From contig NC_083379.1 of NCBI RefSeq assembly GCF_031755915.1, positions 5,033,501 through 5,097,500 of the forward strand: a stretch of 64,000 bases of DNA, read 5' to 3'. Numbering within the stretch: the first letter of the stretch is position 1; every line of letters starts with the position of its first letter. Source of the DNA: Ziziphus jujuba. Its lineage: Eukaryota > Streptophyta > Magnoliopsida > Rosales > Rhamnaceae. The translations under genes were made by a program, and so were the position numbers. Positions 1-64,000 of this stretch are shown one piece after another. The notes under the pieces are model-generated. The model searched no databases, was not told the DNA's origin, and worked only from the letters and a program-made list of their open reading frames with translations.

Positions 1-1911
1 TCAATTTCCAAAATTCGAAGCGGTTTGTGAGGTGCGAAGGAATCAAGACCTGCCGAAGCTTTTCGGCCAAATTCCGGCCGCCACCGGCGGAATTGGGGTC
101 GATGGAGACCGGTAATGCGATCCTCGTTCCACAAGCTTCGATTCGGTATATTATTTGACAATTTTGGTTAACGTTTGTGTTTGACCCCCCAGGTACCGGG
201 TATTATTTACCCGAATAAAATATTAATTTATTTGACTATGTGTGAATTGTGTTCTAGGAGCACGGGTGAGTCGTGGAATTGATCCCATGGTAGATCTTAG
301 GTTAATTGCGTGCTCCAGGTGAGTGACCCACCTTTAAAAATGTTTTGGGGTAATTAATTATATTTATGTGGTGTTAAATTGATATCTGAAATTTATGCTC
401 ATGTGGTGGAATTTGAATATAATCGGAAAAAAAATATTATTTTATATATATATTTACCCATTAATGCTAAACGAAATTTTGGGTTACTAAAAATTTCCCG
501 ATTATTATTTTATTGGTATTTAATTGTATTTATTATACATGAACAAGTATTTTCAGTAATTAATTGTGTTTGGATTTTTATATTGTTTTTGGGCATAATT
601 GGTTTGAATATTTTAAGAAAAAATTATTTGTTTAAATTGGTGGTTTAAATTTTTATAATTATGCCCTTGGTATTTTATTTGTTGAACCTCGTGTTACAAG
701 AAAAATTATTTGTTTATTCATTACCGATGTTTTCGTACCGGATTGTTAAATGAAAATATATGGGATGGTAAATATGAAAATTGGTATATTTCTCACGGTA
801 ATTTTGGAAAGAACGGTACGGTTGATTTAATAATTATTTTAGATGCATTCATACAGTATTGGTGTTCTGGTGTATGTATATGTGGTTAGCGCGCAAGTAT
901 TATTTCTCCCGTGAGTTGCCATTGGGCCGAGGGCAGGCAAGTCTTATATATTGCGCATCAACCGCCCCCCTCCTTGGCCGGGATGACGGTTTCAGCAGCG
1001 GTACTGTCGGGACGCCGAAGTGCCGTATGCAAATTTCTCTCTTTAATCTCCCCGCCAGTCGGTGCTCGGGACGCTGGGTATCGGAGGGCATCATTGGTAT
1101 ATGGTGTGGTGCGTCAAGTACAAATTTTTCGGATAGAAATTTCAAACCCCAAAGAGTACAAAAATTATTTATTATAATTTATTACATTTTAATTATATTT
1201 GGGGTATTTATTTATTTGTTGTTTATTAAATTATTTGATCCCTTGGTTTTCGGGAAGTACGAATATTGGGTTTTGTGAAAATGTTTTAAAAGGGGAACAT
1301 TTCTAACGGAGTGAATAGTGAGGATTTTGAGAGATAATATTACTTCAATTGTTATTATTATTTATTTAATTGTTGATATTAATTAAATTCCTTTCATTGC
1401 TATATTATTAATATTAAAAGTGTTCAGTAGATAGGGTCACTCACTGAGATGATTAGCATCTCACGTTTTTTAAATTCCGTTCCCCTAGGTCCAGGTTGGG
1501 AGACGTTGATTGTCCGGGGAGAGCCCAACGTCTCAGTTCGTTGCCGAAAGTCCAAGAAGTATTTCTTCCCTTTTTCCTCCCCATCCTGTATTACTTCTTA
1601 TCTGTCATCATATAAATTCCACATTTATTTGTATAATGCTCTGTTTACTGTATTGGACATGTAGTTATTATTTATGCACTGGGTTGCTGTTATTCTTTGA
1701 AGTGCTGTGTAAATTTATGGAATCAATTTGTAGTATTGTGGGAGGAATAAGGGGATGCTTTTAGAAGTGTGTTTTCAGTGCAGGAAATTTTTGGTAAGTC
1801 CTACCCTTAGGGGAGGTGCTGCCGGATTTTCCGTTGGAAGGTTCGGTGGTATTTCCCTGGGATCAAGGTTTGTCTAGGGTTCCGGGAAGGAATTCTGGAC
1901 GGGTCCTGACA
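1..1911 (+). mobile_element. LTR, 3' part, Del/Tekay-like gypsy family
   Basis: This is the downstream two thirds of a plus-oriented LTR whose start lies outside the window. It aligns along its length with the complete solo LTR at 13626-16541 and ends in the family terminus GGACGGGTCCTGACA at 1897-1911. It carries the conserved GC-rich core near 944-1125. Short open frames here recur in every LTR copy and are not genes. The right flank matches the paralogous unit near 29750 read in reverse, which fixes the insertion boundary at 1911. Confidence 0.85.
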
Positions 1912-2397
1912 ATGCAATTGATGATGATGATGATAATAATAATAATATAAAAATATAACACGTAAACGATACATTCATAGCGGAATTACACTCTATATAT
2001 CAATACATGGTCCCATGATATCAGTCATTTATAGGTATACAACCACCAATAAGGCCAGAGGTGGTTGCCTATATGGCCATCTAACCCGCTGATCTCGTAG
2101 GCAGTAAAAATAAGATACTCAATCATTCATGAGCCTAATTGAGTCGTTACCCCGGTATGGTATGGTACACTTGACACATAATCGTTACAATGATAATGTT
2201 ATATTAGTTTAATTACAAGAATTGTGGATATGGAGTGTTAAACATCACTATGACATTTTATACTATTAGGTTGTTTGGCAGCCATGGACATAATCAATAT
2301 ACCAAGTTGTGCAAAGGAAACAATAGAAAGACTCGTAAATTCATATGAAAATTGATCCTACATAAATTTACCACTGTATTACCCAAGATTTTCTCCC

Positions 2398-2406
2398 TAT
2401 AAATAG
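2398..2406 (+). promoter_or_regulatory. TATA-box-like TATAAATAG
   Basis: A consensus plant TATA box lies in a roughly 380-bp block (about 2180-2570) that is present three times in the window. The paralogues at about 13280 and 30970 read CATAAATAG and CACAAATAG, so only this copy keeps the motif. The kinase pseudogene starts about 1.1 kb downstream on the same strand. Whether the box served that gene or an old transposon is unknown. Confidence 0.35.
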
Positions 2407-3488
2407 AAAAAGGGTTGGCTGGAGACCATTCAAATCAGGTGAACTGGACAACACTAGCAGCCAGCATCCAAACACGAATTTCGGCACCCAAACACCGATC
2501 CTAGTGCATCCTCTGACCAACTGGCCAGAAATATTGCAGCCGGAGTCACCTCGATAATAGAGATCTTGTGCTTTCCATTCACAAAAGCAGCAAAGTTGAT
2601 AAATTCATAGAATTGGCAAATGTTATATTATAATATTCTACTTGGGAATTCAGTTTCCCTACTTCTTACATCTCTAAGACTTTCCTTGGCTTAAAGTGAA
2701 AGCCACCATTATACATATTTATGTAAGTTTTTATTTGAAAGGAAACCACTATAAGGGTCCTGGAACCTACACAACTTGACGTAGTCCTTTGGGGACACAA
2801 GATCGTCCAAACAATTGCCGAACACGGGAAGGTCCAGAATGGGCTGGGTTTTCGAGACCAACCGAATCGATTTGGGTCTCTACGAGCTATACCTTCCTAA
2901 CCAGTCCTGGATTTGGGAACTTCTGGTCTTTTGGGGCATATACAAGTCTCCATTCCCTTCCTGGAGTCGAGGCCCATTTGGGATATCCTGGTTGGGTACT
3001 GAATATTAAGAGAGATTTAAGAATAAAGTTGAAATATGTTGTTTTATTTTTTTATAATTTTATTGAAATATTATTGAAAATTTTGTTCAAAAAAAAAGAA
3101 AAAAAAGTAAGTTATAATCTATAAAATTTGTCTTTTTCAATTAAGACACAAACATTTAAATTAAGTTAAAGAGCAAACAAAAGAAAATGTCATAATGAAT
3201 TAAGATAAGTTTGTTTTAAAACTGAAGTGAGAAAAAAAAAAAAAATCCCATAGCATACATATTTTATTTTCGGTAATAATAGTATATGTATTCTTTACTT
3301 CTACTAACTAGTAATGGCGAGAAAATATTATTTACTAGTAGACAAATACACACCAAAGAGAAAATTTCAACACTAGAATAGACAAACTTTTATATTTGGG
3401 GAAAACAAAATATAAATCTTGCAATCGTAATTACATATATTTAAATTTAAAAAAAAAATATTAATGGTGTTGGTAATAAAGTGTACAC

Positions 3489-4830
3489 AGTGATGACTTG
3501 ACTCGCAACTACCTCAGTGGGTCACCTCCAACAGAATGGACCAAAATGAAGCACTTGCAACAGAATGTAAGCACATTCTTCCTATACAAACTGTATATCT
3601 AATCTTTACATAAATATACCATATGCAGCTCTCGTACTGTCAAAACTTTTTTGCACAGTTTTAACATTTCTATTGATATTTTCTGCTGCGATCTTTCCTA
3701 CAATAACTTCAATTACTTGGTCATCAAGTTGCACAGAAGACAAGTTAGAATAATTGTTTGGATGATTGGCTTACTTCATGTTTAACTTTTTCTGGACCTT
3801 AATTAGATTATTTTCTTGAAATTTAAACCTTTCAGTAGCAATCAAATCAACAAATATCGAAGTTCCACCTTGAAGAACCAGTAAGACCATTCTCATACTC
3901 CATTAAAGTGCCCAATAATTGTTATTTCTTTGTCATTTTAAGCAGAAGCAGACTTCTTACATGCAAAGAGACACAAACACTCAGCTGTCCATGTATGTAT
4001 ATATCTTCTTAATTCTCTAAACTATTTCATGTGAAGTGAAATTAAATTATGGTTGGTTCGGAAAGGATGAATTTGGTGTAGAGATTTTGATAAGTTCATC
4101 TCTGCAGCTGATAAGAGAGGGGGGGGGGGGGGGGGGGGCGGCGCGGGGGGGTGGTTGTTGGGTGGTGTTGGGGATGATGGGAAAAAATTGCAATTAATGC
4201 TAAAAGGAGCTTTTCATGTAAAGGTGGCATGGGAGAAAGATATGGTGCTATATTGGATGTCCATGGGGATTTAGCAGGATAGGAGACTTCATGGATGATG
4301 ATGAATCTGATACAGAATCCAAATATGTGGTTAAAATATACTTCAGAGGGAAATTTTGGGGACTTGGCCGCTCTCTGCACTACAGCACATGGATCTCAAT
4401 CCCTTGTCTCTCAGATATTATGCTTTTTGTCTTGACAATGGGAATTACTATGTCAAACACTCCATTTCACCGATATCATGTTTGCTGACAATATATCATA
4501 GAGCAGACTTGGGAGACGCATATTTGATATTTACGTTCAGGGTAATTGCTTACTCTACAATGTTACTCGATAATAATAGGGGCTATATATGGATTTTCTA
4601 AATTTTTTACATAATTTGCAGGAAAAGATAGAAAGGAGGATTTCAACATAAAAGAGGAAGCCAATGGAACTGGTGAATCCCATGAAGAATTCTTTAATGA
4701 CGTCAGTGTTACGGACCATAACTTGGAGATCCGCTTGTATTGGGTTGGGAAAGGGACTACTTTCATCCCCTGAAGAGGGTCTTATGGTTATGGTCCACTC
4801 ATCTCTGCTATATCTGTATGACATAGGAAG
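3489..4830 (+). pseudogene. LRR-malectin receptor-like kinase fragment, copy 1
   Basis: Broken exons of an LRR receptor kinase of the malectin-containing type (LRR-VIII-like). A single-LRR exon (3491-3566) encodes an RNYLSGSPPTEW-type repeat and is followed by a GTAAGC donor. A malectin exon (about 4190-4550) encodes LSLRYYAFCLDNGNY and, after a frame change, SRLGRRIFDIYVQ. A further malectin exon (about 4621-4830) encodes DFNIKEEANGTG and LEIRLYWVGKGTT. Frameshifts and stops interrupt the malectin part, for example TAG just before the SRLGRR segment, and a stop after the GKGTTFIP motif. No kinase domain and no upstream LRR block are present. The copy at 32032-33320 is equally broken, so decay or truncation probably preceded the duplication. 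Confidence 0.75.
4119..4138 (+). repeat. Poly-G tract of about 20 G
   Basis: An uninterrupted run of G, followed by a G-rich GCGGCGCGGGGGGG stretch, lies inside an intron-like part of the kinase pseudogene. Copy 2 has only a six-base G run here (near 32681), so the run expanded after the duplication or is a sequencing artefact. Confidence 0.8.
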
Positions 4831-5787
4831 TTGTTGGCTTATATTCTTTCACAGTATTTTTAGTCGCCGTAATGGAATAAAACAGTTTAGAAACTTGAAC
4901 TTATTTAAATAAAAGAAACCGAATGAAGGTAGAAACAATAAAAATTTTGTGTGTTTGTTTCCTTTTCGATATAACATGTTAGGTCATAGGAATTAGGATA
5001 CATAAAATGCACGCGCATAAGCTTTCTGTTTGTTCTAAATATCCTTGTCTTTTACTTTCTCTTTGAGGCACTTATCATTATATATTTTGGAAAGGTCATA
5101 CTTATTAGTGTAAAACTACCGAGGAAACAGAGGAATAAGTTTCTGTTATTTCTACACCTTGATGTCCTGCTTTTCCAATTTCTTTAGGTGGTGAATGGGG
5201 GATTTTTCAGTGGCAAATGAACCTCTCATTTATACCAATTATTTTAATTTTTCCATCTGATACTGAAGCATGCATGTGGTTCCTTCTTTCCAGGGTCTTT
5301 ATGTTCTCATGTTCTATACAGAACAATCAGAACCCCATTAAAAGAAGAAGAAGAAGAAAAGAAGTAGAACATGTTATGTGGTTGATGTGGTCACTTCGAT
5401 TTCATGCCTAATTTTTCTGGTATTCATTTATCATTTGGAGACGCCGTTAAGGGGATAGATATACTAGAGCAAGAGGTGAGGGATTCATAAGTACTCCATT
5501 TGTGATCATTCATAAGTACGCCGTTATGGGCATATTCATGATGGTCTAATGTAATTGTAAATAATACCGAGGGTGAGAGATAACACAAATAAACTACATC
5601 AGAAAAAACAAAATAATTTTTAACTTAACAGGAGCTTGCGTAAAATACATTATACACGAGTATGGAATAAATAGCAGGGACTGGGTAACGTGGGGCGAGG
5701 GAGGGACTTGAGGGGGTCAAGAGTGGCATATTGGCTTAGGGCAGGATTGTGGAATATGCTTATTATATGGGTCAGTAGCTGCAGGAA
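4831..5787. other. Intergenic, no gene seen
   Basis: AT-rich DNA between the kinase pseudogene and the 3' end of F-box gene 1, repeated in copy 2 at about 33321-34403. A short GAA microsatellite at about 5344-5357 is expanded in copy 2. No coding segment is recognisable. Confidence 0.6.
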
Positions 5788-7188
5788 TTAACAATCTGCC
5801 AAAAGAACCCTCTTATTATTCACCACAATAAAATAGTTGCCACTGCCATCCCTTGTCCTAGTCTTTATCTTTTTCTTCATCTTTTTATTATGATTCCTAA
5901 TCTCAATTGCCAAAATTCGAACTCGAACTCGTCTTTTGATTTTTGTTTTCTTCGATCCATCTGCGGCAATTGGTAACAAGCTCAGTCGGCAGGTATGCAC
6001 CTTTGAGTCCATTGTAATGGTTTGAAGACAATTGAGAGGTTGTTGGGTAACCGTGTCATAGAGAAACAGCTGAGCAACATTATCATCTAACGAGTCAGTT
6101 TGAGCCAAAAATATTTTGGTTTCGCTCCAAAATCCCAGGACATGTTGAATGCCATGAAGGGGTCCAATAGTGAATAGCTTAGTCCATGAATCTTTATTAC
6201 CGTATTCACCTAATTCCCATATATCAAAACAACTTGTTGTTCTATTATCATCCCTATTCCAATGTCCATGTTGATTAACAACCAGAGCAAGGGAGTCATT
6301 GAGAAGCAGAGGATAAGGACAATGGAGGTAATAATAATAGGGAAATTGATAAGAATAAGTAGGAATAATATCATCAGGAAAAGGGGTGGTCAGAATCACC
6401 TCATTTGTGACGTCAAACGAGACAATTACATCCCTGCCATTAGGGCTGACAAGGCGGCTGAATCCTGGCCAGTGACAAAATCCATCGGCGTATACCATGT
6501 CAACTCCATGTGAAATAATCCCAGAAGATTGAATGATTTTCCAAATTTTCTTCTTGTAGCTGTAGATCTCAATCTCCGTTTTAAACGAATAGCACTTGTC
6601 GCTGAGAACGATGAAGGGCCTGTACTCATTATTTTTGGAATCGAACCCACATCCATAATTAGTCATATATAAATCATCTTCCTCCCCATCACTATCACTT
6701 GAATTCCTATAATGATCATAAGTTGGAACATCCTTGACATCTCCAGTTGCAGGGTTCCACAAGGCCAACTGTCCGGCAAACGAAACAAGTAGGACACCGT
6801 CACAGCAACAGCAGCAGCACCGTGCGGGTGTGGGTCTGATGTGGATAACTGTTTTGACTGTTGCATCATCATCATCATCATCCTCATCATCTTCGTAAGA
6901 AACGGAAACTACTCGAGTTCCTTTAAATGGGATGGAGATGAACATATAAGGATCCCTGTCACCGTCGAGAAGGGAGTATTTGGCGATGAAGTCGGAGCTG
7001 TTGATTAGGGAATGCAATGACTTGCACACCCTCTTCATTTTTATCACATCCACCACCGGCAACCTCATCAGAATTTCTATCACCAAGTCTTCCGTCAGAT
7101 CATATACATTAACAAAAGATTCATTTCTTGATGATGAAGATTCAGATGATAATGATTCCCCAAATTCATGATTCATCATTGTCATCAC
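5788..7188 (-). CDS. F-box protein, SLF-like (F-box 1)
   Basis: Intact intronless gene for 466 residues. The F-box lies at about residues 27-70 (LTEDLVIEILMRLPVVDVIK, then a VCKSLHSLI core) and would bind SKP1 in an SCF ubiquitin ligase. An F-box-associated substrate-binding region follows at about 115-400, with LALWNPATGD, a GCGFDSKNNEYRPF block and EIEIYSYKKKIWK. Oddities are an Asp-rich run at 99-108 from a CAT/CTT-type repeat, six consecutive Cys at 124-129 from a GCA-type repeat, and a Lys/Arg-rich tail at about 405-445. The length is somewhat above the usual 370-400 residues of S-locus F-box proteins. The start is the first of several clustered Met codons, and Met4, Met5 or a later one is possible. 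It is a near twin of 34404-35807, and an RNase T2 gene lies 11.8 kb away on the same strand. A role as a pollen S-determinant is inference. A generic FBA-type F-box protein is the alternative. Confidence 0.9.
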   Translation of the reverse strand: MMTMMNHEFGESLSSESSSSRNESFVNVYDLTEDLVIEILMRLPVVDVIKMKRVCKSLHSLINSSDFIAKYSLLDGDRDPYMFISIPFKGTRVVSVSYEDDEDDDDDDATVKTVIHIRPTPARCCCCCCDGVLLVSFAGQLALWNPATGDVKDVPTYDHYRNSSDSDGEEDDLYMTNYGCGFDSKNNEYRPFIVLSDKCYSFKTEIEIYSYKKKIWKIIQSSGIISHGVDMVYADGFCHWPGFSRLVSPNGRDVIVSFDVTNEVILTTPFPDDIIPTYSYQFPYYYYLHCPYPLLLNDSLALVVNQHGHWNRDDNRTTSCFDIWELGEYGNKDSWTKLFTIGPLHGIQHVLGFWSETKIFLAQTDSLDDNVAQLFLYDTVTQQPLNCLQTITMDSKVHTCRLSLLPIAADGSKKTKIKRRVRVRILAIEIRNHNKKMKKKIKTRTRDGSGNYFIVVNNKRVLLADC

Positions 7189-8300
7189 GATAGATGATTC
7201 ATACGATATTACGATAATCTAATCTAAACTCTATAGGAAAAGATGAAGGAGAAGAAAGAAGAGAATACTATGGATAGATGGATGGATGGAGTTTCAGGCA
7301 TAAGCTTTAGGGATTTATTTGTAGGCTGGCCTTATTGCCCCTATCGGATATAAACAGTAACGCCACACCACCCATTATTTATTCTTGCAGATACAGACTC
7401 ACAGTAGTGTAGAATTATTTGTTTGCTGAGCTGTAAACTTTAGCTTACTCTGTAAGCTTAGCCTAGTCAATCAATACATAAAACAACTGTTTCTCTCTGT
7501 ATTCCAGTCTACTTTCTACATTAGTAAATTCCATTCCAATCATTGGAAAATTTGCGAAAGAATTGATGAAAACTTTTACATTTAAGTTTCAATTGAATAA
7601 TTAAATTCAATATTTTAAGTATAAAGTTATTTATATTTAATTAATAGTTATATAAATAATTTTATTTTTGATCATTATTGATGATAATCAACCGTTTATA
7701 TGATAAATTTTAATTGATAATATTTAATTTTTATTTTTATATTAAAATTTTAAAAATAAACTATTTAAATTGTCATTCGATATATAAATTATATTGATAT
7801 AGGATTGGCGTTAGGCAAAAATTTGAAAAAAACTTTGAGTCGATGTTTAAAACAAATATATCAATGAGTAATATTATTTTAATTAAAACAAAAGCATCTA
7901 AACCTTTTTGAAAATTTATAAATTACTCAATTAATAATAATTTATTAAATAATATGTTAAATCCAAATTTAAAAATAAATATATATTTTACCCTAAAATA
8001 TAAGTTAAAAAATATACCACTCACAGTATTAATATTTACTCATTCTTGCTTTATGACAGAGTCAACTGCAAATTCTATCATATACCTAACATATCCCATG
8101 AATATTATTTAAATATCAAATAAATATTTAAGGATATTGGAATACTCTAAATGATTTAGAATTACTTTTACTACTTCGAGTTCTCAAAATTGGACTCTAA
8201 AGGAGTCCAACTATCCCGTGATTCCAATTGGTCTATTGCCTAAAATTTGGGGCTTTTCTACTTATATTCAATTTCATGAAATTAAATATTTCATTAACCT
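7189..8300. other. Upstream region of F-box 1, AT-rich
   Basis: The first 200 bases upstream of the F-box start are nearly identical to copy 2, and divergence grows beyond that. A TATA-like GTTTATATCC (minus strand) lies about 160 bp upstream of the start, but copy 2 reads GTTTTTATCC there. The rest is AT-rich with no coding signal. Confidence 0.5.
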
Positions 8301-9350
8301 CTATTAATCATTGAAACCTAAACACAATAAAAATTTCTAGGAAAAACTTCCAACAACAACCAGTTTTATGGTAAGTACTAAAATCAGCTCTAAAATAGTT
8401 ATATTTTAAATATTCATCTATAATTAGCAAACTATATACCAAATAAAAGCTTGTAAGATAAGAATTGACAATAGTTAGCTCGTTAACTAAACTCACCGCC
8501 AATGGCTGAAAAATGGCCAAAAGATTTCGAACAAATTTAAACTATCATATCTCTTAAACAACTTAGAATTTGAAAATATAGAGGTTATATTTGGAATTAG
8601 AGGGTCCAAAATAGGGGGATAGAGGTATAGCTTGGACTGGGTTGGTTGGTAAGTAACCAAATCATGAAAAAATCAGTTTGTGTTGTTGCTAGCTTCGAAT
8701 GCCCGATCTAGGAGTGTTCGGGAACTGCTCACCATGATTTTCTGGTTGCAGGTAGGAAATTCCATGGGCTTTGCCCAAGTTCGATGTGTGTGGTGTATGG
8801 ATGGTCGAAAAGCAGCTAATTCGGCCCCGCAGGGGGGGGGGGGGGTGTAGGGGGAGGAGAAAAGAAAAGACAAAGAAAAAGAAATTGACACACGACCTCG
8901 TCAAATTGTGACATGTGACATCTATAAATTTGTGATATATGGCATTTGTAAAAGATATTCTCAAATATTCTTTTACACGTTTTTTAATAAAACTATTATA
9001 AAAAGTCGATCTTAGAAAAATAATTTCAACTTTACAAATCTATCATTTTTCAACTGTAAATATAAATTAATTGTGCCATCAGTTTACAAACTTGTGTTAA
9101 CGAGCAATATACGAATGGTACATAAGTCAAAGCCATAATTTATACATATAAAAAGTCAACCTTGACCTTGCTTGATTAGTCTGAACTTCACTTTGATCTT
9201 ACCATAACTTTCTGATCTCAACTTCAATTTTATCGTGTTTCTAGTTTATGAGATAATGAGTGAAACTCTAGCATGCTGAAAAGTCGACTGTAGAATTTAC
9301 TTGGTCAACTCTTATCAAACTTGATAAAAGAGTGAAAATTTTCCCTACAC
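8301..9350 (-). mobile_element. Old, decayed LTR-like sequence
   Basis: Read on the minus strand, parts follow the order of motifs in the 5' half of the window's gypsy LTRs: a TTGACTTTTT stretch, an AACTTTGTAAACTGATGGCAC-like counterpart of the LTR's GACTAGTGGCAC, and further out a counterpart of the LTR's GGGTTGGTCG block. Identity is low and no termini were found. The same stretch occurs in copy 2 (36700-37414 plus 40319-40830) and in part at 16542-17040. A 14-base G run lies at 8832-8845. Confidence 0.4.
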
Positions 9351-10215
9351 TTTGGTATGGGTTACAAAAAGTTTCTAAATAGGCTACATACTATAGTTCA
9401 CAATAAATTGATCACCTTATTGTTAGGTGTACTTTAGTGTGTCAATGGTAGATTCTGCAAAGCTTAGAATTGCCCCTATTAAAAGTTATATATAATATTT
9501 AGGATGAAATGATCTCTTTTTTTCATTTTTCATTTTTAATTTTTTTTAATTTTTTTAATGAAGCTTTTTTGAATACAATAAACTATAGTCTTGTTCATAT
9601 AAGATATTGTGAAGTATTTTTAAATATAATAAACTATAATCTTGTTCATATGACATACTGTGTATCATATGTACCATGTTGTACAGAGAAAGAACAGTCT
9701 GCACACTCTTACCAAAACAACAAAAAAGCCAATCTGTATACAGTGCTTAATCTCGTTGACTAACAATATTGATAAATTATTTAATCGATGAGATTAAGAC
9801 CAATAAGATGTGATGACTTTAAAGACCAATAACATGTCGAAACTGGGATGTTTTTGAAGCTCTAAACCAAATATAATGAAAAAAAAAATAATAATAAAAA
9901 GAACTTGTCTGTCTAAGGCCCACGTTATAAACAGCAACCACATTTTCAACGGATTTTGCAGCCTCTTTTTATATTAAGTAATTTTCATTAATGTATGAAA
10001 CCAAGCAACCAGCTGTTAAATATTTTACGTAGATTAACCATAACTATATAATTTACTTATAAGATATATTTATATTAGTATTGGATTATTTATTAATTTA
10101 TATAATAGGTTCTTTGAATTTGCTCTTTATAGTATTTTAGTTTGACTATTGAGCTAAAGGATTAGCTCTTTCTAAAACATCAATTGGCTTATCTAGTTTT
10201 TTTTTTTTTTAATTA
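9351..10215. other. AT-rich end of duplication unit, no gene
   Basis: Matches 40850-41407 and 50212-50530 in copy 2. Position about 9874 is the paralogous empty site for the CACTA insertion at 41408, as the flanks join here without the element. No coding segment was recognised. Confidence 0.6.
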
Positions 10216-11349
10216 TTATTTTGTGTATATTTAAAACTACGGATAAGCCATATGACTTGTATATGATTTCTGTCTTTAAAAAGTTGAAGGATTATTAGTA
10301 TTATAAGTCAGAGTGATTTGGGATTATCTTGGATCTAATTCGGAAACTTGAAAGAAAGGGTTAGAAAATATTGTGTTCATTAGCCATTGGTATTACGATT
10401 GTTTTATTTTATTTTGTTTTCTATTTTGCAAGACCATAGATAAAATATTTTAATAGCTGTTTTTGGAAGTTAATGATTCTGATCAATCGTACTTATTCAA
10501 TTAATTAATATATTGTGTAAGATCTATAGGTAATTTTTTTTTTTTTGCTTAAAAGATTAATTATAGTGCTAAACATATTGAATGATGATTTGATTATATA
10601 TATGAGCATGTTATATTAAATTATTATTACCGCACTAACTCCAACTAGCTATCTCAATGTCACTTCAAAAGATCGTGATGTTATATAAGCCTAACCAATG
10701 CAAGTTTAATCGATAGCCCTCCAATTGTGTCGCAAAAGAAAAATTAAGAAAAAGAAAAACCTAGAGCCAAAAAAAAGAGAAGAATCTGTTTTCTCGGCAA
10801 AATTCCTTATTCTTTCATTAACGAATATAAGCCATTTATACAAGCTAATTGCGTCTCGAACGACATTACAATTTGAAATTTGCAATGCTAAATTTTGGCA
10901 TAGTTATAGCATTTTAGCTTTTCAATGGTACATCGTAAAATTTGACAATTTATTTTTTGGTATGAAATACTATATATAATAAAGTTTGTGTGGCCCACCA
11001 TCATTTAATACTTTTTTATTTTAATTTGATACTTAAATTATTTTAATTTTGATTTTGAGTTGATAAAAGTGGGTCTCATTATCATTTTTTAATATTTATG
11101 ACATGGTAATGCTATTTTTTAGCATCTGCCATTGGAAAGTTAATGCTAAGAATTGATATTGGTATTAATATTTATCATTGGAGAGTTTATGCCAATTCCA
11201 AATTTTAGAAATGTCAATGGCAAAATGGCATTTGCCATTGAGGTGTTCTAAAAGCAATTTAGAGATTGCTTTAGACCCAACTACCTACAAACACGATATA
11301 ATAGAATATGCTAGCTCAACACTAATAAAACAACTTAACAGCTAATTAC
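10216..11349. other. AT-rich intergenic, possible MITE
   Basis: No gene is seen. Between about 10840 and 11250 there are inverted similar motifs (AATGCTAAATTTTGGCATAG at the left, and AAATTTGGAATTGGCATA on the reverse strand at the right) that may mark a decayed MITE. Termini and target duplication could not be fixed. Confidence 0.35.
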
Positions 11350-12170
11350 AAAAGTATCTTCAATGACTTCGTTTATTGTTAGATTTTTTTTACCACATCA
11401 GAAAAATAGACATTTACTTTAAAAAAAAAAAAAAACTCTTCAATAGATCTGTTTAAGTATTTTATCAAGCTAATGTAATAAGACCAAAAAAAAAAAAAGG
11501 TTTTGGCAAATATTATCAAGCTTTTTTACAAGCAAAATTTTCCCTAAAAAGTTAATTTTTTCGAAAAAGAAAAAACTTAACAAAATATATGCAATTAATT
11601 AATAAATATAAATAAACTTTTGACAACACAATTGTAGAACAATTTTAAAATTGACTGCACATTTATGCTATCTAAATTTAGACGATACCAATTTTTATAA
11701 GACAACAATTCACATTCACTATTGAAAATATGCTAAGAATATCTCTAATGATTTTGTCTTTTGGAACTTATGTGGTCAAAGGTTTGGAAGATGTTGATGC
11801 ATAAGTGGTATAATATTTATCAATAGACAATATCTTTTTAAAATTCTTCTTTAATGGATCCTATATAAAATTTTAAATAGAATGAGTTGGCATATTGAGA
11901 GAGGAGAGAAAAGAGACTACGAATTGATAAAAAGAGAGCAGAAAGGAGAGAGACAAAGACTGTATTTATGACTCACACTGTTTAACTAACATTTGACAAG
12001 TAGAGGGTCTGTTAAACATTTTCTATTTTTTTTAATGTCATCTTAGCTTGATAGAAGTCTTGCACAATACCATTAGAGATACTTTTTTAAAAAATAGTCT
12101 GTTAGTATAATGTGGCAAAACATTTTTTATATAAATGTACCCTATTAATAGATCATTGAAGGTGCTCTAT
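11350..12170. mobile_element. MITE-like element, outer
   Basis: The ends carry inverted similar sequences: AGTATCTTCAATGACTT at the left, and GAGCACCTTCAATGATC on the reverse strand at the right. The inside is non-coding and AT-rich and contains a second inverted pair (next entry). The family is uncertain and no clean target duplication was found. Confidence 0.4.
11737..12085. mobile_element. MITE-like element nested in the outer one
   Basis: Terminal inverted motifs GAATATCTCTAATGATTTTG at the left and GTATCTCTAATGGTATTG on the reverse strand at the right bound about 350 bp of non-coding DNA. Their spacing and similarity suggest a small non-autonomous DNA transposon. Confidence 0.45.
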
Positions 12171-13059
12171 GTGATGACCAGTGTGGAAATCATCAATTAG
12201 CATGTGTCTGGAGTTGCTGTCAAACCTTCAATTTTGGATTATGGAAGAAATTTTCATTACATATAGTGTTTATTAAAACTATAGATTTTAAGTTCTTAAA
12301 TAATTTACCCTTTCTGAAAGCTAGAATATGAAAAGTAATCGAGCGTGGCTTCTCAGATTCTCTTTCTAACTTCATCAGGGTTTTAAAACTAAAATTACTA
12401 TTATATCCTTTAACTAATAATAAAATTCCCTTTTGCCCATTTATGTAATAGTAACAATATATACATAACAAAATAATAATTCATTATAAACAGTTAAATA
12501 ATTTTTTTTACTAAACACTTAAATTTGAATTTTGAAACTTTTTACAATATTAGAATAATAATTTACCAAACACTAATAAAATTGTTCCCAAAAAAAAAAA
12601 AAAAAAACTAATTGTTGCTTCAGCAGAGCTTTTGCGAATTCTTTTATAATCTACAACAACCACAAACTTCTAAGTCTAAATTTGCAAACACATAAAAAAT
12701 TTGTACATAAAATGGTGAAAATTATTCAATATCTATATATATATATATATATATCTTACATCTATCTGCTCATGAAACACATTTGCCATTCAAGAATGAT
12801 CAAACTTACCTCATTCAAAAAATTTATTAGATTATAAACAACTTGATGATCGTTACCGTCCACTTGGAAAATGGAACAAAGGAACCACTAAAAGTCTTAT
12901 TCCTACATATTATATCATGCCTATTAAATTGAATAAATTTTTCAATTTATATACAAGTTTTTAGTGTATAGATAGACCACCATACGTAGTATGCATAACC
13001 ATGCACTCGTCCAGTAGCCAAGGTGTGGCAGCTTGGCCTTGCCTATATATTGAGCAACT
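12171..13059. other. AT-rich intergenic, no gene seen
   Basis: Low-complexity AT-rich sequence with A runs and a short TA microsatellite at about 12734-12754. No open frame has recognisable content. Confidence 0.6.
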
Positions 13060-13502
13060 AGTCATTACAATGATAATGTTATATTAGTTTAATTATAGGA
13101 ATTGTGGATATGGAGTGTTCAACATCACTATGACATGTTATACTATTAGGTTATTTGGCAGCCATGGACATAATCAATACACCAAGTTGTTCAAAGGAAA
13201 CAATATAAAGACTCATAAATTCATAAGAAAATTGATCCTCCGTAAACTTACCATTGTATTACCCAAGATTTTCTCCCCATAAATAGAAAGAGGGTTGGCC
13301 AGAGACCGTTCAAATCAGGTGAACTGGACAACACTAGCAGCTAGCATCCAAAAATGGATTTCGGCACCCAATCGCCGATCCCGGCACATCCTATGACCAA
13401 CTGGCCAGAAATATTGCAGTCGAAGTCACCTCGATATCAACCTCCATAGTGGCCAGTGCATGTTGGCATTAGGTTGCTGGAACATGGCCAATTTCGTCTA
13501 AC

Positions 13503-13547
<45 letters not shown>

Positions 13548-13625
13548 CTTCGTACATGAAGGGAAGAGAGAGAAAGAGAAAAAGAAAAAAAAAGGAAACT
13601 AAAATGACATGTGGCCTTATCATAT
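13060..13625. repeat. Third, eroded copy of duplication unit, left part
   Basis: Bases 13060-13436 match 2183-2570 and 30750-31120, including the CATAAATAG box. The match stops abruptly. About 6 kb of the unit, including the kinase and F-box region, is missing before similarity resumes at about 13560 with the sequence equivalent to 8860 onward. A (GA)20 microsatellite occupies 13506-13545. Confidence 0.7.
13506..13545. repeat. (GA)n microsatellite
   Basis: About 20 uninterrupted GA units just left of the solo LTR. A related but different GA/GT tract precedes the solo LTR at 37415. Confidence 0.9.
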
Positions 13626-16541
13626 TGTAACACCCCGTCTCAAAATACAACGGAAAATTTTCAACTTTGACCAAGGTTGACCGTTGACTTTGACTGTTGA
13701 CCAAAGGGGTCAAAAGTTGACTTTTTGACTCGGATGGAATTCTAGGTTGACTGAGGTACCGTTACGAAGTAGAGTTGGCACGAGTTCTTAGACTAGTAGC
13801 ACGTTGAAAACGGAGTTACGGTTTGAAAGTTATGAGCAAAACAAATTGAGGTCCAAACTGTCCAGAGGATGCCGAAGTTGACTTTTTATTCATGCAAAGT
13901 TGAGCTTTGACTGATGCATGGTTGTGAAGTACTCATCAATATGAGTCCGTAGACTAGTGGCACGTCCGATTTGGACATGTGGTTTGAAAGTTATGAACCT
14001 GTAGAGTTTTTCAAATACTGTATTATTTTAATATTATTTTTTAAACGTGTAACGATGTGCCACGTGTGACTTAATAAATGTGACCATGTGTCACCATGGT
14101 GAGATGCCACATGTCAACCATGCTTAATACCCTATTATTTTATTATTGTTGTTTTATATAATAATATTATTTTTTAATATTATTTAATTTAATTTAATTT
14201 ATTTTATTTTCCTTTTACTTTTTCTTTTTCTTTTTCTTTTTCTTCTCCCCACATGGGGAAAAAAGGGGGGGGGGGGGGGGGGGGGGGGTGGGTGGAGGGG
14301 AACACGGGGGGAATTTCTTTCTCGTTCTTTTTCTTCTTCCTTCTCCTTCTTCCTTTCCCTTCCTTTCTCCCTCTCGGGTCTTGTCGTATTTTTTAATTTC
14401 GGCCACCACCTTGCCACACGCGCCGGCCACCGTCCAAGACCACACGCCGGAGAGCTCACCAGCCAAATTTGGCGACCGGCCGGCCGGCGACGCACCGAGA
14501 TCGGGCCGGTGAAGTCGGCGGCGGCAAGTTTAAATTTTCCGGCGATTCTCGCCGTTTTCGGCCAGCCCAGTCCAAATTGCCACCCCACTTCCCCTATTTT
14601 GGGTCCTCTGAGTTCAAATATGGCCTCCAATTTCTAAAATTCGAAGCGGTTTGCGAGATACGAGGAATTGGATCTCGGCCGAATCTTTCCGGCTAAATTT
14701 CAGCCACCGCCGATCGAATTGAGCCTAATGGAGGTCGGTAATGTGATCCTCATCTTACAAGCTTTCCATAGACATATAATTTGTCAATTTTGGTTAACGT
14801 TTGTGTTAAACCCCCCGGGTACCGGGTATTATTTATCCGAATAAAATATTAATTTATTTGACTGTGTGTGAATTGTGTTTTAGGAGCACAGGTGAGTCGT
14901 GAAATTGATCCCATGGAGGATCTTAGGTTAATTGCGTGCTCAAGGTGAGTGACCCACCTTTAAAAATATTTTGGGGTAATTAATTATATTTATGTGGTGT
15001 TAAATTGATATCTGGAGTTTGTGCTCATGTGGTGGAATTTAAATATAATCGGGAACAAAATATTATATTATATATATATATATATATTTCCATTGATGCT
15101 AAATGGAATTTTGGGTTATTAAAAATTTCCCGATTATTATTTTATTGTGATTAAATGGTATTTATTATACATGAGCAAGTATTTTCATTAATTAATTGTG
15201 TCTGGATTTATATTATTTTTGGGCATAATTGGTTTGAATATTTTAAGAAAATTATTTGTTTAAATTGGTGGTTTCGAATTTCATAATTATGCCCGTGGTA
15301 TATTATTTGTTGAACCCCGTGTTACGAGGAAAATTATTGTTTTATTGTTATCAATGTTTTCGTACCGGGTTTGTTAAAGGAAAATATGTGGGATGGTAAA
15401 TGTGAATATTGGTATATTTCCCACGGTAATTTTGGAAAAACGGTACGGTTATAATTCATTTAGTAATTATTTTAGATGCACTCATACAGTATTGGTGTTC
15501 TGGTGTATATGTGATTTAGCGCGCAAGTTATTATGTCTCCCGTGAGTTGCCATTGGACCGTGGGCAGGCAAGTTTGATATAGTGCACATAGCCGCCTCCC
15601 TCCTTGGCCGGGATGACGGTTTCAGCAGCGGTACTGTCGGGACGCCGAAGTGCTGTTTGCAAGTTTCTCTATTTAATCTCCCCGCCAGTTGGTGCTCGGG
15701 ACGCTGGGTATCGGAGGGCATCACCGGTATATGGTGTGGTGCGTCAAGTACAAATTTTTCGGATAGAAATTTCAAACCCCAAAGAGTACAAAAATTATTT
15801 ATTATAATTTATTACATTTTATTTATAATTGGGGTATTTATTTATCTATTGTTTATTAAATTAATTGATCCCTTGGTTTTCAGGAAGTTCGAATAGCGGA
15901 TTTTGTGAAAATGTTTTAAAAGGGGAATATTTCCAACGGAGTGAATAGTGAGGGTTTTGAGAGAAAGTATTACCTTCAAATGTTTATTTATTTAATTGCT
16001 CGGTATTGATTAATTTAACCCCTTTAGTTGTTATATTATAAATATTAAAGGTGTTCAGTAGATAGGGTCACTCACTGAGATGATTAGCATCTCACTATTT
16101 TTAAATTCCGTTCCCCTAGGTCCAGGTTGGGAGACGTTGATCGTCCGGGACGAGCCCGACGTCTCAGTTCAGTGCCGAAAGTCCAAGAAGTATTTCTTCT
16201 CTTTTTCCTCTCCATCTTGTATTGCTTCTTTATCTGTCATTGTATTAATTCCACATTTATTTGTATAATGCTCTGTATACTGTATTGGACATGTAGTTGT
16301 TATTTATGCACTGAGTTGCTGTTATTCTATGAAGTGTTGTAAAATTGTGGAATCAATTTGTAGTATTGTGGGAGGAATAAGGGGATGAATATAGAAGTGT
16401 GTTTTCAGTGCAGGAAATGTTTGGTTAGTCCTACCCTTAAGGGAGGTGCTGCCGGATTTTCCGTTGGAAGGTTCGGTGGTATTTCCCTGGGATCAGGGCT
16501 TGTCTAGGGTTCCGAGGAGGAACTTTGGACGGGTCTTGACA
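13626..16541 (+). mobile_element. Solo LTR, Del/Tekay-like, 2.9 kb
   Basis: Complete LTR running from TGTAACACCCCG to GGGTCTTGACA (TG...CA). No primer-binding site or internal domain adjoins it, so it is a solo LTR. The flanks are CATAT and ATATC, consistent with a short shared ATAT but not a clean 5-bp duplication. Inside are a G24 run at 14265-14288, a (TA)n tract near 15070 and the GC-rich LTR core at about 15590-15760. The open frames in the pyrimidine-rich part are not genes. Confidence 0.85.
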
Positions 16542-17040
16542 ATATCATGACACATGGCAGCTATCAATTGATGACACGTGGTACTTGTTAAAGATCTTTT
16601 AAAACATTTCTTTGCACTTTTGTTTTGACAAAAATTGCCTAGTAAGATAAGTCTCAGAAAAATAATTTCAATTTTACAAATCCATAACTCTTAAATCATA
16701 TTTCTAAATTAAGCATGCTGCTAGTTTACAGACTTGTATCTACGAGCACTATACGATGGTATAGAAGTCAAAGTCATGATTTATACATATAAAAATTCAA
16801 CTTTAGCCTCACTAGATCAGTCTAGACCTAGACCTCAACTTTATATGACTATAATACTCCGATTTTGGCATGCAACTAGCCTGCAAACTCACAATAATGC
16901 GTATTTTGCAATGATGCCTTAGTTAAAATTAAGCTCTAGCCATGAGAAGAAATTAACAGTGGGATCCACTCGGTTAATCCCGATCAACTCTAATCAAACT
17001 TGGTCAAAAATTCAAATTCAAATCGTTTTCTCAGATCAGA
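16542..17040. repeat. Third, eroded copy of duplication unit, right part
   Basis: Continues the block interrupted by the solo LTR. It aligns with 8890-9340 and 40380-40850 at lower identity than those two share with each other. It contains no gene. Confidence 0.6.
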
Positions 17041-17149
17041 ATATTACATAACTAATGTTTAGCAAAAAAAATGATAGCTAACAAGTATTAATGGGAAAAA
17101 AGTTATAAATTTTAAATTTCTTTAATTATTTTAGATTGTTTAGATAATT

Positions 17150-18174
17150 TTTTAGTTTGAAAAATATAGTTTCAAATTGTATATTTAATAATTAAGTCAT
17201 GATCATATAGCTCTTTTTCAAAAATTGTTGTGAAAAATTCACCGAAAATATTTGTTAAAAAAATAAACATGAAAAAACAAAAAACCTCAAAGACAAATAG
17301 TAACAGATATTGATTTTTTTATTAATTACTATCTATATATTTTATCAAGGGTTTAGTCAAAATTTTTATCTGAAAAAAAATAATAATAATAACTTTGTTA
17401 CTAGGAGGTGTCCCTTGAAAATTTTACTGGATCCGCCGTGGTAGGCAAATGCATTATTGTAAAAGTTGGAGGCAATTTATATTCATATTGTCAAGAGGAT
17501 TAGGTGGGAAATCAAAATACTTCATTCTGGTGTGTAAATTCCCATCGGAAAAAATAAAAAGAGTATGTATATATATGTATATATATATTAGTCTTTGTAG
17601 AAAACTGGCATTTAAATTTGGAGGAGAACTTGTTCATTTGCGGATGTATTAACTATTAATTAATAAACCATGCAATTCTGAAAGTTGAAGGGAATTTACA
17701 TCTTGTCAAGAGAATTAGGTGGGAAATCAATTAACATACTTAATTTGATGTGCGAATTCCCATTGGGAAAATTGCATGTGACGAAGTTGGTAAAGTTATG
17801 TAAACAAAAAGAATTTTTTCCATAGTTTGAGATGTGACAACTTTATTGTTCATCAAGTTACTATCTTTTTAAAGTTTATCTTGTTTCTCATTATGATTAA
17901 GTTAGAGAAAAAATAATAGAAATTAAAATTTGTATTATATAATTTTAGAGCTGCAATGAAATATATATACATACATAGACAGCTACAACCCACTTCTATT
18001 TTCTCATATATTAGACAAAAAGTAAACGCAGCCCAGTGTTGAAATCTGCGTTCTCCTCATAGCATGACTACCCTACTTTTGCTTTTCCATTTTTATTGTT
18101 TTTATCATTTAGGTTTATTTTTTTTTTATTTTTTTTTATCTTTTATCAATTTTATTTTGTATATTTTTGCAAAT

Positions 18175-18232
<58 letters not shown>

Positions 18233-18375
18233 AAAGAATTCTTCTATGAGACCGTCTTATTCATTTTTTTATTAGAATTTTATTTATTATTCTCTAAATT
18301 ATTAGTTTAGGGTTGAGATACAAAATTATTGTTAGGTTTTAAATGAGCCCAAAAAGTGTTTACTTTGTCCTACAA
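17150..18375. repeat. RNase-flanking repeat A, copy 1
   Basis: Aligns with 21515-23535 (copy 2), which additionally holds a TRIM at 21851-22529 and a small internal repeat near 22950-23040. It spans a pair of internal repeats about 245 bp apart (TTAGGTGGGAAATCAA at about 17498 and 17715). It contains no gene. Together with B1 it brackets the RNase. Confidence 0.8.
18177..18232. repeat. (AC)n(AT)n microsatellite
   Basis: Compound dinucleotide repeat inside repeat A. The paralogous tract in A2 is at about 23342-23388 with different unit numbers. Confidence 0.9.
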
Positions 18376-18939
18376 TTTGAGGTTTCTCACTCCCTCATTA
18401 GTTTTTGGAAAAAATTATTGTAATGAGGAAAAAAAAAAACTCAATTTAATATATTATGGATAATGTTAAACTTTTTATAGCTTCTATAAATATTATATAA
18501 GTTTAGATAATGTAACTATTATCATAAATAATAATTAAAATTCTATTTAATATATTATGTATAATGTAATTATTTAATATAATTACAAGAATAATAATAA
18601 AAAATTAATTTAATCTATTTTAGAAAACCATAAATAATCAACTTTGTTTATATTTTTCTTGTTAATTAAATTTTTGTAATATAGTATTATATGATTCTGA
18701 CCAAATATTATACAATATCAATAAAAGATAATGTAATATATAATAATACATTACAAACTAGCACAATACAGATTAATATAGTTTATGTGCCTAAAAGCAC
18801 AAGAAAAAGGCCCAACAAGGGGCTTACAAAGAGAACGAAGCAACGGTTTCCTCTGTTATTTAGTGTAATACAGTTATGCATAAAATATTGAACTATCTCA
18901 GTACAAACTAATACAACATAAATTAATACACAACACCGA
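18376..18939. other. 3' flank of RNase with duplicated tail fragment
   Basis: AT-rich DNA downstream of the RNase stop. Bases about 18768-18872 repeat, in the same orientation, the last coding part and 3' end of the RNase (about 18930-19007): both hold an AATATAGTTT block, a GGCCCAAC stretch with GGGGCTT and a CCTCTGTTATT end. The copy is not in an open frame. No other gene is seen. Confidence 0.6.
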
Positions 18940-19808
18940 TCAATATAGTTTTGCATGCCTAAGAGCGCGAAAGAAGGCCCAACTAGGGGCTTTCAATTCC
19001 TCTGTTATTCCAGCACGAGGAGGAGGAGGAGAAGGAGGAGAAGGAGAAGGAGAGAGTGCAGTAGTCTCTACATAAAAATGTGCTCCACAACTCCGTTTAT
19101 CCGGACAATCCTTGAAAGTGTTTAAATCGGATTCGAGACAAAACGTTACCTCGACCAGTAACCTAAAATTTTCTGGCTCAGAAATATCCTTGCAAGACAA
19201 TGCAGGAGTAAAGTTCGTTATCTGTTTGAGCTGGTTAAGAATATCGGCAGTCAAGTACTTTTTTTCTTTAATCAAGAGTTCACTCAGAGCCTTCTGTATC
19301 ACTGGAGTACGAAATAGATCGATTCCTTTCTGGAAATACTCAACTTGAGTACCAGAACCGAGGTGGAAATACCGTCCATGTTTGACCCACTCGTGGCGCC
19401 ATAAGTACTCATTTGGGTTAGGGCGGTTCTGTAAACCTGGCCAATCTTTTTCGAGGTCTTTCAAGAGTTGACCTTGCAACTGAAAAACAAAAACTAAACT
19501 ATTTAAGCATTTAAAAATGAAGTAATTAACAAAAAAATATAAAAATTACAAAACTAACTCACAAGATTTATATCGAAAGTTCTTGTTATTGGTGTGGACA
19601 ATTCATTCAGCCAGAGGCCGTGGATTGTAAACTTGCCAGCAGGCAGATCAGAACGACAGTCCTGCTCTGGACCTGTGGAGCAGAAATTTCGTGGGTAGCA
19701 TACCACAAACTTGTCAATTTTCTGTTTTCCTTCTATTTGATCAGCGAATATCCATTGGCAGGAAGAGCAGGAGGCTACCAAAATGATGAGAAATGCAATG
19801 ATTCCCAT
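18940..19808 (-). CDS. Secreted RNase T2, S-RNase-like, two exons
   Basis: Exon 1 is 19563-19808 (82 codons) and exon 2 is 19479 down to 18940, joined in phase 0 for 261 residues. The enzyme would cleave single-stranded RNA by transphosphorylation and be secreted. A signal peptide occupies about residues 1-22. CAS I is FTIHGLW at 60-66 (catalytic His63) and CAS II is HEWVKHG at 111-117 (His111, Glu112, His116). The single intron lies between them, the place usual for S-RNases. Departures are Leu67 where family members have Pro after HGLW, and Tyr119 where a disulfide Cys is expected. After the last Cys-rich block (about residue 213) comes a Pro/Ser tract at 225-236 and a 25-residue tail that lengthen it beyond the usual 200-230 residues. 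Acidic and basic residues are about balanced, whereas S-RNases are usually basic. It could be an S-RNase, an S-like RNase or a decaying allele. Neighbouring F-box genes favour the first, but do not prove it. Confidence 0.88.
19017..19057. repeat. GGA/GAA trinucleotide-type tract in RNase exon 2
   Basis: An imperfect GGA/GAA repeat. On the coding (minus) strand it gives the Pro/Ser run at residues about 225-236. Length variation here would change the protein without breaking the frame. Confidence 0.8.
19480..19562 (-). other. RNase intron (83 bp)
   Basis: On the minus strand the donor is CTT|GTGAGT and the acceptor is TTTTTCAG|TTGCAAGG, preceded by a T-rich tract. Splicing joins codon 82 to codon 83 without a frame change. 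Without splicing, two codons and a TAG stop follow codon 82. Confidence 0.85.
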
Positions 19809-19897
19809 CTTAAAATGATTTCTTTAATGCCTACTGTGATCTGGCTTTGCTTTTTCATCCTCATCCCTACTCATATATATATATATATATATATGAT

Positions 19898-19905
19898 ATT
19901 TTATA
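19898..19905 (-). promoter_or_regulatory. TATA box candidate of RNase gene
   Basis: TATAAAAT on the minus strand lies about 90 bp upstream of the RNase ATG, a typical distance for a short 5' leader. A (TA)n microsatellite at about 19873-19894 sits between it and the ATG and could vary in length. Confidence 0.5.
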
Positions 19906-20424
19906 CACATATTCAGTAATACGACGTAGTTTGGAATTTAGACCTGGTCTTGGTCATTCGCGGGCAACTTACATTTAAAACAGACTTGTTTTAAGTTGAA
20001 TTTCAGCCAAAAAAAAAAAAAAAAAAAAAAAAGAATACTTGTTTTAAGTTGACATGATGGAGTAGAGCTTGTCCTCTATGCATGAATAACACGCTTGACG
20101 AACCCACGTAAGCGCATGCGCGGCCCCACCTCCCTTCCTCAATTATTTTATTTTATTTCATTTTATTTATTTACAATTCTACTTCTTAAATACTAGGGTG
20201 CCCTCTTAAGTTTCTGTATTTTGGCCCTTAAACCCCTCATATTTTCTTTCTCTTTTAGTTTTTTTTTTTAAAAAATATTTTGTTTTATTTGTTTACTATT
20301 CTGCCCCTTAAATACCAAAGTTTAAGTGCCCCCAACGTATTTTGTTCTTTAAATCAATAATTTTTTTCTTAATAAAATTTCATTGTCTTGATTAATTTTT
20401 CTTATTTTAGTTAGTTTTAAAAGA
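19906..20424. other. RNase upstream region, no gene seen
   Basis: AT-rich sequence with an A run at about 20010-20032 and several T-rich tracts. It is not part of the duplicated A or B blocks, so it is unique to the RNase-bearing copy in this window. Confidence 0.55.
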
Positions 20425-21283
20425 TAATTTGGAATTTTTTCAATCACCATGTCTCTGAATGACATGAACGTGACATCTAAATAGTTAAAGTATTTTTGAG
20501 AAAATTGAAATAGGAAAATAAATAAAATTAATTGTGTAAAAATCTAATTATTATCAAACGATTGTATTAAAATTAAAATTGCAGAGAACAAAATAATTTC
20601 AAAATTCTTTTAATGCTTGAAAAAGGACTTAACAAAATGAAATTTTATTAAAATTACTTTTTCAATTTTATTTTTAATCATTTAATGATCATTAAAAAAA
20701 AAAAAAGCTTTCAAATTACAAACATTATAAAGCATTTAATTCTGGCCTTGTCTATTTGTAGAAAACTTGCATATAAAACAAACTTGTTATTTTACGTTCA
20801 AGTAAAAAAGAAAAAAAAGAAAAAAAATTGCGGATGCATTAGTATTATATAGAGGCGGAAAAAAAGACAGCTACTTACCCTCTCTAATTTGTCAAGACGG
20901 ATCCTACTTTTAGAACCATAGCTGATGGAATGGTGGTAACCAAATTCAAAGGCTTTGAAGAAGGCTCCAGCATTACACCGGATATAGTAATAGTGTATAT
21001 ACAGCTACTTCTCTGTCTCATTAGAGATCGCCTCTATTTTGTCATATATCCGTCGAAAAGTAAATCCAACAGTGGTAGCTTTTACTTGGACTCCCCAGGG
21101 TATGGCAGCGCTCTCTGGATCTCTAAGCTTTCTTTTCCTTTTTTCTTGCTTTTTTCATTTCATTATTTAAGTTTTGCTTGTTATTATTTTTTTCTATTTT
21201 TTACCAATTATATATGTGTTTATATATATATATATATTTTTTTTTAAGTCCACATTAGAAAGAATATGTAATTATATGTGTGT

Positions 21284-21314
<31 letters not shown>

Positions 21315-21495
21315 GATATATATATATATATATATATTTAAGTCCACATTAAAAAGAATGTAAGTTATATACTGAACCATTTTTGAATTTGGGATTTTAA
21401 AACTATGAGTAATACATAAAGGATGCGATGATCAGGGTAGCAGGGTAGCTGGGTAGCTGTGTGCTATTTGATGTTTAATTCCATATCATCTATAT
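20425..21495. repeat. RNase-flanking repeat B, copy 1
   Basis: Aligns with 23782-24148 joined to 27889-28222. It keeps the uninterrupted sequence at about 20879-20890 (CTACTTACCCTCTC) where copy 2 received a hAT element. About 200 bp at 20922-21125 (a small open frame without recognisable content) has no counterpart in copy 2. TA and TG microsatellites lie at 21217-21335. Confidence 0.75.
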
Positions 21496-21514
21496 ATATA
21501 TATATATATATAAC

Positions 21515-23341
21515 TTTTAAGTTTGAAAAGATAGTTTCAAATTGTTCCAACTATATTTAATAATTTAGTCATTATTATATTGCTTTTTTCAAAAAAATTA
21601 TTGTGAAAAATTCAATGAAAATATTTGTTAAAAAAATCAACATGAAAAAAAAAAAAACTCAAAGACAAATAGTAACAGATATTGTTAATAGTAACAAATA
21701 TTGTTTTTTTTTTATTAATTGCTATTTATGTATTTTATCAACGTTTACTCAAAATTTTTATCTAAAAAAAAAAAAAATAATAATAATAACTTTGTTGCTG
21801 GTTATCGTTGAAAATTTTTCTGGATTTGCCGTGGTACGCAAATGCATTATTGTAACAGCCTAGACCATCCACATGCAATATTTTCTGCTTTGGGCCCTGC
21901 TCCTACGGTTTTGTTAAAATGCATCACACGGAAAAGGTATCCACATCACCTTATAAGGCGTGCTTCGTTGCCCTTTTTAATCAATGTGGGACTTTACAAT
22001 CCATCCCCCTTGGGGTCCAGCGTCCTCGCTAGCACACCAATTCGGGTACTGGCTCTGATACCAACTGTAATAGCCCAGACCATCCGCATGCGATACTGTC
22101 CGCTTTTGGAGCAAGGTGGTGAGCCCAAACCTTCCCCTCACGGGTTTAAATGCGTCTCAATGGGTTAGGAAGCAAAACCGTGAGGGGTAGGATTGGGCTC
22201 ACCATCTAGCTTCCAAAGTGGACAATATCTCAGTTGGGTCTGGAAGGCCCAGGCCAGTGGGACTGGCAGGTGAAGGGGTGGGACACCTAACCACTGAGAG
22301 GTCTGGGCTGTTATAGTTGGTATCAGAGCTAGTACCAGGATTTGTGTGCCAGCGAGGATGCTGGGTCCCAAGGGGGTGGATTGTGAAGTCTCACATCGGT
22401 TGGAAAGGGGACCAAAGCACGCCTTATAAGGTGGTGTGGATATCTTTCTCGTGTGACATGTTTTGATAAAACCGTGTGGGTGGAGCCCAAAGCGGACAAT
22501 ATCATATGCGAGTGGTCTGGGCTGTTACAATTATTGTAAAAGTTGGAGACAATTTATATCCATATTGTCAAGAGGATTAGGTGGGAAATCAAAATACGTC
22601 ATTCTGTTGTGTAAATTTCCATCGGGAAAAATAAGAAGAGTATGTGTATATATATATATATATATTAGTCTTTGTAGAAAACTGGCATAAACAAAATTTT
22701 TATTATTTTAAATTTGGAGGAGAACTTGTTCACGCGGATTTATTAACTATTAATTAATAAACCATGTAATTCTGAAAGTTGAAGAGAATTTACATCTTAT
22801 CAATAGAATTAGGTGGGAAATCAATTAACATACTTCATTTGATGTGCGAATTCCCATTGGGAAATTGCATGTGACGAAGTTGGTAAAGTTATGTAAACAA
22901 AAAGAATTTTTTCCATAGTTTGAGAAATGACAACTTTATTGTTCATCAAGTTACTATCTTTTTAAAATTTATCTTGTTTTTCGTTATGATTAAATCAAGT
23001 TACTATCTTTTTAAAATTTACCTTGTTTCTCATTATGATTAAGTTAGAGAAAAAATAATAGAAATTAAAATTTGTATTATATAATTTTAGAGATGCAATG
23101 AAATATATATACATACATAGAGAGCTATAACCCACTTCTCTTTCCCATTTTGGTGTTTTGTTAAATCAATTACTTCTATTTTCTCATATATTAGACAAAA
23201 AGTAAACGCAGCTCAATGTTCACATTTGCGTTCTCCTCATGGCATCATTGCCCTACTTTTGCTTTTCCATTTTTATTGTTTTTATCATTTAATTTATTTT
23301 TTTTTTGAGTCTTTTATCAATTTTATTTTGTATATTTTTGC

Positions 23342-23388
<47 letters not shown>

Positions 23389-23535
23389 CAAAGAATTCTT
23401 CTATGAGGATGTCTTAATGATTTTTTTATTAGAATTTTACTTATTATTCTCTGAACTAATTCAAGGGTTGAGATACAAAATTATTTTAGATTTTAAATGA
23501 ACTCAAACAGTGTTTACTTTATCCTTCTACAATTT
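21515..23535. repeat. RNase-flanking repeat A, copy 2
   Basis: Second copy of 17150-18375. It is interrupted by the TRIM at 21851-22529 and has an extra local repeat of about 48 bp near 22950-23040. The compound AC/AT microsatellite is at 23342-23388. No RNase sequence follows it, although copy 1 is followed by the RNase. Confidence 0.8.
21851..22529. mobile_element. Palindromic TRIM element
   Basis: Small LTR element with a perfect 5-bp target duplication ATTAT (21846-21850 and 22530-22534). The left half is minus-oriented: a short LTR of about 145 bp, a GGGGG-type polypurine tract and a TGGTATCAGAGC primer-binding site, all in reverse complement. The right half is plus-oriented: the same primer-binding site at about 22320, a polypurine AAGGGGGTGG, and an LTR at 22384-22529. 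The two halves meet head to head. The paralogous site near 17450 reads GCATTATTGTAAAAG without insertion. Confidence 0.85.
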
Positions 23536-23781
23536 TAATATATTACTATATTCATTTAAACCAACAAAATATCTTTTAGTCTCAACCTTTGAATCAATTA
23601 AAGGACTTATGATAAAGGACCTAATAATTTTTCCATCAACATGTCCTAATGAAAATTGACTGTATATATAATATAGGAGAATTCTTCTACGAAAACGTCT
23701 AATTGTTTTCCATCAGCACTTCACTTATCAGTATATATGTATATATATATATATATATTTAAGTTGATATTAAGAAGAATG
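23536..23781. other. A2-B2 spacer, no RNase
   Basis: Only about 250 AT-rich bases separate A2 from B2, where copy 1 has about 2 kb including the RNase gene. No RNase remnant is visible here. Confidence 0.6.
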
Positions 23782-24148
23782 TATTTGGAATTTTTTCAAT
23801 CACCATGTCTTTGAATGACATGAAAGTGACATCTAAAAAGTTTGAGTATTTTTGAGAAAATTGAAATAGGAAAATAAATAAAATTAATTGTGTAAAAATC
23901 TAACTATTATTAAACAGTTGTATTAAAACTGTAGAGAACAAAATAATTTCATTTAGTGATCATTAGAAAAAAAGCTTTCAAATTACAAACATTAGAAAGC
24001 ATTTAATTCTGGCCTTGTCTATTTGTAGAAAACTTGCATATAAAATAAACTTGTTATTTTAAGTTCAAGTGAAAAAATAAAAAAAAGAAAAACAATTGCG
24101 GATGCATTAATATTATATAAAGGTGGAAAAAAAGACAGCTACTTACCC

Positions 24149-27100
24149 AGAGGTGGCAATTTGGGTCATGACACGGCGACACAACTCGAAAACGACATGG
24201 AATAAATGAGTTTGAGTTTATTATAAATGAGTTTGGATCATAATCGGATCAATCCGTTTAACACGATTATTAATTGTGTCATTTTCGGATTGACCCATTT
24301 AACTCGAAATTGACCCGTTATGACTCATTTATTAAACGTATTAGTTTCAATCCGACATGATTATATACCTATTACAACCCATTTAAATTTAATTTTAAAT
24401 TATAATTTTACCCATAATATATTATTTAATAAATAAAAAATATTATAAATTAAAAAACTTTATAAAAGTAATTTTTTATAAAAGCAGGTGTATTGAGATT
24501 TATGTATTGTGGATTAGGATTTGCGAATATAATTTGAGGGTATATTACTATGAAATTTAAATATTGTATGTTAATTTTTTAATGCTTAAATTATTTTTAT
24601 ATTATTTTTTTAATTATTATTTTTAAATCATTTTCAAATAGGGAGCTTGATTTTCAAGTTAGTAGAACAGATATATTAATAAACAAGTTAATTTTTAATA
24701 AATAAGTTAATTTTGGATTAATAGCTTAATTTTCAATAACTAGGTTAATTTTTAGGTTAACAGGTCAACACGACCTGTAACATCCCGTCTCGAACAATAT
24801 CGGAATTTTCTTCGCGTTGACTAATGTTGACTGGGTTTGATCGCAGTTGACCCAGAGGGGTCAAAATTTAACTTTTTGATCCGGATGGGATTTCTCTTTG
24901 GCTAGGGTAACGTTGCAAAGTATGCATCAACCTGAGTCCATAGACTAGTAGCACGTTGAAAACGGAGCTGCCGTTTGAAAGTTACAAGCAAAACAAGTTG
25001 AGGTCCAAACTGTCCAAGGGGTGTCCAAGTTGACTTTTGGTTCATGCAAAATTGAACTTTAACTCATACACGATTGTGAAGTACTCATTGGTACGAGTTC
25101 ATAGATTAGTGGCACATCCGAAACGGATATATGGTTTACAAGTTATGGATCTGTAAAGTTTTTTTTAATATTGTATTATTTTATTGTTATTATTATTATA
25201 TATATATATATATTTTTTTTTTTATTTTCTTTTTCTCTTTCTTTTTTTCCTTTTCCCCCACGTGGGAAAATGCCCCCACGGGCTTTTTTTTCCTTCTTCT
25301 CCTTCCCGTCAATCTCTCGCTCCCTGCTGCATCTTTTCTGGCCACCGGACGGCTACATGCACTGGCCACCGGTGAAGCCCAGCCATCGGCCAACTCAGCT
25401 GCCAAGTTTGACGGCCGGCCATCCGGCGATGCGCCCAGATCGGCGGCTGAAGCCGACAGCGGCTTATTTTGTTTTTTCGACGATTTCGTTGTTTTTCGGC
25501 CAGCCCAGTCCGATTTCATACCCTATTCCCCCTATTTTGGACCTCCTGAGCTCGATTTTGAGGTCCATTTAGCTCAATTCCTTGCCGTTTGGAAGACACG
25601 ACAAGTTGACATTTGGTCGAAAGCTTCTGTCTACTTTCCGGCCACCTCCGGTCGAGTTGAGTCCAACGGAGATCGGTAACGTATTCCTTGTCCCCTTAGC
25701 TTTCCGTTGATACCTTAATTGCGAATTTCGGATACCGTTTGTGTTAAACCCCCGGGTACCGGATATTATTTATCCGAATAAAATATTAATTTATTTGATC
25801 CTGTGTAATATTGTTGTTCTAGGAGCACGTGTGTGTCGTAGAATTGATCCTATGGAGGATCTTGGTTGGATTGCATACTCGAGGTGAGTGACCCACCTTC
25901 AAAATTATTTTCGAATATTAAATTAATTATATTTTGGAATATTCTAATATTTGAATGTTTTTATTTTATGTTGATTATGTGATAAAATGTGAATTAAATT
26001 TTGATGCCAATATTTGAATAATTTGAAGTATATGATTTTTTGACACATTATGAAAATTTAGATTTTATGGAAATTTGATATTTAAAGGAATTGTGAATTT
26101 AATGTTATTTGATTTATTGTAGAATTTATTTATGAGAATTTTGATTGTTGTGGATTTTATGATGTTTAAATGACATATTTGATTCAAATTATTTTTTTTG
26201 AAGATTTGAGAAAGAACTATTGATTTAAATTATTATGTTCAAAATATTTATGCCATTGGAAAATTTGTATATTTAAATTGATGGAATTGAGAATTGATGG
26301 ATTTGAAATTGATGGAATTTATTATGACGATGATTTATAAAGGAATTGTGGAAAATTTACGGGTTTAATTGGATGGAATAAACCCGGTAGTATTTATGAG
26401 ATTTTGAGATTTGAAAATAAATATATTGATTTTATGATTTTTAGATGCACCATACACGTACTGGTGTTATTTATACATGGATATGATTAGCGTGCAGGTG
26501 GATGTGGTGAGTTCGCAGGTGGGTGTGAGTAGCGCACAGGTGATTATGGGGTTGTCCTGTGGTTGCCATAGGATGAGGGTAGGCCTCCCCTCCATGGCCG
26601 AGATGCCTGTTTGCAGCGGCGTGGTAGGACGCCATGTGACCGTATGCCAGTTTCTCTCTTTAACCTCTTGTCTGGTGGTGCTTGGGACGCTGGGTACCGT
26701 TGGCGCCATTGGTATATAGAGGGTGCATCAAATGGTTTTCACGACGTGATTTTAATCATACAATATTTAGAATTTTATTTGAATTAAAATGTTTTTAATA
26801 ATGTTTTGTAAATTAAATTGTTTCGGTAATCTAAATTGAGTTCTATTATTAATTATTTGGTTTTATTTTATTTATTTAAATATTTCTTGGATCATTTTTG
26901 TTAATGTAAATTTTATTGTGTTTTCGTATTAATTGTTTACAATACTTTATTCCCAATTTAATATTTGTCATTAGTCTTATTTTTTTTATAATTATTTTTC
27001 ACTAAAAATTTTGGATTATTAATTTATTATCTTTTATTTGCAAATTATTAATTGAATATTTTCTAGATTTTTGGGGCATAAAATGTTGGGTTTTGCGAAA

Positions 27101-27888
27101 ATGTTTTAAAAATGGAACTTTTCTAACTGAGTGAATTGTGAGGGTTTTGAGAGAAAATATTATTTTTAACTACCTATTATTTATTTACTTATTTCTTATT
27201 AATCAATTAACTAAGTTATTTACCTTTTTATTATTATTATTGTATAGTAGATTGGGTTACTCACTGAGATGATTAGCATCTTACGTTTTTAAATTCCGTT
27301 CCCTTTGGCTCAGGTTAGTCGACGTTGATCGTCCGGGGGCGAGCTCGACGTCTTGGTTCGTTGTCGAAGACCAAAAGGCTTTTCCTTTCATTTCTATCTT
27401 GTATTAAATTTCATATTCAATTGTACTAATAACACTCTGTATACTGTTTGGACATTTATTTATTTAATTCTGCACTGGCTCCCCGTTATTTATTTGAAGT
27501 TCTGCAAATTGTGGTAATACTTGTAGTAAAGTAGGAGGAATAAAGTGGTGCATATAGAAGTGTGTTTTTTGTGCAGGAAAATTGTGGTAAGTCATACCCT
27601 TAGGGGAGATATTGTCGGATTTTCCATTGGGAGATTCGGTGGTGTTTCCCTGGGATCAGGGCTTGTCTAAGGTTCCGATGAAGAATTTTGGACGGGTTTT
27701 GACAGGACATATTAAAGTAATCATGTTAAACGGATCATGTCGGGTTGACCTGTTTATAAACAATTTGGGTTAGTGTTTTAAATACCTGATACGATTAATA
27801 AATGGGTTGGGTTATGATTGAGCATTTTTGACACGATTATTAAATGGGTTGACACGAACTCGACACGTGGACACGAATTGCCACCTCT
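24149..27888. mobile_element. Non-autonomous hAT element with nested solo LTR
   Basis: Perfect 13-bp terminal inverted repeats AGAGGTGGCAATT, flanked by a perfect 8-bp target duplication ACTTACCC (24141-24148 and 27889-27896), which is diagnostic of hAT transposition. Without the nested LTR (24776-27704) the element is about 811 bp and has no open frame for a transposase. It is filled with repeated CGACACGA, GACCCGTTTA and GGGTTGACACG-like motifs typical of a widespread plant repeat type. Copy 1 of repeat B has the empty site. Confidence 0.9.
24776..27704 (+). mobile_element. Solo LTR inside hAT element
   Basis: About 2.9 kb from TGTAACATCCCG to ACGGGTTTTGACA. It is the most diverged complete LTR of the family here. 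The middle is AT-rich and poorly alignable, while the start, the GC-rich core at about 26560-26730 and the last 500 bp still align. No clean target duplication is visible (left flank CGACC, right GGACA). Confidence 0.8.
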
Positions 27889-28222
27889 ACTTACCCTTTC
27901 TAATTTGTCAAGATGGATCCTACTTTTAGAACCACAGCTACTTACCCTTTCTATTTTTTACCAATTTTATTTTTTATATTTTTACCAATTATATGTGTGT
28001 ATATATATATATATATTTAAGACAACATTAGAAAGAATGTAATTATATGTGTGTGTATATTATATATATATATATATATATTTTAGTCCACGTTAGAAAG
28101 AATGTAAGTTATATACTAAACCATTTTTAAATTTGGGATTTTAAAACTATGAGTAATACATAAAGGATGCGATGATCAGGTTAGCTGTGTGCTATTTGAT
28201 CTTTAATTCTATATCATTTATA

Positions 28223-28558
28223 CTCCTTGTTACTACAATTTTTCATAAATTTATAGGATTTCAATAATAATAATATAAAAATATAGATACAAATACAAAT
28301 AATAAATAATAATTTATAAGTACCTTTTTATGTATCAAGATCTCTTCCAAAATTTTCTACCTAAAACTCGGATGCCCCAACTCTCTCCAAATTTAACTCA
28401 ACATAGAAAATATATACTTTAATAGATTTATAACTGTCCACACCTTCCATTTAATACAATTTCACAATTTTACAGCACTTCATAATTATACCAAAACATA
28501 AATAATAATAAACATATCTAATAATAAGAGATGCAACCATAATAATATTTGTAATAAT

Positions 28559-28593
<35 letters not shown>

Positions 28594-28720
28594 CCACCAA
28601 AAATAAAGACAACTTGGTTTCTATACTCTAAGTCATACAATCCACATTTCAACAACTAAAAAATATACATATATGAGTTTATGTTGTTAAAAAACAATAA
28701 ATTTTAAGATATACTTAAAT
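28223..28720. other. AT-rich sequence, no gene seen
   Basis: Low-complexity DNA with an (AAC)n microsatellite at about 28560-28594. Some words near 28440-28510 (CACAATTTTACAGCACTTCA) resemble the minus-strand LTR end region, so part may be an old LTR remnant. Confidence 0.45.
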
Positions 28721-29141
28721 TGTCAGGACCCGTCCAAGATCCCTCACCGGAACCCCAGGCAAATCCTGATCCCAGCGAAACCCTACCAGACCTTCCAATG
28801 GAAAATTCGGCAGAACCTCCCCTAAGGGTTGGACTTACCATAATTTTCCTGCACTGAAAACACACTTCTAAATGCACCACCTTGTTCCTCCCACTTTACT
28901 ATAAAATATTACCACGAATTTCAGCGCTTCAAAAATTAACAGGGAACCAGTGCACAATTAAATAAATAAACGTCCAAATAGTATACAGAGCGTTATCCAC
29001 TACAATTGAATATGGAATTTAATACAATATAAGATAAAAAGAAATAACACAAGATAGAAAGGAAAGGAAAAGCGTCTTGGACTTTCGGCAACGAACCAAG
29101 ATGTTGAGCTCGCCCCCGGACGATCAACGTCGACTAACCTG
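28721..29141 (-). mobile_element. Truncated LTR fragment
   Basis: Begins with the family terminus TGTCAGGACCCGTCC on the plus strand, so it is the 3' end of a minus-oriented LTR. It aligns for about 420 bp with 51033-51450 and breaks off at AACCTGG, where TRIM sequence takes over. Confidence 0.75.
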
Positions 29142-29160
29142 GGCCCCAAGGGGGGTGAAT

Positions 29161-29542
29161 TGTGAAGTCCCATATCGGTTGGAAAGGGGAATGAAGCATG
29201 CCATATAAGTGGGTGTGGATACCTTTCCCGTTGACGTGTTTTATCAAAACTGTGCGGGCTGGACCCAAAGCGGACAATATCGTATGCAGGTGGTCTGGGC
29301 TGTTACAGATGGTACCAGAGCCAGTACCTGGATCGGTGTGCCAGCGAAGACGCTGAGCCTCAAGGGGGGTCGATTGTGAAGTCCCACATCGGTTGGAAAA
29401 GGAAACGAAGCATGCCATATAAGTGGGTGTGGATACCTTTCCTGTACGATGCGTTTTGACAAAACCTTGAGGGCTGGGTTGTAAGAGGATTCCCTAGGCC
29501 CAAAGAGGACAATATCGGACGTGGATGGTCTGGGCTGTTACA
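29161..29542 (+). mobile_element. TRIM element with two LTRs
   Basis: The LTRs at 29161-29306 and 29375-29542 both run from TGTGAAGTCCCA to GGGCTGTTACA. The 68-bp interior has a primer-binding site (TGGTACCAGAGCC) and a polypurine tract (AAGGGGGG). A second polypurine-like AAGGGGGG lies just before the first LTR, so an additional LTR-interior unit was probably truncated. There is no coding capacity. Confidence 0.85.
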
Positions 29543-30314
29543 CCTCTGGCCTTATTGCTGGTTGTATACCTATAGATGACTGATATCATGGGATCATATA
29601 GTGATATATCGAGTGTAGTTCCACTATAAGTGTGCGGTTTACGTGTTATATTTAACATTTTTAGTTATATTTTTATATTATTATTATTACTATCATTACT
29701 ATTATTATTATTATCATGATCATCATTGTCAATTGCATAATTGTTGTATTTGTTTGAATTGATGACTTTCTGAATTTAGAAGTACGCACGTAATGTTATA
29801 AAGTAGTGGAAAGGTTTGGACAGTACCGGTAATAAAAAAATTCAAATTAGGCTTTGGTAGATATTTTAGCCTTTGTGCAGGTGTATTAGTTTTTGGATAG
29901 GTATTATGTGAGATCCCACATCGGTTGAAAAGGGGAACGAAGCATGCCTTATAAGAGGGTGTGGATACCTTTCCTTTGCGACGCGTTTTGACAAAATCGT
30001 ACGGGCTGGACCCAAAGCGGACAATATCGCATGCAGGTGGACTGGGCTGTTACATAGTTAGTCTTCGAGGTAGGTGTATCAGCTTTGGATAGGTGTATGA
30101 GCTTCCAGACAGAAGTATTAGCGTACTAGCAATTTACTTAAATCATTTCAGAGGCTCTATACATAGTCATATTTACGTATATGTGTATGAAGAAAATAGG
30201 AATTTATGTTGATTCTGAATAGCAGTAGTATTATCAGAATTATTGTCCAGACCTTAACTATTCAATTTAAAGTATATTTCTATATATGTATTTTAATATA
30301 GTTTATTTTATTTA
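29543..30314 (-). other. Inverted left end of duplication unit copy 2
   Basis: Reverse complement of the sequence that starts copy 1: bases 29543-29750 read backward match 1912-2070 (for example GATATCATGGGATCATA against TATGATCCCATGATATC). The inverted block begins with CCTCT and the upright unit resumes after AGAGG at 30626-30630. TRIM LTRs in opposite orientation bound both sides. No gene is seen. Confidence 0.75.
29907..30054 (+). mobile_element. Solo TRIM LTR
   Basis: About 148 bp from TGTGAGATCCCACATCGG to GGGCTGTTACA, the same LTR as the neighbouring TRIM. The flanks TATTA and TAGTT are only weakly alike, so the target duplication is not clear. Confidence 0.75.
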
Positions 30315-30625
30315 TGTGACAGTCCAGACCACCCGCATGCAAATATTGTCCGTTTTGGACCTGGGAAATCCTCTTACAACCCAGCCATCGCGGGTTTAAA
30401 ATGCGTCTCAGTGGTTAGGAGGAATCCTCTTCCCCCGCCAGTCCCACTGGCTCGGGCCTCCCAAGTCCAACCGAGATATTGTTCGCTTTGGAAGCTAGAT
30501 GGTGAGCCTAATCCTACCCTTCACGGTTTTACTTTCCCTCATGGGAATGCGTCTACAAGGGAAAGGTATCTACACGCTTATAAGCCATGCTTCGTTTTCC
30601 TTTCCAACCGATGTGGTATCTCACA
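30315..30625 (-). mobile_element. Longer TRIM LTR, minus orientation
   Basis: Starts TGTGACAGTCCAGACC and ends GTGGTATCTCACA on the plus strand. It contains the short LTR's ends plus about 160 bp of extra middle sequence also seen in the centre of the palindromic TRIM at 22067-22319. The adjoining AGAGG (30626-30630) pairs with CCTCT after 29542 as a target duplication split by inversion. Confidence 0.75.
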
Positions 30626-32031
30626 AGAGGTGGTTGCCTATATGGCCAGCTAACCCTCTGATCTCGTAGGCGGTAAAAATAAGATACTTAATCGTTCATG
30701 AGCCTAATCGAGTCATTACCCTGGTATGGCATAGTACACTTGACACATAATCGTTACAATGATAATGTTATATTAGTTTAATTATAGGAATTGTGGATAT
30801 GGAATGTTCAACGTCACTATGACATGCTATACTATTAGGTTGTTTGGCAACCATGGACATAATCAATATACCAAGTTGTTCAAAGGAAACAATATAAAGA
30901 CTCGTAAATTCATATGAAAATTGATTCTACTTAAATTTACCATTGTATCACCCAAGATTTTCTCGCCACAAATAGAAAAAGGGTTGGCCAGAGACCGTTC
31001 AAATCAAGTGAACTGGATAACACTAGCAGCTAGCATCCAAACACGGTTTTTGACCCCCAAACGCCGATCCCGGTGCATCCTCTGACCAACTGGCCAGAAA
31101 TATTGCAGTTGGAGTCACCTTGATAATAGAGATCTTGTGCTTTCCATTCACAAAAGCAGGCAAAGTTGATAAATTCATAGAATTGGCAAATGTTATATTA
31201 TAGTAGTCTACTTGGGAATTTGATTTCCCTACTTCTTACATCTCCAAGACTTTCCTTGGCGGAAAGTTAAAGCAACCATTATACATATTTATGTAAGTGT
31301 TTATTTGAAAGGAAACCATTATAAGGATCCCGAAACCTACACAACCTGACGTGGTCTGTCCAAGACACAAGATCATCAAAACAGTTGCCGAACACGAGAA
31401 GGTCTAAAATGGGCTGGGTTTTCAAGACCACCGAATTGGTTTGGGTCTCTATGAGCTGCACCTTCTGAACCGGTCATGGATCTGGGAACTTCTGGTCTTT
31501 TTGGGCATATCCAGGTCTCCATTCCCTTCCTGGAGTCTAGGCCCATTTGGGATATTAAGAGATTTGAGAATAAAGTTGAAATATGTTGTTTTATTTTTTT
31601 ATAATTTTATTGAAATATTATTGAAAATTTTATTCAAAAATAAAAAAAAGTCAGTTATAATCTATAAAATTTGTCTTTTTCAATTAAGACATAAACATTT
31701 AAATTAAGTTAAAGAGCAAACAAAACAAAATGTCTTAATGAATTAAGATAAGTTTGTTTTAAAACTGAAGTGAGAAAAAAAAAAAAAATCCCATAGCATA
31801 TGTATTTTATTTTCCGTAATAATAGTATATGTATTCTTTACTTCTAGTAACTAGTAATGGTGAGAAAATATTATTTACTAGTAGACAAATACAAACCAAA
31901 GAGAAAATTTCAACACTAGAATAGACAAACTTTTATACTTCAGGAAACCAAAATATAAATCTTGCAATCGTAATTACATATATTTAAATTTTAAAAAAAT
32001 TATTAATTGTGTTGGTAGTAAATTTGTGTAC
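30626..32031. other. Left part of unit copy 2, no gene
   Basis: Aligns with 2067-3488 of copy 1. The TATA-like box is changed to CACAAATAG at about 30967. Small indels are frequent, and no coding segment was recognised. Confidence 0.6.
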
Positions 32032-33320
32032 AGTGATGAATTGACTCGCAACTACCTCAATGGGTCACTTCCAACAGAATGGACTAAAATGAAGTACTTG
32101 CAACAGAATGTAAGCACATTCTTCCATACAAACTGTATATCTAATCTTTACATTAATATACCATATGCAGCTCTCGTACTGTCAAAACTTTTTTGCACAG
32201 TTTTAACATTTCTATTGATATTTTCTGCTGCGATTTTTCCTACAATAACTCTAATTACTTTGTCATCAAGTTGCACAGAAGACAAGTTAGAATAATTGTT
32301 TGGATGATTGGCTTACTTTACGTTTAACTTTTTTTGGACCTAAATTAGATTATTTTCTTGAAATTTAACCCTTTCAGTGGCAATCAAATCAACAAGTATC
32401 GAAGTTCCACCTTGAAGAACCAGTAAGACCATTCTCATACTTCATTAAAGTGCCCAATAATTGTTATTTCTTTGTCATTTTAAGCAGAAACAGACTTCTT
32501 ACATGCAAAGAGACACAAACACTCAGCTGTCCATGTATGTATATATCTTCTTAATTCTCTAAACTATTTCAAGTGAAGTGAAATTAGAATTATGGTTGGT
32601 TCAAAAAGGATGGATTTGGTTTAGAGATTTGATAAGTTCATCTCTGCAGCTTATAAGCAATCAATTCATATAAGTCGTGGGGGGTGATGATGGGAAAATT
32701 GCAATTAATGCTAAAAGGAGCTTTTCATGTAAAGGTGACATGGGAGAAAGATATGGTGCTATATTGGAAGTCAATGGGGATTTAGCAGGATAGGAGACTT
32801 CATGGATGATGATGAATCTGATACAGAATCCAAATATCTGGTTAAAATATACTTCAGAGGGAAATTTTGGGGACTTGGCCGCTCTCTGCACTACAGCACA
32901 TGGATCTCAATTCCTTCTCTCAGATATTATGCTTTTTGTCTTGACAATGGGAATTACTATGCCAAACTCCATTTCACCGATATCATATTTGCTGACAATA
33001 TATCATATAGCAGACTTGGGAGACGCATATTTGATATTTACATTCAGGGTAATTGCTTACTGTACAATCCTGCTCGATAATAATAGGGGTATATATGGAT
33101 TTTCTGAAGTTTTTATATAATTTGCACGGAAAGATAGAAAGGAGGATTTCAATATAAAAGAGGAAGCCAATGGAGCCGGTGAACCCCATGAAGAATTCTT
33201 TAATGACGTCAGTGTTACGGACCATAACTTGGAGATCCGCTTGTATTGAGTTGGGAAATGGACTACTTTCATCCCCTGAAGATGGTCTCCTGGTTATGGT
33301 CCTCTCGTCTCTGCCATAGT
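32032..33320 (+). pseudogene. LRR-malectin receptor-like kinase fragment, copy 2
   Basis: Same exon remnants as 3489-4830. The LRR exon is at 32036-32109 (RNYLNGSLPTEWTKM, GTAAGC donor). The malectin exon at about 32760-33050 reads YYAFCLDNGNYYAKLHF through SRLGRRIFDIYIQ in one frame, better preserved than copy 1. The next malectin exon, at about 33127-33320, has a TGA replacing the Trp of the LEIRLYW motif. An upstream TAG (about 32790) and a frame change before the YYAFCLD block also break it. No kinase domain is present. It is presumably non-functional. Confidence 0.75.
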
Positions 33321-34403
33321 AAGTAGTAGGTTTACATTCTTTCACAGTATTTTGAGTCGCCATAATGGCATAAAACAGTTTAGAAACTTGAACTTACTCT
33401 AAATAAAAGAAACCAAATGAAGGTAGAAACAATAAAAATTTTGTATGTTTGTTTCCTGTTCGAAATAACATGTTAGCTATTCCCGGATATGTCAAAGTTC
33501 AGTCATAGGAATTAGGATACATAAAATGCACGCACATAAGCTTTCTGTTTGTTCTAAATATCTTTTGTCTCGTACTTTCTCTTTGAGGCACATATCATTA
33601 TATATTTTGGAAAGGTCATACTTATTAGTGTAAAACTACCGAGGAAACAGGAATAAGTTTCTGTTATTTCTACATTCTTGATGTCCTGCTTTTCCAATTT
33701 CCTTAGGGGGTGAATGGGGGATTTTTCGGTGGCAAATGAACCTCTCATTTATACCAATTATTTTAATTTTTCCATCTGATACTGAAGCATGCATATGGTT
33801 CCTTCTTTCCAGGTTCCAAATCCCATTGTGAAGGTGAGAAATCTTAGACATCATTTCTTGTTTTCTATGTAAGTAAATACTGTCTTTATGTTCTCATGTT
33901 CTATACAGAACAATCAGAACCCCATTAAAAGAAGAAGAAGAAGAAGAAGAAGAAGAAGAAGAAGAAGAAGAGAAGTAGAACACGTGATGTGGTTGATGTG
34001 GTCACTTCGATTTCATGCCTAATTTTTCTGGTAATCATTCATCATTTGGAGACGCCGTTATGGGGATAAATATACTAGAGCAAGAGGTGAGGGATTCATA
34101 AATACTCTATTTGTAATCATTCATTAGTACGCCGTTTTGGGGATATTCATGATGGTCTAATGTAACTGTAAATAATACCGAGGGTGAGAGATAATATAAA
34201 TAAACAACTACATTAAAAAAAACAAAATAATTTTTAATTTAACAGGTGCTTGCTGAAAATATATTATACACGAGTATGGAATAAATGGCAGGGACTCGGT
34301 AACGTCGGGCGAGGGAGGGACTTGAGGGGGTCAAGGGTGCTAATTATTGGCTTTAGGCAGGATGGTGGAATATGCTTATTGTATGGGTCAGTAGCTGCAG
34401 GAA
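33321..34403. other. Intergenic of unit copy 2, no gene
   Basis: Aligns with 4831-5787. It has small insertions relative to copy 1 near 33480 and 33815, and an expanded GAA tract (next entry). Confidence 0.6.
33931..33973. repeat. (GAA)n microsatellite
   Basis: About 14 GAA units. The paralogous tract near 5344 has only about 4-5 units. Confidence 0.9.
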
Positions 34404-35807
34404 TTAACAATCTGCCAAAAGAACCCTCTTATTATTCACCACAATAAAATAGTTGCCCCTGCCATCACCTGTCCTAGTCTTTATCTTTTTCTTCATCTTT
34501 TTATTATGATTCCTAATCTCAATTGCCAGAATTCGAACTCGAACTCGTCTTTTGATTTTTGTTTTCTTCGATCCATCTGCGGCAATGGGTAACAAGCTCA
34601 GTCGGCAGGTATGCACATTTGAGTCCATTGTAATGGTTTGAAGACAATTGAGTGGTTGTTGGGTAACCGTGTCATAGAGAAACAGCTGAGCAACATTATC
34701 ATCTAACGAGTCAGTTTGAGCCAAAAATATTTTGGTTTCGCTCCAAAATCCCAGGACATGTTGAATACCATTAAGGGGACCAATAGTGAATAGCTTAACC
34801 CATGAATCTTTATTACCGTATTCACCTAATACCCATATATCAAAACAACTTGTTGTTCTATTACCATCTCTATTCCAATGTCCATGTTGATTAACAACGA
34901 GAGCCAGGGAGTCGTTGAGAAGCAGAGGATAAGGACAATGGAGGTAATAATAATAGGGAAATTGATAAGAATAAGTAGGAATAATATCATCAGGAAAAGG
35001 GGTGGTCAGAATCACCTCATTTGTGACGTCAAACGAAACAATTACATCCCTGCCATTAGGGCCGACAAGGCGGCTGAATCCTGGCCAGTGGCAAAATCCA
35101 TTGGCATATACCATGTCAACTTCATGTGAAATAATCTCGGAAGATAGAATGATTTTCCAAATTTTCTTCTTGTAGCTGTAGATCTCAATCTCCGTTTTAA
35201 ACGAATAGCACTTGTCGCTGAGAACGATGAAGGGCCTGTACTCATTATTTTTGGAATCGAACCCACATCCATAATTAGTCACATATAAATCATCTTCCTC
35301 CCCATCACTATCACTTGAATTCCTATAATGATCATAAGTTGGAACATCCTTGACATCTCCAGTTGCAGGGTTCCACAAGGCCAAGTGTCCACGATAATTT
35401 TTGAAGCCGAAAAACGAAACAAGTAGGACACCGTCACAGCAACAGCAGCAGAACCGTGTGGGTGTGGGTCTGATGTGGATAACTGTTTTGACTGTTGCAT
35501 CATCATCATCATCTTCGTAAGAAACGGAAACTACGCGAGTTCCTTTAAATGGGATGGAGATGAACATATAAGGATCCCTGTCACCGTCGAGGAGGGAGTA
35601 TTTGGCGATGAAGTAGGAGCTGTTGATTAAGGAATACAATGACTTGCACACCCTCTTCAGTTTTATCACATCCACCACCGGCAACCTCATCAGAATTTCT
35701 ATGACCAAGTCTTCTGTCAGATCATATACATTAACAAAAGAATCACTTCTTGATGATGAAGATTCAGATGATAATGATTCCCCAAACTCATGATTCATCG
35801 TCATCAC
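34404..35807 (-). CDS. F-box protein, SLF-like (F-box 2)
   Basis: Intact intronless gene for 467 residues, about 95% identical to F-box 1 with roughly 20 substitutions. The F-box is at about 26-69 (LPVVDVIKLKRVCKSLYS), with an F-box-associated region after it and a Lys/Arg-rich tail near the end. Relative to F-box 1 it has one fewer Met at the start, four fewer acidic residues in the Asp run, five instead of six consecutive Cys, and a six-residue insertion (FGFKNYRGH for AGQ) just before LALWNPATGD. Several changes sit in the presumed substrate-binding half (Q/L, G/E twice, E/V, T/V, H/N). It lies 14.6 kb from the RNase on the opposite side from F-box 1. Both copies staying open argues for selection on the protein, and a pollen S-function is inferred from context only. 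Confidence 0.9.
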   Translation of the reverse strand: MMTMNHEFGESLSSESSSSRSDSFVNVYDLTEDLVIEILMRLPVVDVIKLKRVCKSLYSLINSSYFIAKYSLLDGDRDPYMFISIPFKGTRVVSVSYEDDDDDATVKTVIHIRPTPTRFCCCCCDGVLLVSFFGFKNYRGHLALWNPATGDVKDVPTYDHYRNSSDSDGEEDDLYVTNYGCGFDSKNNEYRPFIVLSDKCYSFKTEIEIYSYKKKIWKIILSSEIISHEVDMVYANGFCHWPGFSRLVGPNGRDVIVSFDVTNEVILTTPFPDDIIPTYSYQFPYYYYLHCPYPLLLNDSLALVVNQHGHWNRDGNRTTSCFDIWVLGEYGNKDSWVKLFTIGPLNGIQHVLGFWSETKIFLAQTDSLDDNVAQLFLYDTVTQQPLNCLQTITMDSNVHTCRLSLLPIAADGSKKTKIKRRVRVRILAIEIRNHNKKMKKKIKTRTGDGRGNYFIVVNNKRVLLADC

Positions 35808-37414
35808 GACAGATGATTCATACGATATTACGATAATCTAATCTAAACTCTATAAGAGAAGATGAAGGAGAAGAAAGAAGAGAATACTATGGACGGATGG
35901 AGTTTCAGGCATAAGGTTTAGGGATTTATTTGTAGGCTGGCCTTATAGCCCCTCTCGGATAAAAACAGCAACGCCACACCACAGTATTGTAGACTTATTT
36001 GTTTGCTGAGCTGTAAACTTTAGCTTACTCTGTAAGCTTATCCTAGTCAATCAATACATAAAACAACTGTTTCTCTCTGTATTCTAGTCTACTTTCTTAG
36101 TAAATTCCATTTAAATCATTGGACAATTTGCGAAAAAATTGATGAAAATTTTTACATTTAAGTTTTAATTGAATAATTAAATTCAATACTTTAAATTTAA
36201 AGTTGTCTATATTTAATTAATAGTTATATATATAATTTTATTTTTTATCATGTTATATAATTAATTTTAATCAATAATATTTATTTTTTTTTATATTAAA
36301 ATTTTAGAATAAACTATTTACATTATCATTCGATATATAAATTACATTAATAGAGGATCAATTTCGGGCATAAATTTTATAAAATTTTGAGTCGACGTTT
36401 AACACAAATATATCAATGAGTAAAATTATTTTAATTAAAACAAAAGCACCTATTTTGAAAATTTATAAATTATCCAATTAATAATAATTTGTTAAATAAT
36501 ATATTATATCCAAATTTAAAAATAAAGATATATTTATGCTAAAATATATTTTAGAAAATATACTATTTATAGTATTAATATATGCTCATCCTTGTTCTAT
36601 TATAGAGTCAGCCCCAAGTTCTATTAGATACCTAACATATGCTATGAATATTATTTAAATATCAAATAAAATTTTAAGGATATTAGAATATTGTAAATAT
36701 TTTAAAATTACTTTTCCTACTTTGAGTTTCCAAAATTGGACTCTAGAGGAATCCAATTATACTGTGACCCTGATTGGCCTATTGCCAAAAATTTGGGGCT
36801 TTTCTACTTATACTCAATTTCATGAAATTAAATATTTCTCTATTAATCACTGGAACTTAAATGCAAAAAAAAATTTCTATGAAAAACTTCCAACACCGGC
36901 CAATTTTGTAGTAATTACTAAAATCAGTTCCAAAATTGTAATATTTTAAATACTCATCCATAATTGGCAAACTGTATACCAAATGAAAGTTTATAAGACA
37001 AGAATTGACAATACTTAGCTCATATTAACCAAACTCACCGCCAGAGGCAAGAAAATGGCCAAAAAGTTTCGGCCAAATTTAGATCACCATATCTCCCAAA
37101 AAACTTAAAATTTGAAAAAATGGAGGTTATATTTACAATTAGAGGATCCAAAATAGGGGATTATGGTTTGGATTGGGTTGGCCAGAAAGTGATCAAATCA
37201 TCAAAAAATCAATTTGTGTGTTGCTGGCATCAAACTCCTGATCTAGGAGCATCCACGAACTGCTCATCTTGATTTTCCAACTCCAGGCTGAAAATTCCAT
37301 GGGCTTTGCCCAGGTCCTATGCGTGTGGTGTACGATGGTCGGAAAAGTGACTAATTTGGCTGGAGCCAGGGGAGAGAGAGAGAGAGAGAGAGTGTGTGTG
37401 TGTGTGTGTGTGTG
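35808..37414. other. F-box 2 upstream and decayed LTR-like sequence
   Basis: Aligns with 7189-8830. The first 200 bp are close to copy 1, and the rest is AT-rich. From about 36700 it matches the old LTR-like stretch of copy 1. It ends in a GA then GT microsatellite (37376-37414) directly against the solo LTR. No gene is seen. Confidence 0.6.
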
Positions 37415-40318
37415 TGTAACACCTTATCCCAAATCACATTGGAATTCGTGCACGTTGACCGAGGTTAACCTTTGATTGAGTGGGTCAAAAGTTGACTTTT
37501 TGTTCCAGTTGAAATTTCTAGTTGACCAGGGTATCGGGGCAAAATGCATGATGCCCCGAGTTCGTAAACTAGTAGCACGTCGAAAACGGAGCTACGGTTT
37601 GAAAGTTATGGGCAAAACAAGTCGAGGTGCAAACAGTCCAAAAGGTGCCAGGAGTTGACTTTTTGTTGTTGTGTAATTTTGTTTTGACTCTTGTATGGTT
37701 GTAAAGTACTTGTCGATACGAGTTCATAGACTAGCGGCATGCTTAAATTGGATATCTGGTTAAAAAGTTATGGATGTTTGAAGTTCGCCGGATAATGTAA
37801 TATTTTATTATATCTAGCTTAAGTGCACAGTAATGCCACATATCGCCACCTGATTGGTCCACGTGGATGAACAGTTTCACCCATGATGGCTTTTATTTGG
37901 CAAAAACGCCGGGGAAGAGAGAGAAAGAGAGAAAGGAGAGGAGAGAGAACGACCGGCCGCCGAAAATCGTCCAATTTTCAGGCGGACCCTTGCTACACGC
38001 GCCGGCTAGATGGGAGTGCCTTCCCATTTCCGGCCAAACCCTGAAATTTCACGACCATTGGTCGCCAGACGTGCCCGGATCGAGACGGCGAAGCTCGGCG
38101 GCGATTTTTCCCTCCACCGTCGTTTGCCCAGTTTCCAGCCATTTTTAGGCCACAAGCGCCAGCCACCCCTCACCACCTCCTCAATTTCGGCCTACCCACC
38201 AAATTTCATGATCACCGGACCTCCGATGCGCGGGGATCGGAGCATTTTCCAGCGAGGCACCGAAAATCTTCAAACCCCGATCTCTCCGCCGTCCGGCCTC
38301 TGTTTGCCTCACCGCCGGTCCCGTTGGAATCCTCTCCCCTTGATCTACAAAACCACCAAAAAATCTCAGCCAACGGCCACCGCATGCGGTGCCACCGACG
38401 ACGGTTGCCGGTGGCCACGGCGGCTCGCCGGAAGTCACTGTTCCGGCAAGTGCCCAGTTGCACCGCCGATCCTTGTCCACTGATTCCAACCTCCTGAATC
38501 CAAATCCGGGATCCTTTTCCTCCAATTCGTGATGGTTTGGGAGAATTGAGGAGTCGAATCCCGAAAGCTTTCCGGCGAGATTTCGGCCACCTCGAGTCCG
38601 ATCTCCGGGAAGTAAGACCGAATCCGTGATCCTCATCACTCAAGCTTCGATTCGGTATATCACTCGTAATTTTTAGTTGTTGTTTGTGTTCGCTCCCCGG
38701 GTACCCATTTGGGAGTTACCCGATTAAAATATTAATATATTTGGTTGGTGTACTGTGGATGTTTTAGGTGCGCATGCGAGTAGTGGAGTTGATCCTGCGG
38801 AGGATCTTAGCTGATATACGCGCTTAAGGTGAGTGACCCACCTTTAAAAATATTTTGGGGCAATTAATTATATTTAATCGGTGTTTAATTGATATTTAAA
38901 TTATGCTCATGTGGTGCAATTTAATTGTGATTTTATTGTGATTTAATTTATTTATTATGCATGAGTAAAGTATATTTCAGTAATAATCGTATGTGGTTTT
39001 AATGTTATTTTCAGGCATAATTGGTTTAAATATTTTATGAAAATATTTGTTTAAAATGGTGGTTTAATTTTATAATTATGCCCACGGTATTTTATTTGTT
39101 GAACCTCGTATTACGAGAAAAATTATTTTTTTATTGGTTATCGATGTTTTCGTACCGGGTTTGTTAAATGAAAATATGTGGGATGGTAAATGTGAAAATT
39201 GGTATATTTCCCACGGTAATTTTGGAAAGAACGGTATGGTTGATTTAATAATTATTTTAGACGCATTCATACAGTATTGGTGTTCTGGTATATGTATATG
39301 GTTAGCGCGCAAGTATTATGTCTCCTGTGGTTGCCATTGGACCGTGGGCAGACAAGTTTGATATTGGCCACAGCCGCCCCCCTCCTTGGCCGGGATGACG
39401 GTTTCAGCAGCGGTACTGTCGAAACGCCGAAATGCCGTTTGCAAGTTTCTCTCTTTAATCTCCCCGCCAGTCGGTGCTCAGGACGCTGGGTATCGGAGGG
39501 CATCACCGGTATATGGTGTGGTGCGTCAAGTGTAGTTTTCAAATGAAATTTCAAACCCCAAAGGTGTTCAAAAAATTATTTATTATAATTTATTACATTT
39601 TAATTATATTTGGGGTATTTATTTATTTATTTATTTATTGTTGTTTATTAAATTGTTTGATCCCTTGGTTTTCGGAAAATACGAATATCGGGTTTTGTGA
39701 AAATGTTTTAAAAAGGGAACATTTCCAACGGAGTGATTAGTAAGTGTTTTGAGGGAAATTATTATTTTTAACTGTTATTATTTGCCGGTATTACTTAAAT
39801 TCCCTTATTTGTTATATTATTATTGTTAATAAATTCCCTTATTTGCTAGGGTCGCTCACTGAGATGATTAGCATCTCACGTTTTTAAATTCCGCTCCCTT
39901 AGGTGCAAAGGGTGGTAGACGTTCTTCCAAGGCGAACCAATTCTCCGCCGCTATCGTGTTTCGAGAAGTACTTTTGTACTCGTTCAATTCAGTTGTATTA
40001 TTTCTCTCATCTTTGTTGTATTTTCTATTGATTAGCACTTCATGAAGCTCTATATACTATTTGGACACCTATGTTTTATTTATGCACTGGGTTGCTGTTA
40101 TTGTTGTGAAGTGCTGTAAATTTGTGGAATCAATTTGTAGTTTTGCGGGAGGAATAAGGGGATGAATATAGAAATGTGTTTTCAGTGCAGGTAATTTTTG
40201 GTAAGTCCTACCCTTAGGGGAGGTGCTGCCAGATTTTCCGTTGGAAGGTTCGGTAGTATTTCCCTGGGATCAGGGCTTGTCTAGAGTTCCGGAGAGGAAT
40301 TCTGGATGGGTCCTGATA
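37415..40318 (+). mobile_element. Solo LTR in duplication unit copy 2
   Basis: Complete 2.9-kb LTR from TGTAACACCTTATCCC to GGTCCTGATA (last bases changed from CTGACA). It is absent from the corresponding place in copy 1 (about 8845), so it inserted after the duplication. It resembles 44162-47074 more than 13626-16541, including a GC-rich stretch at 37900-38620 whose long open frames on both strands are compositional. Confidence 0.85.
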
Positions 40319-41043
40319 GAGAGGCTATCTGGGAACAAGGAGGAAAAGAGAGAGGGGGGTAAATAAAAGAGAAAGAAAAGAAATGGACACATGGCATTGT
40401 CAAATTGTGACATGTGATGCTTGTCAAAAATATTTTCAAATATTCTTTTTCATGCTTTTTGATAAAAACTATCCGGTAAAGTCGATCCTAGAAAAATGAT
40501 TTCAACTTTACAAATCTATAACTTTTCAATTGTAATTCTAAAAACGTACCACTGGTTTACGAACTTATATCAACGAGCAATATACAAATGATACATAAGT
40601 GAAAGCCATAATTTATGCCTATAAAAAGTCAACATTGACCTCGGTTGATCAATCTACACTTCATCTTGATCTAACCATAACTTTCTGTTCTCAACTTTGA
40701 TTTTGTCGTGCTGCTAGTCTATGAGCTAATGACATGTACTTCATAATGATGCCTTGGTCAAAGTAAAACTCTAGCATGCTAAAAAAGGTAACTATAGAAT
40801 CCACTTGGTCATCCCCGTTCAATTCTGATCAAACTTGATAAAAGCGTGAGAATTTCCCCTACACTTTGGTATGGGTTACAAAAAAGTTTCTAAATAGGCT
40901 ACACAATATAGTTCACAATAAATTGATCACTCATTGTTAGGTGTACTTAAATATGTCAATGGTAGATTCTACTAAGGTTAGAATGGCCCCTATCAAAAGT
41001 TATATATATATATATATATATTAAGGATGAAATGATCTCTTTA

Positions 41044-41074
<31 letters not shown>

Positions 41075-41407
41075 GTATATATATGTATTTACGAATCTAT
41101 TTTGAATACAATAAACTATAGTCTTATTCATATTAGATACTGTGAAGCTTTTTTTTAATATAATAAACTATTGTCTCGTTCATATGACATACTATGTATC
41201 ATACGTACCGTGTTGTACAGAGAAAGAGGAGTCTGCACACTCTTACCAAAAAAACAAAAAAAGCAATCTGTATATAGTATTCAATCTCCTTGACTAATAA
41301 TATTGATAAATTATTTAATCAATGAGATAAAGACCAATAAGATATGATGATTTTAAAGACCAATAACATGTGGAAACTTGAGATGTTTTGAAGCTCTAAA
41401 CTAAAAT
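40319..41407. other. Unit copy 2 continues, no gene
   Basis: Aligns with about 8846-9874. A TA-rich expansion at 41003-41081 is new relative to copy 1. It ends at the CACTA target AAT (41405-41407). Confidence 0.6.
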
Positions 41408-42937
41408 CACTACGAGAAAATTGATATCTAGCGACATTCATTTAGCGACGCTACAAAACAAACATGTTTGAAAAAACAAAACCGCGATTCTGAGGTTAAT
41501 GCGTCAGTAAAAATTCAATAAATATACGACGTACTATATAGATTGTGCGTCACTTGTTCTCTTCTCTCTTTTTTTTTTAGTTCTTTTAATTAATCTAATT
41601 TAATTCAACAACAAATAACCCATAAAAATATTAGAGCAACATAACTGAGGTTGTTTTTTTTTTTTTTTTTCTTTCGGTTATATGTGTAATAGGCGACGCA
41701 CCAGTAAGATTGTGCATCACCTGTTCTCTCTTCACTTTTTTTTTTAGATCTTTTAATCAATCTAATTTTATTTTAATAATAACAGTCAATAAATATATTA
41801 ATGCACCAAAACTGAGGTTTTATTTATTTATATATATATATATATAGTTAATAGGTGACGCACCAATAAGATATATTTATTTATATATATATATATAGTT
41901 AATAGGTGACGCACCAATAAGATTGTGCGTTGCCTGTTCTCTCTTCAATTTATTTTATTTTATTTTATTTTATTAAAATAGGACCATAACAAGAATTGAA
42001 CCCAGGATCTCCTACACTCTCAAGAAATCACCACACCACCAGGCCAATGACATATATGTACTGATACAGCAAAAACTAGTTAATATAGTGCTAGGCGATG
42101 CATTATGTTAAGAATGCGTCGCCAAATAGATGAACAGGCGACGCATTCTTCAACAAATGCATTGCCTATTCTTTGTTTTTTTCAATTTTTTTGTTCAAAC
42201 ATTTAAAAAAAAAATAAAATCAAAATAGGGCCATAAAAAGAATTGAACCCAAGACCTCCTACACTCTCAAAAAATCACCACACCACCAGGTCAAATAACT
42301 TATATGTATTGATACAGTAAAAACTGGTTAATATACTGTTAGGCGATGCGTTATGTTAAGAATGCGTCGCCAAATAGATGAACAGGCGATGCATTATTCA
42401 ACAAATGCATCGCCTATTCTTTTTCTTTTTTCAATTTTTTTTGTTTAAACATTTAAAAAATAAAATAAAATCAAAATAGGAACATAACAAGAATTGAACC
42501 CAAGACCTCCTATACTCTTAAAAAATCACCACTCCACCAGCTCAAATAACTTGTATGTACTAATACAACAAAAATTGGTTAATATAGTGTTAGGCAACGC
42601 ATTATTTAAAAAATGCATCTCCAAATAGATGAACAGGAGATGCATTCTTCAACAGATGCGTCGCCTATTCTTTTTTTATTTTTTTTTATTTTTTTGTTTA
42701 AACATTTAAAAAAAATAAAATCAAAATAGAGCCATAACAAGAATTGAACCCAGGACCTCCTACATTCTCAAGAAATCACCACACCACCAAGTCAAATTAC
42801 TTGTATGTACTAGTGCAACAAAAACTGGTTAACATAGTGTTAGGCGACAAATTATTTAAAGAATGCATCGCCAAATAGATGAACAGGCGACGCATTCTTC
42901 AATAAATGTGTCGCAAATCAAAATAGAGCCATAACAA

Positions 42938-42991
42938 GAATTGAACCTAGGACCTCCTACACTCTCAAGAAATCACCACACCACCAGGCCA
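42938..42991 (-). other. tRNA-like pol III promoter boxes (example unit)
   Basis: On the minus strand a box A-like TGGCCTGGTGGT (from 42991) is followed 44 nt later by a box B-like GGTTCAATTC (42947-42938), the spacing found in tRNA genes. Box B differs from GGTTCGANTCC by one or two bases. Nearly all units of the array repeat this. No cloverleaf tRNA is evident, so a SINE- or tRNA-derived origin is the likely reading. Confidence 0.55.
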
Positions 42992-44161
42992 AATGACATA
43001 GATGTACTGATACAGCAAAAACTAGTTAATATAGTAACATAATGCGTCGCCAAATAGATGAACAGGTGATGCATTCTTCAACAAATGCGTTGCCTATTCT
43101 TTTTTTTTTTTCAATTTTTTTGTTCAAACATTTAAAAAAAAATAAAATCAAAATAGGGCCATAAAAAGAATTGAACCCAAGACCTCCTACACTCTCAAAA
43201 AATCACCACACCACCAGACCAAATAACTTATATGTATTGATACAGCAAAAATTGGTTAATATACTGTTAGGCGATGCATTATGTTAAGAATGCGTCGCCA
43301 AATAGATGAACGACGCATTCTTCAACAAATGCATTGCCTATTCTTTTTTTTTTTTTTTTCAATTACTTTGTTTAAACATTTAAAATAAAATAAAATCAAA
43401 ATAGAGCCATAACAAGAATTGAACCCAGGACCTTCTACACTCTCAAAAAATCACTACACCACCAGGCCAAATAACTTACATGTATTGATACAGCAAAAAC
43501 TGTTCAATATGGTGTTAGGCGACGCATTATTTAAATAATGTGTCGCCAAATAGATGAACAGGCGACGCATTCTTCAACAAATGCGTCGCCTATTCTTTTT
43601 TTTTTTCATTTTTTTTAAACATTTAAAAATAAATAAAATCAAAGTAGGGCTATAACAAAAATTGAATCCACGACCTCCTACATTCTTAGGAAATCACCAC
43701 ACCACCAGGCCAAATGACATATATGTACTGATACAGCAAAAACTAGTTAATATAGTGTTAGGCGACGCATTATGTTAAGAATGCGTCATCAAATAGATGA
43801 ATAGGCGACGCATTCTTCAACAAATACATCACCTATTATTTTTTTTTTCAATTTTTTTGTTTAAACATTTAAAAATAAAATAAAATCAAAATAGGACCGT
43901 AACAAGAATTGAACCCAAAACTACCTACATTCTTAAAAAATCACCACACCACTAGGCCAAATGACTTATATAAACTGATACAGCAAAAACTGGTTAATAT
44001 AGTATTGAGCGACGCATTACTTAAACAATGCGTCGCCAAATATATGAAAGGCGACGTATTCTTCAACAAATGCATCGCCTGTTCTTTTCTTTTCAATTTT
44101 TTTTAAACATTTAAAAATAAATAAAATCAAAATAGGGCCATAACATGAATTGAACCCAGGA

Positions 44162-47074
44162 TGTAACATCCCGACCCAAACTACATCGGAATTCGTGCAC
44201 GTTGACCGTTGACCGAGTGGGTCAAAAGTTGACTTTTTGTTCCAATTGAAATTTCTAGTTGACCATGGTACCGTGGCGAAGTGCATGATGCCCCGAGTTC
44301 GTAAACTAGTAGCACGTCGAAAACGGAGCTACGGTTTGAAAGTTATAGGCAAAACAAGTCGAGGTGCAAACTGTCCAAAAGGTTCCGGGAGTTGACTTTT
44401 TATCGTTGTATAATTTTACTTTGACTTTTGTATAGTTGTAAAGTACTCATCGATACGAGTTCATAGACTAGCAACACGCTTAAATTGGACATCTGATTAA
44501 AAAGTTATGGACGTGTGAACTTCGCCGGATACAGTAATATTTTATTATATTTGGCTTAAGTGCACAATAACGCCACGTGTCATCACCTGATTGGTCCACG
44601 TGGGTGAACAGTGTCACCCACGGTGGCTTTTATTTGGCAAAAACGATGGGGAGGAGAGAGAAAGAGAGAGAGGAGAGGGAGAAACAACCGGCCGCCGGAA
44701 TTGTCAAATTTTCCGGCCGATTCTTGCTACACGCGCCTGCCAGACGGGAGCACCTCTCCATTTCAGGCCGAACCCCAAAATTTCACAACCGCATGTCGCC
44801 GGACGCACCCAGATCGAGCCGGCGAAGCTCGGCGGCGATTTTTCCCCTCCACCGCCGGCCACCGTCGTTTGACCCGTTTCTAGCCACTTTCAAGCCACAT
44901 GGGCCTGACCGGTCTCTCACCCGTGGGAATTCCGGCCTACCCACCAAATTTCACGGCCACCGGACCTTCGACGTGCCGGGATCGAATTATTTTTTAACGA
45001 GGTACCGAAAACCTTCAAACCCCGATCTCTTCGCCGTCCGGCCTCTGTTTGCCTCACCGCCAGTCCCTTTGGAACCCTTTCCCCTCGATCTACAAAACTC
45101 CCAAAAATCTCAGCCATCGGCCACCGGACGCGCCTCTGCCGGCGATGGTTGCCCGTGACTGCGGCGGCTCGCCGGAAATCACTGTTCCAGCGAGTACCCA
45201 GTTGCACCGCCAGTCCCTCTCCACTAATTCCGACCTCTTGAATCCAAATCCGGCGTCCTTTTCCTCCAATTCGTGACGATTTAGGAGAATCGAGGAGTTG
45301 AATCCCGAAAGCTTTCCGACGAGATTTCGGCCACCTCGGGTCCGATCTCCGGGAAGTAAGACCGAATTCGTGATTCTCGTCACTCAAGCTTCGATTTGGT
45401 ATATTATTCATAATTTTTTGTTGTCGTTTGTGTTCGCTCCCGGGGTACCCATTTGGGAGTTATCCGATTAAAATATTAATATATTTGGTTGGTGTACTCT
45501 GGATGTTTTAGGTGCACGTGTGGATAGTGGAGTTGATCCTGCAGAGGATCTTAGCTGTTATACGCGCTCAAGGTGAGTGACCCACCTTTAAAAATATTTT
45601 GGGACAATTAATTATATTTAATTGGTGTTTAATTGATATTTGGAATTATGCTCATGTGGTGTAATTTAAATTATTATTTTATTATGATTTAATTTAATTT
45701 TATTACGCATGAGCAAGGTATTTTCAGTAATAAATCGTATGTGGTTTTAATATTGTTTTCGGGCATAATTGGTTTAAATATTTTAAGAAAAATATTTGTT
45801 TAATTGGTGGTTTAAATTTTATAATTATGCCCGTGGTATATTAATTGTTGAACCTCGTGTTACGAGAAAAATTATTTGTATATTGTTATTGATGTTTTCG
45901 TACCGGGTATGTTAAAGGAAAATATGTGGGATGGTGAAATTGAAATATGGTATATTTCCCACGGTGATTTTGGAAAATTGGTACGGTTATAATTAATTTA
46001 ATAATTATTTTAGACGCACTTATACAGTATTGGTGTTCCGATGTATATGTGGTTAGCGCGTAAGTTATTATGTCTTCCGTGAGTTGCCATTGGACCGAGG
46101 GCAGGTAAGTTTGATATTGGCCACAGCCACGCCCCTCCTTGGCCGGGATGATGGTTTCAGCAGCGGTACTGTCGGGACGCCGAAGTGCCGTTTGCAAGTT
46201 TCTCTCTTTAACCTCCCGCCAGTCGGTGCTTGGGACGCTGGGTATCGGAGGACATCACTGGTATATGGTGTGGTGCGTCAAGTATAAATTTTTGGATAGA
46301 AATTTCAAACCCCAAAGTGTTCAAAAAATTATTTGTTATATTTATTTACATTTTAATTATATTTGGGGTATTTATTTATTTATTGTTTATTAAGCTGTTT
46401 GATCCCTTGGTTTTCGGGAAATACAAATATCGGGTTTTGTGAAAATGTTTTAAAAAGGAAACATTTCCAACGGAGTGAATAGTGAGGGTTTTGAGAGAAA
46501 TTATTACTTTCCAGTGTTATTATTTATTTATCTATTTAATTGCCGGTATTAATTAAATTCCCGTATTTGTTATATAATTAATATTAAAAGTGTTTAGTAG
46601 ATAGGGTCACTCACTGAGATGATTAGCATCTCACGTTTTTAAATTCCGTTCCCTTAGGTGCAAGGGGTGGTAGACGTTCTTTCGGAGTGAACCAAATCTC
46701 CGCCGCTATCGTAGTTCGAGAAGTACCTTTGTATTCGTTTATTTTAATTGTAATATTTCTTTCATCCTTGTTGTATTCTCTGATGATTACTACTTCATGA
46801 AGCTCTGTATACTGTTCTGGACACTTATGTATTATTTATGCATTGGATTACTGTTATTCATGTGAAGTGCTGTAAAATTGTGGAATCAATTTGTAGTATT
46901 GTGGGAGGAATAAGGGGACGAATATAGAAGTGTGTTTTCAGTGCAAGAAGTTGTGGTAAGTCCAACTCTTAGGGGAGGTTCTGTCGAATTTTCCATTGGA
47001 GGGTCCGGTAGGGTTTCCCTGGGATCAGGGTTTGTCTAGGATTCCGGTAAGGAATTTTGGACGAGGTCCTGAGA
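44162..47074 (+). mobile_element. Solo LTR inside CACTA array
   Basis: 2.9-kb LTR from TGTAACATCCCGACCC to GAGGTCCTGAGA, inserted within the GAACCCAGGACCTCC block of one array unit. The flanks CAGGA and TAGGA are a 5-bp target duplication with one mismatch. It is close in sequence to 37415-40318. Its long overlapping open frames in the GC-rich part are not supported as genes. Confidence 0.85.
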
Positions 47075-47880
47075 TAGGACCTCCTACACTCTCAAAAAAT
47101 CACCACACCACCAGGCCAAATGACTTACATGTATTGATACAGCAAAAACTGTTTAATATGGTGTTAGCCGACGTATTATTTAAATAATGCATTGCCAAAT
47201 AGATGAACAGGCAATGCATTCTTCAACAAATGCGTCGCCTATTCTTTTTTTAAAATTTTTTTTTAAACATTTAAAAATAAATAAAATCAAAATAGGGCTC
47301 TAACAAAAATTGAACCCAGGACCTCCTACACTCTCAGGAAATCACCACACCACTAGGCCAAATGACATATATGTACTGATACAGCAAAAACTAGTTAATA
47401 TAGTGTTAGGCGCCGCATTATGTTAAGAATGCGTCGCCAAATAGATGAACAGGCGACACATTCTTCAACAAATGCGTCGCCTGTTCTTTTTTTTTTTTCA
47501 ATTTTTTTATTTAAATATTTTAAAAAAATAAAATCAAAATAGGACCATAATAAGAATTGAACCCAAGACCTTTTACACTATCCAGAAATCACCACACCAC
47601 TAGGCCAAATGACTTGTATGTACTAATACAACAAAACTAGCTAATATAGTGTTAGGCGACGCATTATTTTAACAATGCATCGTCAAATAGATGAACAGGC
47701 GACGCATTCTGCGACAAATGCTTCGCTTTTTTTTTTTTCAATTTTTTTGTTTAAACATTTAAAAAAAAATCAAAATAGGATCATAACATGAACTGAACCT
47801 AGGACCTCCTATACTCTCAAGAAATCACTACACCATCAGGCCAAATCATTTGGATATAATAATACAACAAGAACTAGCTA

Positions 47881-49110
47881 GTATAGTTTTAGACGACGCA
47901 GTCTTTTAAGAAAGAGTCGCTAAATAGACTAAAAGGCGACGCATTTGTAAACAACTGCGTCGCCGGTTCACCCAACCAATTTTTAACTTTTTTTTCAATT
48001 TGAAAGTTATTTTTAGTAATTTTTTAGTTTTGCAAATATGCTTTTTTTTTTCTTAATTTGTAGATGACCAATCAACAAAACTAATTAAAGATTAAAAAAA
48101 GAAAATGAAATAGGCGACGTGTTTAATGGAATTGCGTTGCCTGTTCCTTCAATTATTATTTTTTTTTATAAAAAAAAGCAATTTAATAGACTTTCAATTT
48201 TTAAAAACAAGTAAACTATCAATGACCACAAACACATGAAAGTTAAGCTCATTTAACATACTTATCTAGATAAATTGGTCAATAAATGCTTGTTGAATTA
48301 GAATTCTATATTCGGTACCCTATCTCAAATTAGGTCTTGAGATATTTTGTGCCTCGTCTATACAAATATATGTATAACTGAGAAGAGCATTGACAAAACT
48401 ATTTTCTATTTTTAGATCAATAGAATTTATGTTCATTGGATTGCTACATGAATATATTTGTAGATGAACAATTAAAAAATTATTTAAAGATTATAAAGAA
48501 AATATAAAAAAATGAAACAGGCGTCTCTTTTCAACCATAATACGTCGCTTGATCCCAAAATTCAAGAACAGGCGACCCTTCTTGAAGAGAATACGTCACC
48601 TGTTCTCTGAATTAAAAAAGCAAAATTTTTGAAATACATGCAAATTTTATAAAGAATAAAGGTGTACTTGAAAAACAGAAAAATAAACAGCAATTGGGAG
48701 AAAAGGCGCGTTCTTGCCATTCTTTGAAAATTTTTGGTGCGTTTTAAAATTTTTATGCGCTTTTTTGAATCCATTTTTTTTTTAAAAACTACATCAAATA
48801 CACTACCTAATCGATATTAGATTTGGAAGCAATTTAAGAGAGACTTGAAGAGTGAGATATTTCAGGTTTCATTTTTCATTTGCCTGCGTTGTCATCGGCC
48901 GAGAAGCTGGATTTCTTTGTGTCTCCCTCGTGATTTTTTGGTTTTCTTCTTTCTTTGTCTCCATCGTTTAGGTGAGTTTCTTTTTTCTTGACATGAGGTG
49001 GGTTGTTTTTTTTTTTTTTCATTTTAACAGCAGCTTAGGTTCATTGGGTTTTATTAATCTTACTTTTGTATAAATTATGTTTGTGATATTGCTTGACATT
49101 ATTTTACTAA
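47881..49110. other. CACTA interior, no intact gene
   Basis: Diverging array-like hairpin motifs (47890-48600) give way to unique AT-rich sequence. The stretch at about 48880-48970 is less AT-rich and ends with GTGAG after TTTAG, looking like a leader with a splice donor for the transposon gene. An AG precedes the remnant exon at 49111. Confidence 0.45.
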
Positions 49111-49308
49111 GTTCAACAAGTATTTTATGTTGAAGATCAACTTGATTCAAGATGGTCTATTGTTTTACCTTCACCACTACATTGTACTTTTGTTGAAGAA
49201 GATGTTCTTGGAGATACAAAGATGGCTCACAATCCATTTGTCATATAGTTGCCAAGTATCAATAAACATGATAATGAGGATGAATGTGAGAGTGACTATG
49301 TTTTATAA
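49111..49308 (+). pseudogene. CACTA transposase-associated (DUF4216-like) exon remnant
   Basis: The frame starting at 49111 reads VQQVFYVEDQLDSRWSIVLP, a block characteristic of the C-terminal part of plant CACTA TNP2-type proteins (VFYVxDPxDxRWSVVL). It continues through an acidic tail to TAA at 49306-49308. One in-frame TAG (49240s) and the missing upstream domains show it is dead. It lies on the plus strand inside the CACTA and sets the element's orientation. Confidence 0.6.
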
Positions 49309-49772
49309 TGACTGTGAGAGGAGAAATGTGCCTCGTCAAATCTTAAGATTAATGGTAATATTCTTTAAATTTTCATTTACTAAATTACAAATTTAATAAT
49401 GATTAATATTTTATTTATTTTGCATAAGTTCTAATAACTTTTTTAATGTTTCCATATGCAGTATGAGGATGTAATATCGTCAACAAGAGGATGTCAACTT
49501 CCATCTCAATGAATATGCATTCATGGAAGTTTAATTAATACTAAATTTGTTATGAAAAATACAATAGCTTACAAATTATGTAAAAATATGTCAATGAGAT
49601 GATATTTAATTTATTTGATAATTAATTTGTTATGACAAAATATTTATTTAAAATTTTTGCATTCTATTTATTTTGGATGAAGCTAGTTTTCGTTTTTTTG
49701 TATTTTAATTATTTTTATATTTTTACTATTTTAATCACTTTTCACAAAATTTAAAAAAATTAAAAAAAAGGG

Positions 49773-50110
49773 CGAAGCATTAACAAATAATGCGTTGCTA
49801 AAAGTATGGATGCGTCGTTAAATAGGTGACTCTGTTAATGCATCGCTAAATAGGCGATTCTACTAATGCGTCGCTAAATAGTCAACTCTATTAATGCGTC
49901 GCTAAATAGGCGACTCTATTAATGTGTTGCTAAATAGTCACTTTATTAATACGTCGCTAAATAGGCAACTCTACTAATACGTCGCTAAATAGTTAACTCT
50001 ATTAATGCGTCGCTAAATAGGTGATTCTATTAATGCATTGCTAAAAGTCAATATGCATCGCTAAAAACTCAAAGATAGGCGACTTTCATACTGCGTCGCT
50101 TGTTGTCTTA
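49773..50110. repeat. Subterminal repeats of CACTA right end
   Basis: About ten copies of an approximately 36-bp unit built on AATGCGTCGCTAAATAGG and CGACTCTATT. Such direct subterminal motifs are the usual transposase-binding sites of En/Spm elements. Single-base changes (GCATCG, ACGTCG, GTGTTG) look like CpG decay. Confidence 0.75.
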
Positions 50111-50211
50111 TAGATTTAGCGACAGGATGTTAGGCGACACCGTGCGATATGTCGTTATTTATTTTGTGTAATGCATTTATTGTGTAATTTATCAACGCGA
50201 TTCTAGTAGTG

Positions 50212-50530
50212 AATATAATGAAAAAAAAAAAAACCTTGTTTGTCTAAGGCCCACGTCATAAACAGCAGCCACTTTTTCCAACAGACTTTGCAGCCTTTTT
50301 TTTAATTAAGTAATTTTCATTAATTTATCAAACCAAATAATACTATTCAATATCTTAGGTGAATGAACCATAATTATTTGATTTATTTGTACCAGTATTG
50401 GTTTTTTTATTGATTTATATAGTAGGATTCTTGAACATGCTCTTTATAATAATTTAGTTTGACAATTGGACTGAAGGATCAAATCTCTTTAAAAGCTCAA
50501 TTGACTTATCCAGTTATTATTATTAATTAT
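50212..50530. other. End of duplication unit copy 2
   Basis: Aligns with about 9875-10215 of copy 1, starting with the second AAT of the CACTA target duplication. It contains no gene. Confidence 0.7.
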
Positions 50531-51032
50531 TGTAACAATCCGTCCCGAAGTACACCGGAAATATTCCAACTTTGACCGACGTGACCGTTGACTATTGAAT
50601 TTGACCGTTGACCGCAAGGGTCAAAAGTTGACTTTTTGACTCGGATGGAATTCTAGGTTGACTGGGGTACCGTTACGAAGTAAACGTTGGCACGAGTTCG
50701 TGGACTAGTAGCACATCGAAAATGGAGCTACGGTTTGAAAGTTATGAGCAAAACAAGTTGAGGTCCAAACTGTCCAAGGGGTGCCGGAGTTGACTTTTTA
50801 TTCATGCAAAGTTGAGCTTTGACTCATGCATGGTTGTGAAGTACTCATCGATACGAGTCCGTAGACTAGCGGCACATCCGATTTGGACATGTGGGTTGAA
50901 AGATATGGACCTGTAGAGTTTTTCAAATACTGTATTATTTTAATATTATTTTTAAACGTGTAACAATGTGCCACGTGTGACTTAATAAATGTGACCATGT
51001 GTCACCATGGTGAGATGCCACATGTCAACCAT
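50531..51032 (+). mobile_element. LTR 5' fragment (host of nested insertions)
   Basis: Begins TGTAACAATCCGTCCCG and aligns with the first 500 bp of 13626-16541. It is interrupted by the minus LTR at 51033, resumes at 53900, and is interrupted again at 54206. Its remainder must lie beyond the window. Confidence 0.8.
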
Positions 51033-53899
51033 TGTCAGGACCCGTCCAAGACTCCCTCCCGGAACCCTAGACAAGCCTTGATCCTAGGAAAATACCACCG
51101 AACCTTCCAACAGAAAATCCGGCAGCACCTCCACTAAGGGGTAGGACTAACCAAAAATTTCCTGCACTGAAAACACACTTCTATATTCATCCCCTTATTT
51201 CTCCCACAATACTACAAATTGATTCCACAAATTTCAGCACTTCAAAAATAACAGCAACTCAATGTATAAATAATAACTACACGTTCAATACAGTATACAG
51301 AGCGTTATACAGATAAATGTGGAATTTATACAATGACAGATAAGAAGTAATACAGGATGGAGAGGAAAAAGGGAAGAAATACTTCTTGGACTTTCGGCAA
51401 CGAACTGAGACGTTGGGCTCGCCCCGGACAATCAACGTCTCCTAACCTGGACCTAGGGGAACGGAATTTAAAAACGTGAGATGCTAATCATCTCAGTGAG
51501 TGACCCTATCTACTGTACACCTTTAATATTAATAATATACCAAATAAAGGGATTTAATTAATCAATACCGAACAATTAAATAAATAAACAATTGAGGTAA
51601 CAATTTCTCTCAAAACATTCACTATTCACTCCGTTGGAAATGTTTCCCTTTTTAAAATATTTTCACAAAACCCGATATTCGTACCTCTCGAAAACCAAGG
51701 GATCAAATAATTTAATAAATAACAAATAAATAAATACCCCAAATATAAATAAACTGCAATAAATTATAATAAATAATTTGTACTCTTTGGGGTTTGAAAT
51801 TTCTATCCGAAAAATTTGTACTTGACGCACCACACCATATACCAGTGATGCCCTCCGATACCCAGCGTCCCGAGCACCGACTGGCGGGGAGATTAAAGAG
51901 AGAAACTTGCAAACGGCACTTCGGCGTCCCGACAGTACCGCTGCTGAAACCATCATCCCGGCCAAGGAGGGGGGCGGCTATGTGCACTATATAAGACTTG
52001 CCTGCCCACGGTCCAATGGCAACTCACGGGAGAAATAATAATACTTGCGCGCTGAACCATATATACATATACCAGAACACCAATACTGTATGAATGCGTC
52101 TAAAATAATTGTTATACCAACCGTACCGTTTTCCAAAATTACCGTGGAAAATATACCAAATTTTCACACTTACCATCCCACATATTTTTATTCAACAAAC
52201 CGGTATGAAAATATCGATAACGGATAAAAATAATTTTCCTCGCAACACGCGGTTCAACAAATAATATACCACGGGCATAATTATGAAAATTAAACCACCA
52301 ACTTGAACAAATAATTTTCTTAAAATATTCCAACCAATTATGCCCAAAAATAATATAAAATCCAAACACAACGATTTACTGAAAATACTTGCTCATGTGT
52401 AATAAATACCATTTAATCGCAATAATAAAAATCAGGGATTTCTTAATAACCCAAAAATTCCATTTAGCACCAATGGGTAAATATATATAAATAATATTTT
52501 TTCCGATTATATTTAAAGTACACCACATGAGCATAACTGCAGATATCAAATTACACCACATAAATATAATTAATTGCCCAAAACAGTTTTCAAGGTGGGT
52601 CATTCACTTGGAGCACGCAATTAAACCATGATCCACCATGGGATCAATTCCACGACTCACCGATGCTCCTAAAACACAATTCACACACAGTCAAATAAAT
52701 TAATATTTTATTCGGGTAAATAATACCCGGTATCCGGGGGGTCAAACACAAACGTTATCCAAAATAGTCGAATAATATACCGAATCGAAGCTTGAGCGAC
52801 GAGGATTACAAATCCGGTCTCCATCGACCCCAATTCCGCCGGAGGTGGCCGGAAAGCTTCGGCCGTATTTAAACTTGAGGGATCTCTCAAACGCTGGGGA
52901 TTTTGGGCAATCTAACCCCGGAAATGGACTCAGAGGGGTCAAAAATGGTGGAATAGAGGTATGGGTCAGGCTGGGTTGGTCGAAAACGGCGAGAATCGCC
53001 GGAAAAACTTAATCGGCCGCCGCCGACTTCACGGGCCCGATCTGGGCGCGTCCGGCGGCGACTAGCCGGGAAAATTGGAGGTTGAGGTCGCGGGGAGCTA
53101 GGATTCACCGGTGGCCGGCGCGTGTGGCTCTTCGGCGACTGAAATCCTGCCAAAAGGCCGGTCAAAGAGAGAGGGGGAGAGAGTCAAAGGAGAGAGAGAG
53201 AGGGAGAATTCTTGCTGGTTTTTTGACCGGCTCGGGGAAGAAGGAGAAGGGAAGAAAAGGAAAAGAAAAGAGAAGAAGGTGTTTTCCCACGTGGGGAAAA
53301 GAAAAGAAAAAGAAAAAGAAAAAGAAAAGAAGAAAAAAAAAAGAAAATAAAATAAAAATAATTAAATAATATTATTACATAAAATAATAATAAAATAATA
53401 TGATATTATACATGGTTGACATGTGGCACCTCACTATGGTGACACATTGTCACATTTATTTAGTCACATGTGGTAAATCGTTACGCGTTTAAAAATAATA
53501 TTAAAATAACACAGTATTTAAAAACTCTACAGGTCCATAACTTTCAAACCACATGTCCAAATCAGACGTGCCGCTAGTCTACGGACTCGTATCAACGAGC
53601 ACTTCACAACCATGCATGAGTCAATGCTCAACTTTGCATGAATAAAGAGTCAACTCCGGCACCCCTTGGACAGTTTGGACCTCAATTTGTTTTGCTCATA
53701 ACTTTCAAACCGTAGCTCCGTTTTCAACGTGCTACTAGTCTACGAACTTGTGCCAATGTGTACTTCGTAACGGTACCTCAGTCAACCTAAAATTCCAATC
53801 GGGTCAAAAAGTTAACTTTTGACCCCTTCAGTCAACGGTCAACAGTCAACCTCGGTCAACGTGCAAAAATTCCGACATGGTTCGGGACGGGGTGTTACA
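51033..53899 (-). mobile_element. Solo LTR, minus orientation, clean 5-bp TSD
   Basis: Complete LTR from TGTCAGGACCCG to GGGGTGTTACA (plus strand), 2867 bp, with perfect target duplication ACCAT (51028-51032 and 53900-53904). Removing it and one ACCAT restores the continuous sequence seen in the LTR at about 14115. The open frames on both strands are compositional. Confidence 0.9.
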
Positions 53900-54205
53900 A
53901 CCATGCTTAATACCATATTATTTTATTATTGTTATTTTATATAATAATATTATTTTTAATATTATTTAATTATTTTATTTTATTTTTATTTCTTTTCTTT
54001 TTTCTTTTTTTTCTTTTCCCCCACGTGGGAAAAAAAGGGCCACGGGCCCCTCTTTTCTTTCTTCTTCTTCTTCTTCCTTCTTCTCCTACTTTCTTTATTT
54101 TTCTCCCTCCCGCCGATACATCTCTCTCCCTGTTGCACATTTTCCGGCCACCGGAAGGAGTCACACGCCGACCGACGTGAAAGCCTGCAGCTGGGCGACA
54201 CCGGC
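53900..54205 (+). mobile_element. LTR fragment, continuation of 50531-51032
   Basis: Continues the plus LTR after the nested solo LTR (ACCATGCTTAATACC onward), including the C/T-rich tract. It stops at GACACCGGC, where the full-length gypsy element begins. Confidence 0.8.
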
Positions 54206-57200
54206 TGTCAGGACCCGCCCAGAATTCCTTCCCCGGAACCCTAGACAAGCCCTAATCCCAGGAAAATACCACCGAACCTTCCAACGGAAAATCCGGCAGC
54301 ACCTCCCCTAAGGGTAGGACTTACCAAAAATTACCTGCACTGAAAACACACTTCTATACTCATCCCCTTATTCCTCCCGCAAAACTACAAATTGATTCCA
54401 CAAATTTACAGCACTTCACAACGATAACGGTAAACCAATGCATAAATAAAACATAAGTGTCCAAATAGTATACAGAGCTTTAGGAAGTGCTATTCAACAG
54501 AAATACAACAAAGATGAAAGAAATAATACAACTGAAAGGAATGAATACAAAAGTAATTCTCGAAACACGATAGCGGCGGAGAACTGGCTCGCCCCGGAAG
54601 AACGTCTATCACCCCTTGCACCTAAGGGAACGGAATTTAAAAACGTGAGATGCTAATCATCTCAATGAGTGACCCTAGCTACTGAACACTTTTAATAATA
54701 ATAATAATAATAATATAACAAATAAGTGAATTGAATTAATACCAACAATTAATAAATAAATAATAATAACAGTTGGAAATAATAATTTCCCTCAAAACTC
54801 TCACCAATCATTCCGTTGGAAATGTTCCCTTTTTAAAACGATTTCACAAAACCCGATAGTCGTACTTCCCGAAAACCAAGGGATCAAACATTTGATAAAC
54901 AATAAATAAATAAATACCCCAATATATAATTAAAATATAATTAATTATAATAAATCATTTTTGAACACCTTTGGGGTTTGAAACTTTATTTGAAAATTTA
55001 CACTTGACGCATCACACCATATACCGGTGATGCCCTCCGATACCCAGCATCCTGAGCACCAACTGGCGGGGAGATTAAAGAGAGAAACTTGCAAACGGCA
55101 CTTCGGCGTCCCGACAGTACCGCTGCAGAAACCATCATCCCGGCCAAGGAGGGGGGCGGCTGTGGCCAATAACAAACTTGCCTGCCCACGGTCCAATGGC
55201 AACTCACGGGAGACATATTACTTGCGCGGTAAATCACATTTACATATACCAGAACACCAATACTGTATGAATGCGTCTAAAATAATTATTTAATCAACCG
55301 TACCGTTCTTTCCAAAATTACCGTGGGAAATATATATTAAATTTTCACACTTACCATCCCACATATTTTCATTTAACAAACCGGTACGAACATCGATAAT
55401 AAATAAAACCATAATTTTTCTCGAAATACGAGGTTCAACAAATAAATACCGTGGGCATAACTATAAATTTAAACCACCATTTTAAACAAATATTTTCATA
55501 AAATATTTAAACCAATTATGCCAAAAAATAATACTTAAAACCACGTACGATTATTACTGAAATATACTTTGCTCATGCGTAATAAATAAATGAAATCACA
55601 ATAAAACCATAATTAAATTGTACCACATGAGCATAATTTAAATACCAATTAAACACCAATTAAACATAATTAATTGCCCAAAATATTTTTAAAGGTGGGT
55701 CACTCACCTTAAGCGCGTAAATCAGCTAAGATCCTCCACAGGATCAACTCCACTACTCGTATGCGCACCTAAAACATCCACAGTACAACAACCAATATAT
55801 TAATATTTTAATCGGGTAACTCCCAATTGGGTACTCGGGGAGCGAACACAAACGACAACTAAAAGTTATGAGTTATATACAGAATCGAAACTTGAGTGAT
55901 GAGGATCACGGATTCGGTCTTACTTTCCGGAGATCGGACCCGAGGTGGCCGGAATCTCGCCGAAAAGCTTTCGGGTTTCGACTCCTCAATTCTCCCAAAC
56001 CATCGCGAATTGGCGGAAAAGGATGCCAGATTCGGGTTCAGGAGGTTGGACACAGTGGACAAGGACCGGCGGTGCAACTGGGTACTGGCCAGAACAGTAA
56101 CTTCCGGCGAGCCGCCGCGGTCACCGGCAACGGTCATCGGCGGCGGCGCATGCGGCCTCCGTTTTCCTCACCGCCGGTCCCGTTGGATTGCTCTCCCCAT
56201 GATCTACAAATCTGCAAAAAATCACAGCCAACGGCCACCGCACGCGCCGCCACTGGCGATGGTTGCCGGTGACCGCGGCAGCTCGCCGGAAGTTACTGCT
56301 CCGGCGAGTACCCAGTCTTCCGGCCGGCTCCAGTCCACTGTGTTCGACCTCCTAAACCTGAATCCGGCATCCGTTTCCGCCAATTCGCGACGGTTTGGGA
56401 GAATTGCGGAGCCGAAACCCGAAAAGCTTTCCGGCGAGATTCCGACCCCGTCGGGTCCGATCACCTGAAAGTAAGACCGAATCAGTGATCCTCATCACTC
56501 AAGCTTCGATTCGGTATATAACTCATAATCTTTATTTATCGTTTGGTGTTCGCTCCCCGGGTACCCATTTGGGAATTACCCGAATAAAATATTAATATTT
56601 TTGGTTGGTACACTGTGGTTGTTTAGGTGCGCGTACGAGTGGCGGAGTTGATCCCGAGGAGGATCTTAGTTGATTTACGCGCTCAAGGTGAGTGACCCAC
56701 CTTTAAAAATTATTTTGGGCAATTAATTATGTTTAATTGGTATTTAAATTGGTATTTAAATTAGACTCATGTGGTGTGATTTAATTATGGTTTTATTGTG
56801 GTTTAACTTATTAATTGTACATGGTTTTAAGTAATATTTTTTGGGCATAATTGGGTTAAATATTTTATGAAAATATTTGTTTAAATTTTATAAATTATGC
56901 CCGTGGTATTTTTATGGTTGCATCTCGTACTTCGAGAAAATTGTGGTTTGTTGGTTATCAATGTTTCGTACCGGTTTATTAAATAAAAATACGTGGGATG
57001 GTAAGTGTGAGAATTTAATGTATTTCCCACGGTAATTTTCGAAAACGGTACGGTTGGTTAATAATGTTTATTTTTAGACGCACTCATACAGTATTTGTGT
57101 TCTGGTGTATGGGGTATGGACACGTGGTAGCGCGCAGGTATTATGTGGTTTAGCGCGCGGTTATTACTTCACCCGGGAGTTGCCATTGGACCGTGGGCAG

Positions 57201-58188
57201 GCAAGTTTGTTATTGCGCACAGCCGCCCCCCTCCTTGGCCGGGTGATGGTTTCAGCAGCGGTACTGTCGGGATGCCAAAGTGCCGTTACAGGTTTCTCTC
57301 TTTAACCCCCCGCCAGTCGGTGCTCGGGATGCTGGGTATCGGAGGGCATCACCGGTATATGGTGTGGTGCGTCGGTGTAAATTGCAAATAATGTTTTAAA
57401 CCCCAAAGGTGTTCAAAGTTATTTACTATAATTTATTACATTTTAATTATATATTGGGGTATGTATTTATTTAATTATTGCTTATCAAATGGTTTAATCC
57501 CTTGGTTTTCAGGAGGTATGTACATTGGGTTTTGCGAAAAGGTTTTAAAAAGGAAACATTTCAAACGGAGCGATTGGTGAGAGTTTTGAGGGAAATTATT
57601 ATTTTCCAACAGTTATTATTATTATTTATTAATTGTTGGTATTTGTTCTATTCCTTAATTGCTAGTAATATTATTTTATTTTATTATCACTAAAGGTGTT
57701 CAGTAGTTAGAGTCACTCACTGAGATGATTAGCATCTCACACTCTTAAATTCCGTTCCCTTAGGTGCAAGTGGTGGTAGACGTTCTTCCGGAGCGAACCA
57801 AGTTTTCCGCTGCTGTTGTGTTTCGAGAAGTACTTCCGTACTCTTTCATTTCAGTGTATTATTTCTTTCAGCCTTGTTGTATTTCTGTTGATTAGCACTT
57901 CTTAAAGCTCTGTATACTATTGGAATACTTATGTTTTATTTATGCACTGGACTGTTGTTGTTTTTGAGAAGTGCTGAAATTTGTGGAACCAACTTGTAGT
58001 ACTGTGGGAGGAATAAGGGGACAATTATAGAAGTGCATTTTCAGTGCAGGGAATTTTGTGGTAAGTCCATCCTTTAGGGGAGGTTCTGCCGGATTTTCCA
58101 TAGGAGGGTCCGGTAGGGTTTCCCTGGGATCAGGGCTTGTCTAGGGTTCCGGTGGGGAAGTTTGGACGGGTCCTGACAGGGTGTTACA
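54206..58188 (-). mobile_element. 3' LTR with internal palindrome
   Basis: Starts TGTCAGGACCCGCCC and ends GGGTGTTACA (plus strand), 3983 bp against about 2.9 kb for other copies. Bases 54206 to about 56150 are a minus-oriented LTR end. About 56150-58178 are a plus-oriented LTR end finishing TCCTGACA. Ten bases of the minus LTR start (GGGTGTTACA) follow. The arms are inverted copies of about 2 kb, moderately diverged. Confidence 0.8.
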
Positions 58189-58189
58189 A

Positions 58190-58200
58190 CCTCCCCCCTT
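58190..58200 (-). other. Polypurine tract of gypsy element
   Basis: AAGGGGGGAGG on the minus strand, directly before the 3' LTR start TGTAACACCC. It is the expected plus-strand DNA primer for reverse transcription. Confidence 0.85.
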
Positions 58201-58204
58201 ATAA

Positions 58205-58577
58205 AAATTTTGTCCTCGAAATTCTGCACGTCACTGGAACAGATAAGGGTACTGATCAGGCATTTGCGCTTCGGGCTCCCACGTTGCTTCCTCGACTAAA
58301 TCCGCCATAAAACTTTAACTAGAGGAATAGTCTTGTTACGTAGCACCCGCTCCTCGCGATCCAAAATCTGCACTGGCTGCTCCACATACGAAAGATCTTC
58401 CCTTAATTCTATGTCAGGAGTCTCGAGTACGTGTGAGGGGTCTGCAATATACTTCCGTAGCATCGAAACATGAAACACGTTGTGCACTTGGGCTAGCTCT
58501 TCCGGTAGCGCCAACCTATAAGCCACAGGGCCAATCCTCTTCGTAATCTCGTAAGGCCTAATATAACGAGGACCCAA
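58205..58577 (-). pseudogene. Integrase C-terminus and chromodomain, frameshifted
   Basis: The first frame (58577-58296) carries the GPRYIRPYEI and VFHVSMLRKY blocks of the integrase C-terminal region and ends at the LVKVLWR start of the chromodomain. A small deletion shifts the frame, and EEATWEPE followed by DQYPYLF continues in another frame to a TGA at about 58224. The chromodomain would target integration to heterochromatin. Confidence 0.8.
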
Positions 58578-58610
58578 CTTACCTCGTCGATCAAAGCGTA
58601 CTACTCCTTT

Positions 58611-59060
58611 TTATGGAGATAACTTTAGGAATACCCAATCTCTTACTTCGAATTCCAAATCCTTCCTACGCACATCGGCGTAACTCTTCTGTCGATCTTG
58701 GGCAACCTTCAATCGGTCCTTAATGATCTTCACCTTGTCGAAGGTCATCCTTAAATACTCAGATTCAACCGCATTATTCGTTGCAAGGAGTCTCTCTTCT
58801 CCTACCTCACTCCAACACAGAGGTGTCCGACACTGCCTCCCATATAAAGCTTCATACGGGGACATCCCAATACTCGCCTGATAACTGTTGTTGTAGACAA
58901 ATTCTATCAATGGCAATTGTTCATCCCAGCTACTGCAAAATTGCATAACACAAGACCTTAGCATGTCTTCTAATGTCTGAATTGTGCGCTCAGCTTGTCC
59001 ATCAGATTGCGGGTGAAAAGCGGTGCTGTAGTTGAGTCTTGCTCTTAGTGCATCAGCCAA
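58611..59060 (-). pseudogene. Integrase core, second part
   Basis: Contains the catalytic-Glu region (STAFHPQSDGQAERTIQTLE) and the YGRQCRTPLCW block of gypsy integrases. An in-frame stop separates it from the first half at 59067-59414. Confidence 0.85.
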
Positions 59061-59066
59061 CTTCCG

Positions 59067-59414
59067 CTATAGTCGTGAAGTAAAATGCGGATCTCGATTG
59101 GAGACGATGGCTAACGGTACTCCATGAAGACTTACAATATGTTGCACGAACAACTGGGCTAACTTCTTGGGTGAAAAACGTTCTCGTACCGGTAAGAAAT
59201 GTGCCGACTTGGTAAGACGATCGATGATTACCCAAATGCAGTCGTACCTTCTAGGTGTGGAAGGAAGCTTGAATACGAAGTCCATGTTGAGTTCTTCCCA
59301 CTTCCACATGGGAATCGGTAAGGATTGGAGTAGTCCCGAAGGCTTCTGTCTTTCTGCCTTTACTTGTTGACAGATCAAACACTTTGATACAAAATCTGCC
59401 ACTTCTCTCTTCAT
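59067..59414 (-). pseudogene. Integrase zinc region and core, first part
   Basis: Contains the CLIC pair of the zinc-binding region, the first catalytic Asp in ELNMDFVFKLP and the second in VSNRDPHFTS. The frame ends in a stop right after FTSRL. Confidence 0.85.
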
Positions 59415-59444
59415 GCCAATCCACCAATAATACTTAACAAGCGT

Positions 59445-60356
59445 TCAGTACATTTTGGTACTTCTAGGATGCATCACATACATCGAGCTATATGCCTCTT
59501 CTAAAATCTCCTTCTTGAGTTCTGGGATATCAGGAACGCAAAGTCGTCCTTTATACACGAGGGCTCCATCCCTCCTTATGGAAAACTCCTGATCAAGACC
59601 TTCTTGTACCTTGTCCTTAATCGTTCTCAATTTAGGATCTTCCATTTGAGTCTCCAATATACGATCTATCAACACCGGTCGCACCTGAAAACTAGCCATA
59701 AGAACTCCCGAAGGATGCATATGCATTAACACCCCCATCTTCTTCAACTCCACCATGAGAGGTAGTTGGATAGCTTGGATGTGAGCAAGAGATCTGATAG
59801 CCTTCCTTCTCAAAGCATCTGCCACTACATTCGCCTTGCCTGGGTGATAATCAATCACACAGTCATAATCCTTCAACAACTCCATCCATCTCCTTTGCCT
59901 CATATTTAACTCCTTCTGAGTGAAAATGTACTTGAGGCTTTTGTGGTCGATATAAATTTGGCATGTGGCCCCATACAAGTAGTGTCTCCACTTTTTTAGA
60001 GCAAAGACTACCGCCGCCAATTCTAAGTCATGCGTAGGGTAATTCTGTTCGTGCTGCTTCAATTGCCGCGATACGTACGCTACCACCCTTTGATTCTGCA
60101 TTAGCACGCAACCCAACCCTTGATGGGATGCATCACAATAGACTTCAAAACCTTCATTCCCATTAGGTAAAGTTAAGATAGGCGCGGATGTTAACCTTTG
60201 CTTCAACTCCTGAAAACTCTGTTCACACCTGTCCGTCCAACTAAATTCAACATTCTTTCGGGTTAAATTATGAAGAGGTTCAGCAATTTTCGAAAACCCT
60301 TCTATAAAACGACGGTAGTATCCCGCTAATCTAAGAAAACTTTGTACTTCCCTCAT
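59445..60356 (-). pseudogene. RT thumb/connection and RNase H
   Basis: Starts with [15 protein letters not shown]. RNase H follows with [40 protein letters not shown] and [14 protein letters not shown]. The frame is intact over 303 residues but separated by stops from its neighbours. Confidence 0.88.
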
Positions 60357-60371
60357 AGTGGTAGGGCGCTC

Positions 60372-60674
60372 CTAACTCAACATTGCCTTCACCTTATCGG
60401 GGTCTACATAGATGCCTTCGGTTGAGACGATATGTCCGAGAAAACCCACTTGATTCAACCAGAATTCACATTTGTCGAACTTAGCATATAGTTGATGCTG
60501 CCTTAGAGTTTGGAGCACTCTCTTCAAATGCCTCACGTGCTTTTCTTGGCTCCTTGAATAGATCAGGATGTCATCTATGAATACAATGACAAAACGATCC
60601 AAGTACGAACGAAACACCCTATTCATCAAATCCATAAAAGCTGCTGGGGCATTGGTGAGTCCGAACGACATCAC
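60372..60674 (-). pseudogene. Reverse transcriptase palm (FIDD)
   Basis: Holds the [15 protein letters not shown] block and the catalytic [12 protein letters not shown] motif (FIDD form of YxDD), then the GFLGHIVS block. A frameshift at about 60675 detaches it from the fingers region. Confidence 0.88.
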
Positions 60675-61528
60675 CAGGAATTCATAATGTCCGTACTCGT
60701 CCTAAAGGCAGTCTTAGGAATGTCCAACTCTCGGATCCTTAACTGATGGTATCCAGATCTCAAGTCGATCTTGGAAAACACTTTGGCACCCTGGAGTTGG
60801 TCAAAGAGGTCATCTATCCTTGGCAACGGATAGCGATTAGGGATGGTGACCTTATTAAGTTGTTGGTAGTCGATGCACAGTCTTAGACTACCATCCTTCT
60901 TCTTCACAAACAAAACTGGAGCTCCCCACGGTGATATGCTTGGTCTGATAAACCCCTTATCTACCAAATCTTGCAATTGGACCTTTAGCTCCCTTAGCTC
61001 CGCTGGAGCCATCTGATACGGCGGTAGAGAAATAGGCATAGTACCCAGAATTAATTCAATGGGAAAGTCAATTTCTCTTTCCGGAGGCAATCCTGGTAAC
61101 TCATTAGGAAACACATCTGGAAAATCCCGCACAACGGGCATGTCTTCCAACCTGACCCCACTTACTCGGGTATCTATCACATGAGCCAAATACCCTTGGC
61201 AACCTTTATTCAGTAGCTTCTTGGCGGTAAGGGTAGATATCAACCTCGGTAAGGGCCTTCCAACTTCTCCACGGAATACCACTTCTGGCAACCCTGGCCT
61301 CCTGAATGTAACTTCTTTGCTAAAGCAATCTACGGATGCATGGTTCCTTGCCAACCAATCCATGCCCAAAATTACATTAAGTCCGGATAGATCCAACAGG
61401 ATCAAGTCCGCTTCCATCACTTGATCTTCGATGGAGAAGAAACATTCCTTAATTAACTGGCTAGGCCACAAGGATTCTCCTGCAGGAGTGGCTATTTCTA
61501 GCAGACATTCTAAAGGAGTAGGGGTCAT
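60671..61528 (-). pseudogene. Protease 3' part and RT fingers
   Basis: Retropepsin end ([17 protein letters not shown]) followed by RT fingers ([47 protein letters not shown]). Just upstream (about 61540-61565) the sequence that should encode the protease catalytic D-[ST]-G motif is deleted, leaving a stop, so the protease is inactive. Confidence 0.85.
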
Positions 61529-61788
61529 ACCGACCTGAACGATAAATTCTCTTAAGATAAACGAATAAGCACACGTGCGTCATTACCAAAAATATTCAAA
61601 GTACCCGTGATAACGTCAGGCGTAGTCCTGGCTTCCTGCTGCATCATAGCAAACACCCGGCCTTGACCTGTCTGCTGGGGTTTCCTTCCTCTACCTCGAC
61701 TCGATCCTGCAGACGGTTGGGCTGATCCCGAAGAAGCTCCTACTGCCTGACTCCCCTGGGAACTCTGACCTGGAAATACACCAGTATG

Positions 61789-62004
61789 CTATGCTCGTCG
61801 ACCTACTCCTAGCACACCGCCACTACCATAAGGGCACTCCCTCCTTATGTGGCCTGGCTGCCCACACTGAAAGCATAAACCATCCATCTGACACGGCCCA
61901 GAATGCTTCCTCCTACAAATTTGGCAAATCCGTGGAGAACCAAAGTGTGACTGCTGATACGAGCTTGTATCCCCACTGATCGAATGGCGAGCTGACTGGG
62001 GCAT
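61789..62004 (-). pseudogene. Gag zinc knuckle region
   Basis: Encodes a CCHC knuckle (CFQCGQPGHIRREC) preceded by another Cys-rich stretch (CQICRRKHSGPC). It is in a different frame from the upstream gag, so a frameshift lies near 62010-62040. Confidence 0.85.
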
Positions 62005-62042
62005 GCGATAACTGCCTCTCCTTTGAAATCTGCCTCGTAGGC

Positions 62043-62651
62043 TTAACCCATCACTATCTGAGCCTGAACTATGGCTTTTCTTAGCTGCCCCTGTCGAGGT
62101 ACCCCACTATATGAACCTTTGAATGATCTGCGCCTCGAGGGTCTGCGCATCTCCGCCTGTCTCTCTAGCTCGAGCGCTGCATCCCTGACTGACTGATAAG
62201 TGGGATGTACTAATCTAGAAAGGGTGAAGGCTATGTTCTCATTCAAGCCGTCTATGAACCTCACCTTCTTCGCATGATCGTCGGGAATCATGTGCATGCA
62301 AAATTCTGATAGTTCCCAAAATCTTCTCTCGTACTCGGACACTGTCATGTTCCCCTGTCGCAGTTCCTCGAACTCTCTCCTTCTTGCCTCACGGTAGGCA
62401 GGAGGACAATACTCAGTAGAGAAGGCAACCTTAAACTGATCCCACATATGCCTTCTGTGAGTCTTTTCTATTTGCCACCATTTCCGAGCGTCTCCTTCTA
62501 ACATGAAACCAGAAATCCTCACCATATCCTCGTCGGGGCACTGCATCCCCTCTTCCAAGACTTTCTCCATGTTGGATAGCCAATTCATGGCTGCAGCTGG
62601 GCCTTGGCTTCCATCGAAATTCACCGCTCCTAAACGTCGAGCTTGATCCAC
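62043..62651 (-). pseudogene. Gag capsid region (retrotransposon gag)
   Basis: 202 residues with the retrotrans_gag signature: ARKWWQ, WDQFKVAFSTEYCPPAYREA, REFEELRQGNMTVSEYERRF and FIDGLNENIA. It ends in a premature stop before the zinc knuckle. Upstream sequence to the primer-binding site has further gag-like but broken frames. Confidence 0.85.
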
Positions 62652-62907
62652 GGATCAATTACTAGAGCTTGAACCCCTTAAAGCTCGAGTTAGTTGAGAG
62701 ACCAGATTTCTAAGACTCGATCTACTCCCTGAACTCTCAACTGAGCGTTCTCGAGTTCTACGTGTGTCCCGCCTGCTCATCATAGCAGATTCTGAGGAAA
62801 CAAACAAGAGTTTAGAAACAGGGACACTTAAGCACGATTACAAAAGGAAGAAATTTACGGATGGGCTGTACGGCAATGCACAGTCCCTTAGGATTACAAG
62901 AACCTAT

Positions 62908-62920
62908 GCTCTGATACCAA
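62908..62920 (-). other. Primer-binding site (initiator Met tRNA)
   Basis: TTGGTATCAGAGC on the minus strand, two bases after the end of the 5' LTR, complementary to the 3' end of plant initiator tRNA-Met. The TRIMs in this window use the same site. Confidence 0.9.
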
Positions 62921-62921
62921 C

Positions 62922-64000
62922 TGTCAGGACCGGCCCAGAATTCCTTCCCCGGAACCCTAGACAAGCCCTGATCCCAGGGAAATACCACCGAACCTTCCAA
63001 CGGAAAATCCGGCAGCACCTCCCCTAAGGGTAGGACTTACCAAAAATTACCTGCACTGAAAACACACTTCTATACTCATCCTCTTATTCCTCCCGCAAAA
63101 CTACAAATTGATTCCACAAATTTACTGCACTTCACAACGATAACGGTAAACCAGTGCATAAATAAAACATAAGTGTCCAAATAGTATACAGAGCTTTAGA
63201 AAGTGCTATTCAACAGAAATACAACAAAGATGAAAGAAATAATACAACTGAAAGGAATGAGTACAAAAGTACTTCTCGAAACACGATAGCGGCGGAGAAC
63301 TGGTTCGCCCCGGAAGAACGTCTATCACCCATTGCACCTAAGGGAACGGAACTTAAAAACGTGAGATACTAATCATCTCTATGAGTGACCCTAGCTACTG
63401 AACACTTTTAATAATAATAATAATAATAATATAACAAATAAGGGAATTGAATTAATACCAACAATTAATAAATAAATAATAATAACAGTTGGAAATAATA
63501 ATTTCCCTCAAAACTCTCACCAATCACTCCGTTGGAAATGTTCCCTTTTTAAAACGATTTCACAAAACCCGATAGTCGTACTTCCCAAAAACCAAGGGAT
63601 CAAACATTTGATAAACAATAAATAAATAAATACCCCAATATATAATTAAAATATAATTAATTATAATAAATCATTTTTGAACACCTTTGGGGTTTGAAAC
63701 TTTATTTGAAAATTTACACTTGACGCACCACACCATATACCGGTGATGCCCTCCGATACCCAGCATCCTGAGCACCAACTGGCGGGGAGATTAAAGAGAG
63801 AAACTTGCAAACGGCACTTCGGCGTCCCGACAGTACCGCTGCAGAAACCATCATCCCGGCCAAGGAGGGGGGCGGCTGTGGCCAATAACAAACTTGCCTG
63901 CCCACGGTCCAATGGCAACTCACGGGAGACATATTACTTGCGCGGTAAATCACATATACATATACCAGAACACCAATACTGTATGAATGCGTCTAAAATA
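62922..64000 (-). mobile_element. 5' LTR of gypsy element, partial
   Basis: Runs out of the window. It starts TGTCAGGACCGGCCC and is nearly identical to 54206-55290. Whether it also has the palindromic middle of the 3' LTR cannot be seen. Confidence 0.88.

What the first reader, a model, noticed from the sequence alone, without database searches (positions are those of the whole stretch)
5788..35807. S-locus-like arrangement: RNase T2 between two duplicated F-box genes
The only three intact genes are two FBA-type F-box genes and a single-intron secreted RNase T2, all on the minus strand, in DNA full of nested retrotransposons and local duplications. S-RNase/SLF self-incompatibility loci have this composition, where the RNase is the pistil factor and several F-box genes form the pollen recognition set. 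The gene identities are seen in the sequence. The S-function is inference.
Basis: partly seen in the sequence, partly recalled or inferred. Interest (0 to 1): 0.85.

Follow-up and report, generated by a model that had tools for sequence, protein, structure and literature searches.

The report
Piece of the jujube self-incompatibility locus
This stretch of jujube (Ziziphus) DNA holds one secreted RNA-cutting enzyme gene between two near-identical F-box genes and most likely belongs to the already proposed locus by which jujube flowers reject their own pollen, although this enzyme copy shows unusual changes and may not be the working one.

Summary
In detail: an RNase T2 gene (19808-18940, minus, one 83-bp intron, 261 aa) lies between two F-box genes (5788-7185 and 34404-35804, minus, 95% identical proteins) that sit in a ~6.8-kb segmental duplication. 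The nearest proteins are Ziziphus jujuba: F-box 2 equals FEM48_Zijuj01G0045800 at 412 of 412 aligned residues, F-box 1 is 98.7% FEM48_Zijuj01G0053800, and the RNase is 92-95% FEM48_Zijuj01G0045600. Whether this RNase is the working pistil factor is open. For: single intron, off class I in the best tree, active site kept. Against: mature pI 7.7 (known S-RNases 8.10-9.73), Leu for the CAS I proline, a run-on C-terminus, only 14/257 differences to its var. spinosa counterpart. All seven Ziziphus RNases seen lack a cysteine pair that 109 of 110 other relatives examined keep. I read it as a haplotype segment of the known candidate S-locus, with a structurally odd RNase lineage. Expression, allelism and linkage could not be tested.

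The parts
5788..7185 (-). F-box gene 1 (465 aa; F-box plus F-box-associated domain; basic C-terminal tail)
   Evidence: 6 differences of 464 aligned to P0006 FEM48_Zijuj01G0053800
34404..35804 (-). F-box gene 2 (466 aa), segmental duplicate of gene 1
   Evidence: 0 differences of 412 aligned to P0008 FEM48_Zijuj01G0045800, whose model lacks 54 residues
19563..19808 (-). RNase T2 exon 1: hydrophobic start (signal-peptide-like), CAS I (FTIHGLWL)
19480..19562 (-). single RNase intron, 83 bp, GT-AG, phase 0, between CAS I and CAS II
18940..19479 (-). RNase T2 exon 2: CAS II (HEWVKHGRY), proline-rich tail and extended C-terminus
18703..18860 (-). second copy of the RNase 3' end; it keeps an in-frame stop (ITEETVASFSL*), while relatives P0003 to P0005 end in VASF
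   Evidence: 104 of 124 aligned bases identical to 19009-18883
2057..8825 (.). left copy of the F-box segmental duplication
30626..37360 (.). right copy of the F-box segmental duplication
17141..20880 (.). RNase neighbourhood, copy A (holds the RNase gene)
21507..24148 (.). RNase neighbourhood, copy B: both flanks present, RNase gene missing

Best explanation
The window is part of the proposed gametophytic self-incompatibility (S) locus of jujube, Ziziphus jujuba (wild or cultivated), in a haplotype or assembly that differs from the var. spinosa reference. Shown here: an intact, secreted-type T2 RNase of a Ziziphus-only clade and two duplicated F-box genes kept under selection for protein sequence. 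Inferred: in this locus type the RNase is made in the style and enters pollen tubes, F-box proteins in pollen mark non-self RNases for destruction through an SCF ubiquitin ligase, and self RNase survives and stops the tube. Within that frame this RNase copy is either one S-allele or a linked, partly relaxed relative of the S-RNase; I hold these about equally likely.
For: All five hits of the first RNase search were Z. jujuba, two of them deposited as S-RNase and one named S-F11-like. Of nine F-box hits the first seven are Z. jujuba (five var. spinosa at 75-93%, then 43 and 39%). RNase and F-box genes sit close together twice by gene number in var. spinosa: 0045600/0045800 and 0053400/0053500/0053800. 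Literature for the locus: PMC5179053, PMC5516771 and PMC8774079 (passages). One phase-0 intron between the CAS motifs; PMC5598434 section 15 gives one intron at position 5 for most class III and almost all S-RNases. Class I separated 100/100, and Ziziphus with Maleae and Prunus S-RNases 93/69, not starred. Active-site His of CAS I and Lys/His of CAS II present (their roles recalled). T2 fold predicted for the 95% identical P0001 at mean pLDDT 84, matching RNase MC1, pear S3-RNase and SF11-RNase. F-box dN/dS 0.34.
Against: Mature pI 7.73, or 6.58 without the tail, against 8.10-9.73 for 119 known S-RNases (PMC5598434 passage). CAS I Pro is Leu in the window and P0001 only; the other 5 Ziziphus and all 110 other relatives examined keep Pro. 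The protein runs on past the end seen in P0003 to P0005. Only 14 of 257 residues differ from P0001, low for S-alleles. Two related RNases are annotated on one var. spinosa contig, so some may be paralogues. The two F-box proteins differ at only 24 of 460 residues. PMC5179053 found none of its four F-box genes flower-specific, and PMC5516771 names one pollen-specific gene that I could not match to these. PMC9940439 puts its one-intron chromosome-1 RNase (242 aa, pI 6.43, the figures of P0003) in its class II. AU does not reject Ziziphus with class I (p 0.38).
Confidence: 0.65

Rival explanations
1. S-locus-linked but non-determinant RNase: the window's RNase is a duplicated, relaxed relative of the true jujube S-RNase (P0002/P0003/P0004/P0005 type), left at the locus and on its way out.
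For: CAS I Pro to Leu, run-on end and new tail shared with P0001; P0001 has also lost Cys43; a second RNase neighbourhood in the window has no RNase; two RNases on one var. spinosa contig; low divergence from P0001.
Against: The protein is kept in two sequences (window and P0001); the active-site residues are kept; the clade's spread (6 rows: mean path 0.32, max 0.46) is like that of 8 Prunus S-RNases (mean 0.36, max 0.44) in the same tree, so allelism is not excluded.
Confidence: 0.35
2. Relict S-locus in a self-compatible or clonal lineage: all three genes are fossils of a former system, kept by linkage.
For: RNase anomalies listed above; near-identical F-box pair; PMC5179053 reports no flower-specific F-box gene among its four.
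Against: Open frames and dN/dS 0.34 (p 0.0005) in the F-box pair; [quoted passage not shown] jujuba.
Confidence: 0.15
3. Chance neighbours: an ordinary defence or stress T2 RNase beside members of the large F-box family.
For: F-box genes near class I and II RNases are common (PMC5598434 passage); AU test does not reject Ziziphus with class I RNases (p 0.38).
Against: RNase/F-box neighbourship recurs by gene number in var. spinosa; single-intron structure; published flower-specific expression of the chromosome-1 S-RNase candidate.
Confidence: 0.1

Closest known systems
Candidate S-locus of Ziziphus jujuba (PMC5179053; PMC5516771)
   Same: Same species by protein identity, chromosome 1 by the FEM48 gene names, one-intron T2 RNase with F-box genes
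   Different: RNase is the window/P0001 type, not the P0003 type that has the figures of the 242-aa chromosome-1 RNase of PMC9940439; match to the Zj.jz gene models not testable here
Maleae (Malus/Pyrus) S-locus: S-RNase with multiple SFBB genes
   Same: RNase beside related F-box genes in repeat-rich DNA
   Different: Two F-box genes in 64 kb here against 17-21 over 1.35-2.64 Mb (PMC11871771 passage); RNase lacks one cysteine pair and is near neutral
Prunus S-locus: S-RNase with SFB
   Same: Few F-box genes near one RNase; papers placed jujube F-box genes with or near Prunus SFB (passages)
   Different: One RNase intron instead of two; RNase forms its own long-stemmed clade
RNase MC1 and cucurbit MC-like RNases
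   Same: Same fold, best Foldseek match
   Different: A clade with Ziziphus has AU p 0.074; the cucurbit proteins examined keep the cysteine pair

Membership tests
S-RNase (class III T2 RNase, pistil S-determinant) | T2 RNase domain with catalytic His in CAS I and CAS II | tested here: met
   Pfam 8.2e-26; IHGLW and EWVKHG present
S-RNase (class III T2 RNase, pistil S-determinant) | One intron at position 5 (two in Prunus) | tested here: met
   One phase-0 intron between CAS I and CAS II against PMC5598434 section 15; homology of the position judged by eye
S-RNase (class III T2 RNase, pistil S-determinant) | Phylogenetic place in class III, not class I/II | tested here: inconclusive
   37-row tree: off class I at 100/100, with Rosaceae S-RNases 93/69; 61-row tree: split 94/75 and place unresolved; AU with class I p 0.38; class II not sampled; stem length 1.85-2.5
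S-RNase (class III T2 RNase, pistil S-determinant) | Basic protein (pI 8.10-9.73 in 119 S-RNases) | tested here: not met
   7.73 without a 22-residue signal, 6.58 without the tail; range from PMC5598434. It passes the looser cut of 7.5 in PMC4451870 (passage). P0001 8.81; the two deposited Z. jujuba S-RNases 7.05 and 6.23, so the mark fails there too
S-RNase (class III T2 RNase, pistil S-determinant) | Absence of amino-acid pattern 4 | tested here: met
   No match in the window RNase, pattern as given in PMC5179053; P0005, deposited as S-RNase, does match it
S-RNase (class III T2 RNase, pistil S-determinant) | Extreme allelic divergence and pistil-specific expression | not testable with these tools
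   Only one close relative (P0001, 14 of 257 different); no expression data
SLF/SFB (pollen S-determinant F-box) | F-box plus F-box-associated domain, close to a T2 RNase | tested here: met
   11.8 and 14.6 kb from the RNase
SLF/SFB (pollen S-determinant F-box) | Groups with SLF/SFB in a tree; pollen-specific expression | not tested
Functional S-locus | Complete linkage to S phenotype and suppressed recombination | not testable with these tools
   Needs crosses or phased haplotypes; own-genome search did not complete (eleven calls)

The most novel reading that the evidence does not exclude
Rhamnaceae run RNase-based self-incompatibility with a structurally distinct T2 RNase lineage: it has dropped the cysteine pair that flanks the two active-site motifs, is near neutral instead of basic, and carries a proline-rich tail. 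It would be recruited or remodelled separately from the Rosaceae S-RNases and paired with F-box proteins that carry their own basic tail. RNase copies would be gained and lost at the locus, as the emptied second RNase neighbourhood suggests.
Probability: 0.18. Interest if true: 0.7.

Novelty: new member of a known kind. Interest (0 to 1): 0.42.

Why it matters
Jujube breeding suffers from self- and cross-incompatibility (PMC5179053, passage), and in the papers I saw the locus is known only in outline. A continuous stretch with RNase and F-box genes in order gives markers. The shared loss of a cysteine pair in all seven Ziziphus RNases seen gives a structural test of how far an S-RNase can change and still work, and of whether RNase-based self-incompatibility in Rhamnaceae has the same origin as in its sister family Rosaceae.

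Tried and rejected
Considered and set aside: (1) RNase as a pseudogene: not the plain reading, because the frame, splice sites and active-site residues are intact, though relaxation remains a rival. (2) Other F-box copies in the window: tblastn with P0001 to P0014 (nine of them F-box proteins) found F-box matches only at the two known genes; the odd C-terminal end of model P0009 also matched repeat DNA at 2770-3598 and 31340-32123. (3) A remnant of a second RNase: tblastn with the window RNase gave nothing else below E 1.7, and the E 1.7 match is the 3' tandem copy. (4) Class from motifs 1 and 2: not used, because their allowed letters were not seen. (5) F-box tree with SLF/SFB: not possible, as one search returned only 9 proteins, none named SLF or SFB. 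(6) The F-box structure model is weak (mean pLDDT 64) and was not searched against structures. (7) Repeats as evidence for S function: described, not used.

Selection told: one search found 1622 proteins and listed 120. The cysteine count used 116 of the 120, leaving out P0015, P0018 and P0045 (double-domain proteins) and P0093, and added the window RNase: 117 rows, 7 of them Ziziphus and 110 others; a cysteine was accepted within 4 columns for the first position. Trees: 61 rows and 37 rows, chosen by me. Class I labels come from protein names and recall. P0125 was grouped under 'other', fell among class I there, and was relabelled class I, where several long-branched rows were also dropped; so the cleaner split partly reflects choices made. 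In one search the place of Ziziphus among the non-class-I rows was unresolved. In one search Ziziphus with Maleae alone had only 62/33.

Full report
What is there. The window holds one RNase T2 gene and two F-box genes, all on the minus strand. F-box gene 1 is 5788-7185 and F-box gene 2 is 34404-35804. Both match the Pfam F-box and the F-box-associated model TIGR01640 above its cut-off. The RNase was not visible as one frame. Motif scans found CAS I (FTIHGLW) and CAS II (HEWVKHG) in two frames of the minus strand, and reading the DNA gave ATG at 19808, an 83-bp GT-AG intron at 19562-19480 in phase 0, and a stop ending at 18940. The 261-aa product has a hydrophobic start and a T2 domain (8.2e-26). 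Of the 14 ORFs, two are the F-box genes, three are Ty3 pieces and nine have no Pfam match above a cut-off.

Duplications. F-box genes 1 and 2 lie in a segmental duplication, 2057-8825 and 30626-37360. Their proteins differ at 24 of 460 aligned residues, with dS 0.074, dN 0.025 and ratio 0.34 (Fisher p 0.0005), so both have been kept as proteins. The RNase neighbourhood is also duplicated: four stretches within 17141-18378 and 20403-20880 recur within 21507-24148 at 80-93% identity, but the RNase gene is missing from the second copy. The 3' end of the RNase is tandemly duplicated: in the copy in use 18 bp are missing relative to the other and a lysine codon stands where the other has its stop, so the protein runs on to a new end. 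P0001 has the same new end; P0003 to P0005 end in VASF like the second copy, and P0002 ends differently. That the run-on end is the derived state is inferred.

Which organism. The first RNase search returned 5 proteins, all Ziziphus jujuba: P0001 (FEM48_Zijuj01G0045600, 92% over the full length), P0002 (FEM48_Zijuj01G0053400), P0003 (S-F11-like) and two deposited as S-RNase (P0004, P0005). The F-box search returned 9, the first 5 from Z. jujuba var. spinosa. F-box 2 equals FEM48_Zijuj01G0045800 at all 412 aligned residues and F-box 1 differs from FEM48_Zijuj01G0053800 at 6 of 464. The RNase differs from P0001 at 14 of 257, and 8 of those 14 fall in residues 180-188, a patch I cannot explain; gene conversion is a guess. 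In var. spinosa the F-box 1 counterpart has a gene number about 80 steps from the RNase (if numbers run in hundreds), whereas here it is 12 kb away, so haplotype structure or assembly differs.

What the literature says. PMC5179053 (passages read) proposed a jujube S-locus on chromosome 1 at 3.8-4.3 Mb with one flower-specific S-RNase and four F-box genes, none flower-specific. PMC5516771 (passages) found seven F-box candidates on that linkage group and one strongly expressed in pollen. PMC8774079 (passages) counts jujube among species with one type-1 S-locus. PMC9940439 (parts 1 and 2 of 4 read) lists a one-intron chromosome-1 RNase of 242 aa and pI 6.43, the length and pI I get for P0003, and puts it in its class II. 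I found no paper describing this window's gene order or the cysteine loss in the searches, which cover open-licence PubMed Central papers and were read as listings apart from the papers named here. PMC9250077 does not mention Ziziphus.

Class of the RNase. In a 37-row tree the class I enzymes split off at 100/100 and the 7 Ziziphus RNases (100/100) sit with Maleae and Prunus S-RNases at 93/69, which is not starred. Their stem is very long (2.5; 1.85 in the 61-row tree, where the class I side had 94/75 and the place of Ziziphus was unresolved). The AU test does not reject Ziziphus with class I (p 0.38) or with Prunus (p 0.42); with cucurbits p is 0.074. Class II was not sampled. The single intron fits the class III-C pattern of almost all S-RNases outside Prunus (PMC5598434 section 15). 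Mean path among the 6 closest Ziziphus RNases is 0.32, against 0.36 for 8 Prunus and 0.60 for 10 Maleae S-RNases, so the clade as a whole is about as diverse as Prunus S-alleles, but I cannot say which members are alleles.

What is odd. First, a cysteine shortly after CAS I and the cysteine of KHGTC in CAS II are both missing in 7 of 7 Ziziphus RNases and both present in 109 of 110 other relatives examined (of 114 listed); the one exception, P0127 from Rubroshorea, lacks both. That these two form a disulfide in T2 RNases is recalled, and the joint loss fits it. Second, the CAS I proline is leucine in the window and P0001, but proline in the other 5 Ziziphus and all 110 others. Third, mature pI is 7.73 against 8.10-9.73 for 119 S-RNases, though above the looser cut of 7.5 in PMC4451870 (passage). 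The T2 fold is still predicted with confidence for P0001 (mean pLDDT 84) and matches RNase MC1 and the pear and Nicotiana S-RNases.

How it most likely works. By analogy with known S-loci, the secreted RNase enters pollen tubes and destroys RNA unless a pollen F-box protein marks it for the proteasome. Shown here: intact genes, conserved active-site residues, F-box proteins under selection. Inferred: locus identity, expression, recognition. Two F-box proteins with 95% identity would recognise largely the same targets, so other F-box genes outside the window would be needed for non-self recognition, or one of them acts alone as in the single-SFB model of PMC5516771.

Verdict. The step from 'at the S-locus' to 'is the pistil factor' is not made: this RNase is either an S-allele or a relaxed neighbour of it. 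The own-genome search that might have decided it did not complete (eleven calls, listed in Tried and rejected).

Noticed in passing
32739-33077 (+) and 4228-4570 (+): Malectin-domain relic of a receptor kinase in both copies of the F-box duplication; the left copy is broken by frame changes and a stop.
   Followed up: partly
21507-24148: Second RNase neighbourhood with both flanks but no RNase gene; about 220 bp stand where about 2 kb lie in the other copy.
   Followed up: partly
19188-19162 (RNase residues 180-188): 8 of the 14 differences between the window RNase and P0001 fall in 9 neighbouring residues; possibly gene conversion, donor unknown.
   Followed up: no
41930-44158 and 47075-47970: Tandem array with a unit of about 248 bp, interrupted by a 2.9-kb element at 44162-47072 whose relative sits at 37415-40316.
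   Followed up: partly
59445-62588 (-): Ty3-type retrotransposon pieces (gag, protease, reverse transcriptase, RNase H) in separate ORFs.
   Followed up: no
P0019 (protein, Z. jujuba var. spinosa): Gene model that joins what looks by eye like a leucine-rich-repeat receptor fragment to a further Ziziphus RNase T2 (47% to the window RNase), which also lacks the cysteine pair and has Thr for the CAS II lysine.
   Followed up: partly
F-box genes, residues about 410-466: Basic C-terminal tail with very low model confidence, absent from the next relatives P0011 to P0013 but kept in P0006, P0007 and P0008.
   Followed up: partly
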